Positions 1 to 64,000 of a stretch of DNA of 64,000 bases are shown piece after piece. The notes beneath the pieces are model-generated. The model ran no database searches and was not told where the DNA came from. It saw only the letters and a program-made list of their open reading frames with translations. The stretch is from the IMG/VR virus record IMGVR_UViG_3300027996_001813, positions 1 to 64,000 of that record. The stretch is one strand, 5' to 3'. Made by a program: the position numbers and the translations under genes. The number at the start of each line of letters is the position of its first letter. Positions within the stretch are counted from its first letter, which is position 1. This DNA comes from a virus.

Positions 1-3
1 TAC

Positions 4-30
4 AGTATACCCTCCCCAGTGGAAAAGGCA
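4..30 (-). promoter_or_regulatory. Leftward promoter for a gene beyond the window edge
   Basis: Read leftward, a TTTGCC box is followed about 17 nt later by TATACT (complement of 4-9). The layout matches the other leaderless promoters of this region, so a gene probably starts just left of base 1. Confidence 0.5.
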
Positions 31-45
31 AACTGTTTTTCTGAT

Positions 46-240
46 TTACTTGCAGAGAATTGCATCGCACTCGGCAAGAATGCGTTTGGTTTTCTCCGAA
101 ATGGTTTCAGTGACGGGGATCCTCTTGATCGGCATCCCGATACGGGTGCTGATGTTAGCTCTCCCCAAGCGGGTGGCGAGGTTCCGAGCGTATTCGATGT
201 GCCGGGGCGGCTCGCCATTCCATGTGTGTGCTTTACTCAT
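46..240 (-). CDS. Hypothetical protein, 64 aa, leaderless
   Basis: The protein starts MSKAHTWNGEP and has no family I recognise. It has the short 'YARNLATRLG' and 'AECDAILCK' stretches, which could suit a small nucleoside deoxyribosyltransferase-like or Rossmann fragment, but this is too weak to call. A start further upstream is possible in frame, but position 240 is chosen because TTTGCA-N17-TATACT ends 5 nt before this ATG, as in neighbouring genes. No Shine-Dalgarno sequence is present. Confidence 0.6.
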   Translation of the reverse strand: MSKAHTWNGEPPRHIEYARNLATRLGRANISTRIGMPIKRIPVTETISEKTKRILAECDAILCK

Positions 241-245
241 GCCAC

Positions 246-274
246 AGTATACCCTCTCCACTCGAAAATGCAAA
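246..274 (-). promoter_or_regulatory. Leaderless promoter of the 46-240 gene
   Basis: Read leftward: TTTGCA (269-274), 17-nt spacer, TATACT (246-251), 5 nt, ATG at 240. Confidence 0.65.
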
Positions 275-333
275 CTCTAAACCTTATTTATTTCAGGCTC
301 CTGTGCTGCCCGCTACGGCCACCGCCCGCCCGC

Positions 334-350
334 CCGCGTGTCTATACTAC
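334..350 (-). repeat. GTAGTATAGACACGCGG element, copy 1 (reverse)
   Basis: This 17-bp sequence occurs exactly four times in the window: reverse at 334-350 and 1062-1078, forward at 3138-3154 and 4085-4101, always between genes. It contains TAGTAT/TATACT but has no -35 box at the usual distance on either strand. Confidence 0.7.
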
Positions 351-383
351 CTTGGATTTTCTAGGACGCGGCACAACGCAAGA

Positions 384-403
384 GAGGCCCCTTGCGGGGC
401 CTC
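384..403 (-). terminator. Hairpin after the 413-958 gene
   Basis: A perfect 8-bp stem GAGGCCCC/GGGGCCTC with a TTGC loop lies 10 nt after the stop of the leftward gene. It is followed by a modestly T-rich CTCTTG. It is probably an intrinsic terminator, weak in its U-tract. Confidence 0.55.
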
Positions 404-412
404 CTGGCGGCT

Positions 413-958
413 TTATTTCGTGACGGGTTGAGTGCGGGCGATCTTGACGGCCACGGGTGCCGTTGCTTGAGTCAAGAGGTACGTTTCGCCACCGAAGGCC
501 AGCGAGCGGATCGAATCGAGAGCGTAGTCTCGGACGATAACCTCGTCCGCGACCTCTTGACGGCTCTTGGAGCGTGCAGGAAGGAAGGGGCGAACATCTT
601 CCTTGGAGAGTTCCTTGCCCGTGGCGTCGATGTAGGACGTTTCGAGAGCACGCTGGACCTTGGTTTCGAGATAGGTCCGTCCCTTGTGCCCGATCAGCAT
701 GGCCGAGATACGCTCGCCCCATTGACGCGGACGGGCCTCGAAATCGGCCTCGGAATCCTCACGGATGCGTTGACGATTTACAGCGGCCTCATACTGGAAA
801 CCGAGGCAAACGTTGACGCGGGAAATCTTGCGGACGGGACCGAAGGGGTTGCCCGTTTTCTTGAGGCGGGCATCGGTTTCGGTGATGATCGTGGCGAACG
901 TGGCACCCTTGACGGCGTTGATCGTGTCGATCAGGGTGGCTTGATTGATTGCTTTCAT
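413..958 (-). CDS. Hypothetical protein, 181 aa, leaderless
   Basis: The protein begins MKAINQATLIDTINAVKGAT and has a basic middle (PARSKSRQEV). I see no recognisable domain. Translation could begin 31 codons upstream, but TTTGCT-N17-TATAAT ends 6 nt before the ATG at 958, so that start is chosen. The spacer contains an imperfect inverted repeat (CTCC..GGAG). A strong hairpin follows the stop codon. Confidence 0.65.
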   Translation of the reverse strand: MKAINQATLIDTINAVKGATFATIITETDARLKKTGNPFGPVRKISRVNVCLGFQYEAAVNRQRIREDSEADFEARPRQWGERISAMLIGHKGRTYLETKVQRALETSYIDATGKELSKEDVRPFLPARSKSRQEVADEVIVRDYALDSIRSLAFGGETYLLTQATAPVAVKIARTQPVTK

Positions 959-964
959 GCCTTC

Positions 965-993
965 ATTATACCTCCACAATCGGGAGAAGCAAA
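965..993 (-). promoter_or_regulatory. Leaderless promoter of the 413-958 gene
   Basis: Read leftward: TTTGCT (988-993), 17 nt, TATAAT (965-970), 6 nt, ATG at 958. Confidence 0.65.
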
Positions 994-1392
994 CGGATTT
1001 CGGATTTTGTTGCTGGAAATTCGCACGTCCTGTGCGGCCCTGTACGGGCATGGCGGCAAACCCGCGTGTCTATACTACCTGCGTTTTTGCCCGTGGCCGT
1101 AGGCGAGCTTACAGGAGCCTGCCAAATTGACGTGGAAAAGTTTTCCCTATGCCAATATGGCAGAAGCCTATTTTTACAGTAACGTCTTTTCCCGCACTTC
1201 TAAAAAGAGGTAAAGGGTTTTCTCAGCCTTCTACAATTGTGGCAGTATACCTCTCGACCGTGCGTATCGGGGGCGATCCATCGCGGGAGGTATTAGCGGT
1301 TCAAACGACCCCATGCTTAGTCTTCCGCCTTTCAAGGCACCCCCTTACCGCTCCCCAGCGTGAGAGATACCGTTTCAGCCTGTTCTGGGTTC
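994..1392. other. Gene-free stretch with repeats
   Basis: No convincing gene on either strand. It holds copy 2 of the 17-bp element (1062-1078) and, at 1093-1117, a 25-bp sequence nearly repeated at 3165-3189 (both end GAGCTTACAGGAG). A lone leftward TATACT lies near 1235 with no start codon behind it. The longer open frames here read antisense to genes or lack supporting signals. Confidence 0.5.
1062..1078 (-). repeat. GTAGTATAGACACGCGG element, copy 2 (reverse)
   Basis: Exact match to the copy at 334-350, again upstream of the leftward gene 413-958. Confidence 0.7.
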
Positions 1393-1647
1393 TTATCCCT
1401 CGGACGGCTGCTCGTCCTGTTCGTGTCGGCTCCCAACGTCTACGCGGAGCATGTTCTCAATGCCCACATGACACTCGGGAAAGTAGAACCGTCCATCGGT
1501 CGCCTCTACGGCTTCCAAGATATCCACGATCTCATCATCGTCTTCGAGTGCAGCGTATGCTACCGTGTAAGCGTTGTCGCTCATTCCATCAGGCGAACAC
1601 AAACACTCGTCCATGACCTTGATGAGAGCTAGTTTTTCTTTCTTCAT
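1393..1647 (-). CDS. Hypothetical acidic protein, 84 aa, leaderless
   Basis: The N-terminus is basic (MKKEKLALIK) and the rest acidic (ALEDDDEIVDILEAVEATD). No family is recognised. TTGACA (1675-1680), a 16-nt spacer and TATACT (1653-1658) end 5 nt before the ATG, so the mRNA should have essentially no leader. Confidence 0.65.
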   Translation of the reverse strand: MKKEKLALIKVMDECLCSPDGMSDNAYTVAYAALEDDDEIVDILEAVEATDGRFYFPECHVGIENMLRVDVGSRHEQDEQPSEG

Positions 1648-1676
1648 GCTCTAGTATAGCTTGAAAACAGAGAATG

Positions 1677-1877
1677 TCAAGCGTAATAGTTGAAGTCTTT
1701 CATCGTGTCGTCGTAGGTGTCCGTCGTGTCTTCGCAGTCAAGACAGTACTCAAACTCATTGTACTCCAACGTGGTGGGGTCAAAGTCCTTCATGCAATCG
1801 TCGTCGTTCGGGTCAATCATGGCCGTCCACTCTTGCCGAACGTCGCTTGAGTTGCAGGTTTTGCAGCGTAGTGTCAT
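1677..1877 (-). CDS. Small zinc-ribbon-like protein, 66 aa
   Basis: Two Cys pairs, CKTC near residue 5 and CLDC near residue 48, suggest a four-Cys zinc site. The protein is otherwise acidic. Its ATG overlaps the stop of the upstream gene (1874-2104) by 4 bases (ATGA), so the two are probably translationally coupled from one leaderless mRNA. Confidence 0.6.
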   Translation of the reverse strand: MTLRCKTCNSSDVRQEWTAMIDPNDDDCMKDFDPTTLEYNEFEYCLDCEDTTDTYDDTMKDFNYYA

Positions 1878-2104
1878 TCTTCGTACCTCTCGACTTCAAA
1901 GATAACGGCGTCGTGTTCGTGACCTACTACAGAGTAGCACATAACCTGGAAGTTGTCCAGTTCACGATCCAGTTTTTCTGCCACCTTCTCACTCAGGAAG
2001 GAATAGAAGCTTTCGTGTTGCCATGACCAACAGGCTTTGTAGTCTGCGATCAGTTCGTCCAGTCCAATGCGGACCTTCTCTGTGATTGTGATTTGTTCGC
2101 TCAT
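1874..2104 (-). CDS. Hypothetical protein, 76 aa, leaderless
   Basis: The protein begins MSEQITITEKVRIGLDELI and is not recognised. TTGACT (2133-2138), 16 nt, TATACT (2111-2116) and 6 nt precede the ATG. The spacer contains CACC-GATTA-GGTG, a small palindrome that could bind a regulator. First gene of a two-gene unit with 1677-1877. Confidence 0.65.
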   Translation of the reverse strand: MSEQITITEKVRIGLDELIADYKACWSWQHESFYSFLSEKVAEKLDRELDNFQVMCYSVVGHEHDAVIFEVERYEE

Positions 2105-2120
2105 GGTTACAGTATAACAC

Positions 2121-2294
2121 CTAATCGGTGGAAGTCAAATGTTCTTTCACTAATGCTTCCAACTCTTGTCTATCAATGTAATCCCCATCGGGCTCGATGA
2201 ACATACCTTGAAATACTTCTGAGCTATCCGAGCTAGGATCGTAGTAGGACGCGGCTGCTAGGGCTGCCAAGAAAGCTTCGATTCGTTCTTTCAT
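2121..2294 (-). CDS. Small hypothetical protein, 57 aa
   Basis: The frame begins MKERIEAFLAALAAASYYDP. It starts in an ATGA overlap with the preceding gene (2291-2455), which argues that it is real and coupled. Its 3' end runs through the promoter of the next leftward gene (1874-2104). Confidence 0.55.
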   Translation of the reverse strand: MKERIEAFLAALAAASYYDPSSDSSEVFQGMFIEPDGDYIDRQELEALVKEHLTSTD

Positions 2295-2455
2295 GCGTAC
2301 TTGCGTTGTGTTGGTGCCACCCTGGACACCTCTTTGTGTTCGTCGTCTGGTGATCCCCAGCAGAAGGCCCTAAGCGGCAAGTCATTATACCACCACTTGA
2401 CCTTTTTGCAAATAGGACACGGGCCTAGGATCGCATTCATTTCGTCCGTGCTCAT
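2291..2455 (-). CDS. Small Cys-containing protein, 54 aa
   Basis: The sequence contains CPIC near residue 13 and FCW near residue 31, a possible partial zinc site. It begins in an ATGA overlap with the 2452-2610 gene and ends in an ATGA overlap with 2121-2294. It is the middle of a tightly coupled three-gene unit. Confidence 0.55.
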   Translation of the reverse strand: MSTDEMNAILGPCPICKKVKWWYNDLPLRAFCWGSPDDEHKEVSRVAPTQRKYA

Positions 2456-2610
2456 AGTTCTACCTTGCCCCTACAGGCTGTCTTGTTAGCCGCTTTGGGC
2501 TTGTCAGTGAATCGTCGTGCCCTACCACGGGTAGCGTTGGCCATAGCTCCTGCCCCCCGTTGTCCTTGTTCAGCCGCCTTGGGCTTTCTCTTTTTCTTCC
2601 TTCTCTTCAT
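2452..2610 (-). CDS. Small Lys/Arg-rich protein, 52 aa, leaderless
   Basis: Very basic (MKRRKKKRKPK, later TRGRARRFTDK), so nucleic-acid binding is likely. An in-frame start 19 codons upstream exists, but TTGACT-N17-TATTAT ends 6 nt before the ATG at 2610. First gene of the coupled unit 2610 to 2121. Confidence 0.6.
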   Translation of the reverse strand: MKRRKKKRKPKAAEQGQRGAGAMANATRGRARRFTDKPKAANKTACRGKVEL

Positions 2611-2616
2611 GTTTAG

Positions 2617-2645
2617 ATAATACCCTAGAAATGGGTAGAAGTCAA
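2617..2645 (-). promoter_or_regulatory. Leaderless promoter of the 2610-2121 unit
   Basis: Read leftward: TTGACT (2640-2645), 17 nt, TATTAT (2617-2622), 6 nt, ATG at 2610. Confidence 0.65.
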
Positions 2646-2663
2646 GCAGGATTAGGAGAAACC

Positions 2664-2975
2664 TCACTCCTCGCTAGCTTCCTTCCGTGCGTTGCCCATC
2701 TTGCGAGCGTGCTCGCGGACAGCATCGGGAACCTTAGCGTCTGCCAAGGCTTGTAGCTCGTCCTGAGGCGGTACGAACGAGGGAACCTCTCCCTTGGTAG
2801 CACCGGGACGGAAGCACCATAGGGCACAATCGGAGATCTCACACTCCTTGGCCTCCTTGAGCGTGCAGGCACACTCGATACACTTCTCTGTGATCGCATT
2901 GGAGCGGCTGCCCTTGTAGTAGACCTTGAAAGCCCGTGCGGGCCGTTGCCAAATCCATTCGATGACTTGATTCAT
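2664..2975 (-). CDS. Cys-rich phage protein, 103 aa
   Basis: A cluster of six Cys (CIEC, then C, EC, DCALWC) follows 'SRSNAITEKC'. This resembles a small zinc-binding domain I know from many phage hypothetical proteins ('AI..KC..C....v..C....CPL'). The start at 2975 is chosen because it overlaps, as ATGA, the stop of an 18-codon leaderless leader ORF (2972-3028). Function unknown. Confidence 0.65.
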   Translation of the reverse strand: MNQVIEWIWQRPARAFKVYYKGSRSNAITEKCIECACTLKEAKECEISDCALWCFRPGATKGEVPSFVPPQDELQALADAKVPDAVREHARKMGNARKEASEE

Positions 2976-3028
2976 TGTTTTTCCTTGGGTTTGCTTTCCC
3001 ACCAGTCGTATTGATCGTCCGCGTTCAT
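2972..3028 (-). CDS. Leader peptide ORF, 18 aa, leaderless
   Basis: The frame reads MNADDQYDWWESKPKEKQ. TTGCCT (3057-3062), 16 nt, TATAAT (3035-3040) and 6 nt precede its ATG. Its TGA overlaps the ATG of the 103-aa gene. It probably delivers ribosomes to that gene, which has no Shine-Dalgarno site of its own. Confidence 0.55.
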   Translation of the reverse strand: MNADDQYDWWESKPKEKQ

Positions 3029-3137
3029 GGGTACATTATACGGTCAAAACACAGGAAGGCAAGGAGATTTTGCTAGAAATAAGATAAGCCATTGTGCGGC
3101 CTACAAGGCCCCTAGGCGGGCACGAGTCCAAAACAAG

Positions 3138-3154
3138 GTAGTATAGACACGCGG
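3138..3154 (+). repeat. GTAGTATAGACACGCGG element, copy 3 (forward)
   Basis: Exact forward copy. It is followed at 3165-3189 by a near copy of the 25-bp block at 1093-1117. Confidence 0.7.
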
Positions 3155-3189
3155 ATTTGAGCCGGTGGCCGTGAGCGAGCTTACAGGAG

Positions 3190-3224
3190 GTCTAAGAGAA
3201 GAGACCCGGTTTTGACACCGGGCC
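3190..3224 (-). terminator. Intrinsic terminator, leftward
   Basis: Stem CCCGGT/ACCGGG (205-210 and 217-222 of 3000s) with a 6-nt loop, followed leftward by the U-rich CTCTTCTCTT. It lies after the small ORF 3233-3322. Confidence 0.6.
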
Positions 3225-3232
3225 TCACTCAT

Positions 3233-3322
3233 TCATAGTCGCTTCTCCGTTTCCCCTTGATCGGAGCCCCCGACGCTGACCATTCTCTTGCGAGTCCAGC
3301 GAGGCCACTTCCTAAGCGACAC
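3233..3322 (-). CDS. Small basic ORF with GTG start, 29 aa
   Basis: The frame reads SLRKWPRWTRKRMVS after a GTG that lies 3 nt behind TATACT, with TTGACT 16 nt further upstream. A leaderless GTG start is plausible. The basic, Trp-containing composition and following terminator support expression, but the ORF is very short. Confidence 0.4.
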   Translation of the reverse strand: MSLRKWPRWTRKRMVSVGGSDQGETEKRL

Positions 3323-3333
3323 TCTAGTATACC

Positions 3334-3966
3334 CTAGTGCTGGGGATAGTCAACCCATTCCACCGATTTATCCCAACACGCTCGGCAGGGTCCACACTTG
3401 CCTTCCCGAGTGTACGCTCCACAGACAAAGCCCTTGCCGGTCCCTACCGTGCTCCCTACCGTGCCGGGGATCATGGGAAGGGTATCCCCTAGCATCGGGG
3501 CCGAAACCCTCACCACGAGGTTAGCAGGGGCCTTGTGGGCGTGCTGGCGAATCAGGTCATACTCTTTTGTGGGAATCCAGAATTGGATATCGGGAAGGGC
3601 AAGAGCGATATTCACAATCGCTTGAAAATGATCCTCCGATTGGATATCCCCCGCGTCATGCCAGCGAAATACCCTATCGTCCCCCGTTTTCTTGCGATAC
3701 TTGAAAGAAAGCAATTGGATCATATCCCCTTGCCACGTTTCAAGATCCCCCGTGAGAATGGCAAGCCTACGGGCTTGTGCTTCCTTCACAACCGGGAAAA
3801 CATACATACCCTTGAAAGCGTAACACTTGGAGCACACGCTACGCTTGATCTTGCGAAGGATGGCCCCGATCTTGCACGCGGAAGCCGGGATCCCATAGGA
3901 CCATCCCGGCATTTTGGAGGGATTGGAAAGCCCGCCGATGGCTTGTTCTAGTGCTTTGATCGTCAT
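3334..3966 (-). CDS. gp88-like Cys-motif protein, 210 aa
   Basis: The protein has 'GLSNPSKMPGWSYGIPASAC' followed by VCSKCYAFKGMY. This is the pattern of the phage 'gene product 88' family (N-K-M-P..S...A..C..G......CS.CYA.KG.Y). Two further Cys pairs near the C-terminus (CGPCRACW) may bind metal. The family's function is not established. TTTGCTT-type -35 and TATACT end 5 nt before the ATG at 3966, so the mRNA is leaderless; an in-frame start 11 codons upstream is inside the promoter. Confidence 0.75.
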   Translation of the reverse strand: MTIKALEQAIGGLSNPSKMPGWSYGIPASACKIGAILRKIKRSVCSKCYAFKGMYVFPVVKEAQARRLAILTGDLETWQGDMIQLLSFKYRKKTGDDRVFRWHDAGDIQSEDHFQAIVNIALALPDIQFWIPTKEYDLIRQHAHKAPANLVVRVSAPMLGDTLPMIPGTVGSTVGTGKGFVCGAYTREGKCGPCRACWDKSVEWVDYPQH

Positions 3967-4162
3967 GCCAGAGTATACCCTCGAAAGAACAGAAAGCAAG
4001 TAGATAACCCTTTTCTTTTTTCAAGAGGGCGATTTTCTCTCAGACGCTCTCTAAGCCGTTCTCCCGACCTTTTTACAATCGGACGTAGTATAGACACGCG
4101 GGCATATTCCTCGCGGGCTGAAAACGCCTTACAGGCTGTCAAGTGAAAACTGGGAAAAAGGT
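3967..4162. other. Intergenic stretch with promoter and repeat
   Basis: Holds the leaderless promoter of the 3334-3966 gene and copy 4 of the 17-bp element (4085-4101). No gene seen. Confidence 0.5.
4085..4101 (+). repeat. GTAGTATAGACACGCGG element, copy 4 (forward)
   Basis: Exact forward copy, between the gp88-like gene and the leftward tRNA-like gene. Confidence 0.7.
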
Positions 4163-4352
4163 GAGGCGGGCAGGATTCGAACCTGCGACAAATTGCACGT
4201 ACTAGTATTTAGCAACATCATTAGATCTAACAGAATAGGCTACTATTTTGCTGCCGTGGACACCTTCGGGAGCTACCCTAAACATCCTTAGCTAAGACCC
4301 TTTGATCGAGGGAGATTATCCCCCCGCTCTGGCCAGACTGAGCTACCGCCCC
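4163..4352 (-). tRNA. tRNA-like gene with a ~110-nt insertion
   Basis: Read leftward from 4352 there is a canonical 5' part: acceptor GGGGCGG, D-arm GCTC..GAGC and a 5-bp anticodon stem GGGGG/CCCTC with loop ATAATCT. About 110 nt later come a canonical T-arm (GCAGG-TTCGAAT-CCTGC) and the matching acceptor strand CCGCCTC. The extra sequence sits where the variable loop belongs, not in the anticodon loop. The 3' end reads ACCT, so CCA is not encoded. Anticodon uncertain (AAT in the most symmetrical fold). A promoter with TATACT (4385-4390) and TTGACA (4407-4412) lies upstream. Confidence 0.6.
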
Positions 4353-4384
4353 ATATGAGTTTTCATGTCCTCTCGAACACTGAC

Positions 4385-4423
4385 AGTATACCTCAGGGAG
4401 CCGCTTTGTCAAGCGACTCCCTG
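4385..4423 (-). promoter_or_regulatory. Promoter whose -35 lies in a hairpin loop
   Basis: TTGACA (4407-4412), 16 nt and TATACT (4385-4390) read leftward toward the tRNA-like gene. The -35 box occupies the loop of a hairpin, CAGGGAG..GC (4394-4404) against GC..CTCCCTG (4413-4423). Confidence 0.6.
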
Positions 4424-4431
4424 AAAAAAGA

Positions 4432-4653
4432 TCAATCCGAAATATCAGGAATGCACCCGACAGCCGAAAAGATTACCGCGATTGTAGCAAGAACAATTGA
4501 GCCGACAGCATACAATACAAACCGGCCAAACAAAGTGATGGCTTCGTCCATCGCTTCCGAGTCCCCATCGTCAGCCGATGCAAACCCCATGTAAACGTCG
4601 GGGGGAGCCCCCCGAACGGAACCGCGTCGGTCCCCAATGGTATGTCTTCCCAT
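4432..4653 (-). CDS. Small membrane protein, 73 aa
   Basis: Hydrophilic N-terminal half and one clear membrane segment near residues 46-68 (FVLYAVGSIVLATIAVIFSA). Function unknown; small single-span proteins of this kind are common early phage products. The ATG at 4653 lies 8 nt behind TATACT of a TTGACA-N17-TATACT promoter, slightly further than the neighbours. Confidence 0.6.
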   Translation of the reverse strand: MGRHTIGDRRGSVRGAPPDVYMGFASADDGDSEAMDEAITLFGRFVLYAVGSIVLATIAVIFSAVGCIPDISD

Positions 4654-4661
4654 GTGAATAC

Positions 4662-4700
4662 AGTATAGCATAGGGGCCAGGGCTTGTCAACCCTGGCCCC
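4662..4700 (-). promoter_or_regulatory. Overlapping terminator hairpin and promoter
   Basis: A perfect 10-bp hairpin GGGGCCAGGG/CCCTGGCCCC (4673-4682, 4691-4700) follows the DUF932 gene leftward and probably ends its transcript. Its 8-nt loop contains the -35 TTGACA (4685-4690) of the next promoter, with TATACT at 4662-4667. Confidence 0.65.
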
Positions 4701-4708
4701 TAGGTTAT

Positions 4709-5776
4709 TTACTGGAAGTCACCCCCGAGGAATCGGGCCGCAAGCTTTTGGGCCGCGTCTTCCATCTTGAACCCCGTACCCTGGGGATCCACGTTGCGGA
4801 TCATACGATCAATCGGGTTGACCGTAGATTTCGCCACTACGGGTGAGTTAGGGCTTGACGTGTAGAACGTGACAGCGTTCACCCAATCGTAAAGGGTGGC
4901 CCCGTGCGTTCCGAACTCCGGAAGATCGAACCCGTTTAGGATCGCTTCCTGTTTGTTCTTAGCGACACCGCTAGCGTCGTCAAGAGACTTGATCCCCAGA
5001 AGGGTGTTCGTGAGGTTGACAGCCTGAGTCACCGTGAGAGCTTTCCCGCTCCATGCGTTGACCTTGCGGGCCAGAACCTCAATGTGATCCTGTGCGGTCT
5101 TCCAGGCGTTCTTAGCCATCTTGACACGGGCGAGCATTGCGGCTTGACGTTCCGCGTCGTCCATCTTGCTCGAAATCCTGTGAGAGATCGTGAACTCGTT
5201 TCCACGTCCGATTGCAGCGTACACGTTGGAACACTGGGGACGGAAATTCACCACTTGACCCTTGCACTTGCCGCCCGCAGCGTGCGGAAGACGCAAGATA
5301 ATGTAGTGTTGCCATTGCTCCCCGTTGGGAAGCATACCGTTTGCATCCATCCTGAGACAGAGCAATTCGAGACTTTCGTTTTTGCCGCTGAAAACGGCAT
5401 CGGGAGTCACCCAACCCGCGTCAAGCCAGGGCTTGATTTCGGTTGCCACGTCCATCAAAGTGAGAGGGGCGTACTGTTTCGTGACAGTGTGCGGGCTCAC
5501 GACTCGCCCGTCACTCGTGCGGGAGAGGTGATATTGATTGTCCACCTCGCGAATCGCCTCACAGACGTTCCCTTGGGCGTCAACCCCACCGAAGGGATCG
5601 CGAACCAGTGCGGGCTTCCGAAGGATGCCGTAGTCTCTCCCGGCAGTCTCCAAAAACGTGGGAAGATCGGAAATGATGCGGTCTGAGGTTTCACCCTCGA
5701 CACCCAAGAAGATGCTTTTGGCCGCTTGATCCGTATCGGTGCGGGCGTTGAAAAATCCTGTGATATCAGTGCTCAT
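4709..5776 (-). CDS. DUF932 family phage/plasmid-like protein, 355 aa
   Basis: The length, the N-terminal region (DYGILRKPALVRD.FG), the central 'YAPLTLMDVATEIKPWLDAG', the Asn-Val-Tyr 'QVVNFRPQCSNVYAAIG' and a C-terminal 'LYDWVNAVTFYTS' match DUF932, a family widespread in phages and plasmids with no settled function. The start at 5776 overlaps the stop of a 15-codon leader ORF (5773-5820) as ATGA. The longer in-frame start lies upstream of the promoter. Confidence 0.8.
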   Translation of the reverse strand: MSTDITGFFNARTDTDQAAKSIFLGVEGETSDRIISDLPTFLETAGRDYGILRKPALVRDPFGGVDAQGNVCEAIREVDNQYHLSRTSDGRVVSPHTVTKQYAPLTLMDVATEIKPWLDAGWVTPDAVFSGKNESLELLCLRMDANGMLPNGEQWQHYIILRLPHAAGGKCKGQVVNFRPQCSNVYAAIGRGNEFTISHRISSKMDDAERQAAMLARVKMAKNAWKTAQDHIEVLARKVNAWSGKALTVTQAVNLTNTLLGIKSLDDASGVAKNKQEAILNGFDLPEFGTHGATLYDWVNAVTFYTSSPNSPVVAKSTVNPIDRMIRNVDPQGTGFKMEDAAQKLAARFLGGDFQ

Positions 5777-5820
5777 GGCTTTGTGTTGGTTAGGGTTGTG
5801 AGGGCGTTCCCTCGATTCAC
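5773..5820 (-). CDS. Leader ORF with GTG start, 15 aa
   Basis: A GTG begins 4 nt behind TATACT (5825-5830; TTTGCA at 5846-5851) and encodes NRGNALTTLTNTKP before a TGA that overlaps the DUF932 ATG. It resembles the leader at 2972-3028 in position and would couple translation of a gene lacking a Shine-Dalgarno site. Confidence 0.45.
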   Translation of the reverse strand: MNRGNALTTLTNTKP

Positions 5821-5869
5821 AAACAGTATACCCACAATTGGGAGGAATGCAAACAGAATCGGGAGAAAA

Positions 5870-5894
5870 GAAAAAAGCCACCCGATTGGGTGGC
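5870..5894 (-). terminator. Intrinsic terminator of the AT-hook gene
   Basis: Read leftward: GCCACCC-AATC-GGGTGGC followed by TTTTTTCTTTT. A textbook rho-independent terminator directly after the 5909-6163 gene. Confidence 0.85.
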
Positions 5895-5908
5895 CTGTTC
5901 CTGTGGGC

Positions 5909-6163
5909 TTAGCTCTTTTTCGAGCGGGAGCGGAAAGTGTCCTTGTGTGCCCGTTGTAGCACGCGGGCCAGGGCTTGATTGAGGTTGACACCCCATTTCG
6001 TCTTGAGTTCGTGCAATTGGGTGATGCTGTCAACGGGGATCGTGGAGAGCATCGCACGGGTTGCCACGTCAGCGGGGAAGCTAGCGGGACGGCCCCGGCC
6101 TCGCTTGATAGTGGTGGCAACGGGCTTGGAATTCTTTTTCGTGGTCTTTTTCGTGGTGGTCAT
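5909..6163 (-). CDS. Small AT-hook-like DNA-binding protein, 84 aa
   Basis: Lys/Thr-rich N-terminus followed by KRGRGRPASF, an AT-hook (RGRP core) near residues 20-26, then a helical segment and a basic end (RSRSKKS). It probably binds AT-rich DNA, perhaps as a small nucleoid-like or regulatory protein. Promoter TTGACT-N16-TATACT (6216-6221) lies about 50 nt upstream. Just behind that -10 box a tiny ATG ORF (MFDQ) starts, as in the leader ORFs of neighbouring genes. Confidence 0.65.
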   Translation of the reverse strand: MTTTKKTTKKNSKPVATTIKRGRGRPASFPADVATRAMLSTIPVDSITQLHELKTKWGVNLNQALARVLQRAHKDTFRSRSKKS

Positions 6164-6380
6164 AGTCTTGTGTTTGGTTGTGCCCGTTGGGGCGTTTCAT
6201 TGATCGAACATGGAGAGTATAGCTCTAAGTCCTGGAAAGTCAAATAGAATCTAAATAAATCTCGGAAAGTCAGAAAAACCAAGCGTTCTCTGTACTATAT
6301 AAGGTTGCCCTTACGGCCAACCCCAGAAGATGCTTGAAAATAAAGAATAACATAGAGTATAAGAAACTATTAGAAACATG

Positions 6381-6409
6381 TTGACAGGGTTAGATCCTAA
6401 GGGTATGAT
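6381..6409 (+). promoter_or_regulatory. Leaderless promoter of the 6415-6714 gene
   Basis: TTGACA (6381-6386), 17 nt, TATGAT (6404-6409), 5 nt, ATG at 6415. Confidence 0.65.
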
Positions 6410-6414
6410 TGGGC

Positions 6415-6714
6415 ATGTACTTACAAGAAACGATCACCGTCCAAAACGATTGGCATAAGAATCGTTTAGAGCTTAGGATAGAAATTCAGTCGGATGATGC
6501 CGATTACGTCTATCGTATGCTCGAAAGAGAAGAGGCCGAGCGATTGCGAGATCATTTAACGCAAATGCTGGAAAAACCTGTGGAATGCTTCCATATCAGG
6601 TGCAAACAAGAAGCGTCTTTTTTGCTTGACGGCAAGAACTTTTGCACTGGCCATTACAATTTACTTCAGGAAGGGCATAAGATTTCGGATCCTTTGCTTG
6701 ACTTTCTAGAATAA
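6415..6714 (+). CDS. Hypothetical protein with Cys/His cluster, 99 aa
   Basis: Acidic helical first half, then CFHIRC and CTGH (near residues 57-62 and 77-80), a plausible zinc site. Not recognised. It is the only rightward gene in a leftward region and has its own leaderless promoter. Another rightward promoter sits over its 3' end. Confidence 0.6.
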   Translation: MYLQETITVQNDWHKNRLELRIEIQSDDADYVYRMLEREEAERLRDHLTQMLEKPVECFHIRCKQEASFLLDGKNFCTGHYNLLQEGHKISDPLLDFLE

Positions 6715-6725
6715 CAGGGTATACT
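6698..6725 (+). promoter_or_regulatory. Promoter of the structured RNA
   Basis: TTGACT (6698-6703), 16 nt, TATACT (6720-6725). No ORF starts behind it; a highly structured stretch does. Confidence 0.6.
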
Positions 6726-6910
6726 CTGTTACCGCGTTGGGAGTAGTGACTTCGCCCAACCCGAGTAGCCGCCTTGAGCGGAGAAGTCACCCCATTCGGG
6801 GTTCCCCAGAGGGGACATAAGTGGCAGGCTTCATCCCTGCCTCCCCGGATACAGTAAGGGGAGAACTGACACTGATGGAATTTTGAGCATAGTAAGGCGT
6901 TTCGCCACAC
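6726..6910 (+). ncRNA. Candidate structured RNA with pseudoknot
   Basis: No ORF. Stem GTTGGG (6736-6741)/CCCAAC (6755-6760) encloses GTGACTTC (6746-6753), which pairs perfectly with GAAGTCAC (6783-6790), so an H-type pseudoknot is predicted. Further hairpins follow in series: CCGC/GCGG (6769-6781), CCCC/GGGG (6790-6801), TCCCC/GGGGA (6803-6815), GGCAGG/CCTGCC (6823-6841) and CTCCCC/GGGGAG (6841-6863). It has its own promoter. I do not recognise the class. Confidence 0.5.
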
Positions 6911-6912
6911 TG

Positions 6913-7401
6913 CTACGATTTTCTAGGAATGGCTTTTTTAAAGCGATTGCCATAGTATCTAAAATTAGGATCTCTAATTGGACCCCCGGTGCTCCTACAG
7001 AGCTTACCGTCTAGAATATTGAGTACGGTGCTCCTAGGGATATTAAATTCTTTCGAGAGTTGTCCACTTGAAAAACCTACGGCATACTTCCTACGAATAC
7101 GTCTAATCACATGAGGGTCATATTTACTCCATGTAAGGTTGCGGTGCTTTTTGTCGCTCATGTTGCTAGCGTGACTACCTTCGTACAAGTGTGCTGGGTT
7201 CACACAGGCACGATTGTCACAAGTATGACATAAGTAAGAAGGATTCACACGCTTCTCGATTTTCCAGCTAACCTGATGAGCACGTACAACCTTACCGTCC
7301 AGCTTAAACTGTCCGTATCCATATCTGTCTTTTCCAGCGGTCCACAACCAGCAGGTATTGACCCCCGGTAGTTTCTGTACCTTGTTCCAAAAGCGATCCA
7401 T
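6913..7401 (-). CDS. HNH homing endonuclease, 162 aa
   Basis: The N-terminus RFWNKVQKL..CWLWTAG and the core YLCHTCDNRACVNPAHLYEG (CDN..C..P.HL) are the HNH pattern of free-standing phage homing nucleases. A C-terminal helix-turn-helix (SGQLSKEFNIPRSTVLNIL) probably adds site recognition. The gene sits between the tRNA and the structured RNA region. It cuts DNA at homologous unoccupied sites to spread itself, by family. Confidence 0.85.
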   Translation of the reverse strand: MDRFWNKVQKLPGVNTCWLWTAGKDRYGYGQFKLDGKVVRAHQVSWKIEKRVNPSYLCHTCDNRACVNPAHLYEGSHASNMSDKKHRNLTWSKYDPHVIRRIRRKYAVGFSSGQLSKEFNIPRSTVLNILDGKLCRSTGGPIRDPNFRYYGNRFKKAIPRKS

Positions 7402-7613
7402 AGTAGCGTGGCGTCCTTACTTCTTTGCTATAAAATAGGACCAGACTAATGTCTGGTCCTTTTAGGGGCGATCTTGTTGCGACCGCTTCCGTCAGCCTGA
7501 CGGCTGTGGTTTTGTCAGGATTGTTGATAGGCTGCCAATCCTGGTTGTCCACTTCTTTACGTTGCCCCTACGAAACCAGCCACGGTCGGGCTCATGGGTC
7601 ATGGCTGGTGTAT
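7402..7613. other. Gene-free structured stretch
   Basis: Holds a strong hairpin at 7438-7459 and a second near 7485-7500 (CCGTCAG/CTGACGG). No gene is convincing. It lies between the tRNA and the HNH gene on a leftward transcript. Confidence 0.45.
7438..7463. terminator. Bidirectional-type hairpin with T-run
   Basis: Perfect 9-bp stem GGACCAGAC/GTCTGGTCC with a TAAT loop. It is followed by TTTTA rightward and TATTTTAT leftward. Confidence 0.65.
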
Positions 7614-7689
7614 TGGTAGCGGGGGTAGGATTCGAACCTACGACCTCCAGATTATGGGTCTGGCGAGCTACCTACTGCTCCACCCCGCG
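7614..7689 (-). tRNA. Initiator-type tRNA-Met (CAT)
   Basis: Read leftward from 7689, the sequence closely follows bacterial initiator tRNA: acceptor CGCGGGG with an unpaired C1 opposite U72, D-stem GAGC/GCTC giving the initiator-type A11-U24 pair, and loop CCCATAA with anticodon CAT. T-arm GTAGG-TTCGAAT-CCTAC and encoded CCA follow. It lacks the usual three G-C pairs next to the anticodon loop (stem CCAGA/TCTGG) and has C33 instead of U33. Phage-encoded initiator tRNAs are rare. Confidence 0.8.
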
Positions 7690-7798
7690 ACACTATGTGT
7701 TTTCAAGTACCTCATTATACGACGAAATACGCCCTATGTCAAGGAAAAACAAGGAAAACATCAATGAGACGGTTTGATACCCGCAAACCCCATTTCTG

Positions 7799-7888
7799 TC
7801 ATTTCAAGCCTTTGGTCTGACTATCCTCTACGTTTAACTTCAGCCACTCAAGCAGTGTATCCAGGGTACTACCCCTCACCTCATGCAT
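7799..7888 (-). CDS. Possible small protein, 29 aa
   Basis: A short frame, MHEVRGSTLDTLLEWLKLN, lies about 25 nt behind a leftward TTGACT-N17-TACTAT promoter (7914-7943). Composition looks protein-like. No family seen and the size makes it uncertain. Confidence 0.3.
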   Translation of the reverse strand: MHEVRGSTLDTLLEWLKLNVEDSQTKGLK

Positions 7889-7913
7889 CGGCAGTCCGTC
7901 TCTGCGTGAGTAT

Positions 7914-7943
7914 TCATAGTACACTCAAACCACAGGAAGTCAA
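7914..7943 (-). promoter_or_regulatory. Leftward promoter at the divergence point
   Basis: Read leftward: TTGACT (7938-7943), about 17 nt, TACTAT. With the rightward promoter at 7969-7997 it marks where transcription diverges, and probably drives the initiator tRNA. Confidence 0.5.
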
Positions 7944-7968
7944 GCTGGAAGTTAAAAAGATTTTTACC

Positions 7969-7997
7969 TTGACAGAGTACGTTTTAAAGCGTATCAT
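7969..7997 (+). promoter_or_regulatory. Leaderless promoter of the 8004-8210 gene
   Basis: TTGACA (7969-7974), 17 nt, TATCAT (7992-7997), 6 nt, ATG at 8004. Confidence 0.7.
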
Positions 7998-8003
7998 TCC
8001 CAC

Positions 8004-8210
8004 ATGAAAGAACAACTAAGACAAGAGATCAATCTTCTATGGGAACAGATCCTACTACAAAAGGAACAAGGGCTCAGTGCTAAGACGGCTGAGGAGCGGC
8101 TGGGCAGGCTTACTGTGATCCTGAGGGACATAGAAACGGCTGATTCTGCTGCCGCTGCTGCGAAACTGGCAGAAGCATCCTACCACGTCACTACGCAGGC
8201 CCTCCGTTAA
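8004..8210 (+). CDS. Hypothetical helical protein, 68 aa, leaderless
   Basis: Predicted almost wholly helical (MKEQLRQEINLLWEQILLQ, then an Ala-rich stretch). Not recognised. First rightward gene of the long rightward block. Confidence 0.65.
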   Translation: MKEQLRQEINLLWEQILLQKEQGLSAKTAEERLGRLTVILRDIETADSAAAAAKLAEASYHVTTQALR

Positions 8211-8243
8211 CTTATAGTGAGTGTGTGTACACCTGTGGTCAAT

Positions 8244-8414
8244 ATGAAGAATCAAGAAGAACGAAGCAATGAAGATGAAACGTACGAATGTTCTTGCTGT
8301 GGTCTCAAAATCGTGGTAGACTCTAGTCACACGAACGCCCTCGCCTACACCTGTCCTGCCTGTCTTTCTACTGGTTGTTCCTGTAAGACTTCTTTTGTTC
8401 TCTATAGGGATTAG
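8244..8414 (+). CDS. Small zinc-ribbon protein, 56 aa
   Basis: CSCCG near the N-terminus and CPAC followed by CSC near the C-terminus suggest a zinc ribbon. An in-frame GTG at 8217 gives nine more residues; the ATG is preferred but not proven. Confidence 0.55.
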   Translation: MKNQEERSNEDETYECSCCGLKIVVDSSHTNALAYTCPACLSTGCSCKTSFVLYRD

Positions 8415-8432
8415 GATTCGCTTAAAAATAAC

Positions 8433-8567
8433 ATGACTACAATCCCTCACGCCGACTTCTATCAAACCCCAGATGGCGACTGGGTTCTCCAAATCGTGGT
8501 TCGTGTAGAAGATGAAGACTTCTCGACTGGCCGTTCTTATGTTGTCTTTTACAGGAAAGTAGCTTGA
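8433..8567 (+). CDS. Small hypothetical protein, 44 aa
   Basis: The frame starts MTTIPHADFYQTPDGDW and reads through a beta-rich VLQIVVRVEDEDF. No family recognised. Its stop overlaps the -35 box of the next promoter. Confidence 0.5.
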   Translation: MTTIPHADFYQTPDGDWVLQIVVRVEDEDFSTGRSYVVFYRKVA

Positions 8568-8591
8568 CTTAGCCGCTAATGCGGCTATACT
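8564..8591 (+). promoter_or_regulatory. Leaderless promoter with palindromic spacer
   Basis: TTGACT (8564-8569) and TATACT (8586-8591) flank the inverted repeat TAGCCGC-TAAT-GCGGCTA (8570-8587), which also covers the start of the -10 box. It probably is an operator. Confidence 0.65.
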
Positions 8592-8596
8592 GTGAC

Positions 8597-8803
8597 ATGT
8601 ACACATCCAAAGACCTCCCCCTGAGGCAACAGAAGATCATCGAGCTACTAGAGGATGGTGGTGCCCCCATGACCGCTAGCGAGATCGCTCTAGAGCTAGA
8701 TACCCAACTCCATCGCACGCAATGCGACCTTTCCTTCCTGATTAACTCTAACTACATCACTCATGGTAGTTTTGGAGAGTATCAGGCTTGCCCTAAACCA
8801 TAA
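8597..8803 (+). CDS. Putative winged-helix-like protein, 68 aa
   Basis: The order 'PLRQQKIIELLEDGGAPMTA' then SEIALELDTQLHRTQCDLSFL and 'YITHG' fits a small winged-helix DNA-binding domain (helix, recognition helix, wing). A role as a transcription regulator is inferred from this. Start at 8597 lies 5 nt behind TATACT; a longer frame begins inside the promoter. Confidence 0.55.
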   Translation: MYTSKDLPLRQQKIIELLEDGGAPMTASEIALELDTQLHRTQCDLSFLINSNYITHGSFGEYQACPKP

Positions 8804-9213
8804 TGGACAACATTGCCATCAAGACCAAACTGGACGAGGTTGAACTCGATGCCATTGTGCAGTCTTTAAAACGAACCAGAAACCAGGACGTACGCCCTCT
8901 CATTAAGAAGCTTAGTGAAAAGCTCAGAAAGGTGCGTTCAAACACCGCTAGGAGCATGATACCGTGTGCGGCCTGCTTAAAAACGTTCAAGTCAAACAGC
9001 GAACTCATTACTCGTCATCACTTAGTTCCTAAAGCGTCATTTGTCTCTAATGAGGAGCGATTGGCCACACAATCAGCAAGACCCACGATTAGGCTCTGCG
9101 TAGAATGTCACAATTTGGTACATCGCGAACTTGGCGATGGACACGAGTTTCGTGGCCCTACTACCCGGCGTCACCTAATTAGGTGGATTCGCTTGAAAAG
9201 AGATAAAATCTAA
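8803..9213 (+). CDS. HNH endonuclease, 136 aa
   Basis: The C-terminal half holds CAAC, 'TRHHLVPKASF' and CVECHNLVHRE, the zinc-stabilised HNH core (C-x2-C, HH, C-x2-C-H-x3-H). The N-terminal third is charged and helical. It begins in a TAATG overlap with the upstream gene. It is either a homing nuclease or a processing nuclease; the tight gene fit leaves both open. Confidence 0.75.
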   Translation: MDNIAIKTKLDEVELDAIVQSLKRTRNQDVRPLIKKLSEKLRKVRSNTARSMIPCAACLKTFKSNSELITRHHLVPKASFVSNEERLATQSARPTIRLCVECHNLVHRELGDGHEFRGPTTRRHLIRWIRLKRDKI

Positions 9214-9461
9214 TGTTCAATCAACACGTAAAAGAACTACTGGAACGCTCTATTGCCACAATCATCGAAGTAAAGCTTAACAGACGTGAGTACAGGACCG
9301 TTCACAAGGCCCTTAATCGCATGTGGCTAACCGAGGATAACGTTCAAAGTCAAGAGGAAAGCGACATGATTTCAGACCTCATGTGTTACAAGTTTGCTCA
9401 ATGCACCTGTACTGGTTTAAGTCATAGGTCTGATTGCGAGTTCCACGTCATCCCGCTGTAA
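9213..9461 (+). CDS. Hypothetical protein, 82 aa
   Basis: Helical, with CTCTG and CEFH near the C-terminus, a possible metal site. Starts in a TAATG overlap with the HNH gene. Not recognised. Confidence 0.55.
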   Translation: MFNQHVKELLERSIATIIEVKLNRREYRTVHKALNRMWLTEDNVQSQEESDMISDLMCYKFAQCTCTGLSHRSDCEFHVIPL

Positions 9462-9507
9462 ATGAATGACAATCGTGTAGAATACGCACCAGCACGGTCA
9501 TCCAAAA

Positions 9508-9693
9508 ATGACAAACAAAAACGACATAAACAACTCGGATAGTGATCTCGTTGGGCGGAAGGTACGCCGAGGTAGAAGCACCAGAACCATCATCAGAATG
9601 TATGATGATATCCCCGGAGGAGTCCGTCTAGACAAGCCCATCGAGGGCTTCGTTTCGTGGAACATTACTGACCTCAAACTGCTCGAAAGATAG
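9508..9693 (+). CDS. Small hypothetical protein, 61 aa
   Basis: Starts MTNKNDINNSDSDLVGRKVR; short beta-rich segment with VRRGRSTRTIIRMYDD. No family seen. Confidence 0.5.
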   Translation: MTNKNDINNSDSDLVGRKVRRGRSTRTIIRMYDDIPGGVRLDKPIEGFVSWNITDLKLLER

Positions 9694-9704
9694 AATTTAA
9701 AGAT

Positions 9705-9848
9705 ATGAAAGTACGAGAATTGATTGAACAATTGTCTCAGCTAGATCCAGAACTTCCTGTGATTGCTGGTGATCCCAACCATCGAGAAGGTGGTTTTTGG
9801 GTTATGAAAACCCATCTCGGTGGCTGGATTTGTCAGCAATACATCTAG
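9705..9848 (+). CDS. Small hypothetical protein, 47 aa
   Basis: The frame MKVRELIEQLSQLDPELPVI resembles a short phage protein type with 'ELI..L..LDP...V'. I have seen that opening in many phage proteins of unknown function. It ends right before the FmdB-like gene. Confidence 0.6.
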   Translation: MKVRELIEQLSQLDPELPVIAGDPNHREGGFWVMKTHLGGWICQQYI

Positions 9849-10043
9849 ATGCCTACATACGAATACAAATGCAGTGCTTGTGATGCTGAGCACGAATTCA
9901 TTCAAAGAATGTCGGAAAACCCCAAGCGTAAGTGCCCATCGTGTGGTAAGATGAAGTTACAACGACAGATCAGCAGGAATGTTGGCGTTATCTTTAAAGG
10001 TGATGGCTTCTACTGCAACGATTACCCCAAAGAAGACAAATGA
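9849..10043 (+). CDS. FmdB-type zinc-ribbon protein, 64 aa
   Basis: MPTYEYKCSACDAEHEF at the start, CPSC near residue 34 and 'GVIFKGDGFYCNDY' at the end match the FmdB family of small zinc-ribbon proteins. The family is named as putative regulatory proteins; its true role is unclear. It overlaps the macrodomain gene by 4 bases. Confidence 0.8.
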   Translation: MPTYEYKCSACDAEHEFIQRMSENPKRKCPSCGKMKLQRQISRNVGVIFKGDGFYCNDYPKEDK

Positions 10044-10465
10044 AACTGATTGAGAAAAACATCCTGGATGTGACTGGCCCTGCCGTCATCTGTCATCAGG
10101 TCAATTGCCTTGGGGTCATGGGTGCTGGGCTTGCCCTTCAAATTCGCAGAGAGTGGGAAAACGTCTACAATGTCTACGTGGACAAGGACGATTGGCAAGT
10201 GGGAGACTGTCAACTGGTAACAATCGGTGACGCTCAATTCGTGGCCAATCTGGCTGGTCAACAGAACGTAGGTGGCGGTGTACAAACGGATTACAACGGA
10301 TTGTGCCAAGCTTTCCGTCAGGCTCGTGACTTCACCAGGGCAAACGACATCCAATTGTACATACCCCACATGATGGGCTGCGGTCTCGCTGGAGGCGATT
10401 GGGACGTTGTTGTCCACATGCTTGAGGATATCGCACCGGAAACAATTATCTGCAAATTGCCTTGA
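10040..10465 (+). CDS. Macrodomain ADP-ribose-binding protein, 141 aa
   Basis: A single macrodomain of usual length. 'DVTGPAVICHQVNCLGVMGAGLA' is the ADP-ribose-binding start (VN, then the G-x-G-A-G loop) and 'IPHMMGCGLAGGDW' is the second binding loop. This layout is that of ADP-ribose-1''-phosphate phosphatases and ADP-ribosyl hydrolases of the ALC1/Poa1 type. It probably removes or hydrolyses ADP-ribose groups. It opens a block with a metallophosphatase, Nudix, NAMPT and NMNAT, so a role in NAD or tRNA-repair by-product handling is likely. Confidence 0.85.
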   Translation: MKLIEKNILDVTGPAVICHQVNCLGVMGAGLALQIRREWENVYNVYVDKDDWQVGDCQLVTIGDAQFVANLAGQQNVGGGVQTDYNGLCQAFRQARDFTRANDIQLYIPHMMGCGLAGGDWDVVVHMLEDIAPETIICKLP

Positions 10466-10755
10466 TGCACGAAAACGCCGAGCGGTTTCTTCAAAACGAA
10501 TTGGCACGAGCGGAGGCTGTAGTAGCTTCTGAAACCGACAACAAAAAACAACATACGCCAACTATTGACAATCACCGTGGACAAGTCATGGCCTTACAGA
10601 AAGCTTTGGCGTGGCTTGAAATGGATAAGCCTAAAGTGGTGACGGTCATAGTTGAGAAGAAACCCGAGGTCGGCGTGATCTTTGGCGGGATCGCTGGCAT
10701 CGTCATCATCATCCTAATTGGGTCTGCTATGGTCGCCTCACTAATACCGTCATGA
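10465..10755 (+). CDS. Membrane-anchored coiled-coil protein, 96 aa
   Basis: An N-terminal helical region (ARAEAVVASETDN) is followed by one membrane segment near the C-terminus (GVIFGGIAGIVIIILIGSAM). The start overlaps the macrodomain stop as TGATG. Function unknown. Confidence 0.6.
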   Translation: MHENAERFLQNELARAEAVVASETDNKKQHTPTIDNHRGQVMALQKALAWLEMDKPKVVTVIVEKKPEVGVIFGGIAGIVIIILIGSAMVASLIPS

Positions 10756-10805
10756 ATTGCAGCAGACCAATTCGCACACATTGCCGCACTAATACTACTG
10801 ATACA

Positions 10806-11528
10806 ATGAAGTTCCTCATCCTTGGCGATGTTCATGCTTTCTGGGAAGACATGAACGTGACGATTGCGAGAGCGATCCGTCAGCACTCTGACATTACGCA
10901 TATTGTCCAGGTGGGGGATTTTGGTTACGGTACATGGCCCCACAGTAAAGATAAGCCATTTAAGGCAAGTAAGAGTTTTCTCTCTCCTGAGGAAATGGAA
11001 GTCTACGACAACGCTGAGAAGCTTTGGATTGACGGCAACCATGAGAACTTTGACATGCTTGAAATGGATGGTGGAGCATGGCAACCCGATTGGACACACA
11101 TGCCGCGAGGTAGTGTGATCGAGGTTGATGGCTATAGAGCTATGTTCTTCGGTGGGGCTGCTTCGATTGACAAGTATCGTCGTGTCGAAGGTTCCTCTTG
11201 GTGGCGACAGGAAGATATTACTTATCAACAGGTTCAAAACACTTTGGACAATGTTGAGGGTACAATCGATGCACTGTTCACCCATGAGCATCCAATGTGT
11301 ATTCCATATTCTGATGATCGCTATAAACGTAATCATACAGAGAGCAAGGGCAATCGGCAACTACTGCAAGCGATTGTAGATAAGTTTCAGCCAAGTTTTT
11401 GCTTTTTTGGGCATCATCATAGCGAAGACCGGGGTATGATTGGTCAGATGGAATGGGCGTGTTGCCCAATCATCGAGTCCAGACTCTACACGATTTGGAC
11501 AGGCGAATCAATCATCACACACTGGTAA
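10806..11528 (+). CDS. Calcineurin-like metallophosphoesterase, 240 aa
   Basis: Motifs in order: GDVHAFW (GD.H) at residue 8, GDFGYG (GD) near 38, GNHENFD (GNHE) near 79, a later 'FTHEHPM' and GHHHSE near 205. These are the metal ligands of the family. It cleaves phosphoester bonds of an unknown substrate. The ATG at 10806 is preferred over an upstream frame start since the family begins at the GDVH strand. Placed in the NAD/ADP-ribose block. Confidence 0.85.
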   Translation: MKFLILGDVHAFWEDMNVTIARAIRQHSDITHIVQVGDFGYGTWPHSKDKPFKASKSFLSPEEMEVYDNAEKLWIDGNHENFDMLEMDGGAWQPDWTHMPRGSVIEVDGYRAMFFGGAASIDKYRRVEGSSWWRQEDITYQQVQNTLDNVEGTIDALFTHEHPMCIPYSDDRYKRNHTESKGNRQLLQAIVDKFQPSFCFFGHHHSEDRGMIGQMEWACCPIIESRLYTIWTGESIITHW

Positions 11529-11530
11529 TC

Positions 11531-11953
11531 ATGACAAAACCCGAAACACCCATGCTCACAGTCGATATCATCATCGAAATTGAAGATGGTATCGTACTGA
11601 TCGAGCGTAAGAATGAGCCCCATGGCTGGGCACTACCGGGAGGTTGCGTTGACGTAGGTGAAACCTGCCAAGACGCTGCCATCCGTGAAGCCAAGGAAGA
11701 AACTGGCTTGAAAATTAACAATGTTGTAGAAGCTGGCATCTATGACGCTCCCGACCGCGATCCGCGAGGTCACGCTGTAAGTATTACACATTACGCTCAA
11801 GCAGAAGGCACTCCTGTTGGTGCTGACGATGCAAAGAATGCGATTGTGATTGATCCGCAAACCGCACTTGATCAATACTACAACGGTACTCTAGTACTGT
11901 GCTTTGATCATAAGCAAATCATTCAAGACTACCTCGATTACACGCAACAGTAA
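11531..11953 (+). CDS. Nudix hydrolase, 140 aa
   Basis: The Nudix box is complete: G-G-C-V-D-V-G-E followed by REAKEETGL, matching G-x5-E-x7-R-E-x2-E-E-x-G. 'WALPGG' precedes it. The family hydrolyses nucleoside diphosphates linked to another group. Given the neighbours (macrodomain, NAMPT, NMNAT), ADP-ribose or NADH is a likely substrate, but the sequence does not decide this. Confidence 0.85.
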   Translation: MTKPETPMLTVDIIIEIEDGIVLIERKNEPHGWALPGGCVDVGETCQDAAIREAKEETGLKINNVVEAGIYDAPDRDPRGHAVSITHYAQAEGTPVGADDAKNAIVIDPQTALDQYYNGTLVLCFDHKQIIQDYLDYTQQ

Positions 11954-12498
11954 TGAATCGGAGCCCCATACAAAACGATGCGTTGTTTTTAGAAGCATTA
12001 CATGCTGGTAAATACACGGTTAATAAGTATAGCGGCAACATCTATAGTGAATATTGTCAATCTGGCAAACGTCCGCGTCCACTGTTACTTAAAGGACGAT
12101 TAACTCGTTATGGATATGTGCAATTGGTTTTTAGAACAATTAGTTCTGATAAACCAGTAGCAATCTATATGCATCGTGCGATTATGGTTGCTGCCCTCAA
12201 TACAGTAATACCAGACGGCAAAACTGTGGATCATGTTAATGGATGTATTCATGATAATGATATTCGTAATCTGCGATTAGCTACTGTTCAAGAACAACAA
12301 TTTAACTCTAAGGCAAAATCTTCCGGATATAAAGGCATTAGTAAAAACAGTAAAAATAGATGGCAGGCCGAAATAAGACATAATGGCAAAGCAATCTATC
12401 TTGGTAATTTTGATAATCCCGTAAAAGCAGCACGAGCATACGACGCTAAAGCTCGTGAATTATTTGGCGAATACGCCAAAACTAACTTCAATGAATAA
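11953..12498 (+). CDS. HNH homing endonuclease with AP2 domain, 181 aa
   Basis: HNH part: 'YMHRAIMVAAL', 'KTVDHVNGCIHDNDIRNLRL' (D-H-x-N...N...NLR). C-terminal AP2 DNA-binding part: 'GYKGISKNSKNRWQAEI', then 'YLGNFDNPVKAARAYDAKAR'. It begins in a TAATG overlap with the Nudix stop and overlaps the NAMPT start by 8 bases, so it was inserted between two NAD genes without a gap. It is visibly more AT-rich than its neighbours. Confidence 0.9.
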   Translation: MNRSPIQNDALFLEALHAGKYTVNKYSGNIYSEYCQSGKRPRPLLLKGRLTRYGYVQLVFRTISSDKPVAIYMHRAIMVAALNTVIPDGKTVDHVNGCIHDNDIRNLRLATVQEQQFNSKAKSSGYKGISKNSKNRWQAEIRHNGKAIYLGNFDNPVKAARAYDAKARELFGEYAKTNFNE

Positions 12499-14047
12499 TT
12501 TTAACATAGTAGCATTTGGATCGGATTCCTACAAGTATTCGCATCACGGTTTTTATCCTGACGGTCTTGAAACCGTTTACTCGTATTGCGAACCGCGAGT
12601 CGGTGCTCGTTTTGATGAGACCGTGTTCTTCGGACTACAGTACATTATCTCGCGTTACCTGACTGGTCAGGTTGTTACGCGAGATAAGATTGAGGAAGCC
12701 GCTGCTATCTGTACGGCACACTTCGGTAGCGAAGAAGTCTTCAACCGCGAAGGCTGGGAATACATTCTCGACAAGTGCCAAGGACGCCTTCCCGTAAGGA
12801 TTACTGCTATCCCCGAGGGGACGGTCGTGCCGACAGGCACAGCACTATTCACTATCGAGAACACCGATCCGCAGGTGCCGTGGCTAACGAACTTCCTGGA
12901 GACTTTGCTTATGCAAATGTGGTCGCCCACGACCGTTGCAAGCTCTAGTCGTAAGGTCAAAAAGATCATCGCTCGCTACCTGGAAGAGACTGGCGACCTT
13001 GCTGGCCTGCCGTTTAAGCTTCATGATTTTGGCATGCGTGGTGTTTCGTCGCTCGAAACTGCCGCACTGTCTGGTGCTGCTCACCTTACGAGTTTCATGG
13101 GCACCGATACCATGGCCGCACTTCCCCTGTTGCGGGACTACTATGGCCCCAAAGCACTTCCCATGTCGATGCGACTGGCAGACAGCAAGACACAATGGGA
13201 TATGCCTGGGTTCTCCATCCCCGCAACAGAGCACTCTGTTATGACTTCGGGTGGACCCGAGGGCGAGGCCGACATTGTACGCAAGGTGCTCACTGCTCAT
13301 CCGACAGGCTTGGTTGCCATCGTCATCGACTCGTTCGATACCATGGGCTTTATTCACAACGTCATCGGCGGCAACGAAGACATTATGGATATGATCCGCA
13401 ATCGCGAGGGAACCGTCGTGTTCCGTCCCGATTCTGGTACGCTCCCCAAGATTGATATTGATGTTTTTGAAGCCCTGGCAGAAGTCTTCGGGACTACTGT
13501 TAACGAGAAAGGCTTCCGAGTTCTGCCAGATTATGTTCGCATGATCCAAGGCGACGGCATTAAGTGGTACGAGTATAAAACACAAGCAGAGAATGACGTA
13601 TGGTGTGACCACTGGGGACACACTGTTGCCGATGTTCTTGAAGCGTTCAAGGTTAACGGTATCTCTGCCGACAACATTGCGTTCGGCTCTGGAGGGGGAC
13701 TCCTCCAAGACTTCACGCGAGACACGCAGTGCTTCGCTATCAAGTGTTCTGCTATGCAAATCAATGGCGAGTGGGTCGATATCTTCAAGCAACCGAAGAC
13801 CGATCCTACAAAGAACTCCAAGCGTGGACGCTTGGGTGTCTTCCGTAACTCACGGGGCGAATTCAAAACCCTTAAGCTGGAGACAGTTCACGAGACCAGA
13901 CTTAAGGAAAACCTATTGCAAGACGTTCTCTATAATGGTGTCCCCATGAACATCATGACGCTCGATGAGATTCGGGTCAACGCCGCACTCCCCGTCACAG
14001 AAACAGACATAATCAAAATCGATGGAACAATTTTGCAATCAACTTAA
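12491..14047 (+). CDS. nadV: Nicotinamide phosphoribosyltransferase, 518 aa
   Basis: It converts nicotinamide and PRPP to NMN. Family features in order: N-terminal 'DSYKYSHHGFYPDG', 'HDFGMRGVSSLETAALSGAAH' near the middle, 'VIDSFDTMGFIHNVIGG', 'VFRPDSG' and 'AFGSGGGLLQ'. Length fits, slightly longer than usual. The start at 12491 is taken as the first ATG that fits the family N-terminus (MNNFNIVAFGSDSYKYSH). It overlaps the next gene, an NMN adenylyltransferase fusion, by 26 bases, and the pair would make NAD+ from nicotinamide in two steps. Related genes are known in T4-like phage KVP40. Confidence 0.95.
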   Translation: MNNFNIVAFGSDSYKYSHHGFYPDGLETVYSYCEPRVGARFDETVFFGLQYIISRYLTGQVVTRDKIEEAAAICTAHFGSEEVFNREGWEYILDKCQGRLPVRITAIPEGTVVPTGTALFTIENTDPQVPWLTNFLETLLMQMWSPTTVASSSRKVKKIIARYLEETGDLAGLPFKLHDFGMRGVSSLETAALSGAAHLTSFMGTDTMAALPLLRDYYGPKALPMSMRLADSKTQWDMPGFSIPATEHSVMTSGGPEGEADIVRKVLTAHPTGLVAIVIDSFDTMGFIHNVIGGNEDIMDMIRNREGTVVFRPDSGTLPKIDIDVFEALAEVFGTTVNEKGFRVLPDYVRMIQGDGIKWYEYKTQAENDVWCDHWGHTVADVLEAFKVNGISADNIAFGSGGGLLQDFTRDTQCFAIKCSAMQINGEWVDIFKQPKTDPTKNSKRGRLGVFRNSRGEFKTLKLETVHETRLKENLLQDVLYNGVPMNIMTLDEIRVNAALPVTETDIIKIDGTILQST

Positions 14048-15164
14048 TCAATCTTCGTGGCGAGGTATCATCACGGAGGTTGGTCTAGGTCTAGAGTTTA
14101 GCTCTAAGTATCTACGAGTACCCGGTGCATCCAAAACGATTCTAGGCATTGACTGTCCGTATGATGCTACTGGTCGCTCCGCAGGTATGCGTGCGGTATC
14201 ACTTGAAAACGCTAAGAGATTAGCTCATGAGAACCTGTTTAAAGTGTTGGGACGAACAGAACATAGTCCCAGTCTGTTTGGATTAGCTATTACCGGAGCA
14301 CACTACCAGGATCGACCGTCGCATGGATGGATATACATTGCCACAAGAGAATGGCAAGCGTACATGCACTTCTCGGTAGCTGCCTGTGCCGACCGTGAGT
14401 GGGTTGGCCGCATTGTAAGTGATCGTGTACAGTGGCTCATGAATGCGTGTATGCTGAGCACCGACACTTGGGTTGAACACATTAATAGTATTGAGGATTC
14501 CCTTGAGACTCACAATATCGATGTGTTGTATGCTCCTGGTGTCTCTGATGCTGAACGCATGATCCTTTTGAAGCCGCTCAATCCTTTGGTTTATCACAAA
14601 GGCAAGTTCCAACGGGTGATGGATTACGTTAGGGATTATCCCACGATCTATCCTGGGGCATTCAATCCTCCTACTCAAAAACACCTGAGCGTGGAGAGTT
14701 GCTTGTACGAGATTTCACAACAACACTACTATAAGGGCGGGCTCTCTATTGAGGATATGCTTCATAGAGTGCGTATGTTGGATGTGGAAGGTCGCCCGAC
14801 TCTACTTACGCAAGCACCTAGATTTATAGACAAACGCCAGACGCTTACTACTGCTGGTGCAAAAGACATTATCTTTGTACTGGGTGCTGACGCTTGGAAC
14901 ATGACGATTACTGCACACCAGTATCCGTCTGTGGAATGGCTAAGTGATCGTCTGCCCAATACTGATTTCGTGATTATGTCACGCAAGGGTATGGACATTC
15001 AAGACAATCAAATCTCTGCCACGCTTAACTGGTCAGTGTCAAGTGTCCGCGACATGGATCACTTAAGCTCTACAGAAATACGAGAGCACGACAACCCCCA
15101 CGAACACGAGTACCTAACTCCTGCTGTATCTGATTACATCAAAACAAGAGAATTATATACTTGA
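14022..15164 (+). CDS. CinA-like/NMN adenylyltransferase fusion, 380 aa
   Basis: Residues about 205-380 are a nicotinamide-nucleotide adenylyltransferase: GAFNPPTQKH (212-221), FVLGADAW (285-292) and LSSTEIRE (348-355), all expected motifs for making NAD+ from NMN and ATP. Residues about 10-130 resemble the C-terminal domain of CinA, the NMN deamidase fold: 'VPGASKTILG' aligns with VPGSS..., and 'GLAITGAHYQDRPSHGWIYIA' with GIAITG...G.VYIA. The catalytic Ser of CinA (in ESCTGG) is replaced: the aligned stretch reads EVGLGL. The front domain may therefore bind NMN without cleaving it. Confidence 0.8.
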   Translation: MEQFCNQLNQSSWRGIITEVGLGLEFSSKYLRVPGASKTILGIDCPYDATGRSAGMRAVSLENAKRLAHENLFKVLGRTEHSPSLFGLAITGAHYQDRPSHGWIYIATREWQAYMHFSVAACADREWVGRIVSDRVQWLMNACMLSTDTWVEHINSIEDSLETHNIDVLYAPGVSDAERMILLKPLNPLVYHKGKFQRVMDYVRDYPTIYPGAFNPPTQKHLSVESCLYEISQQHYYKGGLSIEDMLHRVRMLDVEGRPTLLTQAPRFIDKRQTLTTAGAKDIIFVLGADAWNMTITAHQYPSVEWLSDRLPNTDFVIMSRKGMDIQDNQISATLNWSVSSVRDMDHLSSTEIREHDNPHEHEYLTPAVSDYIKTRELYT

Positions 15165-15188
15165 CAGACGGCATTCACGGGATATACT
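15161..15188 (+). promoter_or_regulatory. Leaderless promoter with GTG start
   Basis: TTGACA (15161-15166), 16 nt, TATACT (15183-15188), 6 nt, GTG at 15195. Confidence 0.6.
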
Positions 15189-15194
15189 ATCCTC

Positions 15195-15320
15195 GTGAAG
15201 AAGCTCGAAAACAAAGAATGGTGCTTTGTCATTGGTGACGGGGTGCTGGAATGCTTGTCCCGATTGGGTTTACAGACTTTCGGGCTGGCAAGGGCAAACT
15301 TATTCGCATCACAATCTTAA
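15195..15320 (+). CDS. Small hypothetical protein, GTG start, 41 aa
   Basis: The frame reads KKLENKEWCFVIGDGVLECL and continues to a stop at 15320. No family. The GTG sits at the same distance from TATACT as ATG does in the other leaderless genes, and no Shine-Dalgarno is present. Confidence 0.5.
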   Translation: MKKLENKEWCFVIGDGVLECLSRLGLQTFGLARANLFASQS

Positions 15321-15327
15321 AAATCAC

Positions 15328-15355
15328 TTGACATACGTGCTAACCAGGGTATAAT
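15328..15355 (+). promoter_or_regulatory. rIIA promoter
   Basis: TTGACA (15328-15333), 16 nt, TATAAT (15350-15355). Unlike the leaderless genes, the ATG lies about 45 nt downstream; a weak GAAGGG occurs midway. Confidence 0.7.
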
Positions 15356-15400
15356 GTACTCACACAAGGCGAAGGGAAACCTTCAAACACTCAAAGACAC

Positions 15401-17323
15401 ATGGAAATCAAGCAAGTAGAAAACACCATCGTTCGCTCAGGCGACTTTCAAGAGACCGCATTCAAGATCGCGGCCAACGCTCAGGCGTTCGAGATTCTGT
15501 CGAAGAATCTGTACTCTGACCCCATGACTGCTATCATTCGGGAACTCAGCACCAACGCTGCGGACTCCCATACTGATGCAGGAAACCCTGAGCCGTTCGA
15601 CGTTCACCTTCCCAACTCGATTGACCCCGAGTTCGTGATCCGCGATTACGGCACTGGTCTCTCGCAGGAAGACGTAGAAGGTATTTACTCTACGTATTTC
15701 GAGTCGAACCGCAATGGTTCCAACGAATGCACGGGAGGCTTCGGCCTGGGCTCGAAAACCCCGTTCGCTCTGGTGGACATGTTTTCCTTTACTTCTTATT
15801 TCAAGGGGATGAAGTACGAGTACTCTGTCTTCAAAGGTGAAGCAGGAGCACCCACGATTGCACTGTTGAATAAGACCGTCACGGTCGAAAAGAACGGTGT
15901 TGAGATCAAGCTGCACATTAACGAAAGGGATATCTGGGACTTCAACCAGAAAGCCCAAAAGGTGTATGCCTTTTTCAAGCTTCGTCCGAACGTCACTGGT
16001 GCCCGTCTAGACTTTACGGATTATGAACCCGCACTGTCTGGTGATGGCTGGTCCTTGTATCGGGGGTATTCTTCGCCCACTCGTTCTGAGATCAGTATCG
16101 TTATGGGTAACGTTTGTTACAATGCGACTGGTGGAGGAGTTCGTTCTGGGCTTGGGCATTCTGCTAAGCTGATGCTCGAAATGAACGTTGGTGATTGTAC
16201 TCCTACTCCGAGTCGTGAAGAACTTCACTACGACGAGAAGACTATCGGAAACCTGCAAGCTGCTTTGACTACAGCAGAAGCAGAGGCTTGTGTAGCGGTA
16301 CTGGATACCGTTAAGGATGCCAAGACCAGAATGGAACGCATTATCAAAATGGATGCCTTCCGTGGTCTTGTGAATTTCGACCAAGACGAAAAGAGTATTG
16401 ATACTCACGAAGACGGTGCATACACTTTGTATCCGGTTGGATTGGCGTATCGTAAGAAGACGCTTGAAATCAATCGTCACGCCCACAGGTTCCAGCCCAA
16501 GGCCGACAGGACATACGTCTTCATTCAAAAGAACGATGACTGCGAGATTAGCTACAAAGAAAAGAGAAACCTGCGTCATTACCTTAACGGTAACAACGCT
16601 GAGTGCTTCCTAGTCAAGATTGATGACGCTGCGAAATTCGCAGAGACCTTTGGCGAAGTTACCGTTAAGCTTTCGGATCTTCCGGACGCACCCAAAAAGG
16701 TACGCAGTAATGGTACCGCTAGTGGCACTCGGACCTATGTTAAGAAGCTCAACTGTCGCTACCGTAGTCGAGTTAGCGATATGTGGGATAGTGTTGACAA
16801 GAAAGACGTTGATGTTACTAACGCTATTGCTATCGAGCGTATTGGATACAAGTGCATCTGGATGGGGCGAGAGTACAACGCTAACGAAATTCAGGAAATT
16901 GCCGTAAGCCTTGGCTATACGTCGGTCTACGGTCTTCCTCAAAAGCGTTACGAGAAGCTGCGTGCCGAGCTTGGCCTGGACGATCTTGCGACCGAGGCTC
17001 GAAAGAAAATGGAAGATTTCGTGAAAACTGCCGACCAGTACACAAGAGCTAGGGTACAATATGGTGTTCCGAGAGAGTTCTCTGACGAGTTCCTGAACGC
17101 TGTTGATGGTCTGTCGGACGCTAGTTCGAATCTGGTCAAGCTGACCAAGGCAGAAGAAACCAACTACAGGTGGAATGGACTCCTTAGCTTGTTCAACCTG
17201 ACTCTGCCTAAGGCTGAGAACTTCACTAACACATTCAAAGAACAATACCCTCTGGTTGCCAACATCGACCTTGACTACGCCAAAGTCGAAGACGTAATCG
17301 AATACATCCAACTCAAGTCATAA
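15401..17323 (+). CDS. rIIA: rIIA-like GHKL ATPase-domain protein, 640 aa
   Basis: The N-terminus 'FEILSKNLYSDPMTAIIREL' runs into STNAADSHTDAG, 'VIRDYGTGLSQEDVEGIYSTYF', then GGFGLGSKTPFA. These are the N, G1 and G2 boxes of GHKL ATPases, arranged as in phage T4 rIIA. The T4 protein acts at the membrane in lysis inhibition and in overcoming prophage exclusion; its mechanism is unclear. Immediately followed by rIIB (2-bp gap). Confidence 0.9.
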   Translation: MEIKQVENTIVRSGDFQETAFKIAANAQAFEILSKNLYSDPMTAIIRELSTNAADSHTDAGNPEPFDVHLPNSIDPEFVIRDYGTGLSQEDVEGIYSTYFESNRNGSNECTGGFGLGSKTPFALVDMFSFTSYFKGMKYEYSVFKGEAGAPTIALLNKTVTVEKNGVEIKLHINERDIWDFNQKAQKVYAFFKLRPNVTGARLDFTDYEPALSGDGWSLYRGYSSPTRSEISIVMGNVCYNATGGGVRSGLGHSAKLMLEMNVGDCTPTPSREELHYDEKTIGNLQAALTTAEAEACVAVLDTVKDAKTRMERIIKMDAFRGLVNFDQDEKSIDTHEDGAYTLYPVGLAYRKKTLEINRHAHRFQPKADRTYVFIQKNDDCEISYKEKRNLRHYLNGNNAECFLVKIDDAAKFAETFGEVTVKLSDLPDAPKKVRSNGTASGTRTYVKKLNCRYRSRVSDMWDSVDKKDVDVTNAIAIERIGYKCIWMGREYNANEIQEIAVSLGYTSVYGLPQKRYEKLRAELGLDDLATEARKKMEDFVKTADQYTRARVQYGVPREFSDEFLNAVDGLSDASSNLVKLTKAEETNYRWNGLLSLFNLTLPKAENFTNTFKEQYPLVANIDLDYAKVEDVIEYIQLKS

Positions 17324-17325
17324 TC

Positions 17326-18213
17326 ATGAGCATTTTAACCAACCCCTTCCGTCGTAAAGCCAAGGCCCCTAGGTTTGTCATCGCCAACGATCTGTCGATC
17401 ATTTTGGTTCTTGATGGTCAGACCCACATGCTTGGCTCCACCCATCCGAACCATGGCAAAATCATCGAAGCTCTCGACGCTGAGGACTACGATGTACTGC
17501 CTACCCTGGTCAACATCCCGAAGGCCCTGAACGCTTACACGAACGGCAGTGTAGTGGTCAACGAGTACGGTGAAGTCACCTACAATGGGGAAGAGTTGCA
17601 CAATGCTATCGGCAGACGCATTACGGATTTCTTCCAGCGTGGCCTTGACTTCCAGCCGCTTGTGAAGTTCCTTGAAAACCTGATGGATAATCCGTCCTTC
17701 AACTCGCGAGCACAACTGTACACGTTCCTGGAGAACGAGGGGTTGGCCGTGACGGAAGACGGGTGTTTCGTGGGGTACAAGGGCGTGAACAATGACCTTA
17801 AGGATTGTCACACGAACTCGTTCGACAACAGTGTCGGTCAAGTACACGAAATGGATCGTTCTTCGGTGGATGACAACCCGAACAACCACTGCTCGTCTGG
17901 GTTCCATATTGGCTCCCAGGGGTACGCATCTGGCTTTGGCCAACGTCTGCTTTTGGTTAAGGTCAACCCCAAGGATGCGGTGAGCGTCCCGAGCGACCAT
18001 GACTGCCAGAAGCTTCGCTGCTGCCGCTACGAAGTCCTTGAAGAAGTCAAGCTAGACAAGGTACTGAGTGAGCCGCTGTACGCTCCCACGTTCCCTGAGG
18101 TAGAAGAAGACTGCTGTAGTTCTTGCGGTGAATCCTACTGTGATGGCGAGTGCGAAGACTCCGACTGCGGCGAGTGCGGCTATCCGGAAGACGACTGCGA
18201 GTGCGACTGGTAA
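17326..18213 (+). CDS. rIIB: rIIB-like protein with Cys-rich tail, 295 aa
   Basis: 'DGCFVGYKGVNNDLKDCHTN' and 'CSSGFHIGSQGYASGFG' are typical of rIIB, which works with rIIA. The final 35 residues are unlike the family as I know it: acidic with nine Cys (CCSSC, YC, EC, DC, EC, DC, EC), which looks like a metal-binding or redox tail. A strong terminator follows. Confidence 0.88.
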   Translation: MSILTNPFRRKAKAPRFVIANDLSIILVLDGQTHMLGSTHPNHGKIIEALDAEDYDVLPTLVNIPKALNAYTNGSVVVNEYGEVTYNGEELHNAIGRRITDFFQRGLDFQPLVKFLENLMDNPSFNSRAQLYTFLENEGLAVTEDGCFVGYKGVNNDLKDCHTNSFDNSVGQVHEMDRSSVDDNPNNHCSSGFHIGSQGYASGFGQRLLLVKVNPKDAVSVPSDHDCQKLRCCRYEVLEEVKLDKVLSEPLYAPTFPEVEEDCCSSCGESYCDGECEDSDCGECGYPEDDCECDW

Positions 18214-18247
18214 AAGTTAACCTTGTGTTGGGCTAACGCCCGAGGGT

Positions 18248-18276
18248 AGGTGGCTCTGGAGAGAGTCACCTATTTT
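18248..18276 (+). terminator. rII operon terminator
   Basis: Ten-bp stem AGGTGGCTCT/AGAGTCACCT (one G-T) with loop GGAG, followed by ATTTTATT. Confidence 0.8.
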
Positions 18277-18350
18277 ATTAGATAATTGTTTCTTGACACA
18301 CCTAAACTAGTGTAATTACCCTGGTCAGCGAATCTTTTCAAGAAAAGAAC

Positions 18351-18378
18351 TTGACTATCTTCGCTTCCAGGGTACAAT
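18351..18378 (+). promoter_or_regulatory. Promoter of the tRNA/structured RNA region
   Basis: TTGACT (18351-18356), 16 nt, TACAAT (18373-18378). No protein-coding gene follows for over 600 bases; tRNA-like sequence does. Confidence 0.65.
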
Positions 18379-18449
18379 GTACCTGTCAAGTCAACTGAGA
18401 CCTGACAACTCCTCGTCACGAGGGGTCTTTGAAAACTCGGAACCAATCA

Positions 18450-18480
18450 TAGCGGCAGAGACGCATAGCGTCTGCCGCTA
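18450..18480 (+). other. Long perfect-arm hairpin
   Basis: TAGCGGCA/TGCCGCTA outer stem with inner GACGC/GCGTC and a 3-nt loop. It is not followed by a T-run, so processing or stability is more likely than termination. Confidence 0.5.
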
Positions 18481-18488
18481 AGGAACAT

Positions 18489-18563
18489 GCATCGGTGGTG
18501 TAATTAAAGCACGCTTCCCAGCGGGGGGAGTAGAGCAGGAGGTAGTGCCTGCCCGACGCACCA
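18489..18563 (+). tRNA. tRNA-like structure with non-canonical loops
   Basis: 75 nt with all four tRNA stems: acceptor GCATCGG/CCGACGC (one A-C mismatch), D-stem GTG/CAC, anticodon stem CTTCC/GGGAG, T-stem GCAGG/CCTGC, discriminator A and CCA. The loops are wrong for a decoding tRNA: D-loop without GG, anticodon loop CAGCGGG with A33 (GCG if read), and 8-nt T-loop AGGTAGTG. It may be a tRNA mimic or a decayed tRNA. Confidence 0.45.
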
Positions 18564-19005
18564 GTACAGGGTGTTAGAAAACATCTCGTGTTATATCCGT
18601 TGACAAACCCTAGGATTTGCTTCGACTACAAGAATGGATAAGCAACGAGAGCTTCGAAACGCTGGCGGCATGTTGGAGCTACCAATAGTGCCACACCTTA
18701 GGCGGGGGATACCCCGCCACCTTACACGTTGTTTTTAAGGCGACTGGAGTAATCATCCAGTGTTAATCTAGCAGAGTTGTGGAATACTCTTAAAAGGTAA
18801 AACGGAATGGTGGACTGCTCGCTAGAGCCGAAGGCCCACAGACCTTAAAAATAACATTACTCACCCTCTTACGGTAAACGAATAAGTCTCCAATGTGTGC
18901 TTGCGTAGCAAGCTGAACTAGTAGCTGATGATACAAGAAGAAGCTTTTGGAGGGTCGGCTCGTTGTTTATCGTAAATACAACGCTGCAATAGGGCAGCGA
19001 ATGAT
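18564..19005. other. Structured noncoding stretch (442 bases)
   Basis: No gene seen. Several stems occur, for example GGCGGGG-GATA-CCCCGCC near 18694-18711 and CTGG/CCAG near 18745. It lies between the tRNA-like element and an HNH gene, an arrangement that could be an intron remnant, but I could not identify group I or II core motifs. Confidence 0.4.
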
Positions 19006-19464
19006 ATGCAAAGATTTTGGAATAAAGTAAACAAAAACTCTGGCGTTTTTGGAGTAGATGGCAAGTATCCAACCGAATGCTGGGAATGGCAGGGCGGTAG
19101 TCGTGGCAATGGATATGGTGCAATAAAAATTAACAAAAAAGTTATTGATGTTCATCGTGTTTCATGGACGCTCCACTTTGGATTAATTCTTCATGGTCTT
19201 TGTGTATGTCACAAGTGCGACAATAGAAAATGCGTACGATCAGATCATTTATTCTTAGGTACGAGAGACGATAATAATAAAGATATGGTTACTAAAGGAC
19301 GTAACCGCAGAGGTAAAACAAAATTATCTCCAGAAGACGTAGAGAATATACGTCAAGAGTATCGTCCGGGCGTTAAGGGTTATGGTTTTAAAGCTCTAGC
19401 TAAAAAATACCAAGTAAGTCACAACGCCATTAAAGGAATAGTTCGATACAAGTACTGGAAATAG
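19006..19464 (+). CDS. HNH homing endonuclease, 152 aa
   Basis: RFWNKVNKN, CWEWQGG and CVCHKCDNRKCVRSDHLFLG give the same HNH layout as 6913-7401, with a C-terminal recognition helix (KALAKKYQVSHNAIKGIV). It ends 4 bases before tRNA-His, so it sits in the tRNA array as a free-standing element. AT-rich compared with neighbours. Confidence 0.88.
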   Translation: MQRFWNKVNKNSGVFGVDGKYPTECWEWQGGSRGNGYGAIKINKKVIDVHRVSWTLHFGLILHGLCVCHKCDNRKCVRSDHLFLGTRDDNNKDMVTKGRNRRGKTKLSPEDVENIRQEYRPGVKGYGFKALAKKYQVSHNAIKGIVRYKYWK

Positions 19465-19468
19465 TATG

Positions 19469-19543
19469 GTGCATATGGTGTAGGTGGCAGCATATCTCAC
19501 TGTGACTGAGACGGCATGGGTTCAAACCCCATTATGTACCCCA
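19469..19543 (+). tRNA. tRNA-His (GTG)
   Basis: Acceptor GTGCATA/TATGTAC, loop CTGTGAC with anticodon GTG, T-arm ATGGG-TTCAAAC-CCCAT, discriminator C and CCA. A G precedes position 1, opposite C73, the usual histidine identity pair. Confidence 0.9.
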
Positions 19544-19635
19544 AACAATGCAATATTCAGACAGCTTTAGTAACTGTCGAAGGCAAAATCTAGTTCGTGG
19601 ATATTGTATTTTCAAGCTCCGTGAGCGGAGCGAAC

Positions 19636-19724
19636 GTCGTAGTAGACCCCTAAAGAGAGGGCCGAGGCTGTAACCCTCGTGGCCGTAAAGGCCCCGCTGG
19701 GAGCATTACCCAGATGCGGCACCA
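19636..19724 (+). tRNA. tRNA-Tyr (GTA)
   Basis: Perfect anticodon stem CGAGG/CCTCG with loop CTGTAAC (anticodon GTA) and a long variable arm GGCC..GGCC, proper for Tyr. Acceptor GTCGTAG/ATGCGGC has wobble pairs and one mismatch. T-stem CTGGG/CCCAG is fine but its loop AGCATTA lacks TTC. CCA encoded. Confidence 0.75.
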
Positions 19725-20122
19725 ATACAAGCTAGGCGAGATAACAGTAACGCCTTTCCTAGAACCTAGGATAACTAGGGTAACTCGTAGGGCCGCAAAC
19801 CCTTTCTAGCTTTTGAACACGCCATTGTTAGTGGCTAGTGGGGGTGGCGACAAGCCCCATGATGTAGAAACGACATGACAGTCGTAACAAAAGCCCCTAG
19901 TCTCGGAGAGACCGGAGCCGACCTCCGTGAGTTGTAATGGTGGAGGCGAGTCCTTGGGCATGGTAAGCCAAAACTCAAGGACAATATCCTTTGAAGCTAG
20001 TACAGCAGTCACCGAACATCGTAGGAGAAGGAATCACTGCGAACGAATAGATTCTGATCATTTATGATCGAAAATCATATGAAAACACCCAAAATCACTG
20101 CGATCTGATTGATTTTGAGTAA
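19725..20122. other. Structured noncoding stretch (398 bases)
   Basis: No gene seen. Many local stems: CGGAG-CCGAC-CTCCG near 19913-19930, GTCCTTG/CAAGGAC near 19950-19983, CAAAATCA/TGATTTTG near 20092-20118. ACAAGCTAGG occurs at both ends (about 19727 and 20140), the second copy inside the next tRNA-like element. Confidence 0.4.
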
Positions 20123-20202
20123 TGGCTTTTCGTCTAAAAACAAGCTAGGACACCTCCTATTTACAGGAGGAAATGCAGGTGCGAGTCCTGCGGGGCCAAC
20201 CA
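20123..20202 (+). tRNA. tRNA-like gene, anticodon undetermined
   Basis: Acceptor TGGCTTT/GGGGCCA (three G-U pairs), D-stem GTCT/GGAC with a long loop lacking GG, anticodon stem CCTCC/GGAGG with an 8-nt loop TATTTACA, T-arm GCAGG-TGCGAGT-CCTGC, CCA encoded. The irregular loop allows TTA (would read the TAA stop) or TAC (Val). Confidence 0.45.
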
Positions 20203-20232
20203 TACACCCCTTAAGGGGATCTCAGAAGCTTC

Positions 20233-20247
20233 TAGCATTTTTGAGAA
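20233..20247 (+). repeat. TAGCATTTTTGAGAA element, copy 1
   Basis: 15-bp sequence repeated exactly at 32284-32298. In both places it follows an ACACCCCTTA hairpin region and precedes a gene start. Confidence 0.5.
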
Positions 20248-20258
20248 AACAAGAATAT

Positions 20259-20333
20259 GCCGCATAAGTGTAACGGGTGACACGCAAGCCTTCCAAGTTT
20301 GATAAGCGAGTTCGAGCCTCGCATGCGGTTCCA
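20259..20333 (+). tRNA. tRNA-Gly (TCC)
   Basis: Acceptor GCCGCAT/ATGCGGT, anticodon stem CAAGC/GTTTG with loop CTTCCAA (TCC), T-arm GCGAG-TTCGAGC-CTCGC, discriminator T, CCA. Confidence 0.92.
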
Positions 20334-20353
20334 AATAATACCCCCGGTACTGT

Positions 20354-20381
20354 TTGACAGCGGTCAAAACGAGGGTATACT
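20354..20381 (+). promoter_or_regulatory. Leaderless promoter of the deoxyribonucleotidase gene
   Basis: TTGACA (20354-20359), 16 nt, TATACT (20376-20381), 7 nt, ATG at 20389. The -35 is part of a small palindrome TTTGAC-AGCG-GTCAAA. Confidence 0.68.
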
Positions 20382-20388
20382 AAATATC

Positions 20389-20946
20389 ATGATGAACGCA
20401 CCCAAGTTCGATAGTGACAAGATCGCACTCTTCGATATGGACGAAACCCTTGTCAATTTTCAAGGTCCGCTCCGTGAAGCTTTGCTTCGCATGAAAGGTC
20501 CAGAAGAAGAGATCCCTGAAAATCTGTGGGCTATGCCCGATCACTGGTATGCACGAGCCCAGGCAATCAAAAAGGAACCTGGATTCTGGCGTAACCTTCC
20601 GAAGCTGCAATGGGGTTGGGATGTACTCGATATCGCTCGCGAGATCGGATTTGACATTCATGTTCTTACCAAAGGCCCCACGACAGGCTCAGTAGCCTGG
20701 AGTGAGAAGGTTGATTGGGTACGAGAGAATCTTCCCGAAGCCACGCTACATATCACTGACGACAAACGCATTGCTTACGGTCGTGTATTCGTGGATGACT
20801 ATCTTCCTTTTATGGAGCTTTGGCTGCAAAATCGCCCACGCGGACTGGGGATAGTGAATTGTCCAACACAAAATCCAAATCTTGTGAATGCTCACGATGG
20901 TATGGATCAAGTACGTACGAGATTACAAATGGCATATGACAGATAA
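20389..20946 (+). CDS. HAD-type 5'(3')-deoxyribonucleotidase, 185 aa
   Basis: Motif I is ALFDMDETLVNF (DxDxT) near residue 14, with 'VLTKGPTTG' as motif II (T) and 'RVFVDDYLPFMELW' as the acidic motif IV. Size and order fit the 5'-nucleotidase (NT5C) branch of HAD phosphatases, which dephosphorylate deoxynucleoside monophosphates. It could adjust dNTP pools. The start at 20389 follows from the promoter; a longer frame runs back through tRNA-Gly and is rejected. Confidence 0.78.
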   Translation: MMNAPKFDSDKIALFDMDETLVNFQGPLREALLRMKGPEEEIPENLWAMPDHWYARAQAIKKEPGFWRNLPKLQWGWDVLDIAREIGFDIHVLTKGPTTGSVAWSEKVDWVRENLPEATLHITDDKRIAYGRVFVDDYLPFMELWLQNRPRGLGIVNCPTQNPNLVNAHDGMDQVRTRLQMAYDR

Positions 20947-21017
20947 TGAAAAGATTTTGGAATAAAGTTAATCAATTGTCCAAATTGATAGGCAAAACCT
21001 GGAAACACGTAAATTAG
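20946..21017 (+). pseudogene. HNH endonuclease remnant, N-terminus only
   Basis: The 23-codon frame starts MKRFWNKVNQ, the same opening as the HNH genes at 19006 (MQRFWNKVNK) and 7401 (MDRFWNKVQK), then degenerates and stops at the first base of tRNA-Thr. It starts in a TAATG overlap with the nucleotidase stop. Confidence 0.6.
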
Positions 21018-21090
21018 CCCCTATAGTTTAATGGTAAAACACTAGTTTTGTAAACTTGAAATCCTGGTTCAATTCCTGGTGGGGGCTCCA
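21017..21090 (+). tRNA. tRNA-Thr (TGT)
   Basis: Acceptor GCCCCTA/TGGGGGC, anticodon loop TTTGTAA (TGT), T-arm CCTGG-TTCAATT-CCTGG, discriminator T, CCA. Confidence 0.9.
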
Positions 21091-21098
21091 ACACACAC

Positions 21099-21172
21099 GG
21101 GCGATTAGTTCAATGGAAGAACGTCGGTGTTACATACCGAAGACGGGGGATCGTTACCCTCATTGCCTACCA
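21099..21172 (+). tRNA. tRNA-Val (TAC)
   Basis: Acceptor GGGCGAT/ATTGCCT, anticodon stem TCGGT/ACCGA with loop GTTACAT (TAC), T-stem GGGGG/CCCTC with an odd loop ATCGTTA, CCA. Confidence 0.85.
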
Positions 21173-21242
21173 ATACAACACAAGAAAACAAGTAAGCTGA
21201 AACAAGTCATGAAAGGGCGTTTCGACCTTTTATGGTAAGTAG

Positions 21243-21318
21243 TGCGGGATCATACAGCGGTCTAGTATGCTGGGTTCTGAGCCCAGTCACCTGAGTTCGA
21301 ATCTCAGTCCCGCTGCCA
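21243..21318 (+). tRNA. tRNA-Gln (CTG)
   Basis: Acceptor TGCGGGA/TCCCGCT (first pair open), anticodon stem CTGGG/CCCAG with loop TTCTGAG (CTG), T-arm CTGAG-TTCGAAT-CTCAG, discriminator G, CCA. Confidence 0.88.
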
Positions 21319-21323
21319 ACTAT

Positions 21324-21399
21324 AGCGGGATGATGTAATCGGTTAGCATGAGAGGTTTTGAACCTGTCTGTCTGGGTTCAAGTCCCAGTCCCGCTTCCA
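21324..21399 (+). tRNA. tRNA-Gln (TTG)
   Basis: Acceptor AGCGGGA/TCCCGCT, loop TTTTGAA (TTG), anticodon stem AGAGG/CCTGT with one G-G mismatch, T-arm CTGGG-TTCAAGT-CCCAG, discriminator T, CCA. Confidence 0.88.
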
Positions 21400-21415
21400 T
21401 TTTCTTGAAATTCAC

Positions 21416-21443
21416 TTGACTAGCACGAGAATCGTGCTATACT
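21416..21443 (+). promoter_or_regulatory. Leaderless promoter with palindromic operator
   Basis: TTGACT (21416-21421) and TATACT (21438-21443) flank TAGCACGA-GAA-TCGTGCTA (21421-21439). Nearly the same palindrome lies in the promoter at 24577-24604. Confidence 0.72.
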
Positions 21444-21449
21444 TTGAAC

Positions 21450-21701
21450 ATGAACAGATTCATCATCTACTGCCCTGAGTCGGAATCATTCGTTAGAGTT
21501 CGTCACGGATGGACCTCTGGGCATCCTGCGGAAGCAGTCAACAGCTACGCTTCACGAAGCGAAGCGAGTAAAGCACAAAGCCGTTTTCACAGCCTTCGAA
21601 ACTGTCAAGTTGTTGAAGTGCAGAAGACAGTAACATTCATGGATGGCCGAGCGGTCGAAGGCATTGGGCCGTTAACCCAACGAGAGAAATCTCCATCCTA
21701 G
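21450..21701 (+). CDS. Hypothetical protein overlapping a tRNA, 83 aa
   Basis: The protein starts MNRFIIYCPESESFVRVRHG; a beta-rich opening typical of small phage proteins with 'RSEASKAQSRF' later. Its last 65 bases lie inside the following tRNA gene (21637-21725), so the C-terminus 'DGRAVEGIGPLTQREKSPS' is encoded by tRNA sequence. Start chosen 6 nt behind TATACT. Confidence 0.6.
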   Translation: MNRFIIYCPESESFVRVRHGWTSGHPAEAVNSYASRSEASKAQSRFHSLRNCQVVEVQKTVTFMDGRAVEGIGPLTQREKSPS

Positions 21702-21725
21702 GTTCGAATCCTAGTCCATGAGCCA
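21637..21725 (+). tRNA. Long-variable-arm tRNA with anticodon GTT
   Basis: Perfect acceptor TCATGGA/TCCATGA, Ser-like D-arm (GGCCGAGCGGTCGAAGGC), anticodon stem TTGGG/CCCAA with loop CCGTTAA, long variable arm GAGA..TCTC, T-arm CTAGG-TTCGAAT-CCTAG, discriminator G, CCA. The body is that of tRNA-Ser (class II, G73), yet the anticodon reads GTT, which decodes Asn codons; position 33 is C instead of U. Confidence 0.75.
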
Positions 21726-21732
21726 ATACAAT

Positions 21733-21806
21733 CAGGCTAAAGTGTTATGGCCGCACGGGTGTTTTGGGAACATCCAGTCTAGGTTCGATTCCTAGTAGCC
21801 TGACCA
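21733..21806 (+). tRNA. tRNA-Pro (TGG)
   Basis: Acceptor CAGGCTA/TAGCCTG, anticodon stem GGTGT/ACATC with loop TTTGGGA (TGG), T-arm CTAGG-TTCGATT-CCTAG, CCA. Confidence 0.9.
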
Positions 21807-21814
21807 AACAACTC

Positions 21815-21891
21815 GGCCCTGTACCAGAATTGGCATATGGATCCGACTTAAAATCGGAGGTTTGCGGGTTCGACTCCCGCTAGGGCCACCA
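21815..21891 (+). tRNA. tRNA with anticodon TAA (Leu)
   Basis: Acceptor GGCCCTG/TAGGGCC, anticodon stem TCCGA/TCGGA with loop CTTAAAA (TAA), T-arm GCGGG-TTCGACT-CCCGC, CCA. The variable loop has only 5 nt, unlike the long arm expected for tRNA-Leu. Confidence 0.88.
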
Positions 21892-21920
21892 CCTTTACTG
21901 AAAGACCATAAAGAATAAAG

Positions 21921-22424
21921 ATGCTAAGAAAACTAACAGCGGTTCTACTTCTGCTGGCTAGCTGCCATCAGCAGAAGACAGAGAGCCCGCAGACCAACCA
22001 CGAACCGCCCGACCCTCCGCAGATTCACGAAGACTGCACCGATTGGGAGACTGGCGGATCCACGCTGCCGCTACCGCAGTTCATTGGCCACTTTGAGATT
22101 CCTGATAGGTATTTCGTTTGTGGCGACACCGACCCGACAGAACAAGACTACTACTGGTTTATTTCACAGGACGAAGTTCTGATGAACCTTGCACTAGACA
22201 GCGAAGCAGACACAACGCTTAATCTTAATGTGTGGGGTCGCAGTCTCATTCAGGACGAAGGCGAAACCATCATTGTACACGATTTGGTATACTCCTTCAT
22301 TGGAGACCCTGGCTCGTTACAGGTTACTGGATTTCCTGTGCCGCAAAGCAATTACGGCTTTGTAGTGGGTATCACCTCGTTAAACAACGTTAGCGATTAT
22401 CAGCTTGAAATCTGGCCCTTCTAG
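21921..22424 (+). CDS. Secreted lipoprotein, 167 aa
   Basis: Signal peptide MLRKLTAVLLLLASC with a lipobox (LASC, Cys 15), then a Pro-rich linker and a beta-rich domain with 'EQDYYWFISQDEVLMNLALD'. It should be lipid-anchored at the cell envelope. Phage lipoproteins often block superinfection; that role is inferred only from location. Confidence 0.7.
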   Translation: MLRKLTAVLLLLASCHQQKTESPQTNHEPPDPPQIHEDCTDWETGGSTLPLPQFIGHFEIPDRYFVCGDTDPTEQDYYWFISQDEVLMNLALDSEADTTLNLNVWGRSLIQDEGETIIVHDLVYSFIGDPGSLQVTGFPVPQSNYGFVVGITSLNNVSDYQLEIWPF

Positions 22425-22430
22425 GGTACT

Positions 22431-22460
22431 ATTCTATAAGGGGGATGGTCCTCTTATAGA
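22431..22460 (+). other. Intergenic hairpin
   Basis: TTCTATAAG/CTTATAGAA, a perfect 9-bp stem with an 11-nt loop, no T-run. Between the lipoprotein and the 481-aa gene. Confidence 0.5.
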
Positions 22461-22472
22461 ACGGATGGCAAC

Positions 22473-23918
22473 ATGTTTGATATAAAAGTAAGTATGGAAC
22501 TCCGCGACGGCTCCCGTGAGGAGTATGTTTTAAGCGGCGGGCTACACTGGAGAAAAGAAAGATACTTGCGATGGACTCAGAAGTATAAGAGACTTCTGGG
22601 TCAGGCGTTACACATTACATTAACGCAGCACAATAACTTCGACGCGACTGAGGTTGTTGTAAGTATTGCTAATGGTTTCCGTAACAAGGGAACCAAGTAT
22701 TTCACAAATCTTAAAATTGAGGTAGACGGAGAAGTTCGCGAGTATAGCGGCAAACACATGATCCGTCCTCGCGGCATCATTGCCGAGCGTTTTGTTACCG
22801 GACCTGACGCAGACCAAGTTAGGGACTACAAGCACATTCCTGAGGAATGGGTGCCGGAATGGCTGCCGCATAAAGCAAAGGTTGCCATAGACAAGTATCA
22901 CAACCGCAGCGAAGACTCGTACGGGCCGTATAAGCCTTTTTGGAATAAGTTCCACACGCTCAGTGATTCGCACGGTGGAGCGGGCATCGCCCCCTTCTCT
23001 GATTGGACCAAGTGCAAAGAAGGATACCAACTTCGTTCGCTTGAGTTCTATGGCGAGGTTTGTCGTTCACCTATTGCTTGTTTAAAGCCTAGAAATGGTA
23101 AACCATTACAGCTTAATGAAAAGTACTGGCTTGGTAGAACATATCAGCATGAATTGCCTCAGTTTAACAGTTGGCCCGACAACTGGTGTGAATATAGCGA
23201 ATGGCTGATGCACTATCAGGCTCACGATTACACGCACTTGTGGCGTATGATTCGTGCGGCGTGGCAGCTTGCTCCTTATGATCCATTTGCACGCATGTTC
23301 ATGAAGTGGGTTTGGAACGACTGCAAGATGAACCTTGAGGGTGCCGCTGGAAATAACGATTACAACAACTTGTTCTGGTCGTTAACCAAGAGAATGCGTT
23401 CTGCTGAACCCAACCAAGGGGCTCGCTGGGCTGACCGTGGTTTCTATCATGTAATTCGTTGCTTCTTGTCTGTGTCACCGTACATAGGACGCAGAGAGCG
23501 TAAGAAGTGGAGACGACTTTTCATTGCAGCTATTCGTCGTGTGGTCACACCAGATGGCGTATGCTTGAGAGACGAAAACGTACCTCAACACATTTTTGAA
23601 GTTATGGGGGACGTTCCCTTGACTCGTGGATTCCAAGCACAGCTTTTAGCTTCTGTTTATGAAGAGCTTGGCCTGGACGACATTCTTGCAAACTTTAGAA
23701 ACACGTTTCCGATTTGGGTTCCTGATTATTCAGAAACACTAAATCACTCTAACCACAACGGCCATGAAATGTACCGTCCATACAATGGTATGTACAATAT
23801 TGGCATTTTTGGTTATGATAGTTTTGAGCATTTCAATGCAGCTAATGAAAGTCGTGGAGTTAATGGATCTTCACAGGACTACGACTGCACAAATCCGAAA
23901 TCCTACTTGACAGACTGA
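22473..23918 (+). CDS. Uncharacterised protein, 481 aa
   Basis: Not recognised. It has a beta-rich N-terminal third (residues 1-85), then helical segments rich in Trp and Tyr with repeated 'W..W' pairs (WRMIRAAWQLAPYDPFARMF, MKWVWNDC, 'EPNQGARWADRGFYHVIRCF'). That composition would fit an alpha-alpha barrel, but I cannot assign an enzyme. It lies in a run of envelope-directed genes (lipoprotein before, secreted protein after). Confidence 0.7.
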   Translation: MFDIKVSMELRDGSREEYVLSGGLHWRKERYLRWTQKYKRLLGQALHITLTQHNNFDATEVVVSIANGFRNKGTKYFTNLKIEVDGEVREYSGKHMIRPRGIIAERFVTGPDADQVRDYKHIPEEWVPEWLPHKAKVAIDKYHNRSEDSYGPYKPFWNKFHTLSDSHGGAGIAPFSDWTKCKEGYQLRSLEFYGEVCRSPIACLKPRNGKPLQLNEKYWLGRTYQHELPQFNSWPDNWCEYSEWLMHYQAHDYTHLWRMIRAAWQLAPYDPFARMFMKWVWNDCKMNLEGAAGNNDYNNLFWSLTKRMRSAEPNQGARWADRGFYHVIRCFLSVSPYIGRRERKKWRRLFIAAIRRVVTPDGVCLRDENVPQHIFEVMGDVPLTRGFQAQLLASVYEELGLDDILANFRNTFPIWVPDYSETLNHSNHNGHEMYRPYNGMYNIGIFGYDSFEHFNAANESRGVNGSSQDYDCTNPKSYLTD

Positions 23919-23935
23919 GCCCTTGAGGGTATAAT
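23907..23935 (+). promoter_or_regulatory. Promoter of the secreted-protein gene
   Basis: TTGACA (23907-23912), 17 nt, TATAAT (23930-23935). The ATG is 34 nt further; the leader is pyrimidine-rich and has no Shine-Dalgarno. Confidence 0.7.
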
Positions 23936-23969
23936 TAGTCAACTTACCCCCTAACCCCTTCTATTGAAT

Positions 23970-24404
23970 ATGAAAGCACTCCTTCTAGCACTCCCCCTTC
24001 TGATGAGCGGCAACACCCCCGATTTCGAGTCCTATTGCCAATCAGGTGATAACTCCTGGGGAATTGGAGCCGTTATCGTTGGAGAAGGCACCTCCAGTCT
24101 CGCTCTTGATGACTGTAGTATGAATGTCACCAATATGGTTGGCAATCGTTACTGCGGCATCATGTACGGCACCGTCCCCATGGAACTCCCCTTCGGTGAT
24201 GGTTGGCTCTGTCTCCATCCTGGATATTCTCAGTTTATTGGTGGCACGAAGTACACTTCTGCAACCGGCGAACAAAACTGGCAAGCCACACTTGACTTTG
24301 CTTCTCCTGGTGATACCATTTACTTCCAAGCTTGGTACCGTGATCCGGGTTTCGGCAGTCAATTCAACACCTCGAACGGCCTGAAAGTTAACGTAAGGCT
24401 ATAG
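23970..24404 (+). CDS. Secreted beta-sandwich-like protein, 144 aa
   Basis: A signal peptide (MKALLLALPLLMSGNT) precedes a small Cys-containing domain. 'FGDGWLCLHPG', 'TLDFASPGDTIYFQAWYRDP' and 'FNTSNGLKVNV' follow the same order as a domain I know from secreted planctomycete and myxobacterial proteins (GDG.LC..., Q.WYRDP, FN.S.GL.V). If right, it was taken from, or is directed at, such a host. Start at 23970 gives the signal peptide. Confidence 0.7.
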   Translation: MKALLLALPLLMSGNTPDFESYCQSGDNSWGIGAVIVGEGTSSLALDDCSMNVTNMVGNRYCGIMYGTVPMELPFGDGWLCLHPGYSQFIGGTKYTSATGEQNWQATLDFASPGDTIYFQAWYRDPGFGSQFNTSNGLKVNVRL

Positions 24405-24409
24405 AACAC

Positions 24410-24484
24410 AGGGAATTGGTGTAATCGGCAACATCCTGGCCTCATAAGCCAGGGCTATGGGTTCAAGTCCCGTATTCCCAACCA
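24410..24484 (+). tRNA. tRNA-Met or Ile2 (CAT)
   Basis: Acceptor AGGGAAT/ATTCCCA with A1-A72 unpaired, anticodon stem CTGGC/GCCAG with loop CTCATAA (CAT), T-stem ATGGG/CCCGT, CCA. It could be an elongator tRNA-Met or lysidine-type tRNA-Ile. Confidence 0.82.
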
Positions 24485-24490
24485 ACACAT

Positions 24491-24568
24491 GCACCCGTGG
24501 CCTAACTGGACCAGGGCTCCCGACTACGAATCGGGCGATTGTAGGTTCAAATCCCACACTTACCTCCA
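24491..24568 (+). tRNA. tRNA-Arg (ACG), acceptor stem unpaired
   Basis: Anticodon stem CCCGA/TCGGG with loop CTACGAA (ACG), D-arm GCCT/GGGC and T-arm GTAGG-TTCAAAT-CCCAC are good. The 5' acceptor GCACCCG does not pair with the 3' strand before TCCA, so it may be inactive or a recombinant. Confidence 0.65.
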
Positions 24569-24576
24569 AATAAAAC

Positions 24577-24604
24577 TTGACAAGCACGAAAATCGTGCTA
24601 TACT
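24577..24604 (+). promoter_or_regulatory. Leaderless promoter with palindromic operator
   Basis: TTGACA (24577-24582) and TATACT (24599-24604) flank AGCACGA-AAA-TCGTGCT (24583-24599), matching the promoter at 21416-21443. Confidence 0.72.
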
Positions 24605-24609
24605 TGAGT

Positions 24610-25068
24610 ATGAACGAAATTTCCTCTCATCAGGCAACTCTCATTCACGACATTGCTTCTTACAAGGAAGTGATGGGAGCTAAGCGTTTCAAGCGTACTA
24701 AGGAAGAAATGGCAATGGGGCTGACTGCTGAAAAAGCGTTGGAACTACGCCTAAGGGAAGCCAACGATCTTCCGGCTGGTGCTGTTGGTAGTCGCCCCAC
24801 GCCGCGAGCATCTACGTCACGAAAGGGCGATATTACGATCAAGATTCGTCCTGCTGCTGGCGTTGAGTCTAGTTATTTCGAACGACTCCCAAATGGGCCT
24901 GTTGAAATAGTTCTTGATGAAAAGTGGTACGGTTGGTTTGGAACCCTGTTAGACTCTCCGTACGACGGAGACAACACGAAACTTCTAAACCACATTCTTG
25001 ACCTTGGTATAGGTGAAGCATTAACAAGGTTTCATTTTCCAAAAGACATTGAGGATTATGAATCGTAA
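24610..25068 (+). CDS. Hypothetical protein, 152 aa, leaderless
   Basis: Starts MNEISSHQATLIHDIASYKE. The C-terminal half has 'PVEIVLDEKWYGWFGTLLDS'. No family recognised. The ATG is 5 nt behind TATACT. Confidence 0.65.
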   Translation: MNEISSHQATLIHDIASYKEVMGAKRFKRTKEEMAMGLTAEKALELRLREANDLPAGAVGSRPTPRASTSRKGDITIKIRPAAGVESSYFERLPNGPVEIVLDEKWYGWFGTLLDSPYDGDNTKLLNHILDLGIGEALTRFHFPKDIEDYES

Positions 25069-25126
25069 GGATCCAATTCAGTTGTTCTTTAAGCACGTTG
25101 ACAAGACAACGGACTGTTGGTTGTGG
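25058..25126 (+). pseudogene. HNH endonuclease remnant fused to a tRNA
   Basis: The frame opens MNRKDPIQLFFKHVDKTTDC then WLWIGAR, the N-terminal signature of the HNH genes here (F..KV....CWLW.G). It then runs straight into the anticodon half of tRNA-Lys, so the nuclease lost its catalytic core. The start overlaps the end of the upstream gene. Confidence 0.6.
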
Positions 25127-25189
25127 ATTGGTGCAAGAGGCGGACTCTTAATCCGTCAGATCTGGGTTCAAATCCCAGGGGGCCGACCA
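25127..25189 (+). tRNA. tRNA-Lys (CTT), 5' part missing
   Basis: Anticodon stem GCGGA/TCCGT with loop CTCTTAA (CTT), T-arm CTGGG-TTCAAAT-CCCAG, 3' acceptor GGGGCCG, A and CCA. No 5' acceptor strand matching GGGGCCG exists upstream; HNH-remnant sequence is there instead. Probably non-functional. Confidence 0.6.
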
Positions 25190-25218
25190 AACATTCGCTC
25201 TTTGAGCGAAGCGAAAAT

Positions 25219-25295
25219 GCGGGCGTAGCATAGTGGACCAATGCATCAGCCTTCTAAGCTGAAAAACGAGGGTTCGAATCCTTCCGCCCGTACCA
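25219..25295 (+). tRNA. tRNA-Arg (TCT)
   Basis: Acceptor GCGGGCG/CGCCCGT, loop CTTCTAA (TCT) on stem CAGC/GCTG, T-loop TTCGAAT, CCA. Confidence 0.9.
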
Positions 25296-25324
25296 ACTCA
25301 CTTCGTTCGTAAGAATGAAGTCAA

Positions 25325-25413
25325 GGGAGTGTAATCAAGTGGCCGAAGATACCCGGCTTTTAACCGGATGAGCGAAAGCTCCGTCGTGGGTTCAAATCCT
25401 ACCACTCCCACCA
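25325..25413 (+). tRNA. Long-variable-arm tRNA with anticodon TTT
   Basis: Perfect acceptor GGGAGTG/CACTCCC, anticodon stem CCGG/CCGG with loop CTTTTAA (TTT), long variable arm GAGC-GAAA-GCTC, T-loop TTCAAAT, discriminator A, CCA. A long variable arm with A73 is the form of tRNA-Leu, but TTT decodes Lys codons. Confidence 0.75.
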
Positions 25414-25420
25414 AATAACT

Positions 25421-25630
25421 ATGAAATATAAAACTAAAGATAATCTAATAACGTTGGGCCTTGCAATATTAGTAATACTTTCTATCATTGCTGTTATTGG
25501 CACAATTATGGATGCTGGAAAAGACTCAGTTCGTCAAGAAGCAGTAGATAATGGACACGCCACCTGGGTTGTAAAAGAAGGATCCAAATTTACTAGTTTT
25601 GAGTGGAATAACTTGACACACGAGCAATAA
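25421..25630 (+). CDS. Small membrane protein, 69 aa
   Basis: One membrane segment near residues 9-30 (LITLGLAILVILSIIAVIGT) and a hydrophilic C-terminus. Function unknown. Its 3' end carries the -35 box of the next promoter. Confidence 0.55.
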   Translation: MKYKTKDNLITLGLAILVILSIIAVIGTIMDAGKDSVRQEAVDNGHATWVVKEGSKFTSFEWNNLTHEQ

Positions 25631-25640
25631 CGAGTATAAT
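25613..25640 (+). promoter_or_regulatory. Leaderless promoter of the 25647-25796 gene
   Basis: TTGACA (25613-25618), 16 nt, TATAAT (25635-25640), 6 nt, ATG at 25647. Confidence 0.72.
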
Positions 25641-25646
25641 GTAGTC

Positions 25647-25796
25647 ATGAACGAACAAAACGAAACAGTCACTCTCACTCGTGCAGAGCACGAACAACTC
25701 TTGGAAGATCAGCAGTTCCTTCGGGCACTACAAGCTGCTGGCGTTGACAACTGGGAAGGGTATGCAGATGCCCAAGAAATCCTGGAAGACGAATAA
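25647..25796 (+). CDS. Small acidic protein, 49 aa, leaderless
   Basis: The frame reads MNEQNETVTLTRAEHEQLLE, then 'DQQFLRALQAAGVDNWEGY'. It looks like a small helical phage protein ('LTR.EHE.LL.D...L.AL.AAGVDNWEGY.DA'), a type I know only as hypothetical. Promoter and composition support it. Confidence 0.65.
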   Translation: MNEQNETVTLTRAEHEQLLEDQQFLRALQAAGVDNWEGYADAQEILEDE

Positions 25797-25798
25797 CA

Positions 25799-25885
25799 CT
25801 CTCTCCGACATTCACTAACTATAGATAATATCAAAGGTTAATCGAACTGAAGGAATCCCACAGAAATTTTTTCTGTCGGAGAGAG
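25799..25885 (+). ncRNA. Candidate structured RNA closed by a 12-bp stem
   Basis: CTCTCTCCGACA (25799-25810) pairs perfectly with TGTCGGAGAGAG (25874-25885) across 63 nt. Inside, CAGAAA-TTT-TTTCTG forms a second hairpin at 25861-25875 that competes with the closing stem. It lies between a small gene and tRNA-Leu. Confidence 0.5.
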
Positions 25886-25889
25886 CCAT

Positions 25890-25976
25890 GCAGGAATGGC
25901 GTAATTGGTAGCCGCACGAGATTTAGGATCTCGTATCAGAAATGGTGTGGGGGTTCGAGTCCCCCTTCCTGTACCA
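25890..25976 (+). tRNA. tRNA-Leu (TAG)
   Basis: Acceptor GCAGGAA/TTCCTGT, anticodon stem CGAGA/TCTCG with loop TTTAGGA (TAG), long variable arm, T-arm GGGGG-TTCGAGT-CCCCC, discriminator A, CCA. A normal class II tRNA-Leu. Confidence 0.92.
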
Positions 25977-25993
25977 CACACTTTTTACTTACT

Positions 25994-26080
25994 ATGAGCG
26001 AACTAATCATTCAGCCTACCACGATTGAGGCTATCAAACCCCACCCTAATGCTGATCGCGATGTTTTTAGCACACGCTGA
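25994..26080 (+). pseudogene. Truncated ORF resembling an RNA-ligase N-terminus
   Basis: The 28-codon frame contains 'IEAIKPHPNADR', the opening of the OB-type domain in EMAP/tRNA-binding proteins and DRB0094-type RNA ligases (IKPHPNADRLE). It stops after 'DVFSTR'. It may be a remnant; the following membrane-protein gene starts inside it in another frame. Confidence 0.35.
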
Positions 26081-26282
26081 CCCCGCTGTACCAGGCTCCT
26101 TCGGATTATTTTTCATCTTGGCTGAGATAGTATTAATCCTATGCTGCTTCGCTGTCCCGGTTACGTTTATACTTGCCTTTGTTGCACCTCTGATTAGCAT
26201 ATATTGTACTCGTTGGAATGATTGGCTGAAAGATAAAGAAGAAGAACGGAAACGAAATGCATTGAAACACCGAATGTCATGA
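26049..26282 (+). CDS. Small membrane protein, 77 aa
   Basis: Two hydrophobic segments (LIAMFLAHADPAVPGSFG region and FILAEIVLILCCFAVPVTFI onward) and a charged end (KDKEEERKRNALKHR). Function unknown. Ends in an ATGA overlap with the next gene. Confidence 0.55.
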   Translation: MLIAMFLAHADPAVPGSFGLFFILAEIVLILCCFAVPVTFILAFVAPLISIYCTRWNDWLKDKEEERKRNALKHRMS

Positions 26283-26500
26283 GTAGGAAAAATCCCAGAT
26301 CTACTACTCCTCTGGTTTTTCAAAAACCGATTAAGATTAAATCTCTCAAGCCCATACTATCACAGCGTGACCTCAAGAGACTGATGGTTGCTCAGATTCT
26401 CTCTGGTATGCTATCCAACACTAGAAAGGAGAAGTTCGATACGTCTGATCTGACCTCACAAGCAATCGAATGTGCCGACAGGATCATTGACCTAACCTAA
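26279..26500 (+). CDS. Hypothetical protein, 73 aa
   Basis: Basic N-terminus (MSRKNPRSTTPLVFQKPIKI) and a helical C-terminus ending 'QAIECADRIIDLT'. Coupled to the upstream gene by ATGA. Not recognised. Confidence 0.55.
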   Translation: MSRKNPRSTTPLVFQKPIKIKSLKPILSQRDLKRLMVAQILSGMLSNTRKEKFDTSDLTSQAIECADRIIDLT

Positions 26501-26605
26501 TGCTAGATAAAGACTTACGCCTGTAGAAAACTTAAGAATCCCCCTTACACTCTACTGCCAAGGTGTCATAATGTATATGTACTCCTCCCAGTAAAAGGTA
26601 AACAC

Positions 26606-27178
26606 ATGACAACAACAACTAACCTCACGCTTGACAACTTCGCAAAGGAAACGGGCTTTCGTTTTCGAGTGACCAAAAATCAAGCTGCACGTATCGCACT
26701 TACCTCTCTTGACGCTGCTGCTCGTTCCACCTTTAGTGGACTCAGTATTGAAGATGCAGCTAACGTTCTTGAGAATTCCCGTAACAACAAAGGCAAGCCG
26801 TTCAATTGGGTAAAAGAATCCCTTGAAATCATTGATGGCTGGAACGATTCAATGTCGTTGACCCGCGAAGGGGCCTTTCAAGAGTTCTTGGCTAACGGTG
26901 GCCTAGAAAAACTACAAGGCCGCAAGCCCGAAGTACCTGACTCGGTGTATCTTGATCCCGCACTGACTTTGAAAAACTTTACGGATCTAGCCGAAGCTGC
27001 CACTGGAGCCAAGCATCGCTTTCGTATGTCTCGTGAACAAAACGTCAGGTTTAAAGCTGGCGACCTGACACGCGAACAAGCGTTGGCCGAAGTCGTAGCG
27101 TCTAAACAACCTCAAACCCCCGTCGCACAGGAAGAAGCTATCACTGTGGCAGATGGTATTGAAACCACTGGTAGCTGA
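26606..27178 (+). CDS. Hypothetical protein with internal repeat, 190 aa
   Basis: Two similar halves: 'LTLDNFAKETGFRFRVTKNQ' at residues 7-26 and 'LTLKNFTDLAEAATGAKHRF' then RMSREQ near 117-142. The duplication suggests a two-domain binding protein. It sits directly before SSB, so a DNA-related role is possible. A promoter-like TTACAC-N17-CATAAT lies upstream. Confidence 0.65.
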   Translation: MTTTTNLTLDNFAKETGFRFRVTKNQAARIALTSLDAAARSTFSGLSIEDAANVLENSRNNKGKPFNWVKESLEIIDGWNDSMSLTREGAFQEFLANGGLEKLQGRKPEVPDSVYLDPALTLKNFTDLAEAATGAKHRFRMSREQNVRFKAGDLTREQALAEVVASKQPQTPVAQEEAITVADGIETTGS

Positions 27179-27186
27179 ACATAAAT

Positions 27187-27606
27187 ATGAGTAATCTCAA
27201 TCAATTTATTGCCCAAGGCAACCTTGTTGATGACCCCAAGGTGATGGGTCAAGAAAATAACGTCGTACGATTTACCATTGCTGTTAACAATGGCTTCGGT
27301 GATCGCAAGACCACTACCTTCGTGGACTGTGTTGGTTTTGGCAAGCAGGCCGAGATCATGGGCAAGCACCTTGAAAAAGGTAAGCAAATCCTTATCAGGG
27401 GCAATCTTATCCCGAACAGTTGGACGAACGACGAAGGCGAGAAGCGTACCAAGCTAGAAGTTCAGCTTGAAAACGTCAATGGTTTCTTCTTCGTTGGCAA
27501 CAGCGGTGGTTCCGGGGCTCCCAGCGTGGGCGGTGACGAACCCGGTGAAAAGGTTCCTGCCACAACTGGTGGTGGCGAAGGCGGTACTGACGAACAACTC
27601 TTCTAA
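27187..27606 (+). CDS. ssb: Single-stranded DNA-binding protein, 139 aa
   Basis: A bacterial-type OB-fold SSB: 'NQFIAQGNLVDDPKV', 'FTIAVNN', 'FVDCVGFGKQAEIMGKHLEK', then GKQILIRGNL and a Gly-rich linker from about residue 104. The C-terminal tip is DEQLF; bacterial SSBs usually end in an acidic DDDIPF-like tip that docks partners, so partner choice may differ. It coats ssDNA during replication and repair. Confidence 0.93.
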   Translation: MSNLNQFIAQGNLVDDPKVMGQENNVVRFTIAVNNGFGDRKTTTFVDCVGFGKQAEIMGKHLEKGKQILIRGNLIPNSWTNDEGEKRTKLEVQLENVNGFFFVGNSGGSGAPSVGGDEPGEKVPATTGGGEGGTDEQLF

Positions 27607-27629
27607 TCGTCAGTAAGAGATAAAAAACT

Positions 27630-27668
27630 AGAAGCGGAGCTTGACTTGCTCCGCTTCTGGTGTATAAT
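27630..27668 (+). promoter_or_regulatory. Hairpin with -35 in its loop, leaderless promoter
   Basis: A perfect 11-bp hairpin AGAAGCGGAGC/GCTCCGCTTCT (27630-27658) follows ssb. Its 7-nt loop TTGACTT contains the -35 (27641-27646); TATAAT at 27663-27668 lies 6 nt before the ATG at 27675. Confidence 0.68.
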
Positions 27669-27674
27669 GGTAGC

Positions 27675-28112
27675 ATGAAGAGACTAGTCCTACTACGAGG
27701 CCCGTCAGGAAGCGGCAAAAGCACAATCGCCAAGGCTGTCGGTGGCGAAATCTTTGAAACCGACAAGTTCTGGGAGAGAAAAGGTCCATATGACTTCGAC
27801 CCCTCCAAATTGGGGCTCGCTCATTCCTGGAACCAAACGAACGTCAGGACTGCGTGTAATTTTGATGTAGAGTTGGTCGTGGTGGCTAACACTAGCATGA
27901 CTCGATGGGAAATGAAACCTTATCTTGACATGGCTGAGAAATACGGGTACACTGTAGAAGTGCTACGCACCCCTGGCCCCTGGGATCCCGAAGTGCTCTT
28001 TGAGCGTAACGTTCATGGTGTTCCTTTGGCAACGCTACGAAAGCAGATCAACAAGTACCAACCTCACGACGACGAAACCGAGTGGACTGATATGTCTATT
28101 TTTCAAGCATGA
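27675..28112 (+). CDS. P-loop kinase of the N4BP2/polynucleotide-kinase type, 145 aa
   Basis: Walker A GPSGSGKST at residues 9-17, then 'ETDKFW' (the DxF region), 'VVVANTSMTRWEM' (Walker B-like strand with NT..) and 'RNVHGVPL' (the R..H..P lid). This layout is that of AAA_33-type kinases related to N4BP2 and polynucleotide kinase. A role in phosphorylating RNA ends fits the nearby CCA enzyme and RNA ligase but is inferred. Leaderless start at 27675. Confidence 0.78.
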   Translation: MKRLVLLRGPSGSGKSTIAKAVGGEIFETDKFWERKGPYDFDPSKLGLAHSWNQTNVRTACNFDVELVVVANTSMTRWEMKPYLDMAEKYGYTVEVLRTPGPWDPEVLFERNVHGVPLATLRKQINKYQPHDDETEWTDMSIFQA

Positions 28113-28396
28113 ATGACGAACTTAAGGCCGAAGAAAGTAAGTGCTGGACCTGCAAGTTTGGCATTTGCGTAAAAGAGACCGAACAGGAACGTGTCTCATA
28201 TGAGTCACCGAACGAAAAACAAGAAGACACATACGATATCTTTAATGAGTCACAACAGACTCCAGAAGTAATCGACACCGTAATTGAACACGCAAGAGTA
28301 AAGACAATTTGCTTCTGGAGACCTGAGAATGTCAAGGACTCTCCTCCGATCCTGGTTTCCAAGATCGAAGAATGCAATCGCTTTAAAAAAGAATAA
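28109..28396 (+). CDS. Hypothetical Cys-containing protein, 95 aa
   Basis: CWTCKFGIC near residue 12 and single Cys later suggest a metal site. Acidic middle. Coupled by ATGA to the kinase and overlapping the CCA gene by one base. Not recognised. Confidence 0.6.
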   Translation: MNDELKAEESKCWTCKFGICVKETEQERVSYESPNEKQEDTYDIFNESQQTPEVIDTVIEHARVKTICFWRPENVKDSPPILVSKIEECNRFKKE

Positions 28397-29667
28397 TGCT
28401 ACGTCAAAAACACCTAGACCTATGCCAGTTGATCGTTGACGCTGGCGGTACGCCCTTCGTTGTAGGAGGGTTTGTACGCGACATGCTTTTGGGCCGACAG
28501 CCCAAAGACGTGGACGTTATGGTTGTGGGTGCTTCTAACGAGCTTTGCCGCCTGCTACATAAGCACGGTGAACTTGTTGGCGACAGCTTTCCGGTATGGA
28601 AAATCGTCACCGATCACGGCGACGTTGAGGTAGCCCTTGCTAGAACTGAGCAAAAAACAGACGATGGTCAAGGCTACAAGGGATTCGATTGCCAAACGGA
28701 AGACGTTACGCTTGAACAAGACCTTCAACGTCGAGATCTCACGATAAACGCTATGGCTATGGATCCCTTCACGGGTAAGGTCTTTGACCCGTTCCGTGGA
28801 GCCAGAGACCTAGCTGATGGTGTACTGCGTCCTGTTGGAGCACACTTCGGAGAAGATCCGTTGCGTGTACTGCGTGCCGCAAGGTTCGCAGCCCAATTGG
28901 GCATGGTACTATCTGATGAGCTTGTTGAGGTAGCACAGGTTGTTTTACCTGAGCTAATCACGCTACCGGGCGAGCGTCTGTGGGGTGAGCTTGAAAAGGC
29001 ACTCCGTACGCCGAAGCCGTCGCTGTTCTTTGAAGCTTTAGACAAATTGGGTGCCCTAGAGGTTGTCCTTCCGGAAATAGACGCTCTACAGGGGCGTACT
29101 CAGCCCGAGAAGTACCATCCCGAAGGTGATGCATACGTACACACTCTTGAGGTCGTGGACCGGGCTGCCGAGCTTGGTGCGGACGATGAGACGATGTTCG
29201 CTGCACTTACACACGATTTGGGTAAGGCTGTTACGGACGATGACAATTTGCCACATCATTACAACCACGAAGCACTCGGTGTGCCGCTTGTTCACGACAT
29301 GTGCGACAGGCTCCGCGTACCGAACACGCATCGCAAGGTTGCGGCGGTGACGGCAAAGGACCACTTGAACGTCCATAGATTTGATGATTTAAAGCCCGTG
29401 AAGAAGGTGCGTCTGCTTATGCGACTGCTTGCTGTACAGGGAGACCAAATGCTTTCTCGTGTTGTTCTTGCTTCTAAGGCAGACGCGAGGGGGAGAGGTC
29501 CGCTGCACGCAAACGACCCGTACGAGCAGGGCGACAGGTTGCTGAAAGCTGCTGGAGTTATCCGGCAGGTTCGAGGTCACGAGTTCGCCCACCTAAAGGA
29601 TGGTCAAAAGATCGCTCAAAACATGGAGCGTGCAAGAGCCAAGGCACTTAAGGGTGCTGGATTTTAA
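28396..29667 (+). CDS. cca: CCA-adding tRNA nucleotidyltransferase, 423 aa
   Basis: The head domain has 'FVVGGFVRDMLLGRQPKDVD' (GG..RD and DxD), 'DLQRRDLTINAMA' (RRD) and 'GEDPLRVLRAARFA'. A C-terminal HD phosphohydrolase domain follows: 'HTLEVV' and 'THDLGK'. This is the E. coli-type CCA enzyme with repair activity on 2',3'-cyclic ends. Most phage tRNAs here already encode CCA, so end repair is as likely as de novo addition. Confidence 0.93.
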   Translation: MLRQKHLDLCQLIVDAGGTPFVVGGFVRDMLLGRQPKDVDVMVVGASNELCRLLHKHGELVGDSFPVWKIVTDHGDVEVALARTEQKTDDGQGYKGFDCQTEDVTLEQDLQRRDLTINAMAMDPFTGKVFDPFRGARDLADGVLRPVGAHFGEDPLRVLRAARFAAQLGMVLSDELVEVAQVVLPELITLPGERLWGELEKALRTPKPSLFFEALDKLGALEVVLPEIDALQGRTQPEKYHPEGDAYVHTLEVVDRAAELGADDETMFAALTHDLGKAVTDDDNLPHHYNHEALGVPLVHDMCDRLRVPNTHRKVAAVTAKDHLNVHRFDDLKPVKKVRLLMRLLAVQGDQMLSRVVLASKADARGRGPLHANDPYEQGDRLLKAAGVIRQVRGHEFAHLKDGQKIAQNMERARAKALKGAGF

Positions 29668-29669
29668 TT

Positions 29670-29954
29670 ATGAGCAATAGTAAACCCGGCATCCGTCGCT
29701 TTCACTTTGTCCGTACCGAAGACGTTTCAGGCGTCAGCGGTACGGGCGTTGTGGGTGAAGGCGTGGAACTGTCTAATGGAAAGGTAGTTCATTCGTGGAT
29801 TTCCAACATGGGAACCGTGAGTGTTTATGACAACATGAAAACATTCGTGGCTGTTCATGGCCACGAGGGAAAGGGGGCTATTGAATGGCTTGACCCTGAT
29901 CCTGTAGAAGAAGAAGAACCAGAAGCGAAACCTAAGCGTAGAACGAAGAAATGA
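29670..29954 (+). CDS. Hypothetical phage protein, 94 aa
   Basis: 'RRFHFVRTEDVSGVSGTGVV' then 'GVELSNGKVVHSWIS' and VHGHEGKGAIEWLDPD match a small protein type common in phages, of unknown function. Acidic/basic C-terminal tail. Confidence 0.7.
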   Translation: MSNSKPGIRRFHFVRTEDVSGVSGTGVVGEGVELSNGKVVHSWISNMGTVSVYDNMKTFVAVHGHEGKGAIEWLDPDPVEEEEPEAKPKRRTKK

Positions 29955-30235
29955 ATTTTATTAAGATCAAAATGGCTGACTCCATGACGGAGGAAGATAC
30001 CGCTAACGACGTATACATCAGGCCGCATATGATTATGCAAATTGAACCGTATAGTGGTCCGTTTGGGTTGCATTCTTTTGGACCGGACGGACGTGCTATG
30101 GCTAATGGAAAGCACAAGCAAATTCTTGGTGGATCACTAATCATGTTGGGTAATCAATCAAGAGTTTGTCATGATAGTCCAGATGTAATTATGCAAAAAA
30201 TTACTGACGCCAAAGAGCAGGAAAAATTCGCATGA
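29951..30235 (+). CDS. Hypothetical protein, 94 aa
   Basis: Starts MNFIKIKMADSMTEEDTAND and has a beta-rich 'QILGGSLIMLGNQSRVCHDS'. Coupled by ATGA on both sides. Not recognised. Confidence 0.6.
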   Translation: MNFIKIKMADSMTEEDTANDVYIRPHMIMQIEPYSGPFGLHSFGPDGRAMANGKHKQILGGSLIMLGNQSRVCHDSPDVIMQKITDAKEQEKFA

Positions 30236-30327
30236 ACCGAAAAGCCAAGAAGCCGACAGTCATGCAGGTTATATCTGCTGTAATTGCAGTAGCCGCTATC
30301 GTTGCTATGGGAATTTTGATTGCATGA
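30232..30327 (+). CDS. Tiny membrane protein, 31 aa
   Basis: MNRKAKKPTVMQVISAVIAV and on to a hydrophobic end: basic head plus one membrane span. ATGA overlaps at both ends tie it into the operon and support expression. Confidence 0.55.
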   Translation: MNRKAKKPTVMQVISAVIAVAAIVAMGILIA

Positions 30328-30527
30328 AAGAAGTCTACGTTGTCTTTGATAGGCACAATGGCAATCATCGCCTCCCGTTCATGGGAATATTTGATACCCG
30401 TGAAGAAGCACAAGAACTAGTTGATAAACTAAACGTCAATGGTCCAGTGATGTGCCAAGTCTCTGCTTGGTACGATACATACCAACTAAATACATTGCAC
30501 AGCAGGGCATTGTTGCCCAACACCTAA
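30324..30527 (+). CDS. Hypothetical protein, 67 aa
   Basis: 'MKEVYVVFDRHNGNHRLPFM' and 'FDTREEAQELVDKL' suggest a small alpha-beta protein. Not recognised. Confidence 0.6.
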   Translation: MKEVYVVFDRHNGNHRLPFMGIFDTREEAQELVDKLNVNGPVMCQVSAWYDTYQLNTLHSRALLPNT

Positions 30528-30540
30528 TCGCGGAGCGATT

Positions 30541-31764
30541 ATGAAAGATCCGATCCTATTAAACAAACTCTGGAAAGAGGTAGAAGCTGGTCGCGTGAAC
30601 GCGAACCAGTCAGGATCGTATACTCTTTTCAAGTACACGCAAGACACACACATTCAAGACCTCTGGAATGACGTAAATCGTCAGGCCAGAGGGATTATCT
30701 TCGATGTTGACGGTACCGTTATAGCTCGACCGTTCTCTAAGTTCTTCAACATGAACGAACGTGAAGAGACCAAGGTTGCTAACCTTCCGTGGGATGAGGG
30801 CTGTGAAGTCTATGAAAAGATGGATGGTTCGTGTGGTGTTGGATACTTCGGTACCAAGGGACCAGACACGAGAGATCCGTTACCTTCGTTTGAAGAAAAC
30901 CCAGACATGTACACGCGAGGTCACGTCTACACCATAAATGTACCCATGTGGCGTTTGGCTACGCCGGGTAACATGGAGTCTGATCAGGCTCTTGAGGGTA
31001 CTCGTATCCTAAATGAAATGGTGCCAGAATGCGAGGGACAGCCCACGCACCCGCGTTGTGCATCTGAATACACTGAACGATACTCTACTTATCAGGAAAC
31101 AGTGTGTGCTTTGCCACGTTATGACCTTACGGCTCTGCCGACAGATTGTACTCCTGTTTTCGAGATCATCTATCCCGAGAACCGTATCGTCGTGGACTAC
31201 CACGGTGCTCGCGAGCTTGTATTGCTTGCGATTTTCGAGCACAACGGAGTCGAGTGGCACCCTCGTCGTGTCGATCAGATCGCAGAAATGTGTGGCTTCC
31301 GTAGACCTAAAGTATATCAAATGGACTTGCGTGAAGCTACGTTCGAAGATAACACTGAGGGATATGTTGCTAAGATTGGCAGCCTTCGCGTGAAGGTTAA
31401 GAGTCCAACGTACGTTCGTATCCACCGTCTTTTGGACGCTATGAGTCCAAAAGGTGTAATCGCATTGATCCGTGGTCACGAGTACGGTGTAACCGTCAAG
31501 CAACTACCCGCAAGCATCGCTTGCGACTTTGATGACATTCGTGCCTTGGTGCAGGGAATGTACGATGAAATCTTCACTGCTGCTCATGTCAACCTGAACC
31601 GCATGCATGAAGAGGTCGGTGCAAATCGTCCTCGAAAAGAACAGGCCATGTGGATCCAGGCCAACGTGGACAACATGGAGGGCGGCTTCGTGTTCGCACT
31701 ACTCGATGATAAGGATATCGAGGACAAGATTTGGAAACTAGTTACTGAAAGGATTAAGGAATAA
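30541..31764 (+). CDS. T4 RNA ligase 1-like protein, 407 aa
   Basis: It seals RNA ends by way of a covalent AMP-lysine. The adenylation Lys lies in EKMDGS near residue 92; 'QARGIIFDVDGTVIARPFSK' and 'FFNMNE' before it and 'EIIYPENRIVVDY', 'EGYVAKIGSLRVKVKSPTYV' after it match motifs I-V of the Rnl1 family. Length is slightly above T4 Rnl1. With the P-loop kinase and CCA enzyme upstream it would complete tRNA repair. Confidence 0.92.
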   Translation: MKDPILLNKLWKEVEAGRVNANQSGSYTLFKYTQDTHIQDLWNDVNRQARGIIFDVDGTVIARPFSKFFNMNEREETKVANLPWDEGCEVYEKMDGSCGVGYFGTKGPDTRDPLPSFEENPDMYTRGHVYTINVPMWRLATPGNMESDQALEGTRILNEMVPECEGQPTHPRCASEYTERYSTYQETVCALPRYDLTALPTDCTPVFEIIYPENRIVVDYHGARELVLLAIFEHNGVEWHPRRVDQIAEMCGFRRPKVYQMDLREATFEDNTEGYVAKIGSLRVKVKSPTYVRIHRLLDAMSPKGVIALIRGHEYGVTVKQLPASIACDFDDIRALVQGMYDEIFTAAHVNLNRMHEEVGANRPRKEQAMWIQANVDNMEGGFVFALLDDKDIEDKIWKLVTERIKE

Positions 31765-31765
31765 T

Positions 31766-32251
31766 ATGGTACACAAAACAGTCTATCTTGCTGGCCCCAT
31801 CGACGGTCTCTCATACGCAGAGGGTATCGAGTGGCGACAGCATGCACAAAAAGACCTTGCGGTCCATGGTATCAAGGGCATGTCGCCCCAACGGGGCAAG
31901 GGATACATCGCAGACTTCGCGGAGATCGCTGGCGAAATGGACTTCTCTAAACAAGAAGGACTAACAGACAACCCCATGAGTACGTCACGAGGCATCTTGG
32001 CTCGTGACAAATTTGATGCACTGAATTGTTCGGTCTTGTTCGTCAGCTTCCTGGGTGCTACGCGAGTTTCAACTGGCACCATTATGGAAATTGCCTGGGC
32101 ATATCAATTAAACAAACCCATCGTCGTTGTCGTTGAGGACGACGATACTCTACATAAAAATCATCCCATGCTCAGAGAGACATTTGATTATGTAGTAAAC
32201 AATATTGACGCAGGGTTGGATATTGTCAAAGGAATATTCGAGGGCTACTAA
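31766..32251 (+). CDS. Nucleoside 2-deoxyribosyltransferase-like protein, 161 aa
   Basis: 'TVYLAGPIDGLSYAEGIEWR' is the strand-turn-helix opening of the family. 'DKFDALNCSVLFVSFLGATR', 'STGTIMEIAWAYQLNKPIVV' continue the pattern (the D, and E in GT..E..A). It may exchange or hydrolyse nucleoside bases. A DprA/TIR-like or nucleotide-hydrolase role in the same fold cannot be ruled out. Confidence 0.8.
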   Translation: MVHKTVYLAGPIDGLSYAEGIEWRQHAQKDLAVHGIKGMSPQRGKGYIADFAEIAGEMDFSKQEGLTDNPMSTSRGILARDKFDALNCSVLFVSFLGATRVSTGTIMEIAWAYQLNKPIVVVVEDDDTLHKNHPMLRETFDYVVNNIDAGLDIVKGIFEGY

Positions 32252-32268
32252 GGAACACCCCTTAGTGC
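32252..32268 (+). other. Small hairpin
   Basis: CTAAGG/CCTTAG type stem (CTAAGGaacaCCCCTTAG) after the deoxyribosyltransferase gene. Similar to a hairpin before the other TAGCATTTTTGAGAA copy. Confidence 0.4.
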
Positions 32269-32283
32269 ATATACCCACGCTCG

Positions 32284-32298
32284 TAGCATTTTTGAGAA
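32284..32298 (+). repeat. TAGCATTTTTGAGAA element, copy 2
   Basis: Exact copy of 20233-20247. Confidence 0.5.
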
Positions 32299-32333
32299 GA
32301 CTGACATGAATGATTATTTAAAGCAAAGAATGC

Positions 32334-32362
32334 TTGACAAAGAGGAAAACCCGGCGTATAAT
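32334..32362 (+). promoter_or_regulatory. Leaderless promoter of the dNMP kinase gene
   Basis: TTGACA at about 32334, 17 nt, TATAAT ending 6 nt before the ATG at 32369. It lies inside a longer reading frame that starts at 32306. Confidence 0.7.
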
Positions 32363-32368
32363 ACGACT

Positions 32369-33016
32369 ATGAAGGAAGACCCCACAGGAACACCCGGTCC
32401 TCTTTTTATCGTCTTATCCGGTAAGAAGCAGACTGGCAAGGATACGGCAGCGTTGATGGCATCTAAGATGCTGTACGAGGCCAACAAAACCTTCAAGATC
32501 ACCGCTTTTGCCGAGGTCTTGAAAGACGCAGCGATTACTGTGCTAGGTCTCGACCGAGATCTTGTGTACGGGACCAACGAAGACAAGGAGACACCTACAC
32601 ATGTTCTATGGGATACATTCCCGTTGAGCATTCGCTTTAAATACAGAGAGACATGGTACATGCCACTAAGGTCTGGCCCGATGACGATTCGCGATGTATT
32701 GCAAGTGATGGGGACAGATATCTTTCGCACGATGTTTGACTTTAACGTGTGGGCTAACGCACCCTTCAACCGTGATTGGGGTAACCTAGATGTGGTTATC
32801 ATTTCTGATTGCAGATTTCCCAACGAAAAGAGAGTAACAGAAGACCATTCTGGCGTCATCATTAGACTAGAGAGGAAAACGGGACTCAAGGATGGACATT
32901 CCAGCGAGACTGCTCTCGATGGACGCACGTTCGAGTGCGTATACAATAACAATGGGTCCATGGAAGACCTGGAAGCATTCATGCGTGGCGTACTACAAAA
33001 ACTGAATCTACTATAA
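32369..33016 (+). CDS. Deoxynucleoside monophosphate kinase, 215 aa
   Basis: The P-loop SGKKQTGKDT near residue 17, 'FAEVLKDAAITVLGLDRDLV' then 'TIRDVLQVMGTDIFR' and 'VVIISDCRFPNEKRV' match T4 gene 1-type dNMP kinases, which phosphorylate dNMPs toward dNTPs. Start at 32369 follows from the promoter; an in-frame ATG at 32306 would add 21 residues and might be used from a second transcript. Confidence 0.85.
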   Translation: MKEDPTGTPGPLFIVLSGKKQTGKDTAALMASKMLYEANKTFKITAFAEVLKDAAITVLGLDRDLVYGTNEDKETPTHVLWDTFPLSIRFKYRETWYMPLRSGPMTIRDVLQVMGTDIFRTMFDFNVWANAPFNRDWGNLDVVIISDCRFPNEKRVTEDHSGVIIRLERKTGLKDGHSSETALDGRTFECVYNNNGSMEDLEAFMRGVLQKLNLL

Positions 33017-33186
33017 TGGAAAACAACCTTGCTCTTACTGGCGACGAAGCTCGCGTATTGATGGTGGCCATGGCTACCTCCACGGCTTCTGTGCCCTCAC
33101 AAATGACGATTAAACTCTGGTCTAGTCTAACTGAAATTAGTCAAGTCCAGCCTCCTACTCCTCCTACAAACGAAGACGAAAAATAA
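33016..33186 (+). CDS. Small hypothetical protein, 56 aa
   Basis: The frame MENNLALTGDEARVLMVAMA ends in a Pro-rich tail. TAATG overlaps at both ends with its neighbours support it. Not recognised. Confidence 0.55.
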   Translation: MENNLALTGDEARVLMVAMATSTASVPSQMTIKLWSSLTEISQVQPPTPPTNEDEK

Positions 33187-33620
33187 TGGATACTATCTTT
33201 TCTCACCGCCCCCTTGCGGGCGTAAGTGTTGGTGCTTGTAACGTTGGCGACGTTCTAGTTGTCGCTTTCGCACTAGTGAACGACGGCACAAGCCGTAACA
33301 ACTTCTACCACGCAGACCGCGAAGACCACTTCTGCCGTGCAACTGCTCGTGCGATCATCAATGGTCGTCTCGGTGCCGCTGTTGACGGCAACGCTGGCAG
33401 TCTAACGTTTAGCTTTGACACTAGTCTTGGCTCTCGTGACTTCATGAAGGCGTTCCGCGAGTCCTTTAAGCCCACCGTTGACGAATCGGACGAATTCCTG
33501 AGTGAAGTTGGCGAGTTCGCTGGCATTGAGGTTCGTACTCGTCCCCTTGCAACCGATATGGTTGACCGTCTAACTCAAACCGTCCACGGGGTGATCGCTA
33601 ATGCGAGTACTAGTGTCTAG
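33186..33620 (+). CDS. Hypothetical protein, 144 aa
   Basis: 'FSHRPLAGVSVGACNVGDVL', a charged middle and 'FDTSLGSRDFMKAFRESFKP'. Fold looks alpha-beta; no family. TAATG overlap with the upstream gene. Confidence 0.6.
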   Translation: MDTIFSHRPLAGVSVGACNVGDVLVVAFALVNDGTSRNNFYHADREDHFCRATARAIINGRLGAAVDGNAGSLTFSFDTSLGSRDFMKAFRESFKPTVDESDEFLSEVGEFAGIEVRTRPLATDMVDRLTQTVHGVIANASTSV

Positions 33621-33632
33621 GAGAAATAAATA

Positions 33633-34238
33633 ATGCGTTGTCTCATTTACGATACCGAAACTGGGGGCCTAGACACCGAGAAGCATTCAGTCTTCTCGGT
33701 GGGTGCTTTGGTTGGTGACCTTGACACTGGCGAGATCATTGATCAATTTGAAGCCTTTCACCGAAAACCATCTGTGGATGACTATGTGTACACGCCTAAG
33801 GCTATTGAAGTACATGGCATCACTCCGCAAGAGGCTTTCAACCAAGGTATTTCAACCGAAGAGATCTGTGAGAAGTTCACTGATCTATGGTTTAATACTG
33901 GAGCCGCCATGCTGGGTGGACACAACGAAGCGAGCTACGATAGGCCGATTATCTCTAAGGATATCTTTGGCTGCTCTAAGCAAAACTTCGAACGTAACTT
34001 CACCTATCGTGCCCTTGACTCCCTGCCTGTGATGCGTCTGTTTACTGGGCACGATAATGTAAAGTCTGGTGCTACCTTGACTCAATCTGTTAAGGCTTTG
34101 AACATTGACATGTCTGATTTTGGCAAGAACAAGTTCCACGCCGCTCTGTTTGATGCGGTTGCTAGCTTTCGTATCTTGTATCGCTTCCGTAGTGTGTTCT
34201 CGGACCCGGCGTTTGCCGAAGCGTTGATGAAAGGATGA
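33633..34238 (+). CDS. DnaQ-like 3'-5' exonuclease, 201 aa
   Basis: Exo I 'IYDTETGGLD' (DxE), Exo II 'GGHNEASYDRPI' (N..YD) and Exo III 'HAALFDAVAS' (H-x4-D) mark a DEDDh exonuclease. It could proofread or degrade DNA or RNA ends. AGGAGA lies 8 nt before the ATG, one of the few clear Shine-Dalgarno sites in the rightward block. Confidence 0.85.
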   Translation: MRCLIYDTETGGLDTEKHSVFSVGALVGDLDTGEIIDQFEAFHRKPSVDDYVYTPKAIEVHGITPQEAFNQGISTEEICEKFTDLWFNTGAAMLGGHNEASYDRPIISKDIFGCSKQNFERNFTYRALDSLPVMRLFTGHDNVKSGATLTQSVKALNIDMSDFGKNKFHAALFDAVASFRILYRFRSVFSDPAFAEALMKG

Positions 34239-34435
34239 TGGATAACAACAAACAACATCGCGACGAACAGCGTCGTGTTCTACAGCGTGCTGGATGGGTT
34301 GCCGTCCCAGCACTCAAGGACTCTGGTGCCTTCCAGTGGAAGTGGATTCACCAAGACCGCAAGAAGGCATATTCGCGTGAACGTGCTTTTATTATGGCTG
34401 CTCGCGACCTAAAGCGTCAGGGTTTTACGGTATGA
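34235..34435 (+). CDS. Hypothetical basic protein, 66 aa
   Basis: 'QHRDEQRRVLQRAGWVAVPA', 'FQWKWIHQDRKKAYSRERAF'. Helical and basic, perhaps DNA- or RNA-binding. ATGA overlap with the exonuclease gene. Confidence 0.55.
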   Translation: MMDNNKQHRDEQRRVLQRAGWVAVPALKDSGAFQWKWIHQDRKKAYSRERAFIMAARDLKRQGFTV

Positions 34436-34439
34436 AAGT

Positions 34440-34931
34440 ATGGCTAGAAACTACAGGTTTGACAATCGCAGCGAAGAAGAGTTTAAAGAAGACATCAAAA
34501 ACCATACGATGTCAGAACGTACACTGTTTTTCCTGTGGTTAGACCTGATAGAAAAAGACACTGGCAAACGTCCCAAGTTTACGGATACGGGGTGCGGTAA
34601 CGATGGTGAGTTCCTAGAAAACAGTAAGGTCAACACTGACCCCGACTTTACTGTTGAAGGTTACGGTGAGATCGAGGTCAAGTTTTCTAAACCACTGATC
34701 AAGACTTACTTCCATCTAAAAACCAACCAGATTAAGAACTATTGCACACGTAGGGCCACCATTCTTATGGTGAACGGAGCGGGTGAAGAAACCCCGATGT
34801 TCACCATGCTTAAGCCAGAAGCCTTGGACGCTATCGTACGAGACTGTAAGGCGATCAACTTCAAAGGGTTTGGTTGGAAGCCAGCGTACCGTATTCTTGT
34901 TAGCCGTTTCCTATGGCGACCGCTCAAGTGA
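34440..34931 (+). CDS. Putative PD-(D/E)XK-type nuclease, 163 aa
   Basis: Residues around 62-80 read DPDFTVEGYGEIEVKFSK, i.e. PDF..., then E-V-K on the next strand, the core of the PD-(D/E)XK fold. 'MSERTLFFLWLDLIE' before it is helical. Substrate unknown; the fold call is inference from one motif. Confidence 0.55.
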   Translation: MARNYRFDNRSEEEFKEDIKNHTMSERTLFFLWLDLIEKDTGKRPKFTDTGCGNDGEFLENSKVNTDPDFTVEGYGEIEVKFSKPLIKTYFHLKTNQIKNYCTRRATILMVNGAGEETPMFTMLKPEALDAIVRDCKAINFKGFGWKPAYRILVSRFLWRPLK

Positions 34932-34991
34932 AACACCGAAGGCACTGAGTAGGGAAATCCCTCACGTCTAACCTCCTCCAATTTTCAGAAA

Positions 34992-35585
34992 ATGCACTTC
35001 GATATCATTCTACCAACCACAGGTCGTGACTCACTAGTCGCTGCCGTTGAGTCAGTGGTAGGACAAACTCATGAAGATTGGTCCTTGCAGATCTCATGTG
35101 ATGGACAGGTCTTCATGCCGGGAGACGCGATACCCGATCTCGGTCCACGTTTTAAACCTGTCGTTGGTTCGGTGGAGCCACAAGGTGGTTACGGTGGGCC
35201 AGCACGAAACTTTGGCATCCTTATGAGTCAGGCTGAGTCATGGATTGCGTACATCGATGACGATGACGAGTGGCTACCCAACCACTTGGAGACTCTTGCC
35301 AAGTTGATTGAAGAGAACCCTGGCGTGAATATGGTTCGTACCGCTGGCCAATCGTTTATGATGAAACACAAGTCCCCACGATCAAGCAAGCTAGTCAAAA
35401 AGATGGGTGCTGTAAATTCAACTGACTTCTTAACGGTTGGCATGGCCCATACACGAGAGGTCTTTGACAAGACGGACGGCTGGCAACCGTGCGACAACCA
35501 CGATCACATGCTCTGGAAACAAATGCTCGCATCCGGCGGCATTGCCGCCGAGACCGACGCAGTAACTTACCACTTTAAACGATGA
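34992..35585 (+). CDS. Family 2 glycosyltransferase, 197 aa
   Basis: 'FDIILPTTGRDSLVAAVESV' opens the GT-A fold and 'SWIAYIDDDDEWLPNHLETL' is the DXD metal site; 'DNHDHMLWKQMLASG' is the acceptor-side ED-like motif. It transfers sugar from a nucleotide donor, to DNA, host glycan or protein. The placement in a DNA metabolism block would suit DNA glycosylation, but this is only a guess. Confidence 0.85.
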   Translation: MHFDIILPTTGRDSLVAAVESVVGQTHEDWSLQISCDGQVFMPGDAIPDLGPRFKPVVGSVEPQGGYGGPARNFGILMSQAESWIAYIDDDDEWLPNHLETLAKLIEENPGVNMVRTAGQSFMMKHKSPRSSKLVKKMGAVNSTDFLTVGMAHTREVFDKTDGWQPCDNHDHMLWKQMLASGGIAAETDAVTYHFKR

Positions 35586-36838
35586 GAATTATTCAACTAC
35601 ACTCCGAGAACATCAAACGAGTTCGTGCTATTGATATTACCCCTGATGGTGATATCATTGTGCTTAGTGGTCCGAACGGTGCTGGAAAAAGCTCCGTGCT
35701 GGATTCTATCTGGCTTGTTTTCGAGTTCAAAGCGGCTAAGAAAAGCAATCCCAACCCTCTACGTGCCGGTGAAGACAAGGGGTTCGTTGAGCTTGATCTA
35801 GGGGAATATATTGTAACCCGTAAGTTCACTCCCTCTGGATCGACGCTCTCAATTCGCACACCTGACGGTAGCACTCTAAAATCTCCACAGAAAATCCTGG
35901 ACGGTCTGATTGGTGACCTGAGCTTCGATCCATGGGAGTTTTCTCGCAAGAAAGAGAAAGAACAACGTGAAATGTTGGCTGACGTGCTCTACAGTATCAC
36001 CGAGGGTGAGCTAGACCTAGCCAACTATGACGTACAACACAAAGAAGCGTTCGAGGCACGCAGTAGTCTCAACAAGGACAAAAAGAGACTAACTGCTCTT
36101 GTTACTCAGATGGCACCCCCTTTGGCTACTGATCCTACGGAAGAAATTTCTGTAGAGGATTTAACTAAGGCTATTACGGATGCCATTACTTCTCAGACGA
36201 AAACAAATCAATTGACTCTCCAGGATAATGACTTAAAAAATAAAGTTAAAAGACTGGAGCAGGAATTGGAAGAAGCCAACAAAGAACTGACGCTAGTTAA
36301 GAAAGGACTAGAGGACGCTCCCGATGTTCCTGACATTGAGTTTTTGAAGAAAGAACTGGGTGGAATTGAACAGCGAAACAAGCGTGCTCGCGAAGTGATT
36401 ACGTACAATGAAACACGTAAAGATCTGACGAAAGTTGACGAAGGTATTCAGGAACTTAACGACAAAATGGAGCTTATTGGCATCCAGAAGGCGGAAGCAC
36501 TCGAATCTTCGCCACTTCCTGTGAAAAACCTTCGCATCACAGAGGATGGTGTCGTAGTCGTGAATGACGAAGGGCATGAAGTACCTTTTTGTCAGGCTTC
36601 GTCCGCTCAGCAGCTAAGAATCTCGCTGGGTATTGCTATGGCCGCGAACCCCAAGCTCCGCGTGATCCGTATTGCTGACGGGTCACTACTAGACGACAAC
36701 AGTATGGCAATCATTAAGGAAATGGCCGACGACGAAGACTATCAATGTTGGATCGAATACGCCTCTAGAAACGACGCAGATCGCATGGGAGTATACATTG
36801 AAGACGGTTCTGTGGTAGAGGTGACCCCCAACGCTTAG
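35582..36838 (+). CDS. SbcC/Rad50-like ATPase, 418 aa
   Basis: Walker A GPNGAGKSS at residues 31-39 after 'LHSENIKRVRAIDI', central coiled coil (about 195-310, LKNKVKRLEQELEEANKEL), then 'SAQQLRISLGIAMA' signature and RVIRIADGS Walker B-like. The coiled coil is short compared with SbcC. It probably works with a nuclease in end processing, like T4 gp46. No gp47-type partner is seen in the window. Confidence 0.85.
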   Translation: MRIIQLHSENIKRVRAIDITPDGDIIVLSGPNGAGKSSVLDSIWLVFEFKAAKKSNPNPLRAGEDKGFVELDLGEYIVTRKFTPSGSTLSIRTPDGSTLKSPQKILDGLIGDLSFDPWEFSRKKEKEQREMLADVLYSITEGELDLANYDVQHKEAFEARSSLNKDKKRLTALVTQMAPPLATDPTEEISVEDLTKAITDAITSQTKTNQLTLQDNDLKNKVKRLEQELEEANKELTLVKKGLEDAPDVPDIEFLKKELGGIEQRNKRAREVITYNETRKDLTKVDEGIQELNDKMELIGIQKAEALESSPLPVKNLRITEDGVVVVNDEGHEVPFCQASSAQQLRISLGIAMAANPKLRVIRIADGSLLDDNSMAIIKEMADDEDYQCWIEYASRNDADRMGVYIEDGSVVEVTPNA

Positions 36839-36863
36839 TGTAGTGTTATTAGGGAGGTCACCC

Positions 36864-37250
36864 ATGATGAGCATAAAATTAGACTGGGAAAAACTTTGTG
36901 CGGTTCACAAGCACCTGCTAGAATTGCCAACGTTAACGGATGAGACAAAAATCATTATCATAATGGTTATGTCTGATTACAAACAAAAGAAATCAGTTGT
37001 TAAGTTTAAAGACTTTTTAAGATTTCTTTGGTCACTTTCTGAAGATCCAAGACTCAATGTTGTAACACTTGTTGCACAGGATGAAGAAGGTCGTATTCTA
37101 TATCGCCACAAAACGATGACTGCTGGCGGTGAAGAGGTTCCGATTGGAGGAAACGAGAACGTAGTAGTGCATTGGAATGCTCTAACCCAATCTGAAAAAG
37201 ACACGTACATTCGACTTATTGTATCACAAATTAATGGACACGAACGATAG
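36864..37250 (+). CDS. Hypothetical protein, 128 aa
   Basis: Starts MMSIKLDWEKLCAVHKHLLE. GGGAGG lies 7 nt before the ATG, so this gene has a proper ribosome-binding site. No family recognised. Overlaps the sigma-factor start by 17 bases. Confidence 0.6.
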   Translation: MMSIKLDWEKLCAVHKHLLELPTLTDETKIIIIMVMSDYKQKKSVVKFKDFLRFLWSLSEDPRLNVVTLVAQDEEGRILYRHKTMTAGGEEVPIGGNENVVVHWNALTQSEKDTYIRLIVSQINGHER

Positions 37251-37767
37251 CCCCCTAAGTTGTATCCCCAAGAACGAGTGGGACGCACTCATTCTTAGCA
37301 TTCTCAAACCTTTCTTCCCTCTGTGTGTTAGAGATACACTCATCACTACGGAAGACCTTCAACAAGAAGCCTGGATCAGTCTACTGATTGCATGTGAGCG
37401 ATACGATAGTCGTAAGGGTAAGTTTGTGACGTTTGCTTACCACTATATTCGTGGGCGTGTTATGAGATACATCTCACGAGTGACACGCAATAAGCCGTAT
37501 CAATGTCAAGTAGACAATTACGTTGATATAATGGACGAGAATAAAAGCTACGAAGATACTACGGCAGAACGACAAGACTTCATGAAAACGATTTTTGATC
37601 TTGTGTCTGATCAAAAGCACGTTGAACTGCTGGTCGAACACTTCGTCAACAACAAGTCGTTCCGTCAAATCGCAAAAGAGACAGGCACGTCACATGTTTC
37701 GGTTGCCAATCGCGTCAACAAACTACTCGACGTACTAGAAATGAGGCTTGTCAATGAAAACGCCTAA
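37234..37767 (+). CDS. Sigma-70-family RNA polymerase sigma factor, 177 aa
   Basis: Region 2: 'TTEDLQQEAWISLLIACERY', DSRKGKFVTFAYHYIRGRVM (the -10 recognition helix). Region 4: 'SFRQIAKETGTSHVSVANRV' (helix-turn-helix for -35 recognition). Short, with no region 1.1, like group 4 or phage sigma factors. It should redirect host polymerase to a set of phage promoters, possibly those of the leftward virion block or the 17-bp elements, which lack a sigma70 -35. Confidence 0.85.
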   Translation: MDTNDSPLSCIPKNEWDALILSILKPFFPLCVRDTLITTEDLQQEAWISLLIACERYDSRKGKFVTFAYHYIRGRVMRYISRVTRNKPYQCQVDNYVDIMDENKSYEDTTAERQDFMKTIFDLVSDQKHVELLVEHFVNNKSFRQIAKETGTSHVSVANRVNKLLDVLEMRLVNENA

Positions 37768-37966
37768 AACAATTGAGCTTATCGAGTGTCGTAAGTGTAG
37801 CGGACAATACTTTAGTGGATCTGTTCGCGTAACACTACTTCCTGGAAACGAAAACGAACTACCCGACGAAGTATACGTAATCGTACGTAAAGTAGCCGCT
37901 TGTGCGTCTTGCAAAGAACGAGAAGACCGCACCCAGGGTGGCAGGAGAAAGAAATTTGAGCGTTGA
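37754..37966 (+). CDS. Small zinc-site protein, 70 aa
   Basis: CRKC near residue 12 and CASC near residue 50, a four-Cys zinc site, and a basic tail GGRRKKFER. Overlaps both neighbours. Confidence 0.6.
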   Translation: MKTPKTIELIECRKCSGQYFSGSVRVTLLPGNENELPDEVYVIVRKVAACASCKEREDRTQGGRRKKFER

Positions 37967-38897
37967 ATCCTATGTCTCTATCAGTAACCTAGAACACGGC
38001 AAGGTCTATGACCAAGTGTTCCTCATCGCCAACGTCGTACACAATTCGAAGATGAAAACCAAACAGGGTAAGTCTTTTGCCAGGGTCACACTCAAGGACG
38101 TGACCGGCGAACTTACTGGTAACATTTGGGGCTACCAAGACGAGCTAGAAGAAGGTGGTTATGCCAAGCTCAAGATTGAGCCCAAGACTTACCGCAACGC
38201 AGAAGAGTTCAGTGCTCAGGCGAACCAAATAGAACCAGTCGATGTACCACTGAACCAATTTGATTATGTCAAGGGTGCAAACGATAACATCCTATCGGCG
38301 TACGCACTAGAAATTGAAGACGAGATCACATCGATTGCTGATCCAGTGTATCGCGACGTAATGTGTAACGCCCTGCACCGTCTCGAACTCATGAGTGCCC
38401 TCAAGGGGTCTCCGTATGGTATCACTGGCCCAATGTCCTATAGGGGCGGGCTGCTAGTACATGTTGCACACTCCATGCGTCTGGCAAAGGTTGCAATCAA
38501 TCAGGCCACTGAGCTAGAGATCCCGTTCAGCCCCTCGCTGGTCGTCGCTGGTTGTGCCCTCCGCAATATCGGGTGGCATACAACTACTCTATTTCAAGGC
38601 GATCACCTTAGGTCTCGTGACGCACACAAGATGACTGGTATCTATCGTGCGAGTGTTCGTTATATCGACCACCTCATGATGACGTGTGAAAACGATCTTG
38701 AAATCAAAATCTCTGAGTCTAAACGACACGCTCTAGAAAACATCTGTAACAAGCAGTCAGACGTGCTCACGCTTGAGGGCAAGATCGTTGCCTGTGCTGA
38801 CAACATGGCAGACGTACTAGACTTTAGTGTTACTCCTCTACAACGTAAAGCAAACGGAAATTGGAACGATGACCTATTCACCGGGCACCTCTCTTAA
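37956..38897 (+). CDS. OB-fold plus HD-like protein (YhaM type), 313 aa
   Basis: The N-terminal OB-fold domain 'VYDQVFLIANVV', 'GKSFARVTLKDVTGELTGNI' is followed by a helical domain with 'YRGGLLVHVAHSMRLAKVAI' and 'FQGDHLRSRDAHKM'. This order is that of YhaM-type 3'-5' exoribonucleases. The HD residues are only partly recognisable. The start is TTG at 37956 with AGGAGA 8 nt before; no ATG fits. Confidence 0.72.
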   Translation: MSVESYVSISNLEHGKVYDQVFLIANVVHNSKMKTKQGKSFARVTLKDVTGELTGNIWGYQDELEEGGYAKLKIEPKTYRNAEEFSAQANQIEPVDVPLNQFDYVKGANDNILSAYALEIEDEITSIADPVYRDVMCNALHRLELMSALKGSPYGITGPMSYRGGLLVHVAHSMRLAKVAINQATELEIPFSPSLVVAGCALRNIGWHTTTLFQGDHLRSRDAHKMTGIYRASVRYIDHLMMTCENDLEIKISESKRHALENICNKQSDVLTLEGKIVACADNMADVLDFSVTPLQRKANGNWNDDLFTGHLS

Positions 38898-39483
38898 CGA
38901 GCTTCGTCAGCAGATGGAAAACTGTGGCTCGTGCGACCTCTGTCGTACCAGGAGCCACGTTGTCTTCGGTGAAGGGTCTACCGAACCACTAATCATGTTT
39001 GTGGGTGAAGCCCCCGAAGAGAGTGCAGACACTTCGTTTGTCGGACCTATTGACGATAAACTAAGTAGTATTCTCAAGTATATCGATGTCTCTCGCGATG
39101 AAGTTTACATGACAAACTCTGTTTTGTGCTCTACTCCAAATGGACGTAACCCCAGAGCAGAAGAACTAGAGTCATGTAAATGGCGATTAGACTTACAGAT
39201 TAGTCTCCTTAAGCCACGACTAGTTATCTTGTTGGGAAAGATTGCTACTCAACAGCTTCAAAATAAGAAGGTGAAGGGTGCCCTGAGTCAGTACTTCACT
39301 GAGAACCTGACCGATCACGAAGACGGCTGGCTTCGCTACCGTGTTGGTGGTCACGAGGCCAAGGTCATGGTGAGCTATCACCCGAATTATCACTTGCGTT
39401 CGCCCAAGCGTGCGTACAAAACTACACTGCCACATTGGACGAAGGTCAAGAACTGGGTACAGAATGAACGACAAACTAGATAG
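38869..39483 (+). CDS. Family 4-type uracil-DNA glycosylase, 204 aa
   Basis: The [4Fe-4S] ligands are CGSCDLC near residues 19-25 and C..., 'ELESCKWRLDL' later. 'VFGEGSTEPLIMFVGEAPEE' is motif A (GEAPG-like) and 'YHPNYHLRSP' is motif B (H-P). It removes uracil from DNA. The start is taken as ATG at 38869, overlapping the upstream gene. Confidence 0.85.
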   Translation: MTYSPGTSLNELRQQMENCGSCDLCRTRSHVVFGEGSTEPLIMFVGEAPEESADTSFVGPIDDKLSSILKYIDVSRDEVYMTNSVLCSTPNGRNPRAEELESCKWRLDLQISLLKPRLVILLGKIATQQLQNKKVKGALSQYFTENLTDHEDGWLRYRVGGHEAKVMVSYHPNYHLRSPKRAYKTTLPHWTKVKNWVQNERQTR

Positions 39484-40270
39484 TATGCGATACGCGGGCA
39501 AGGTGAACGTTGGGGCTATTGAACGCGGCTTCGAAGTTGCCCAGCCTGGAGTGACCACGCGAGAGATTGATGCCGCAATGGAGAGCTTTATTCGAGAGGC
39601 TGGCTGTACGCCTTCCTTTAAAGATTATCAGCCTGACGGATATCCGTCACCTTTTCCGGCGACTGCGTGTATTAGTCCTAATAGCGTGGTCGTGCATGGT
39701 ATTCCTGGTGATTATGTTTTAGAGCCAGGAGATCTTCTCACGATTGACGTAGGTACCGAATACAACGGGTGGCATGTGGATGCTGCACGAACTCGTATCG
39801 TGCCAGGAGTCATGAACGGCATACAAAAGAAGCGATTTTATGAAGCAACTGATCTTATTGAGGCCACGGAGGCAATCCTAGAGGCCCAGCTATCAGTTGT
39901 GAAGAATGAGTGTACTTTTTTACAGATGGTTCTTGCTGCTGAGGCCGCTGCTGCTGAGCATGGGGTCAATATCATTGATTGTTGGGGTGGACATAAAATT
40001 GGCAACAAGGTACATCTACCTCCTTTTATTCCAAGTGCCCTCAATAGGGGTCATAGTAAAATCAAACAGGCCATCGAAGAGAAACGATTTGATAGACAGT
40101 TATTGAAAACTGGCGACACTATTTGTATAGAGCCCGTTGTGACGACTGGTAGTGCTAACATGGCACTTAGTGAAGATGGATGGACCATCAAGCAAACGGA
40201 GCATAATTTAGTGGCTCACTCAGAACGCTGTATACTTGTGCATGAACATGGATATGAACTTTTCACATAA
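39464..40270 (+). CDS. map: Methionine aminopeptidase type I, 268 aa
   Basis: It removes the first Met of nascent proteins. Metal ligands: 'TIDVGTEYNGWHVDAARTRI' (Asp, Asp), 'CWGGHKIGNKVHLPPFIPS' (His; usual GHGIG reads GHKIG), 'CIEPVVTTG' (Glu) and 'VAHSERCILV' (Glu). 'SPNSVVVHGIPGDYVLEPGD' is the usual substrate-side His strand. Pairs with the deformylase at 40971, split by an HNH gene. Confidence 0.93.
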   Translation: MNDKLDSMRYAGKVNVGAIERGFEVAQPGVTTREIDAAMESFIREAGCTPSFKDYQPDGYPSPFPATACISPNSVVVHGIPGDYVLEPGDLLTIDVGTEYNGWHVDAARTRIVPGVMNGIQKKRFYEATDLIEATEAILEAQLSVVKNECTFLQMVLAAEAAAAEHGVNIIDCWGGHKIGNKVHLPPFIPSALNRGHSKIKQAIEEKRFDRQLLKTGDTICIEPVVTTGSANMALSEDGWTIKQTEHNLVAHSERCILVHEHGYELFT

Positions 40271-40310
40271 TTGCCACAAGCAGAACGGCTAATTTGTGTA
40301 TTATGTTACC

Positions 40311-40907
40311 ATGAAAAGTCAACACACAGATTACACGGATCATCAAATTGGTGCTTTAAAAATTATTAAACGTATTTTTTCCGACAACAACAAGGGTATA
40401 ACGTGGTTGGCTGCCTGTCAGTGTGGTAAAGAGATAACAATAACAACAAGAAGCATTAAACGACAAGCAGTTCCTTCTTGCGGTTGTCAAAGACCGTTAC
40501 ATAAGACTAAAGTCTGTGACAATCCACAAGAGTTAACTATTAACAAATATCTTAAGGATTATAAGTATCGAGCACATAAAACCAACTTAGAATGGGGTCT
40601 TAGTGAAGAGGAGTTTAAAAAACTTATCGGGCAATGCTGCACGTACTGCGGATTACAGCCATCACACACTATTAACATATATAATAGGGCTAGATTTAAA
40701 AAAGTTCAATCACAGGCTTCAAGAGATAGACACGAAAGAGCAGCCGTGAACGTTAGTAGTATTGATAGAGAAGACTCTCAAAAGGGCTACACTTCTGATA
40801 ATTGCGTTTCAAGTTGTATGGACTGCAATTATGGTAAGTATACCAAAACAAAACAAGATTTTTTGAACTGGGTTGACAGAGTATATAAATATCAACATGC
40901 ACCTTAA
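40311..40907 (+). CDS. HNH endonuclease, 198 aa
   Basis: Zinc Cys in CQCGK and CGCQRP, CCTYCGLQP, then 'SSIDREDSQKGYTSDNCVSS' and CMDCNYGK, the D-R-...-GY...N..S.C..CN pattern of HNH homing nucleases. A TATTAT box lies 6 nt before the ATG. AT-rich, sits between map and def, probably a mobile insertion. Confidence 0.85.
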   Translation: MKSQHTDYTDHQIGALKIIKRIFSDNNKGITWLAACQCGKEITITTRSIKRQAVPSCGCQRPLHKTKVCDNPQELTINKYLKDYKYRAHKTNLEWGLSEEEFKKLIGQCCTYCGLQPSHTINIYNRARFKKVQSQASRDRHERAAVNVSSIDREDSQKGYTSDNCVSSCMDCNYGKYTKTKQDFLNWVDRVYKYQHAP

Positions 40908-40970
40908 CAATGACTCAGCTTGGGCGTATAATACTAAAGGACCATCATAACCACAGATCAATAAGAACAC

Positions 40971-41633
40971 ATGAACACCAACATGAAAGATAACGAGAAC
41001 ACAGAACCGCAACAGCCTGTACGCAATCCTATCATCACTCCAGGTGATCCTGAGCGTTGGCCGTTGCTTGAAATGGCTTCTCAGCCATGTCAAATCCCTA
41101 TCACTGCTGCCGATGAGCAGGCGATCATTGACATGGATGCAATCCTGGACGCATTAGACGAAGAGGCGGCAGGATTAGCCGCTGTACAGATTGGTTTTCC
41201 TCATAGGATTTTCTTACTGCGTAATGGTACAAACGAAGAAGGAAACCCTACCAACAACGTTTATGTTAACCCCAATGTTGTCGCCAAGAGTAAAGCAATC
41301 ACCAAAGACGGTGAAGCGTGTTTATCTTTACCCGGTATGGGAGCTTTGGTTCCCCGCCCCAAGAGCGTTACTCTTCAATATTTTGATCTAGACGGTAACG
41401 TTCAAGAAGAAACATTTACTGGTTTTTGGGCTCGTGCAGTTATGCACGAAATGGATCACCTAGATGGTCAGCTTATTAGCAAGTATATTGAAGAACAAAT
41501 GTCGAAACAGCCTAGTCGCACTAAGTTTGGCATGCGTATCACCCCTCATCGTACTAAAGTCATTGCACAGAGACGTGCAAAAAACAAATGTGCCCGTGCT
41601 TCACGGAAGAATAATCGGGCCAACAGGGGGTAA
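40971..41633 (+). CDS. def: Peptide deformylase, 220 aa
   Basis: Motif 1 'AAGLAAVQIG', motif 2 'GEACLSLPG' and motif 3 'MHEMDHLDG' (HExxH) are all present, with the metal ligands Cys and two His. It removes formyl from the initiator Met. A C-terminal basic tail (QRRAKNKCARASRKNNRANR) is extra and could bind ribosomal RNA. Promoter TTAACA-N17-TATAAT about 40 nt upstream; alternative start at codon 5. Confidence 0.93.
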   Translation: MNTNMKDNENTEPQQPVRNPIITPGDPERWPLLEMASQPCQIPITAADEQAIIDMDAILDALDEEAAGLAAVQIGFPHRIFLLRNGTNEEGNPTNNVYVNPNVVAKSKAITKDGEACLSLPGMGALVPRPKSVTLQYFDLDGNVQEETFTGFWARAVMHEMDHLDGQLISKYIEEQMSKQPSRTKFGMRITPHRTKVIAQRRAKNKCARASRKNNRANRG

Positions 41634-41636
41634 AAC

Positions 41637-42311
41637 GTGCTCAAGAAATTTAACGCACCCACGCCAGTAAAGGGTCAAGAAGAATACGTCAGATGTATGC
41701 GAGAAAACGATATCACTATCTGTACCGGCATTGCTGGTACAGGTAAAACGTTTCTTGCTATTGCCGAAGGCGTAGAAATGATGGAACGTTCTCCAAAACG
41801 TGGTGGCATTAAGAGAATCGTAGTTATCAGACCCTATATCCAATCAAACACAGGTGAAAAGATTGGATCTCTTCCGGGTTCTTTGGAAGAAAAAGTATTG
41901 CCGTACGTAGAATCCATTAAGGATAACCTGCGTGCTTGTTTTAATAACGAACAAGACATTCAACAACTGATTGCTCAGAAGTTTGAATTTACGGTACTGA
42001 GCATGTGCCGTGGACGTTCGTTCAATAATTGCTTCGTAATTGTTGAGGAAGCACAAAACGTTCCTCTAGATGGCGGAGCCATGAAGATGATCTTGACTCG
42101 TATTGGCAAAGGAACCAAGATGGTTATTGCTGGAGACCTTGATCAGTGTGACATTGATCCATATAATAGTGCCCTTGCGGAAGCTGTTAACGTCTTGGAT
42201 GATGTTCCGGGTGTTGGTATCGTAGAAATGGATGACATTGACACCGTGCAACGTAGTAAAATCGTCAAGGAAGTCCTTAAGGCGTATAAGAGACACGAAG
42301 AACATGGCTAA
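41637..42311 (+). CDS. phoH: PhoH-like ATPase, 224 aa
   Basis: Walker A GIAGTGKT near residue 31, 'IRPYIQSNTGEKIGSLPGSL', 'MCRGRSFNNCFVIVEEAQNV' (Walker B) and 'GDLDQCD' match the C-terminal helicase-like domain of PhoH, frequent in phages. Proposed RNA helicase or nuclease functions are not settled. GTG start at 41637; no ATG fits. Confidence 0.9.
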   Translation: MLKKFNAPTPVKGQEEYVRCMRENDITICTGIAGTGKTFLAIAEGVEMMERSPKRGGIKRIVVIRPYIQSNTGEKIGSLPGSLEEKVLPYVESIKDNLRACFNNEQDIQQLIAQKFEFTVLSMCRGRSFNNCFVIVEEAQNVPLDGGAMKMILTRIGKGTKMVIAGDLDQCDIDPYNSALAEAVNVLDDVPGVGIVEMDDIDTVQRSKIVKEVLKAYKRHEEHG

Positions 42312-42852
42312 ACGAGTAATTCAAGAGTGTGATTTAACCAAACAGGAATATGATCCTGATGAAACGGTTATCATTACCATTAAAAAGAAAGGAAAGACCA
42401 AAGGACGTACCTATGATCTCTCCCCTAGTGCCGCTGCAAAACTTGAACAACAGTTAGTAGCAGGTTCAGACGCCGCGTTGGGTAACGATTGGGCCTTCTT
42501 TAAGGTTCCTTCTAGTCCAACGCCTCCGCAACTAGACAACAACACCGTCTTTGGCGATCAAGCCAATGATGGTATTGAGGATGATTCTGATTTTGTAGCA
42601 GCCAAAAAGAAAGAGCTTCGTCAAGAAGGTATCATTGGCAGTGAGGAAGAAGAGAGGGAACTAGCTACTGGCCCCGTTAGCGAGGCTGTTGGTGCGGTTC
42701 AAAGTAAATGTTCGCACCTTAATAAAAGCGGTATTAAGGTGTCATCAGATCACAAAAAGTACCGCACCTGTAACTCATGTAACAAGACCATCCTGGAACA
42801 CAGTTCCAAGGATAGGCAAGATTACATGAACACTAAAGCACCTAAGGGATAA
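42304..42852 (+). CDS. Lsr2-like N-terminal domain protein, 182 aa
   Basis: 'DETVIITIKKKGKTKGRTYD' and 'LSPSAAAKLEQQLVAGSD' resemble the dimerisation domain of Lsr2-type nucleoid proteins, which is short and beta-rich with a terminal helix. The C-terminal third has a Cys/His set (CSHL, CNSC, H) as a possible zinc finger. The Lsr2 likeness is by eye only. Overlaps the phoH stop. Confidence 0.5.
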   Translation: MAKRVIQECDLTKQEYDPDETVIITIKKKGKTKGRTYDLSPSAAAKLEQQLVAGSDAALGNDWAFFKVPSSPTPPQLDNNTVFGDQANDGIEDDSDFVAAKKKELRQEGIIGSEEEERELATGPVSEAVGAVQSKCSHLNKSGIKVSSDHKKYRTCNSCNKTILEHSSKDRQDYMNTKAPKG

Positions 42853-42856
42853 TAAT

Positions 42857-43384
42857 ATGGAAAGAAAAAAGTGGATTGTACCGGCAATTTTAACATTAAT
42901 ACTAGCTGGTAGTTCTATTAGCGGTTGTGTTTCAACCGAGAATGGAGAACAAGGTATCGAAGCTCTGGAAGGAATGTCAGAACTCGAATACAGCAAGTGG
43001 AAGCTGTACATTCAGCTTGGCGTCAAGGTTGGTGGCAATCTTCTACTAGAAGAAGGTGCCGTGACCGAAGAGGAACTAGACCTAGCTGCATCTGCACTTG
43101 AGTTGGTTCGTGATCAGTCGATCATCACTGGTACTCAAGGAGTAATTGGACCAGCACTAGAAGATGTTGGTCTGACTAGCTCAGAGATCCATGATCTACT
43201 GTCTATTCTAGAGCTTGAGCTTGCCTCTCGTGGTGCCCTTAGTTGGATCAACCCCGAGACTGGCTTGATTAAATTCTCTCCTCGTACGCAGGAACTCTTG
43301 ACCGCTGTAGCCGACTCGCTGCGTGCAGCAACGCTGGTTAGCGGTGAAGAACTACGAATGTACGACGAACTACAAGCTGAGTAA
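42857..43384 (+). CDS. Secreted lipoprotein, 175 aa
   Basis: Signal peptide MERKKWIVPAILTLILAGSS followed by a lipobox ISGC (Cys 25). The mature part is helical (TEEELDLAASALELVRDQ). Function unknown; envelope location inferred. Overlaps the next gene as TAATG. Confidence 0.7.
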   Translation: MERKKWIVPAILTLILAGSSISGCVSTENGEQGIEALEGMSELEYSKWKLYIQLGVKVGGNLLLEEGAVTEEELDLAASALELVRDQSIITGTQGVIGPALEDVGLTSSEIHDLLSILELELASRGALSWINPETGLIKFSPRTQELLTAVADSLRAATLVSGEELRMYDELQAE

Positions 43385-43896
43385 TGATTACTGTCTTCGT
43401 CAATGAAGACGGTTACTATGTAACTGGGGAGAACGTTGATGTGACTCGACGTTGCTCCCCAGCTTTAACTGTTCGTGGTGATCGTATCTTTCAAGTAATT
43501 CATCACGTATACAAAGTACTTTTCTTAGCTCTTTGTGAAATACGTGATATGAATATCAGGGATGACATTATGGTCTACAACGACAGTAGAATCGTTGATG
43601 AAATTAATGGTCTCGTAGAGCCGCTTGACACAACATGTGACGAATGGCTTAAAACATTAAATAGACATACCATTCCTAGCATCAAGTCCGTCGTGTTCTT
43701 TCGTAAGAAGCCCACGACTAATGTTAATACAACCGTAAATGATGCCCACACAAACATGTTAGTTGAACTCAGTGGGCCTGAACAACAAAAGATTGCCGAA
43801 CGGGAAACCAAGCTCCGCGAGGCTCGTACTAAGAGTCGCAATCATAGACTTATAGATCGTCTTAAGAATGCTTGGTTTGGAGAAAACAATGGCTGA
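43384..43896 (+). CDS. RNase H-fold-like protein, 170 aa
   Basis: 'ALCEIRDMNIRDDIMVYNDS' and RIVDEINGLVEPLD resemble the second half of the RNase HI fold (..A...AL....I.VYSDS..VV..ING). The first half is short and I do not see the full set of acidic catalytic residues, so activity is doubtful. Confidence 0.45.
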   Translation: MITVFVNEDGYYVTGENVDVTRRCSPALTVRGDRIFQVIHHVYKVLFLALCEIRDMNIRDDIMVYNDSRIVDEINGLVEPLDTTCDEWLKTLNRHTIPSIKSVVFFRKKPTTNVNTTVNDAHTNMLVELSGPEQQKIAERETKLREARTKSRNHRLIDRLKNAWFGENNG

Positions 43897-44137
43897 TAAA
43901 AGTACTGACCCTGCCCAAACATTAGATCGTATCTTTCGTGAACGTCTAGAACAATTCGAGGTTCCTGCGGAGATTCGTGCCGAGCTTCGTAATGATATTC
44001 TTGCGTTCTTTCAACGTCCTGAAGTGAAACCATTTGGTGCCGCTGTAATGACTGTCGAAGCGAGCATGGCTGCTGATCAAGCTAGAAAAAACAAGACAAC
44101 TCAGAGTCCTGGGACGAACACGCCCAAGATCATCTGA
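43889..44137 (+). CDS. Hypothetical protein, 82 aa
   Basis: 'DPAQTLDRIFRERLEQFEVP', helical, not recognised. The start overlaps the upstream gene; last gene of the rightward block before the terminator. Confidence 0.55.
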   Translation: MADKSTDPAQTLDRIFRERLEQFEVPAEIRAELRNDILAFFQRPEVKPFGAAVMTVEASMAADQARKNKTTQSPGTNTPKII

Positions 44138-44159
44138 GTCTACTGATATAGAAATGGAA

Positions 44160-44186
44160 GAGGCGGCTGTTAGCCGCCTCTTTTTT
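44160..44186 (+). terminator. Convergent intrinsic terminator
   Basis: GAGGCGGCT-GTT-AGCCGCCTC followed by TTTTTT. It divides the rightward block from the leftward virion block. Confidence 0.92.
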
Positions 44187-44187
44187 A

Positions 44188-44505
44188 TTATCCTTTACGC
44201 TCCATGCGTTCCAGCGTATCTTTCATCGCTTTCAAGCACCCAGTTAAGTCAGCCAACACACTTGTCTTATTCTTAACCAAATCGATGTAATCGTTGATCA
44301 TCTCTTTTTGGTCAGATAGGTGAGCGGTATACTGTTCTTGCTGTTGTGCTTCTAGATTTTCGATACGTTTTTGAGCAGATTTGTTTGTACGTATCATAAT
44401 TGTCAGTAGGATACCAAACGCTAATCCGGTAATACCATACTGTTCAATTAATGCCCCGACTATTGTTCCGGCAGACGGATCTACCTGTGCTAAAAACATC
44501 CACAT
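44188..44505 (-). CDS. Putative holin-like membrane/coiled-coil protein, 105 aa
   Basis: An N-terminal hydrophobic segment (GITGLAFGILLTIMIRT, residues about 24-40) is followed by a coiled coil (KSAQKRIENLEAQQQEQYTA). Position at the end of the virion genes would suit a holin or a tail-membrane protein. AAGGAG lies 7 nt before the ATG. Confidence 0.5.
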   Translation of the reverse strand: MWMFLAQVDPSAGTIVGALIEQYGITGLAFGILLTIMIRTNKSAQKRIENLEAQQQEQYTAHLSDQKEMINDYIDLVKNKTSVLADLTGCLKAMKDTLERMERKG

Positions 44506-44516
44506 ATATATGCTCC

Positions 44517-46235
44517 TTATAAAGCTGTAAGCGTTCCTCTTCTAACGCCAATCCATTCTATTAGAATATTGCATCTACGTGTTACTGCACGTACAGAATT
44601 ACCACCAGGAGAATTAGATAAAGTCATAGTCATAGCAACAATATCTCCAGCGTTAGCATCAAACATACATAAACCATTTGCAGTGTTAAATTTAAGATTC
44701 GTACTATCATTCAAAATACACGAAGCATCACTACCAAGGATTGTTTTAGCATTAATTTTGATAGCAGCATCAACACGTTGACCTGTAGAACCAGAGGTTT
44801 TTTCAGCACTAGCCGCATACCAAAGTCTATATAAGCCTGGAACCAATATTTGTATATCATTTATAGAACTACTAATAAAGTGACCATCGGGAATGTTGTT
44901 GCCTGCTGATGTAAAATTAATATTGGTTGCAGATGTACTAAGTGTTTGATTGCTTGTATTGAAAAATTGACCTACACCAGAACCAACAGATACATTAATG
45001 ATACCGGAGCCAGTATTAATAACAGGAATACCAATACCAAGCGATAATGCTTGTGCTTCAGCCTGTGATGTAGGTGTAGTGATGCCACCATGTAATGGTT
45101 CTTGACCATGTACAATCATATTAACATCACCAAGTTCTAAATCAGAAGATGGATATGTTAACAAGCCAGACATATTAATCTCAGCTTTATCACCATTGGT
45201 GCCTAATTTTAACTTATGATTACCGGCAGCAATCTGTAAATCTTGAGCACTATCAATAAAAATGGTTTGGCCATTATCATAGGCACGCTGAAGCGTGCCG
45301 GTATTGACAAACTCTATTTCATCAGATGCAATAACATCAATACTTATACCGCCGCCTTCTGTTAATGTAATATCTGCTTCAGTAGCAGGACTGCCACCGT
45401 TCCGAAGTGATCGAATGCCAGGAGCTTGCTCCTGAATCATCTGGAAAATCTGACCAGAATGAGGTATTGGATGGAAACCATCACTATTAGGACCGCCTGC
45501 TGCATCATAGTTTGGGCTCCAGTGCCACGCTTCATGACCTCCAATGCCGCCTAGTCTATACTCAAGCTGGCCACTTCCACCAAAGGGTTGTAGCTTAGTT
45601 TGACCGCCAGCTTGAGCGTTGACACCAGCACCAACGGTAACATCACCCGGCCCAGCACTCAGTGTTGTGTTACCACCAACTGAACTAGTGCCTAAATTGA
45701 AATTACCATTAGTAGCAAGGATTTGTATGTCATCAGTAGATGTAATATTGACGTTGTTGTCTGATGTAATGTTAACATCGCTACTGGCTCCGTTGGCATC
45801 AATAACAATACTTCCATTAACGGAACGTAAATTAATACTAACTTCAGACAATAGATCTAGTAGACCACTTGATTTTAATTGTAGCGGTAAACCATCAAGA
45901 GTTTGAAGAACGACATCTTGACTTTGGAATACTAAGCTGTTTTTGAGTGCCTGTCCTAATCGTACAGGAAAACTATTGCCTCCATCAAAAGAAAATTCTA
46001 ATGATGGAATTTGCCCTGGTGACAAAGTTTCAAATACAATACCAGATTCATCGCGTCCATTGAATCTCATCACACCAGAAGTACCATGAGTAGGATCATG
46101 AAATACTCCACTGTTTTGATGAACATGATTGAACGGACGAATTTCATCTCCAATAGGACAACATGCTGTCTGATCAACGCCAAGCGACGAAGACCCACTG
46201 GCTGCGGGCCAGATGTCACCAATTACTCTAACCAT
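44517..46235 (-). CDS. Fibre-type virion protein with C1q-like tip, 572 aa
   Basis: Starts 'MVRVIGDIWPAASGSSSLGV'; the module IRPFNHVHQNSGVFHDP near residue 33 is shared with 46237-47022. The middle is repetitive and beta-rich (NITSDNNVNITSTDDIQI), typical of trimeric fibres. The C-terminal 130 residues ('ILVPGLYRLWYAASAEKT', 'AGDIVAMTMTL') resemble a C1q/TNF-type jelly roll, often the receptor-binding tip. Confidence 0.72.
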   Translation of the reverse strand: MVRVIGDIWPAASGSSSLGVDQTACCPIGDEIRPFNHVHQNSGVFHDPTHGTSGVMRFNGRDESGIVFETLSPGQIPSLEFSFDGGNSFPVRLGQALKNSLVFQSQDVVLQTLDGLPLQLKSSGLLDLLSEVSINLRSVNGSIVIDANGASSDVNITSDNNVNITSTDDIQILATNGNFNLGTSSVGGNTTLSAGPGDVTVGAGVNAQAGGQTKLQPFGGSGQLEYRLGGIGGHEAWHWSPNYDAAGGPNSDGFHPIPHSGQIFQMIQEQAPGIRSLRNGGSPATEADITLTEGGGISIDVIASDEIEFVNTGTLQRAYDNGQTIFIDSAQDLQIAAGNHKLKLGTNGDKAEINMSGLLTYPSSDLELGDVNMIVHGQEPLHGGITTPTSQAEAQALSLGIGIPVINTGSGIINVSVGSGVGQFFNTSNQTLSTSATNINFTSAGNNIPDGHFISSSINDIQILVPGLYRLWYAASAEKTSGSTGQRVDAAIKINAKTILGSDASCILNDSTNLKFNTANGLCMFDANAGDIVAMTMTLSNSPGGNSVRAVTRRCNILIEWIGVRRGTLTAL

Positions 46236-46236
46236 A

Positions 46237-47022
46237 TTAACAACCTAAGATAATAGCTTGTCCAGCTTGTGAAACATTGAAACCAATGGTGACTGTATTC
46301 GCATCGGTAATGATAATGCTATCTGGGAAAAGCATGTTTGGAGTACCTTGTGCATCAAAAACCTGGATGCTAACGTTGGTAGTATTTAGACTATGAGTAA
46401 CAACCCACGATGTAGCAGCACCGAATGCTTCAGTGTAACATCGAGCAACTAATCCAACATCTGTGTTAGAGGCAATGGTCATGGTCTGGCCAACAATATC
46501 GACAATGATGCCAGAGGCACCTACGACACTTACGGCTCCTTGAACCGTAGTACCATTGAAGTCTGTCAGTTCGTTGACTACGCTGCCATTGAATCCTTGA
46601 CTGGGGAAATCCCACAGTCCAGATAGTCCAAGATGATCAACAGCAAACAGAAGCGGACTAGCACCAGCCGTATCATCAATAGACAGGAAGCCACTTGCGG
46701 GGGTAGCAAGATCGATATTCCCGGTAAGATCTGCACCACCAAGTTGACCAACGCTATCAACGCCAGCACCAGCAGACAGATTGTTGAACGTTAGACCACC
46801 ATCAACCGACACCTGGAAAGATGCCTGCTCTCTGCTGTACCTTAAAACACCAGACTGTCCTTGAACGGGGTCGTGAAAGACACCACTGACCATGTGAACA
46901 TGGTTAAATGGACGAATAGACGTGATATCGAATGCATTTTGTGCATTCGAACTTATGTTGACACCTAGGTTAGCAAAACCACTGCTGACCGGCACCAAGT
47001 CTCCATTAAACGGTAATCCCAT
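46237..47022 (-). CDS. Fibre-type virion protein, 261 aa
   Basis: It shares the N-terminal module (IRPFNHVHMVSGVFHDP) with the 572-aa fibre and the C-terminal module (LNTTNVSIQVFDAQG, 'FPDSIIITDANTVTI') with 47064-47540, so the three genes are a modular family. AGGAG lies upstream of the ATG at the usual distance. Confidence 0.7.
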   Translation of the reverse strand: MGLPFNGDLVPVSSGFANLGVNISSNAQNAFDITSIRPFNHVHMVSGVFHDPVQGQSGVLRYSREQASFQVSVDGGLTFNNLSAGAGVDSVGQLGGADLTGNIDLATPASGFLSIDDTAGASPLLFAVDHLGLSGLWDFPSQGFNGSVVNELTDFNGTTVQGAVSVVGASGIIVDIVGQTMTIASNTDVGLVARCYTEAFGAATSWVVTHSLNTTNVSIQVFDAQGTPNMLFPDSIIITDANTVTIGFNVSQAGQAIILGC

Positions 47023-47063
47023 GACGCTCTCCTGTTACGCGACCTTCCTCATTAAATAGTACA

Positions 47064-47540
47064 CTATATTATGACCACTCTTCCTGTTTGTGGCTGATTG
47101 AATGTGACACTTACTTGGTCACCGTTCTCCACAATGATATCATCTGGGAAGATTACGTGTCTATCACTGTCAAATACTTGAACAATGACATCGAGGGTAT
47201 TGAAGCTATGTGTGAACACACCGCTAGTTATGCTGGAAAAAGAAGAAGAGAATTTTGAAACACCTAATCCAGAAAGAGATGCTCCGTCTACTATGAAGTT
47301 ACCGCCAACCTGCTGAACGTCGATGCCGTTGACACCGAGAACGCCTGATTGGGTGGTTGATCCATTAAAGCCAATATTGATGATGTTGGGGGCAACAGGA
47401 GCAATGACAATACCACTTGTACCAACGAGCGTAACAACGGGGCCGGTCTGACCATTCAGATTTTGAATGCCAGAGCTACCACCGCTACCACCACCGCCTC
47501 CGGTGCCGCCGACTGATACGATACTGCCAACGCCAACCAT
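47064..47540 (-). CDS. Short fibre-type virion protein, 158 aa
   Basis: Gly-rich start (GGTGGGGGSGGSSG), beta-rich middle with 'GPVVTLVGTSGIVI', C-terminal module 'FNTLDVIVQVFDSDRHVIFP' shared with the neighbour. Starts in a TAATG overlap with the homing nuclease gene. Confidence 0.7.
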   Translation of the reverse strand: MVGVGSIVSVGGTGGGGGSGGSSGIQNLNGQTGPVVTLVGTSGIVIAPVAPNIINIGFNGSTTQSGVLGVNGIDVQQVGGNFIVDGASLSGLGVSKFSSSFSSITSGVFTHSFNTLDVIVQVFDSDRHVIFPDDIIVENGDQVSVTFNQPQTGRVVII

Positions 47541-48184
47541 TAGGTAATCTCCCCATACTTCTTGTACTTGCGATCAAGACGAGTAGATTGTGTAGAATCA
47601 GCATACAACCAATCCAAGATGCGTTCCGCTTGGCGTCCACCAAAAATCAATTGATACACATTAGCGTTCTTGTGCTTGTAAATAGAAGGATTGCCAACTT
47701 TTACAGATCGCTGAATTTGTTCTTTAATCCATTGTAACACGTCTCGTGTGCCTGCAAAACCCACGTATGTATTTGGTCGGTTCTTACCGCCATACTGTGA
47801 AATGTACCCGTCGCCATCCATGTAACCACGGACGAAAGAACGAATATTATCTTCTGTTTTTAAGCTAGGTGGTTGTAGAGTTAGGCTTTTACGTGATGTA
47901 ATGTTGAAGTTTAAACCAAGTGACTCAATAAGATCCCGTGCGGCGGTGATTTGTAAGTCACATCGTACATGTCCGCCAAACGCATTGTTTACTCTTGTGG
48001 TTACTGGATTACCACAAGACAAGACGGTCTGTAATTTGTGCAAATGATCGATATCTTTTTCAGCTAAACCAATAGACACAACATTACGTTGAGGAATTAA
48101 TGATCCATCGGCGGCTAAAAATCCAGCCCAATAGCAAGAAACCATATTAATCTCTTGAAATATGTTTGTGTGTTGATGTTTCAT
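47540..48184 (-). CDS. LAGLIDADG homing endonuclease, 214 aa
   Basis: Two LAGLIDADG-type helices: 'YWAGFLAADGSLI' near residue 18 and 'VRGYMDGDGYIS' near 117, each ending in the catalytic acidic residue. 'VVSIGLAEKDIDHLHKLQTV' and 'YVGFAGTRDVLQWIKEQI' are standard. It fits exactly between two virion genes (start right after a TAG, stop overlapping the next ATG), as a free-standing mobile element. Confidence 0.9.
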   Translation of the reverse strand: MKHQHTNIFQEINMVSCYWAGFLAADGSLIPQRNVVSIGLAEKDIDHLHKLQTVLSCGNPVTTRVNNAFGGHVRCDLQITAARDLIESLGLNFNITSRKSLTLQPPSLKTEDNIRSFVRGYMDGDGYISQYGGKNRPNTYVGFAGTRDVLQWIKEQIQRSVKVGNPSIYKHKNANVYQLIFGGRQAERILDWLYADSTQSTRLDRKYKKYGEIT

Positions 48185-48622
48185 CTAAGCTAATTCCATG
48201 ATTCTCACGTCAGCCGACGTGGCACAGACAGCATACACTTCGACATTCGGATTACCTTGGATATCAAAAGCGATTTTTTCACCAGCCGCCAAGGGCATGC
48301 CGTTCGCTGTGGTTACATTGGAACTGCCTAAAAAGACATCAACATCTCCTGCGTTGTGTACAACTAACGCCCTGCGATATTCTAGGGGCGTGGCAGGCAG
48401 AGGTAATGCCGAGGTTGCTACTATAATCGCCTGAGTGGATAGGCCAATGTTAACACTAAAGTCCTCGGGATTGAGGATAATAGCTCCGTCGCCTACTCGG
48501 GTACGTAAGTCTTCCTTGCTATGTGCTCCAGGGTACGCCCCCGGAGTAAAGCCGTGTGCTGGTCCGTGCCCAGTGTGCGGAACTGTGCCGCTGCCTACGG
48601 TTGCAAAATATTGCTGATTCAT
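48185..48622 (-). CDS. Small virion-type protein, 145 aa
   Basis: Paralogue of 48651-49094: both have 'VGSGT.P' near the start, then a beta-rich domain with 'RRALVVHNAGDVDVFLGSSN' and an end '..VEVYAVCATSADVRIMEL'. The strong AAGGAGG before the ATG suggests high expression, as for decoration or minor capsid proteins. Confidence 0.62.
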   Translation of the reverse strand: MNQQYFATVGSGTVPHTGHGPAHGFTPGAYPGAHSKEDLRTRVGDGAIILNPEDFSVNIGLSTQAIIVATSALPLPATPLEYRRALVVHNAGDVDVFLGSSNVTTANGMPLAAGEKIAFDIQGNPNVEVYAVCATSADVRIMELA

Positions 48623-48650
48623 AAGGGAACCTCCTTAAAAGGGGCGTCCC

Positions 48651-49094
48651 TTACAAAATCAAAAGACGTACTGACGTGGTACCGGCTGCTGTTTTGGCGT
48701 AGACCGAAACGTTATGTAGTAATGGTAGGGTGACCCTTGTGCTTCTACCCGCTGTACCTTCTGTTGATAGCTCGAAAGCATCTTCAGCCGGGAACGTGGG
48801 CAGATGACTTAGGTAAACGTCAGCAGCACCTACGTTTTCTACAATGATCTCGCGGCTACGAGGCAGAGGATTAGTGTGCGGCCCAACGATCTCCACAACT
48901 CCGGTACTCACGGTGATGCCGGATGCTGCAAAGGCATCAACAGCTACGAGATCTTCCGGGTTCGCAACTACGACCTGAATGCCGGTGCGAACCCCTTGGC
49001 CAATGGGCTCATTGCCTCTTTGGCTCACTGGCAGGATGCCCCTTGTGGCGGGCAGGGTGCCAGACCCAACAAATGTCTGTACAATACTGGTCAT
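48651..49094 (-). CDS. Small virion-type protein, 147 aa
   Basis: 'VGSGTLPATRGILPVSQRGN' and 'SREIIVENVGAADVYLSHLP' then 'HNVSVYAKTAAGTTSVRLLI' align with 48185-48622. Beta-rich, no known enzyme features; structural role inferred from context. Confidence 0.62.
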   Translation of the reverse strand: MTSIVQTFVGSGTLPATRGILPVSQRGNEPIGQGVRTGIQVVVANPEDLVAVDAFAASGITVSTGVVEIVGPHTNPLPRSREIIVENVGAADVYLSHLPTFPAEDAFELSTEGTAGRSTRVTLPLLHNVSVYAKTAAGTTSVRLLIL

Positions 49095-49204
49095 AACTTT
49101 TACCTATTTAAAGACTTGAAACGAAACTCGACCATGTAATAATACACTAGGGAGACACCAAAAATGGCATCTCCCTAGAGGAAAAGGTATCTGAGTGTTA
49201 TGTT

Positions 49205-49711
49205 TTAATTATTTCGAGCGTACCCGATAATCTCTACATCCAACAGAATTGGGTCGGGACCATTCACTGCCCTGATGGCAAGTCCCATTGCACCGCCCAT
49301 GTCTCCACGGGCTACCACACCAAGGGACGACTGCCAGCCGTCAAGCATACTGTCTTCTTGTAGAAGAGTACGAATGAAGGTCTGTCCCTGGTTAGCTTCC
49401 ATAAGCTCGAAATCACCAGTGGCACCATCGCGGTAGCTCACACGAACGTCAGTGATCACAAAAGCCTTATCGGTCTGAATGATCGCACCGTTATTCACGG
49501 TCGCTACGGTATCCGGAAGAGGCAGGAATGTTCCTACGGGTCCAGGAGAAGCTAGTACACCACGAAGATTAATAGCAACGTAATTGTCAGGGTTAATACG
49601 GCAACACCCAATAGGGATTGCTGTCGCAGTCATCTGAGCAGGAGCAGGAGTAGTAAATGCCGCTCCAACAAGGAGGGCACCAACAGCTAGAAAAGAGAAT
49701 AGTTTATTCAT
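49205..49711 (-). CDS. Secreted protein, 168 aa
   Basis: Signal peptide MNKLFSFLAVGALLVGAAFT ending near APAQ, then a beta-rich domain with 'AINLRGVLASPGPVGTFLPL' and 'ITDVRVSYRDGATGDFELME'. Start at 49711 gives a clean signal peptide; it lies two bases after the thyX stop codon. Exported phage protein among structural genes is unusual. Confidence 0.62.
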   Translation of the reverse strand: MNKLFSFLAVGALLVGAAFTTPAPAQMTATAIPIGCCRINPDNYVAINLRGVLASPGPVGTFLPLPDTVATVNNGAIIQTDKAFVITDVRVSYRDGATGDFELMEANQGQTFIRTLLQEDSMLDGWQSSLGVVARGDMGGAMGLAIRAVNGPDPILLDVEIIGYARNN

Positions 49712-49712
49712 A

Positions 49713-50339
49713 TTAGTAACCAAAAGAGTTTAAGGAAAGGTCAAACATGCCGGTCTCTCTAACGAGCTTTAGCATGTCCTGTGCAATGTAACGAATTTCC
49801 TTTTGTGCATGTTCGCTATTTCTCAAGCCTTGAAAATGCATAAAGGATCGGAAGTTGAATGATACATCAGAGACAATCTGATTTGCGTACGGCAGATAGA
49901 AGCGTGCAGACTCTTTGGCTCGTTTCCTATCCATGCCACGGTCTACAAGTTCCTCAAGCACCTCATGATATCTGTCATACTGTGCCAACATATCAAAAGC
50001 AAACTGTTCTGCCATATCTTCGGGCCAGTCGCACGGAATGTAGAACTGATCTTCTTTCAATTCTTTATATCGAGCAGACTCAGCATTCACACTGACACCA
50101 ATACGGTGCTTAATGATGTGAATGTGGCTAGCGATATCACTCTTTACTAAAAAGTGAAGCGTGCTTTTCTCGAAAGGAGTGTGGTGACCTGCGGAGGCAA
50201 GAGTGTTCAACATCTTATCCATCCGGCCACGCTTGTCATCAGTTAAGTCCCTACTAGTAGAAGTCCACGCACTAAGTGCGTGGGACTCGTCACTGCCGTA
50301 GAAACCAACTAACTCAACAGAGTTATTGTGGCTTTGCAT
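49713..50339 (-). CDS. thyX: Flavin-dependent thymidylate synthase, 208 aa
   Basis: The ThyX motif (RHR..S.NE.S.RY) reads KHRIGVSVNAESARYK. 'HHTPFEKSTLHFLVKSDIAS' and 'ANQIVSDVSFNFRSFMHFQG' complete the fold. It makes dTMP from dUMP with folate and FAD. The start at 50339 overlaps the preceding 50-aa gene; the longer frame start is inside that gene. Confidence 0.92.
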   Translation of the reverse strand: MQSHNNSVELVGFYGSDESHALSAWTSTSRDLTDDKRGRMDKMLNTLASAGHHTPFEKSTLHFLVKSDIASHIHIIKHRIGVSVNAESARYKELKEDQFYIPCDWPEDMAEQFAFDMLAQYDRYHEVLEELVDRGMDRKRAKESARFYLPYANQIVSDVSFNFRSFMHFQGLRNSEHAQKEIRYIAQDMLKLVRETGMFDLSLNSFGY

Positions 50340-50475
50340 CTTTGCGGTAATCTTTAATGATCTTAAAGTTGTCGTCCATGACGTAAGTGCCAGCACTCTT
50401 GGCCATGGATTGAGCCATGGCCAGTGTGATGTGTGCGAGCTTACCAGGAATCACGACTGCGGGAGTGTAATACAT
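50323..50475 (-). CDS. Small hypothetical protein, 50 aa
   Basis: MYYTPAVVIPGKLAHITLAM and on to 'YRKDAKPQ'. Starts in a TGATG overlap with the upstream gene and overlaps thyX by 17 bases. Not recognised. Confidence 0.55.
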   Translation of the reverse strand: MYYTPAVVIPGKLAHITLAMAQSMAKSAGTYVMDDNFKIIKDYRKDAKPQ

Positions 50476-50798
50476 CAGACAATGATCTTTTTGTTAGGGG
50501 TAATGATTTCGCTTAGAACATCATCGTCCAAACGACGCTTGAGTTCCGTGATAACTTCTGCGGGATCAAACGTGCGAGCAATAACCACTTCAATGGTGTA
50601 CATGCCGCCTTGTTGCATACCATCAACACCATCCAACGTGCCGATAGCCTTAAGTAGACGCGACTCGATAGTCTCACTGCCAACCTTTTCGGCAAGCCGC
50701 CTGTTGAGGGTCAGCATGAAGCGATACAGAATATCCTCATTGCTCTCGTCTTTGGGATGGGTTAGAATATACTTCTCTTTCGATTGGGGTTGTGTCAT
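50475..50798 (-). CDS. Hypothetical protein, 107 aa
   Basis: 'ESNEDILYRFMLTLNRRLAE', 'YTIEVVIARTFDPAEVITEL'. Alpha-beta, not recognised; coupled to thyX via the 50-aa gene. Confidence 0.6.
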   Translation of the reverse strand: MTQPQSKEKYILTHPKDESNEDILYRFMLTLNRRLAEKVGSETIESRLLKAIGTLDGVDGMQQGGMYTIEVVIARTFDPAEVITELKRRLDDDVLSEIITPNKKIIV

Positions 50799-50833
50799 GT
50801 TTCAATTATACGCAGAATGGTCTGTCGTGTTAT

Positions 50834-52714
50834 CTAGATTTCGCAAATTCCACCACGACAAGCTTCGATTGATAGTACTTCAACTCCAGCTTTCTTCATA
50901 GCGGCTTCCAGCTTGGTGGGGTTAGAGATATCGAGCGGCTTCAAAGGCTCGCCCCCCTTAGACCCTTGACGATAAATCGTAAAACCCTTGACGTACGGAG
51001 CTTGCTCTAAGACGACCTCGCTCAATTTTTCAACAGGGTAATCTTTAGGTAGGTTCGTCGTCTTGGAGATCGCGGAGTCAATATACTTTTGAATCGTAGA
51101 CTGAACCGCTAGGTGATCCTCAACAGAAATGTCATGAGAACCACGGAAATGCTCCATCTCCCTACCTTGACTATAGAACTCAGCAAACAGAGCGTCAGTA
51201 ACGACCTCCTTACGAGTCACATTCCCCTCTCGGAATCGTCTTTCATATAGAGGAGCAAAGATCGGTTCCACTCCAGAGGAAACGTTCAGCACCATACTGT
51301 TCGTACCACACGGTGCAATCGTTAGACTTACAGCGTTACGAATACCGTACTTCTTAATGGCGTTCTGAATACGTGGAGGTAGCTGCTGGAAAAACTCTTC
51401 CTGCGAAAACTTCTCAACGTCAAACTCAGGGAATGCACCCTTCTCTTTGGCAAGCTCAATGGACGCCTTGTAAGCTTCGTTACGGAACGTAGCGAACAGT
51501 CTGTCTAGGAACTCAAGACACCTCTCGTCACCGTACACATGCCCCAGCTTTAGCAGGAGATAATGCAGTCCTGTCACGCCCAAACCAATACGACGAGTAC
51601 GTTCGCCAGCGGTCTTGCACTCAGGAATAGGGTAATGATTTGCTGTCAAAACATCGTCCAAGAAACGAACGCCATATCGAATAGCTTTGGCAAAGCGTTT
51701 CCAGTTCACGTCACCAGTCTTCTCTGAGAACATGTTGGACAAGTTGATGTGTCCGAGACAACAGTTGCCATAAGGGGGCAACGGAATCTCACCGCATGGA
51801 TTCGGAGAATCCAAGTCCTCGAAATAAGAAACATTAGTAAACGTGTTGGCGAGGTCCAAGTTATAGATGCCGGGATCTCCACTCTTCCAGGCGTTGGTCA
51901 TCAGGGTCTCCCAGATATCCGCTGCCATAATGTCCACTTGCCTAACGTGAGTGAACTTGTCGTCCTGGGTGATACGGTGATGAGTCTGGGCACGTCCCAC
52001 TGCATCTTCTTCATTTAAAGCAATCACCTTGATCGTTTCGGTACCGTCAGGACTTACTCGTCTCATGTGGTACTGGTGATAGGTGCGTCCGTTAAACTTA
52101 AATACCCACGGCTTGTTTTTCTTTACCGCTTTAATGAAATCGTTTGTGATGCCAACCGAAATATTAAAGTTAGTGAGTTGTGCAAGGTCTAGCTTAACGT
52201 GCAGGAACTCGAAAAGATCAGGGTGATCAACATTGAGAATGGCGATTAGTGCGGTACGGCGATTCTTGCCGCTGCGTACGTGGTTGCCAACCTCGTTGAC
52301 CATCTTCATGACGGAGACGGCACCAGGGGCAGAGTTCCTAATCGTCTGAATGTCGTCGCCCTTGGGTCGAATAGACGAGAAGTTGTACCCGATGCCACCG
52401 CCACCACATGAAATTAGGTAGGTGTCACTGATCATCTTGCCAATAGACTCTACTGTATCTTCTGGGTGAAGACGATAGCAGTTAAGCATATTGAACTGGC
52501 GTCTGCCTGCTCCAAAAAGGATGCGTCCCCCAGGCATGAAGTCGCCAGCGTCGATCACTGACTCAAAATTTGTTGCCCACTCCTGGGCGGCACCGTTTAT
52601 CTCAACGGTAGCAATGTTCTCCGAGACACGTTTAGCACATTGTGTCCAGGAATCCTCTCCTGGCATGGCGTAACGTTGTAAGAAAATGTCTCGTGATAGT
52701 CCTTCTAGTTTCAT
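50834..52714 (-). CDS. nrdJ: Class II (B12-dependent) ribonucleotide reductase, 626 aa
   Basis: It makes deoxynucleotides from ribonucleotides with adenosylcobalamin. 'MPGGRILFGAGRRQFNMLNC', 'CGGGGIGYNFSSIRPKG', 'NPCGEIPLPPYGNCCLGHIN' (active-site Cys and Glu) and 'APCGTNSMVLNVSSGVEPIF' are class II features. The C-terminal reducing Cys pair is CRGGIC. No small subunit gene lies nearby, as expected. Overlaps an HNH gene start-to-stop (ATGA). Confidence 0.93.
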   Translation of the reverse strand: MKLEGLSRDIFLQRYAMPGEDSWTQCAKRVSENIATVEINGAAQEWATNFESVIDAGDFMPGGRILFGAGRRQFNMLNCYRLHPEDTVESIGKMISDTYLISCGGGGIGYNFSSIRPKGDDIQTIRNSAPGAVSVMKMVNEVGNHVRSGKNRRTALIAILNVDHPDLFEFLHVKLDLAQLTNFNISVGITNDFIKAVKKNKPWVFKFNGRTYHQYHMRRVSPDGTETIKVIALNEEDAVGRAQTHHRITQDDKFTHVRQVDIMAADIWETLMTNAWKSGDPGIYNLDLANTFTNVSYFEDLDSPNPCGEIPLPPYGNCCLGHINLSNMFSEKTGDVNWKRFAKAIRYGVRFLDDVLTANHYPIPECKTAGERTRRIGLGVTGLHYLLLKLGHVYGDERCLEFLDRLFATFRNEAYKASIELAKEKGAFPEFDVEKFSQEEFFQQLPPRIQNAIKKYGIRNAVSLTIAPCGTNSMVLNVSSGVEPIFAPLYERRFREGNVTRKEVVTDALFAEFYSQGREMEHFRGSHDISVEDHLAVQSTIQKYIDSAISKTTNLPKDYPVEKLSEVVLEQAPYVKGFTIYRQGSKGGEPLKPLDISNPTKLEAAMKKAGVEVLSIEACRGGICEI

Positions 52715-53193
52715 GATCGTCTTTTGGATGGTACTTCCCAGTTATTTAATAATCCCTTCGTGTGTATGTTACGAAGTCCGCTGCTCAGTTCTAGCTTTGC
52801 CGAAAATGGTATGTCGCCTAAAATTATGTTACACTTGGCACAACAAGGCACACAATTAGTCTTTATGTGCCCGATCCCAGAATCTTTTCGGTCAACCCCA
52901 TTAGCGGGCAGTGTTTCGCAATACAAACACGGCTGCTTAATAAGAGTACGATAAAAATCAAGATCAAGATCAAATTCTCTAAGGTGTTTCCTGTCTTGAT
53001 CAAAATGTGAACGCAACCGCATACGGTCTAAGTTATTCAAACGCCACCGCTTAGCGTTGTCGCGGTTTTGCTGCTTACATTTCCAGTAACCGTCGCCCTT
53101 AACTTTATTTGACTTTTGCCAATACCAGTGATCGTTAACAACATCGCAATCGCAGTACGAACAGTAATTATGGTCAGCTAAAGCTCTAGTCAT
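52711..53193 (-). CDS. HNH endonuclease, 160 aa
   Basis: Zinc Cys 'YCSYCDCDVV', later CLYCE, 'NGVDRKDSGIGHIKTNCVPC' and CAKCN: the D-R-K-D...C.PCC..CN pattern of HNH homing nucleases. It lies between the FAD enzyme gene and nrdJ with TAATG and ATGA overlaps on either side, so it entered without leaving a gap. Confidence 0.85.
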   Translation of the reverse strand: MTRALADHNYCSYCDCDVVNDHWYWQKSNKVKGDGYWKCKQQNRDNAKRWRLNNLDRMRLRSHFDQDRKHLREFDLDLDFYRTLIKQPCLYCETLPANGVDRKDSGIGHIKTNCVPCCAKCNIILGDIPFSAKLELSSGLRNIHTKGLLNNWEVPSKRRS

Positions 53194-54401
53194 TAAAATC
53201 TTGCGGGGTCAAATAGTTGTGTACCAGGACGTTTGGACTCCCCCGAAACAATTAAGTCTCGGACGATCATGCTACCGTGTAATGCATGACCGTAACCATA
53301 ACCATTAAAACCACTTAGAATAAATTCATTGGGGCGATTGGGCAAGGCACCAATAAGCGGTAAGTCGTCTGGCGTAGCACACATGATTCCAGACCATGAG
53401 TGCGTGAATTTTACATTTTTAATATGCGGCAATGCACCAGACACAAAATCGCGAAGCTTATCGAATACAACAGGACTTAACTCTCCGTCGTTGGTTAGTC
53501 CTATTTGCTTTCCTCTAACTGCGTGTCTCATTCCGCCAACGACAAGACGACCATTATGTACTCGAAAATATTCGTTACAATCATTACAGGTCATACTCAT
53601 CGAAGGTAAAATTTGATCTTCGAGATAATCTGTAGCAATCATCTGACCTCGAAACGGAGTCAGGGACTCTGCAAGCTCAGGTAATAGCTCTGACGTATAA
53701 GCATTGATCGCATAAACTACCTTTTTAGCTCGAATAGTTCCCTTGTGTCGAATTGAAACACTGAACCCTTTAGCGTCTGGTGTGACGCTGGTAACTTGAC
53801 AGTCAGTTAGAACACGCGACCCTTTATTTTCTACCAACTCCCTCAAACCATTGACGACTTTGTAAGGATTAAACGTAGCTTCCGTGGGCACAAACATGCC
53901 ACCAACAAAACCCGTTTGGGGCAACATCCCCTCTACGTCCTGTTTTGTCAGTATAGGACAGTCGAGACCAGCGTGTACGCGAATAAACTCTGACTCAATC
54001 TCTAGTTTTTCTAGCTCGTTTTCGTCAATGGCTAGCCTGAGACCGCCAGTGTCACGTAGGTCTGTATCAAAGTTCACAACACGTAAACCCTTGAGAAAAC
54101 GCATGTTGTTTTCTTTGATAAAGCTCATGTACTCGGCACCCGCCTCGTCGCCATACTCATGAAAGAGTTTTGAACCACGAAACATGAGTTGACCGCTGCT
54201 TCGACCCGAGGCGTGTGCACCTACGGTCGATTCTTCAACGAGATAAGTATTAGTTACTCCAGCGTTGATCAAATTGTAAAGCATATTGATACCGGCGACC
54301 CCGCCACCGATGATTAATACGTCTACATTTCGAACGATGCCCGACGAAACTTTGTGTCGAGTCGGGCACGTCTGGAACCAGTAGTTGTTGTGGCTTGCCA
54401 T
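53193..54401 (-). CDS. FAD-dependent amine/amino-acid oxidase-like protein, 402 aa
   Basis: The dinucleotide fold VDVLIIGGGVAGINM near residue 27, 'GAHASGRSSGQLMF' (FAD-binding loop), 'FRGQMIATDYL' and the C-terminal 'FILSGFNGYGYGHALHGSMI' (G-x-G second FAD motif) place it with DAO-type oxidases such as DadA and PuuB. Its substrate is unknown. Genes of this type occur in phage thymidine-hypermodification pathways, and the neighbours here are nrdJ and thyX. Confidence 0.85.
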   Translation of the reverse strand: MASHNNYWFQTCPTRHKVSSGIVRNVDVLIIGGGVAGINMLYNLINAGVTNTYLVEESTVGAHASGRSSGQLMFRGSKLFHEYGDEAGAEYMSFIKENNMRFLKGLRVVNFDTDLRDTGGLRLAIDENELEKLEIESEFIRVHAGLDCPILTKQDVEGMLPQTGFVGGMFVPTEATFNPYKVVNGLRELVENKGSRVLTDCQVTSVTPDAKGFSVSIRHKGTIRAKKVVYAINAYTSELLPELAESLTPFRGQMIATDYLEDQILPSMSMTCNDCNEYFRVHNGRLVVGGMRHAVRGKQIGLTNDGELSPVVFDKLRDFVSGALPHIKNVKFTHSWSGIMCATPDDLPLIGALPNRPNEFILSGFNGYGYGHALHGSMIVRDLIVSGESKRPGTQLFDPARF

Positions 54402-54691
54402 TATAGGAGATCTTCTAGCGACTGGTCCTCGCCAAGCTTGGCGTCTTCTTGCATTGCTTTTAGGATGCGTTTAATATCAGCCTTGGAGGGCTCGAAATAC
54501 TGTCGGTTATTGCGAGCCTTGCAGGATTCACAAATATCGACAAACAACTCAATCGTGTCCTTGTCCTTCGTCTTGTATTCTTGCTTCGTCTCGTTGACCA
54601 CATAGTCAAGCGGACGAGTCATGCGATACTTCTTACACTGAGGACAACTGAACACTCTTTTGTCCTGAGGTTTTTGATTGAGTCTTTTCAT
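54401..54691 (-). CDS. Zinc-ribbon protein, 96 aa
   Basis: CPQCKK near residue 16 and CESCKA near residue 54 form a zinc ribbon; the C-terminus is helical and acidic. Overlaps mazG by 4 bases (ATGA). Confidence 0.6.
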   Translation of the reverse strand: MKRLNQKPQDKRVFSCPQCKKYRMTRPLDYVVNETKQEYKTKDKDTIELFVDICESCKARNNRQYFEPSKADIKRILKAMQEDAKLGEDQSLEDLL

Positions 54692-55020
54692 CGTTCGTCG
54701 CCACTACCACCAAGTACCCCACGCTCCGCTCGCGAAGCGAGCTTATCTAGGTTGTCTTCGGCAATGTCGTCAAGACTTACGCCAATCTCGCTAGCGGTCT
54801 GACTCACGTACCATAGCATATCACCAAGTTCCTTAGCGATAGCTGCACGCTTCTCATCAGAGATCACGCCACCGTCATCACGAATAACCTTCTTGATCTT
54901 ACCCTGAACTTCACCGGACTCTCCAAGCCCAAGGCCGACGTAAGCCAGCCCCAGAACTTCGCCCTGACCAGGATAGATAGCAGTACTAGCAGACTGCTTC
55001 TGATAGTCACCGAACTCCAT
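54688..55020 (-). CDS. mazG: MazG-type nucleotide pyrophosphohydrolase, 110 aa
   Basis: 'LGESGEVQGKIKKVIRDDGG' (E..E) and 'IAKELGDMLWYVSQTASEIG' (E..D) are the metal-binding helices. The family hydrolyses NTPs, dNTPs or (p)ppGpp. One-base overlap with the upstream gene. Confidence 0.9.
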   Translation of the reverse strand: MEFGDYQKQSASTAIYPGQGEVLGLAYVGLGLGESGEVQGKIKKVIRDDGGVISDEKRAAIAKELGDMLWYVSQTASEIGVSLDDIAEDNLDKLASRAERGVLGGSGDER

Positions 55021-55331
55021 TACAGTTCAACCTCGACGTTGTTGGCCTTGTCCCAACGTACCCACCTCTTGGGGAACAGCGTCGGAGAATCATTATGCTG
55101 ACCAAACGGAAGCTTGGCAAAGCAGTCCTGACAACGTAGTTCGTAGTACTTCTGCTTCTTTCCTTTCGAGTCTTCTTGCTCGCGGACAGCGTAGCGAAGG
55201 TTGTCTTTACCACAACCACCACACTTGGACGCTCCGAATACTTCTTGATAAGTTGCAAGAAGCTCGAAAAGTTCCTTCTGTCCTTCTGCTTCGACAGTCA
55301 CACTGCCGGATTTCACTGTTACTTTAGCCAT
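55020..55331 (-). CDS. Zinc-site protein, 103 aa
   Basis: CGGCG near residue 37 and CQDC near residue 67 plus a beta-rich N-terminus. I recognise the general layout from phage proteins near recombination genes, without a known function. Confidence 0.62.
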   Translation of the reverse strand: MAKVTVKSGSVTVEAEGQKELFELLATYQEVFGASKCGGCGKDNLRYAVREQEDSKGKKQKYYELRCQDCFAKLPFGQHNDSPTLFPKRWVRWDKANNVEVEL

Positions 55332-55333
55332 GA

Positions 55334-56002
55334 TTATTGTTTTGCTTCTAGTTCCGCTTTCCTAGCGTCACGTTTCGATTTAGTACTGACGGGCTTCTGC
55401 TCGTTCAGCCACGCCATTGCACTCTGCCCTTCCGCTGTGGTAAGTTCAGATAGCTCAAAAATAGTTGATGCACGATCACCGTCCACCACCTTCTCTAGTA
55501 CTTGCACAGCGTCAACGCCGCGTTCGGTACAGAGTTTCTCAATAGCCTTCACGACAGAGCTACCAACCTTACCCTTAGGCGAAGCCTCAATAGCACCGGC
55601 CCCTTCGCGGAAGCCAATCTCTTCGGAAGACAGCATACGGATACCTAGTGCCTTGCGAAGACAACGTGCTTCCGCACGAGACTCTGCAACGGCAGTAGGA
55701 TAAGATGCAAATTTACCACTAACGTTCTTGCTGTTGCAGTCGGCAGTACCAACAAACTCCACCTCTCCGTCTTCCATTTTAAAAACAGAGGTGAAGATCG
55801 CTTGCACCAGAGTTGACTTGCCTTCGTGTGTTTGAATCACACACGCCTGCCGACAGATGCCAGCGTCACGAGCAAGTCGTTGCAGGCCAGCCAACAGGAC
55901 GACCTCCATTTCCTCATTCCCTTCTTTACGGGTGGCCTTGTCGCCAGCCTCAAGTTCGTCGCACCAGTTAGTTGCAAACAGGTCTTTGATTTGTCTAGTC
56001 AT
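55334..56002 (-). CDS. Putative Rad52-like ssDNA-annealing protein, 222 aa
   Basis: 'FASYPTAVAESRAEARCLRK' with ALGI matches the 'YP..TAETRA.GRALR.ALGI' signature of Rad52/Sak-type phage annealing proteins, after a beta-rich segment with 'SVFKMEDGEVEFVGTADCNS'. The C-terminal part is a helical extension. If correct it pairs complementary strands with SSB, exonuclease and the SbcC-like ATPase. Confidence 0.6.
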   Translation of the reverse strand: MTRQIKDLFATNWCDELEAGDKATRKEGNEEMEVVLLAGLQRLARDAGICRQACVIQTHEGKSTLVQAIFTSVFKMEDGEVEFVGTADCNSKNVSGKFASYPTAVAESRAEARCLRKALGIRMLSSEEIGFREGAGAIEASPKGKVGSSVVKAIEKLCTERGVDAVQVLEKVVDGDRASTIFELSELTTAEGQSAMAWLNEQKPVSTKSKRDARKAELEAKQ

Positions 56003-56009
56003 GCTATCA

Positions 56010-56732
56010 TTATGACACTATGGTCAGTCGTTGTAAGGTCTTGTTCTCGAAAAACTGAAGTAGTTCATCATACACTCGTTGGCAACGTGCCTGCGAGATA
56101 GAATTTGAACGGTCCTCAATAACTACTACTCGATAACCTGTATCATTCAACTGATCGATGAGCCGGTTATATCTTCCCTCGATCTTGGTCTCTTGCTCGT
56201 CACCGTACACGGAGACAGGCAGGATCAGTTCGATCACTACCTTCCGAGCTTCTAGAATGATATCAGAAACGTGCCCAGGTGTTAGCCTGATTCCGGTAGT
56301 TACATCCTCTTTTTCGCCCAAGAACACGGCGAGCTTTTCACCAAAACGTGAAAGATTGCCTGGGGTTGGGCGATCTGCCGTACGAAGACGGCTGAGCACA
56401 CGCGAACGCTGCTTGGGAGAGCGTTGATCCCACTCTTCACGACGAAGTTCTCCTAATCGTCGTTTTTGTTCCTGACCTTCGGTAGAGTCCCAGAAGCGAC
56501 GAGTCCCTTCTGAAATTTTTTCCTTGGTATCATTAGAATGGTTTTTACCAGTCCTTTGATGAGCAGAGTTCTTTAAGTGTTGCGTCTGTGCCTCACTCTT
56601 AGAACGTCTTTGTACACCCAGTTTACGCATATGATAGTACAACGTAGACCGTGCCATGTTGAGGTGTTCTGCCATCTCAGCTAGTGACATGGTTTCGTAT
56701 AACCCCTCAAGGTTTTCCTTCGTCATTTTCAT
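56010..56732 (-). CDS. HTH plus Vsr/PD-(D/E)XK-like endonuclease, 240 aa
   Basis: N-terminal helix-turn-helix (MSLAEMAEHLNMARSTLYYH), a NUMOD3-like middle (KEKISEGTRRFWDST), then 'GHVSDIILEARKVVIELILP' and 'RLIDQLNDTGYRVVVIEDRS', resembling the Vsr-like EDxHD homing nucleases such as I-Bth0305I. Probably a homing endonuclease. TAATG overlap at its start. Confidence 0.62.
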   Translation of the reverse strand: MKMTKENLEGLYETMSLAEMAEHLNMARSTLYYHMRKLGVQRRSKSEAQTQHLKNSAHQRTGKNHSNDTKEKISEGTRRFWDSTEGQEQKRRLGELRREEWDQRSPKQRSRVLSRLRTADRPTPGNLSRFGEKLAVFLGEKEDVTTGIRLTPGHVSDIILEARKVVIELILPVSVYGDEQETKIEGRYNRLIDQLNDTGYRVVVIEDRSNSISQARCQRVYDELLQFFENKTLQRLTIVS

Positions 56733-57406
56733 TATCGCTTAACGATGTCCCAATTAATGGACAATCCTAGTCGCTGAGCTTCAATCTTCACTTGGTTAGA
56801 CGTAGTGCCATACTTGTTGTTGACGAACGACAACCCGCGATACATAATCTCACGACGAAACCTATCGGTTTGCTCATATTGAGAACCAGAGTCAGACTCC
56901 ATGGGTAGATGCCACTCTTTAGCGGTAATCTCTACACTGTTTTGCTGCTCAGTAAAACGACGTTGACGATCTGCGTCATCTTGACGAATCTTGTCACCAT
57001 CAATCTTCTTACGTGGCTTCGAAATCTCTTCGGATGCACGTCTAGTCTCTAGTGCTTCAAGTCTTGCCTGGGCTACTTCTTCTGCTTCACGAATCTTTTG
57101 TGTTTGCTCTAAAAGCTTAGCCTCACGCTCGTCATCGCCCTGTCTCTTAAGTTTATTTGCTAACCTACGAGCTTCATCTGGACTCTCAACATCAAGCTCT
57201 TGCTTATAGAATTCAACATCTACTGAATTCAAAGACAACTTACGTTCAAACACACTGCGACCAGACATCTGAGCAATTAGCTCTAGAAATTCAATACGCT
57301 GTACACGATCTAACGTGGGGCGAACTCTCGTTCTCCCACGATTCTTATTAGCCTGCCATGCTCGTTTCTCACGATCACTAATGGCCTGCTCCTCATCATT
57401 ATTCAT
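56732..57406 (-). CDS. Charged coiled-coil protein, 224 aa
   Basis: Very charged, with a long helix from about residue 75 to 140 (LANKLKRQGDDEREAKLLEQ). The basic start NKNRGRTRVRP may bind nucleic acid. Not recognised. Confidence 0.6.
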   Translation of the reverse strand: MNNDEEQAISDREKRAWQANKNRGRTRVRPTLDRVQRIEFLELIAQMSGRSVFERKLSLNSVDVEFYKQELDVESPDEARRLANKLKRQGDDEREAKLLEQTQKIREAEEVAQARLEALETRRASEEISKPRKKIDGDKIRQDDADRQRRFTEQQNSVEITAKEWHLPMESDSGSQYEQTDRFRREIMYRGLSFVNNKYGTTSNQVKIEAQRLGLSINWDIVKR

Positions 57407-57417
57407 CTTGCTTACCT

Positions 57418-58449
57418 TTAAAAAAGAAATTCATCGGCCTTCCGATACACTGAGGGGTCAGGGGATTGTAGATGATAGTCATACTGACACATCTTGTTCA
57501 CTAGCTCTTCGAAGTCGCATTGTGGCTTCCACCCTAATACATTCTGTGCTTTCGAGCTATCTCCCAGGAGTACTTCCACGTCATTGGGACGCATATACTT
57601 AGGGTTAATCTTATAGACCTTCTGTGGGTCTAGTTCAAACCAGTTGCAGCAGTCGTTGAAGAAACGCTGTACCGAATAGGTTTTACCTGTGGAGATCACA
57701 AAGTCATCAGGTGTGTCGTGCTGCAACATGGCGTGCATAGCACGCACGTAGTCGCCTGCAAAACCCCAGTCGCGGCAGGCGTCCATGTTGCCAAGCTCCA
57801 CATATTCTTGTAGACCCCACTTGACGCGAGCAAGGTTGCTCGTGATCTTGCGAGTAACAAACTCTTCGCCACGCAACGGAGACTCATGATTAAAAAGGAT
57901 ACCGCAGGTCGCGAACATATCGAACGACTTACGGTACACTTGGGTCATATTATATCCAAACACTTTGGCTGCTGCATAGGGAGACTCAGGCTCCATATCT
58001 GACTCTTCATTGAGCCAATTTCTCCCGTCAGCTTGCCATGCCTCGTCAATAGAGTTACCAAATTGCTCGCTACTACCAGCCTGATAAAACCTACAGTCAG
58101 GCTTCTCTTGCTTGATGGCCTCAAGGCAATTCAGTACGCCAATACCCGTAATCTCAGAGGTAGCAATCGGGTACTCCCATGACATTGCTACATGGCTCTG
58201 TGCGGCTAAATTATACAGCTCATCAGGCTTGAATTCCTTAACGGCTTTTTGAATGCTTGAAATGTCGGTGATGTCACCATGAATCAAGTGAAGGTTAGGG
58301 CTACCACGTAAGGTACGCAGTCGTGAATTCGTGGGGATAGACGTACGACGTACTAACCCTACGACACGGTAACCCAACTCTAGTAGATAGTGGGCTAAGT
58401 AAAACCCATCCTGGCCAGTGATGCCAGTAATCATTGCTGTTTTAGACAT
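57418..58449 (-). CDS. gmd: GDP-mannose 4,6-dehydratase, 343 aa
   Basis: 'AMITGITGQDGFYLAHYLLE' is the Rossmann start, 'YNLAAQSHVAMSWEYP' the family signature, 'GSSEQFGN' the catalytic Ser/Thr region and 'SPYAAAKVFGYNMTQVYRKS' the Y-x3-K pair; 'LFNHESPLRGEEFVTRKI' binds the substrate. It converts GDP-mannose to GDP-4-keto-6-deoxymannose. Confidence 0.95.
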   Translation of the reverse strand: MSKTAMITGITGQDGFYLAHYLLELGYRVVGLVRRTSIPTNSRLRTLRGSPNLHLIHGDITDISSIQKAVKEFKPDELYNLAAQSHVAMSWEYPIATSEITGIGVLNCLEAIKQEKPDCRFYQAGSSEQFGNSIDEAWQADGRNWLNEESDMEPESPYAAAKVFGYNMTQVYRKSFDMFATCGILFNHESPLRGEEFVTRKITSNLARVKWGLQEYVELGNMDACRDWGFAGDYVRAMHAMLQHDTPDDFVISTGKTYSVQRFFNDCCNWFELDPQKVYKINPKYMRPNDVEVLLGDSSKAQNVLGWKPQCDFEELVNKMCQYDYHLQSPDPSVYRKADEFLF

Positions 58450-59092
58450 TCTTTGTTACCTGTGGTACTCTTTCTTCTAACCAACTACAAATACGGTCGT
58501 AATGTGTTGAACCTCTCATTACGTCATCACACAGAGTAAAGTCTACATTGTACTTTGCAAGCTTTGCCACTGTCCATTGGGGTCTATGTGCTTGAGAAGG
58601 AATTTTGTAAGCGTCAAAATCAATCATGACATGATCAATATAATGTACTGCCTTTTGGTCAACAAGATGATCCAAAATGGTACACTCGCTTCCTTCGCAG
58701 TTCATTTTCATGACAACAAAATCATCTTCTTGCAAGTTCTTCTTACACCAGTCTGATGCTTTTACGAAATTACAATCTTCACTACCGCCTTCATTGTCCT
58801 GATGATCAGAAAAAACAGAGGCGGCCATAGTGTGAGGACTATAAATAGTTAATACTTCATCTTTAACCCATAGTCCGTACTGACAAACAACAACTCTACT
58901 CTGATCGTATTGCTGCTCTATGTAGTCAGCACCGTCTTTACCGCGATTAGACGACAAAGTGCCATTCTTCAACATGTCACAATACTGTTTCACTGGTTCG
59001 AAACAATAAATGACATCAAAATCAAAATCAAGTGCAGCCTCTAAAGACTGACCAGTGTTGCATCCAACATCTAAGAATACCTTTCTACCCAT
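58442..59092 (-). CDS. FkbM-family methyltransferase, 216 aa
   Basis: 'KVFLDVGCNTGQSLEAALDF' binds SAM and 'VVMKMNCEGSECTILDHLVD' is the FkbM motif (K.D.EG.E...L). It probably O-methylates a sugar hydroxyl in the glycan made by this cassette. Confidence 0.85.
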   Translation of the reverse strand: MGRKVFLDVGCNTGQSLEAALDFDFDVIYCFEPVKQYCDMLKNGTLSSNRGKDGADYIEQQYDQSRVVVCQYGLWVKDEVLTIYSPHTMAASVFSDHQDNEGGSEDCNFVKASDWCKKNLQEDDFVVMKMNCEGSECTILDHLVDQKAVHYIDHVMIDFDAYKIPSQAHRPQWTVAKLAKYNVDFTLCDDVMRGSTHYDRICSWLEERVPQVTKNV

Positions 59093-60047
59093 TTTTTCTA
59101 TACCAGTCGATTGTACGACGAAGGTTCTCCTCTAACGAAGTGGTTGCTTCCCATTTTAGTCTGTTTTTTGCCCTAGTCACATCCAGGCAACGTCTAGGTT
59201 GTCCATCTGGCTTACTGTCATCCCAAACGATTTCGGCGTCATAGCCACCGACTCGTTTGATCATTTCCGCGAGTTCCTTGATGGTAATCTCTTGGCCTGT
59301 GCCTAAGTTAATAGGTGCGGGACCAGTGTCTTTCACTAGAGCAATTCCAATCGCTCTAGCACAATCACCAGCAAATAAGAATTCTCGTGAGGCACTTCCA
59401 GTGCCCCATAGAGTCACTCGTGGGTTAAGGTTGTGATGGGGACCACCAAGTCCTTCTGCCGCAAGATCTACTGTCGGTGATTCAAACTTCTTGATGAGTG
59501 CAGGGATCACATGAGAACTGTACTCATCAAAGTTATCCCACTCTCCCGCCATGTTCACGGGCACGAGATTGGTGACACTCATACCATACTGGCGGGAGTA
59601 TGCATCCCCCATTTCCATGATGGTCTTCTTGGCGATACCATAGGGAGCATTGGTCTCTTCTGGATAACCGTTGTGAATGTCCTCTTCTTTAAAAGGAACA
59701 GGAGTATGCTTGGGGTAAGCACAAACGGTACCCAAATTAACAACTTTGGAGACACCAGCTATCCTGGCTGCCTCCAAAACATTAATGCCCATTTGTAGGT
59801 TTTCATAGATGAACTTACCGGGGTTGTCCTTATTGATACCGATACCACCACAAGTGGCGGCAAGATGCACAATGGCGTCTGGCTTATGACGATTGATGTA
59901 TTCGGAACCGCCATTTTCTTGGAGATCACCAAGACGTAATAGGTCCAACTCCTGACGCGAAGGCGTCAGAAGCTCGTGCTTGCCCTCTAGTTCTTTGACA
60001 ACATGTTTGCCAACAAAACCATTAGCTCCTGTAATTAATACTTTCAT
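59085..60047 (-). CDS. fcl: GDP-L-fucose synthase, 320 aa
   Basis: 'VLITGANGFVGKHVVKEL' is the NADP fold, 'GTVCAYPKHTPVPFKEED' carries the catalytic Ser-like residue region (usual GSSCIYP; here GTVCAYP), 'APYGIAKKTIMEM' gives Y-x3-K, and 'ASREFLFAGDCARAI' is the substrate loop. It follows gmd in the route to GDP-fucose. Confidence 0.92.
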   Translation of the reverse strand: MKVLITGANGFVGKHVVKELEGKHELLTPSRQELDLLRLGDLQENGGSEYINRHKPDAIVHLAATCGGIGINKDNPGKFIYENLQMGINVLEAARIAGVSKVVNLGTVCAYPKHTPVPFKEEDIHNGYPEETNAPYGIAKKTIMEMGDAYSRQYGMSVTNLVPVNMAGEWDNFDEYSSHVIPALIKKFESPTVDLAAEGLGGPHHNLNPRVTLWGTGSASREFLFAGDCARAIGIALVKDTGPAPINLGTGQEITIKELAEMIKRVGGYDAEIVWDDSKPDGQPRRCLDVTRAKNRLKWEATTSLEENLRRTIDWYRKNG

Positions 60048-61273
60048 CCTATTACCTCAAACGTAGGCAGCGGAAACACAAATTTGGTACCAGATTCAAT
60101 CAGTTCTTTTTCACGCTCCAAGAAAGTGTCCTTGAAATGCCACGGGAAAACAATAACGTAGTCTGGCTTGGCGGCACGAAGCTCGTCCTCAGAGATAATA
60201 GGGATCCATGATCCAGCGGTCAGCTTACCGTACTTCTGTGGTTGCTTCTCGGCAATCGCGGTGATATCATCCGGACCAAGATCATAGTACTGCAAAAGAG
60301 TATTACCCTTGGTCGAAGCACCGTATCCATAGACGGTCTTACCTGCTGCACGCCAAGTGTTAATGCTATCTTTTAGAGCAAACCGCTCTAGACTAACTCT
60401 ATTAGCGAAAGCCGCCCATTGACTTGCGTCATTATAACCCCTGTCTTTCTCAAGTAATCTGTAGCTATCTAAGCGATACTGACCAATCTGACGCAGGTAT
60501 AGGGGTACATGCTTAAGTTCATTACTATTCTTGACCAAAACGACACAACAGCTACCACCGTTTGTGTCGTTCAATGTAACATCAGCAATACGAAACCCTG
60601 TTCCTTTTGTGATATACTCCAATGACTGTAGCGTGTAGTATTCTAGATGCTCAGCACAGATGTTATCAAAGGCGTTCTGATCCAACATGAGAGGCGTGTA
60701 GCTAAGCTGCACAATCCATACTCCATCATCTTCCAGGCACGCAGCCACGTCTTCTGCAAACGTATGCGGATCTGGCAAGTCATAAAACATAGCAATAGAC
60801 GTGATGATCTTTGCTTTCTTACTAGGTACGATTTGTTCGTAAGCATTCTTACTGAAAAACTCATTAGCAAAAAAGTCACAATCAGCTTCACGAGCAACGT
60901 TAGACGGATCAATGCCAACACGTACTACTCCAGCGGGATAGTGTGACAAAAGAGTACCATCATTGCAAGCAATGTCCAGTACAACGTCTCCGTCTTCAAG
61001 TGCAGGAGCCCAAGTAGTGGCTATATTCACAACGTCCTTTAGGGCACGCACCATAGACGGGTTGGTGTTGGAACGATACCAGTACTCTTCATACAGAGAG
61101 TTTTGATCTGGCGTTTCGATCAACTGCACTAACGAACACTCTACGCATTGTACTAATGCCATATGAGCCTTAGGAATATCAGTCCTAATGCTATCATAAA
61201 ACCCAGATACATAATGCGTACCTAAGTCCAATAGGGTCTTTGCCCCACTCGTGCCACATGATCTACACTTCAT
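60044..61273 (-). CDS. Sugar C-methyltransferase, 409 aa
   Basis: N-terminal zinc site (CRSCG, CVECSLVQL), central SAM domain ('VVLDIACNDGTLLSHYPAGV') and a C-terminal Rossmann-like domain ('VYGYGASTKGNTLLQYY'). This three-part order is that of NovU/TylCIII-type C-3 or C-5 sugar methyltransferases acting on keto-deoxysugars, the kind of intermediate gmd makes. Confidence 0.88.
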   Translation of the reverse strand: MKCRSCGTSGAKTLLDLGTHYVSGFYDSIRTDIPKAHMALVQCVECSLVQLIETPDQNSLYEEYWYRSNTNPSMVRALKDVVNIATTWAPALEDGDVVLDIACNDGTLLSHYPAGVVRVGIDPSNVAREADCDFFANEFFSKNAYEQIVPSKKAKIITSIAMFYDLPDPHTFAEDVAACLEDDGVWIVQLSYTPLMLDQNAFDNICAEHLEYYTLQSLEYITKGTGFRIADVTLNDTNGGSCCVVLVKNSNELKHVPLYLRQIGQYRLDSYRLLEKDRGYNDASQWAAFANRVSLERFALKDSINTWRAAGKTVYGYGASTKGNTLLQYYDLGPDDITAIAEKQPQKYGKLTAGSWIPIISEDELRAAKPDYVIVFPWHFKDTFLEREKELIESGTKFVFPLPTFEVIG

Positions 61274-61953
61274 TAGTCTTTTAGGATGAAAAAGTCATTA
61301 ACGTGGTAGTAAAAATCGTGCTCATAACCTAGGTCAGCAAGATAGTTACGACAGTCATCATCCTCGTAGTTGTTTTCGATGATAAACACTTTCGGTTTCC
61401 ATCTTTCAATATCAAACCCCTTGAGAACATCAAGCTCTGTCCCTTCTACATCAATAGACACCAAATCCAGACGCGGCATAGGGTTCTCTTGACGAGCAAG
61501 CGTTTGTTCCAGTGTCTCCATAGGAACTTCTACCTTGAAACGACGATTAATAAGGTGGGCGTGAGCCTCGATGAGACGTTCGTCAACCCGAAGAGAACTG
61601 CACGCGGTTTGGTTGTTGCCTTGAAGCTCTACAATCTCAAAAGTCGCTAGACCGTACTTATCAGAGGAAGCCAGAGGACACTCGGCACGACGACGACGCT
61701 CTTTTAGGATGCGTTCGTAGTTGGGATTGGCCTCAATACAGAGTACGTCCCATCCCATGTGCTCCTCAAAGAATCGAGTGTTACTAAACTCGTGGCCATC
61801 TGTTGCACCTACTTCTATACCGTATCCGTCACGGACACCCTTGAAATAGTATTCATGCAAGAAGAAATCCTCCTGCATTTGGCCGTAAAAGTTCATGCCA
61901 TCCCACCTACGAGCGTTGGCGGCAGCAATGTCTTCTTGAAAATTAGTTCGCAT
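61273..61953 (-). CDS. FkbM-family methyltransferase, 226 aa
   Basis: 'YGIEVGATDGHEFSNTRFFE' is the SAM loop and 'DLVSIDVEGTELDVLKGFDI' the FkbM motif. A different member than 58442-59092. Start at 61953 overlaps the upstream gene by 11 bases; a longer frame lies within that gene. Confidence 0.85.
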   Translation of the reverse strand: MRTNFQEDIAAANARRWDGMNFYGQMQEDFFLHEYYFKGVRDGYGIEVGATDGHEFSNTRFFEEHMGWDVLCIEANPNYERILKERRRRAECPLASSDKYGLATFEIVELQGNNQTACSSLRVDERLIEAHAHLINRRFKVEVPMETLEQTLARQENPMPRLDLVSIDVEGTELDVLKGFDIERWKPKVFIIENNYEDDDCRNYLADLGYEHDFYYHVNDFFILKD

Positions 61954-62239
61954 CTGGTGCAGTTTTGTGTTTGCGTTGAACGATGCGTGACACGTCGCCA
62001 GTTTCAATTGCACTGGCTAATGTCTGATCAAATTCATCAATCAACTGGTTTCTCTGTGTGTTCAGGTCGCTCATTTTCCGCAACCAATCGTATAGTTCGC
62101 GTTGACCATCTGAGCTAAAGCGTTCAAGGAACTCTTCGTATGTCATCCTGCGGATAGTATACAAAAGCTCCTGATTATGCCATAACTTCTGATCAACAGT
62201 GATCAACTTGTCTACTAGGCTACCGGGCGTATCAGACAT
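61943..62239 (-). CDS. Small sugar-cluster protein, 98 aa
   Basis: 'GSLVDKLITVDQKLWHNQEL' opens a helical protein of a kind I have seen in bacterial polysaccharide clusters ('SLVDKL.I...KLWH'). Role unknown. Overlaps both neighbours. Confidence 0.62.
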   Translation of the reverse strand: MSDTPGSLVDKLITVDQKLWHNQELLYTIRRMTYEEFLERFSSDGQRELYDWLRKMSDLNTQRNQLIDEFDQTLASAIETGDVSRIVQRKHKTAPDAN

Positions 62240-63023
62240 TATCTAGAAATTCAAGTGCTGGGGCAAAGTCATGCCTGTGAGCGGGGAAAAAGTTAAACTG
62301 GTTAGGACCAGTGTTGCTGTACGTCTGAAATGGCTGTGCTCTATGAACCACTACGGTCGGAACCTTTAAAACATTACTGATTGTAGGAACTAAACTATTG
62401 ATCGTTATGACAACCCGTGCGTCCCTAATGAGTCTTGCGTCACTTAGCAGATCAGGAGTTTTACTATCTACATTATGCCATTTTTGCCAACAAGTGTCAG
62501 GAACATTCTGGCAAATATATGACAAATCTTCTGGTAAACCAATCACATAGACCTTATCAAACCTATCTGTCACTTTTTGCATAAGCTCTAGTGCTGTTTC
62601 CCAGTTCTGATGCGGCTTAGCGAAGAACACGCAGTAGTTCTGCGGGTTACGTTCTCCCATATCTAGGGAGGCTTCGTTCAAGACAGCATCACGATCCAGT
62701 GGTTCTGGAAAATACTTTAACGTAAAGTCAGTAAGCTGCATATTGGGACGATCCTGATACCCCATGTGAAAGTAATCGGGATCCTCTTTAAGATTAAAAT
62801 GCCACGGCTGTCCACCACACGAGTCGTCATTAATGATGCCGCTCATGACAGTCACCTCTGCCACACATTTCTGAGTTTCAAGCAAAGGCAACATACGTGG
62901 CATGTTCCAGTGCTCACAAGTAACAACACGAAACTGCTCTCCTGTCTTCTTGTGCCATTGATATGCCACTGGCCACTGCATCAAAAGATCGCCCATGCGA
63001 CCAGGAAAGGTGAACGTTTTCAT
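62232..63023 (-). CDS. GT-B glycosyltransferase, family 9-like, 263 aa
   Basis: 'FPGRMGDLLMQWPVAYQWHK' is the GT9-type start (G..GD.L...P), and 'LSDARLIRDARVVITINSLV' with 'PTVVVHRAQPFQTYS' is the nucleotide-sugar side. Shorter than heptosyltransferases. It probably adds a sugar to the glycan whose precursors the neighbours make. Confidence 0.78.
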   Translation of the reverse strand: MKTFTFPGRMGDLLMQWPVAYQWHKKTGEQFRVVTCEHWNMPRMLPLLETQKCVAEVTVMSGIINDDSCGGQPWHFNLKEDPDYFHMGYQDRPNMQLTDFTLKYFPEPLDRDAVLNEASLDMGERNPQNYCVFFAKPHQNWETALELMQKVTDRFDKVYVIGLPEDLSYICQNVPDTCWQKWHNVDSKTPDLLSDARLIRDARVVITINSLVPTISNVLKVPTVVVHRAQPFQTYSNTGPNQFNFFPAHRHDFAPALEFLDNV

Positions 63024-63667
63024 AGCGTCAATGATGATGCGTAGTACTCGCCTTCTGCGAACTTCAAACCGTGTGACACGGAAGATTTATCGGACAGTTC
63101 GTTTGCGTCTGAGACAGCAAGAATACGGAAGTCAAAGCTGACCCGTGTCCAGCCAGAGGTATTAGGCAGATTTCCATGTTCTAAATTGGCACCGTCAAAA
63201 CGCAGGACTTCACCGGGATGAAGCTCAAGCATCTTGAAGTCACGCAATCCTTCAATAGATTCCACAAATAACGAGTTGCTACCTACCATTGAAGTGAGAG
63301 GCACAAGAAAGTTTATCTCTTTGCTTGGGTGGTTATAGTCTTTGTCTCTGTGTGACACACCACCTACTGCTTTATTATTGGGTAACTGTACACGGAAGGT
63401 GGGAACACGCTGGTATAAGAATTCCCTGTCCTTGAAATAGATATCACCCACTAGCGACACGAACGAACGATACAGCGTAAGAAAGTCAGGATCACACGAC
63501 TCGTAGAAACGCTTGTGAAACTCCGTACCTTGGTCTTTTCCAGGAGCGGCGATTTGGTATTCATTTTCTGCCTGCTGATGTAACAACATCAGGTTGTTGC
63601 ACTTAAAAATGTCGCCAACAAGGCCACAAAACGGATACTCTTGAGGGTCGTAATTAATAACCTGCAT
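63020..63667 (-). CDS. 2OG-Fe(II) oxygenase-like protein, 215 aa
   Basis: 'GGVSHRDKDYNHPSKEINFL' (H-x-D) and 'LEHGNLPNTSGWTRVSFDFR' (distal His and Arg) fit the double-stranded beta-helix of 2-oxoglutarate dioxygenases. It resembles StrG-like proteins of antibiotic sugar clusters. It may hydroxylate a sugar. Confidence 0.78.
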   Translation of the reverse strand: MQVINYDPQEYPFCGLVGDIFKCNNLMLLHQQAENEYQIAAPGKDQGTEFHKRFYESCDPDFLTLYRSFVSLVGDIYFKDREFLYQRVPTFRVQLPNNKAVGGVSHRDKDYNHPSKEINFLVPLTSMVGSNSLFVESIEGLRDFKMLELHPGEVLRFDGANLEHGNLPNTSGWTRVSFDFRILAVSDANELSDKSSVSHGLKFAEGEYYASSLTL

Positions 63668-64000
63668 TTTGAACGTAAGGTAAGAAGATGTTATTCTTGT
63701 AATGAGCTATCATGGTTTCCTGTACACGATTACTATCATGTGTCAATGGAGTATAGAGATCAATCAAGTGTTTGAGTCCCGGCCACTTGGATTCCCACAT
63801 GGCTTGCAAGGGTGTAGGATAGAACTCACCATTGTTACCAATATAATCGTCATAAGAATGCTCACGGGCTCCGGTACGAACACACATATGATAATCGTGT
63901 GGACAAAAAGCCTCATGGCTAATGGCAGCATAACCACCGGCTAGAAAAATACGAAGAGCATAATCTAGATTCTCATAGCACGCCTTCCAACGCTCGTCGT
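63654..64000 (-). CDS. Partial gene, possible glycosyltransferase
   Basis: The frame is open to the window edge and has no start inside it, so at least 115 residues of the C-terminus are seen: 'ERWKACYENLDYALRIFLAG' then 'ISHEAFCPHDYHM'. The 'LDYALRIFLAGGYAAI' segment resembles the acceptor-binding end of family 2 glycosyltransferases. An internal ATG at 63887 is not the true start. Confidence 0.55.
   Translation of the reverse strand, partial: DERWKACYENLDYALRIFLAGGYAAISHEAFCPHDYHMCVRTGAREHSYDDYIGNNGEFYPTPLQAMWESKWPGLKHLIDLYTPLTHDSNRVQETMIAHYKNNIFLPYVQNAGY

Follow-up and report, generated by a model that had tools for sequence, protein, structure and literature searches.

The classic leaderless mRNA of a phage is that of lambda cI transcribed from PRM. 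A broader use of leaderless transcripts has been described for the Thermus phage phiYS40, in which most middle and late mRNAs are leaderless while IF2 is raised and IF3 is lowered (PMC3594737). Among bacteria, leaderless ("TA-led") genes are described as having a sigma70-like -10 box about 10–12 bp before the start and no Shine-Dalgarno (SD) site, and lambda is named among the leaderless cases in the same source (PMC3160421). In phiEco32, the middle and late promoter is given as a single element, tAATGTAtA (PMC8948821); phiEco32 and phage 7-11 use host sigma70 for early genes and a phage sigma factor for late genes. Leaderless phage mRNA is already known from the middle and late genes of phiYS40; in the family analyzed here it appears to belong to the early genes, and translation seems to be initiated in two different ways within a single virus.

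The window, that is, the whole stretch of 64,000 nt taken from IMGVR_UViG_3300027996_001813 (positions 1–64,000), probably comprises the early region and a portion of the late region of an uncultured tailed phage. The record (G000) was scanned over bases 1–44200 and 44201–105766 and compared with a family of uncultured large phages defined by RecA. The near-identical G001 was left out of the family counts of promoter spacing, SD sites, initiator base, start register, strict pattern and late motif, and five genomes (G002, G003, G008, G009 and G013) entered the pattern search only. T4 (1–100 kb), SPO1 (1–50 kb), phiEa21-4 (1–50 kb) and whole lambda served as control stretches for spacing and SD use. 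RecA matches to named phages show 29–38% identity among the best 25 of 798, and all 798 are below 60%; no cultured phage thus emerged as a close relative. When bases 1–25000 were compared with a phage collection at the DNA level, a tRNA was the sole match. A search of genome contigs for the host returned a single match, a phage contig of 158 kb within a Hydrogenophaga metagenome-assembled genome (MAG); this one relative's contig weakly suggests Hydrogenophaga as the host.

The initial annotation had proposed at least 17 leaderless-type promoters, with 18 coordinates, and a sigma70-type promoter was indeed found close to the start at all 18 (Table 1). The -10 box, which reads TATAAT, TATACT, TATTAT, TATGAT or TATCAT, ends 5, 6, 7 or 8 nt before the start codon at each of them; 17 starts are ATG and one is GTG (15195). 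Throughout, 16 or 17 nt separate the two boxes, in agreement with the TTGACA and TATAAT boxes and 16–18 nt spacer by which sigma70 promoters were defined. The -35 box is TTGACA or TTGACT at 14 sites and weaker at the other four, namely TTTGCA (240), TTGCTT (958, 3966) and TTGCCT (3028). A further promoter of this kind, at 50799..50833, lies beyond the range 240–32375 covered by the initial annotation.

Table 1. Candidate sigma70-type promoters, late-type motifs and sigma factor genes of the phage; for the promoters, distances run from the end of the -10 box to the start codon.
Feature	Position	Strand	Distance and start	Gene	Orthologues in relatives
Promoter TTTGCA-17-TATACT	241..274	-	5 nt, ATG 240	64-aa ORF 46-240	
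Promoter TTGCTT-16-TATAAT	959..992	-	6 nt, ATG 958	181-aa ORF 413-958	leader of 35 nt in G007
Promoter TTGACA-16-TATACT	1648..1680	-	5 nt, ATG 1647	84-aa ORF 1393-1647	
Promoter TTGACT-16-TATACT	2105..2138	-	6 nt, ATG 2104	76-aa ORF 1874-2104; stop overlaps next ORF's ATG (1877)	
Promoter TTGACT-17-TATTAT	2611..2645	-	6 nt, ATG 2610	52-aa ORF 2452-2610	leaderless in G004, G010; not in G011
Promoter TTGCCT-16-TATAAT	3029..3062	-	6 nt, ATG 3028	18-codon mini-ORF 2972-3028; TGA overlaps ATG 2975 of 103-aa gene	
Promoter TTGCTT-16-TATACT	3967..3999	-	5 nt, ATG 3966	GP88 family, ORF 3334-3966	leaderless in G004, G006, G010, G011; not in G007
Promoter TTGACA-17-TATACT	4654..4690	-	8 nt, ATG 4653	73-aa ORF 4432-4653	leaderless in 4/4 relatives with identified orthologue
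Promoter TTGACA-17-TATGAT	6381..6414	+	5 nt, ATG 6415	99-aa ORF 6415-6714	
Promoter TTGACA-17-TATCAT	7969..8003	+	6 nt, ATG 8004	68-aa ORF 8004-8210	
Promoter TTGACT-16-TATACT	8564..8596	+	5 nt, ATG 8597	68-aa ORF 8597-8803, overlapping the next ATG (8803) at its stop	
Promoter TTGACA-16-TATACT	15161..15194	+	6 nt, GTG 15195	41-aa ORF 15195-15320	
Promoter TTGACA-16-TATAAT of rIIA	15328..15400	+	45 nt from -10 to ATG 15401; no SD	rIIA	
Promoter TTGACA-16-TATACT	20354..20388	+	7 nt, ATG 20389	NT5C-like 5'-nucleotidase, ORF 20389-20946	both found are not leaderless
Promoter TTGACT-16-TATACT	21416..21449	+	6 nt, ATG 21450	ORF 21450-21701	both found are not leaderless
Promoter TTGACA-16-TATACT	24577..24609	+	5 nt, ATG 24610	152-aa ORF 24610-25068	leaderless in G004, G007, G014C4 (3/6 relatives)
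Promoter TTGACA-16-TATAAT	25613..25646	+	6 nt, ATG 25647	49-aa T7 gp5.9-like RecBCD inhibitor, ORF 25647-25796	
Promoter TTGACT-16-TATAAT	27641..27674	+	6 nt, ATG 27675	AAA_33 kinase-like, ORF 27675-28112, overlapping ATG 28109 at its stop	leaderless in G006, G007, G011, G014C4 (4/8 relatives)
Promoter TTGACA-17-TATAAT	32334..32368	+	6 nt, ATG 32369	deoxynucleotide monophosphate kinase, ORF 32369-33016, overlapping ATG 33016 at its stop	
Promoter ATAACA-17-TATAAT	50799..50833	-	6 nt, ATG 50798	107-aa ORF 50475-50798	leaderless in G004, G005, G006, G010, G014C4 (5/8 relatives)
Late-type motif TTAGTGTAGT	36835..36844	+	21 nt, with SD GGAGGT, ATG 36864	heads operon with sigma factor	
Late-type motif variant ATAGTGTACT	47058..47067	-	37-nt leader, SD AGGAG, ATG 47022		
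Late-type motif variant CTAGTGTATT	49141..49150	-	48 nt, weak SD, ATG 49094		
Phage sigma factor	37234..37767	+		Sigma70_r2 3e-10; PHROG RNA polymerase sigma factor	
Second phage sigma factor	about 81077-81742	-		beyond the window	

This arrangement is far more frequent than in the controls. Strong promoters were defined by at least five of six matches in both boxes, and hits by an ATG or GTG at 4–8 nt. Bases 1–44200 contain 25 strong promoters with 18 hits (a set that differs from the 18 sites above, as weak -35 sites drop out and a few mini-ORF starts are added), compared with a mean of 3.85 promoters and 0.75 hits (maximum 5) in 60 dinucleotide shuffles made in 2-kb blocks, whereas the seven strong promoters in bases 44201–105766 include none with a start at this distance. 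The strict pattern TTGACN-N16-17-TATANT-N4-7-ATG occurs ten times in the record and 68 times in the 1.38 Mb of nine family genomes, and the reversed pattern is absent from both; 14 other phages (about 2.03 Mb) contain four matches. No match was obtained in 3 of the 13 records of one search set or in 14 of the 15 records, mostly short, of a further set. Family-wide, the distance from the -10 box to the start peaks at 6 nt (71 of 430 promoters), which is also where +1 usually lies relative to a -10 box. G012, the relative farthest removed, does no better than the T4 stretch (10/71 versus 11/71).

That transcription begins at the start codon itself, as had been claimed, is strongly supported by this spacing peak together with the initiator base and the conservation of the starts, and is probable on these grounds. 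The base preceding the start codon is a pyrimidine at all 18 sites (C at 16) and is C or T in 103 of 116 cases family-wide versus 885 of 1782 controls, as would be expected of a Y(-1)R(+1) initiator. Among 95 pairs of orthologues that are leaderless in both members, 56 share the start register and 75 agree within one residue. Within the leaderless genes, the first 36 nt carry less structure than windows farther downstream (-3.38 versus -5.96 kcal/mol, n=113). For 15 of the 18 starts, the upstream frame is closed by a stop within 22 codons, which at 1647 (2 codons), 6415 and 3028 is only 2–6 codons away; the frame is open for 37–40 codons upstream of 958, 20389 and 32369. The expectation that the promoters would give exact starts was too strong: the starts are well predicted, but the kinase gene at 32369 may have two, because an in-frame extension from ATG 32306, open through the promoter and beginning with MNDYLKQRM, is common to this phage, G010 and G014C4. 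A longer form of the kinase is thus possible. Of the 18 ORFs, a codon-usage gene caller found five with the exact start and two with another start and left 11 uncalled; for several short ORFs the coding status therefore rests on the promoter and the open frame, to which orthologues can be added in some cases.

YTTAGTGTANT, a second motif that resembles a promoter, lies ahead of leaders that bear SD sites, some as strong as AGGAGGT. The pattern TTAGTGTANT has 82 sites, 76 of them upstream of an ORF, compared with averages of 15.1 and 4.8 for 60 permutations of its letters. The record itself has only five late-motif sites scoring 15 or more, and a laxer scan of the record alone at threshold 9 did not differ from shuffled sequences (27 versus 19–31); the analysis was therefore limited to high-scoring sites and to counts over the family. 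In G004, the protein-family scan covered eight of its nine late-motif genes. Sigma70_r2 was found above the cut-off in all nine family genomes, in two or more copies in eight and in one copy in G012; matches to sigma region 4 were below the cut-off. Two other candidate elements were rejected. A TCATAAT motif shows a small bump at 6 nt (7/217) and mostly has no start within 60 nt, and leader mini-ORFs do not hold as a general device, as the GTG mini-ORF before a DUF932-like gene loses its frame in relatives, whose sequences were compared by eye.

The two promoter classes differ in SD usage. Family-wide, SD matches of at least 5 nt precede 9 of 121 leaderless starts (distances of 4–9 nt, including some chance sites) versus 46 of 78 starts behind the late motif; the former value is near the family's background of 3–5% at internal ATGs. 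The statement that none of the 18 genes has an SD site holds for a leaderless RNA, although matches of 4–6 nt occur in the DNA upstream of 240, 958 (GGAGGT), 3966, 6415 and 27675; all five sit upstream of the -10 box or right up against it and would therefore be absent from such an RNA. The SD sites reported for four other genes were confirmed at 48622 (TAAGGAG), 47022 (AGGAG), 44505 (TAAGGAG) and 36864 (GGAGGT). As to the virion function assigned to the first three, the evidence points weakly to the gene at 47022 alone.

Translation in two modes split by gene class, as the initial annotation envisaged, is largely borne out, in a refined form, by the association of leaderless starts with sigma70-type promoters and of SD sites with YTTAGTGTANT promoters, but the split is not clean: some sigma70-type promoters are leadered, and many genes abut or overlap the gene upstream. 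In the family, 83 sigma70-type promoters, some of them by chance, have their first ORF 15–80 nt away, and 47 of the 104 called genes of the record overlap the upstream gene or start within 8 nt of it. SD sites are weakly enriched across the whole record (0.12 versus 0.05 at internal ATGs) and are present in 12–29% of called family genes versus 35–59% in four control stretches, so the low SD use is partly genome-wide. The rIIA gene of this phage has an early-type promoter yet is leadered. Among nine genomes, six have an rIIA leader of 27–69 nt, in which SD matches measure 0–5 nt; G006 and G007 have a leaderless rIIA, and in G011 no clear promoter precedes the gene. This variation among relatives is a natural experiment on the gain and loss of a leader.

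From the promoters, their spacing, the initiator base and their conservation, together with the second motif, its SD leaders and the sigma genes, all visible in the DNA, we infer a scheme to which we assign a probability of about 80%. The host sigma70-type RNA polymerase would read many early genes from near-consensus promoters placed so that +1 coincides with the first base of the start codon, an A or a G; the mRNAs would therefore be leaderless, and their 5'-terminal AUG would be read directly by the ribosome. Downstream genes of an operon would be reached by coupling through stop/start overlaps (ATGA, TAATG). Later, phage sigma factors would shift transcription to YTTAGTGTANT promoters, whose mRNAs would carry leaders, mostly with an SD site. 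The actual 5' ends, the early and late timing and the pairing of sigma factors with motifs are deduced from this pattern, and the coupling and a direct 70S or IF2-favored decoding would follow by the same reasoning. More tentatively, and with rather less than even odds, initiation itself may switch over the whole infection, from leaderless early mRNAs decoded through a 70S/IF2-favored 5'-AUG route to late mRNAs made with phage sigma factors and translated from SD sites. If true, this switch would be the mirror image of phiYS40, and each half of the program could be regulated by the phage, or become a point of attack on it, independently of the other.

It is rather unlikely that the leaderless early mRNAs are simply the host's ordinary style, mirrored by a phage of a leaderless-rich host with nothing phage-specific about it. 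Leaderless genes are given as more than 20% in Actinobacteria and Deinococcus-Thermus (PMC3160421), and SD use is low in this phage and, for the whole family, below the four control stretches, as this explanation would have it. However, the same phages place SD leaders behind the late motif (46/78), so their host's ribosome probably recognizes SD sites. Moreover, the seven strict matches in the Hydrogenophaga MAG (4.7 Mb) are all confined to its 158-kb phage contig. The assignment of the contig to this bin may be mistaken, and the strict pattern could miss weaker boxes in a GC-rich host.

The promoters might also be real but transcription start elsewhere, upstream or by read-through, with ordinary leaders and the tight spacing due to genome compaction. 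The early-type promoters with a first ORF 15–80 nt away and the conserved upstream start at 32369 agree with this, but the distances peak at 6 nt instead of spreading over a short range, a pyrimidine directly precedes the start codon and such leaders would find little SD to use (9/121), which makes it very unlikely. We give hardly any credence to misassigned start codons, with translation from internal ATG or GTG codons with an SD site and the intervening region as leader: downstream in-frame starts within 40 codons with an SD of at least 5 nt exist for 15195, 24610 and 32369, but the other 15 of the 18 genes have none, and the residues following the first ATG are conserved among orthologues, e.g., RHTIGxxRGSVRGAPPDVY (4653) and MKRLVLLRGPSGSGKST (27675).

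Inside a single genome, the mode of initiation apparently follows the promoter class, an arrangement that seems conserved across large sequence distances; one infected cell could therefore show both modes at different times. The analysis names two promoter classes and the likely sigma factors, and the leaderless pattern predicts the starts of many short genes that escape a codon-based caller. A narrow search of open-licence literature turned up no phage that combines leaderless early genes with SD-led late ones. Unlike lambda, where cI is a single gene and the strict pattern has no match, the family appears to have a set of leaderless genes. Similar to the TA-led genes of Actinobacteria and Deinococcus-Thermus, these have a -10 box near the start and no SD site, but they combine a nearly full -35 box (TTGACA) with TATAAT or TATACT and occur alongside SD-led genes. 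The proposed scheme resembles that of phiEco32 and phage 7-11, although its timing and sigma specificity are deduced here; as in phiEco32, the phage encodes a sigma factor with region 2, and the single element of phiEco32 resembles TTAGTGTANT, but the motif here is YTTAGTGTANT rather than the consensus tAATGTAtA, and phiEco32 has no strict leaderless match. A phage-borne IF3 or bS21 was rejected as the cause of leaderless translation, as neither IF3 (IF3_C) nor bS21 was matched in any of nine genomes at E 0.1. Like phiYS40, which has one match to the strict pattern, the phage would be a large tailed phage with one class of mRNA mostly leaderless; in contrast to phiYS40, it is the sigma70-type, presumably early, genes that appear leaderless and the late-type genes that carry SD sites, a polarity suggested by the promoter types.

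In the initial annotation, promoters had been proposed with the -10 box just before the start codon (leaderless starts), and this arrangement was confirmed at all 18 named sites, where a TATNNT box ends 5–8 nt before ATG or GTG and lies 16–17 nt from a -35 box that reads TTGACA or TTGACT in 14 cases and is weaker at 240, 958, 3028 and 3966. At a fixed threshold of at least five of six matches in each box, bases 1–44200 of the 105,766-base record, of which the window covers bases 1–64000, contain 25 promoters, 18 of them with ATG or GTG 4–8 nt away; 60 dinucleotide shuffles average 3.85 promoters and 0.75 starts at that distance (maximum 5). The remaining bases, 44201–105766, contain seven promoters, none with a start codon at 4–8 nt. 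The strict pattern TTGACN-N16-17-TATANT-N4-7-ATG occurs ten times in the record and never in reversed form. Since a simple gene caller recovered the exact start for only 5 of the 18 and left 11 ORFs uncalled, several of the short-ORF calls rest on the promoter, the open frame and, for some, orthologues.

Gene blocks and late-motif sites in the record
Feature	Position	Strand	Remark
Block of short genes	1–6.2 kb	-	
Block with nucleotide metabolism genes, rIIA, NAPRTase, RNA ligase-like gene and tRNAs	6.4–44.1 kb	+	
Second minus-strand block	44.2 kb onward	-	
Late motif	36835	+	precedes 36864, annotated initially with a Shine-Dalgarno site
Late motif variant	47067	-	precedes 47022, annotated initially with a Shine-Dalgarno site
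Late motif variant	49150	-	precedes 49094

The leaderless arrangement recurs across a family of uncultured large phages defined by RecA. A RecA-like protein query retrieved 26 loci in viral contigs (48–100% identity; records up to 183 kb); identity to named phages is 29–38% among the matches listed, and the sole match of named phages to bases 1–25000 is a tRNA. The strict pattern matches 68 times in nine family genomes (1.38 Mb, without the near-identical G001) and never when reversed, versus four matches in two records, and one in the reversed control, for 14 other phages (about 2.03 Mb), including T4, T5, lambda, SPO1, phiEco32, phiKZ, phiYS40, P23-45 and S-PM2. It is present in 10 of 13 records from the first search for relatives and in 1 of 15 further, mostly short, records. 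One relative sits in a Hydrogenophaga bin, where its phage contig accounts for all seven matches and the rest of the 4.7 Mb has none. Among 430 family promoters (at least 10 of 12 matches; nine genomes, G001 left out), 155 have a start at 4–8 nt, compared with 17 of 110 in four control phage stretches; the most distant relative, G012, resembles the controls (10 of 71).

Three lines of evidence, namely spacing, initiator base and N-terminal conservation, agree on a predicted +1 at the start codon. The usual distance from -10 to +1 is 6 nt, and RNA polymerase favours a pyrimidine ahead of a purine +1. The first ATG or GTG lies at 6 nt in 71 of the 430 family promoters, at 5 nt in 28 and at 7 nt in 15. 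C or T precedes the start codon at 18/18 named sites (16 C; p = 3e-6) and at 103/116 leaderless ATG starts family-wide, versus 885/1782 ordinary ORF starts; the bias is much weaker behind the late motif described below (47/78). Among 95 orthologue pairs leaderless in both members, the start register is the same in 56 and within one residue in 75, and promoter spacers diverge while N-terminal residues stay conserved. For the 73-aa gene at 4653, each of the four relatives in which an orthologue was found has it leaderless; so do four of five relatives for the GP88 gene at 3966, and neither of two for 20389 or for 21450. Upstream of 15 named starts, the frame is closed by a stop codon within 22 codons, the exceptions being 958, 20389 and 32369. 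Predicted leaderless mRNAs are less folded over their first 36 nt than in later windows (-3.38 versus -5.96 kcal/mol, n = 113).

These signals favour the proposal that transcription begins at the start codon, but a single start may not hold for the kinase gene at 32369 (+), where the open frame runs through the promoter from ATG 32306. The resulting extension, MNDYLKQRM, is common to the relatives G010 and G014C4, and the leaderless promoter is absent from the former and present in the latter. The kinase may be made in two forms, the longer translated from read-through RNA and the shorter from RNA begun at the leaderless promoter.

A second promoter-like class emerged from a search of the family for 8-letter words over-represented ahead of long ORFs. 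The top word was TTAGTGTA (48 observed versus 3 expected); TTAGTGTANT occurs 82 times, in 76 cases ahead of an ORF, and the corresponding averages over 60 letter permutations are 15.1 and 4.8. Genes with TTAGTGTA 12–120 nt upstream carry a Shine-Dalgarno (SD) match of at least 5 nt in 46 of 78 cases, versus 9 of 121 leaderless starts (Fisher p about 2e-15). For eight of nine such genes in the relative G004, one product is portal-like, two are endonuclease-like and five lack a match, so the label "late" for this YTTAGTGTANT class derives from few functions. In the record itself only five sites stand out, and a lax-threshold scan gave counts no different from shuffled sequence. Sigma70_r2 scored above the cut-off in all nine genomes searched (two or more in eight, one in G012), and a sigma gene (37234–37767) lies directly downstream of 36864.

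The proposed split into two translation modes by gene class is partly supported by sequence comparison and is extended by the second promoter class, but leadered early-type promoters and many abutting genes do not fit it. The rIIA gene, under an early-type (sigma70-type) promoter, carries a 27–69 nt leader in six genomes; in two it is leaderless, and one shows no clear promoter. Of the record's 104 called genes, 47 overlap their upstream neighbour or begin no more than 8 nt beyond it, a layout that suggests translational coupling rather than either initiation mode, and several leaderless ORFs end in an ATGA or TAATG overlap with the next gene. SD enrichment is small across the whole record (0.12 versus 0.05); because the record and its relatives (SD fraction 0.16–0.29) fall below four control stretches (0.35–0.59), low SD use is partly genome-wide.

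Within 3028–2664, 2610–2291 and 2384–2121 on the minus strand, short ORFs lie directly behind promoters and terminate in an ATGA overlap with the following gene, as if they fed ribosomes to it; the ORF at 2384 would require a TTG start 3 nt after the -10 box, and in G004 the 2975 gene has an orthologue with a leaderless start of its own. The DUF932-like gene at 5776 (-) has a sigma70-type promoter and a 46–48 nt leader in G000 (this record), G006 and G010, with a short GC-rich hairpin-like stretch, seen by eye, in G000, G004 and G006. The rIIA gene of G000 carries GAAGG-GAAA-CCTTC, and both stretches are possible 5' stabilising hairpins. The 49-aa leaderless ORF at 25647–25796 (+) matches Pfam Phage_T7_Gp5_9, the T7 gp5.9 RecBCD inhibitor (E 5.6e-18), and its product is likely a counter-defence protein. 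The leaderless 83-aa ORF at 21450–21701 (+) overlaps a tRNA-Asn gene (21637–21725, +) by 65 nt. A region of about 1.9 kb with few ORFs (18380–20260, +), with a promoter-like site at 18373, contains tRNA-His, an ORF (19006–19464) and, by eye, tRNA-like fragments; Rfam found no family there besides two tRNAs. The stretch at 4150–4345 (-), which follows a strong promoter at 4390, looks by eye like a tRNA gene split by about 110 nt, although it is reported neither by ARAGORN nor by Rfam at its gathering threshold.

Bacteria are already known to have leaderless genes whose -10 box sits about 12 bp upstream (PMC3160421). In phiYS40, middle and late mRNAs are mostly leaderless, accompanied by a rise in IF2 and a fall in IF3 (PMC3594737). 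Transcription in phiEco32 and 7-11 passes from the host's sigma70 to a sigma factor of the phage, the phiEco32 phage-sigma promoter being a single element, tAATGTAtA (PMC8948821). No phage that has both a leaderless class and a sigma switch, reversed relative to phiYS40, was listed in searches of the open-licence literature. The present family joins a leaderless class to a likely sigma switch, and places that class behind early-type promoters, apparently the reverse of the middle and late placement in phiYS40.
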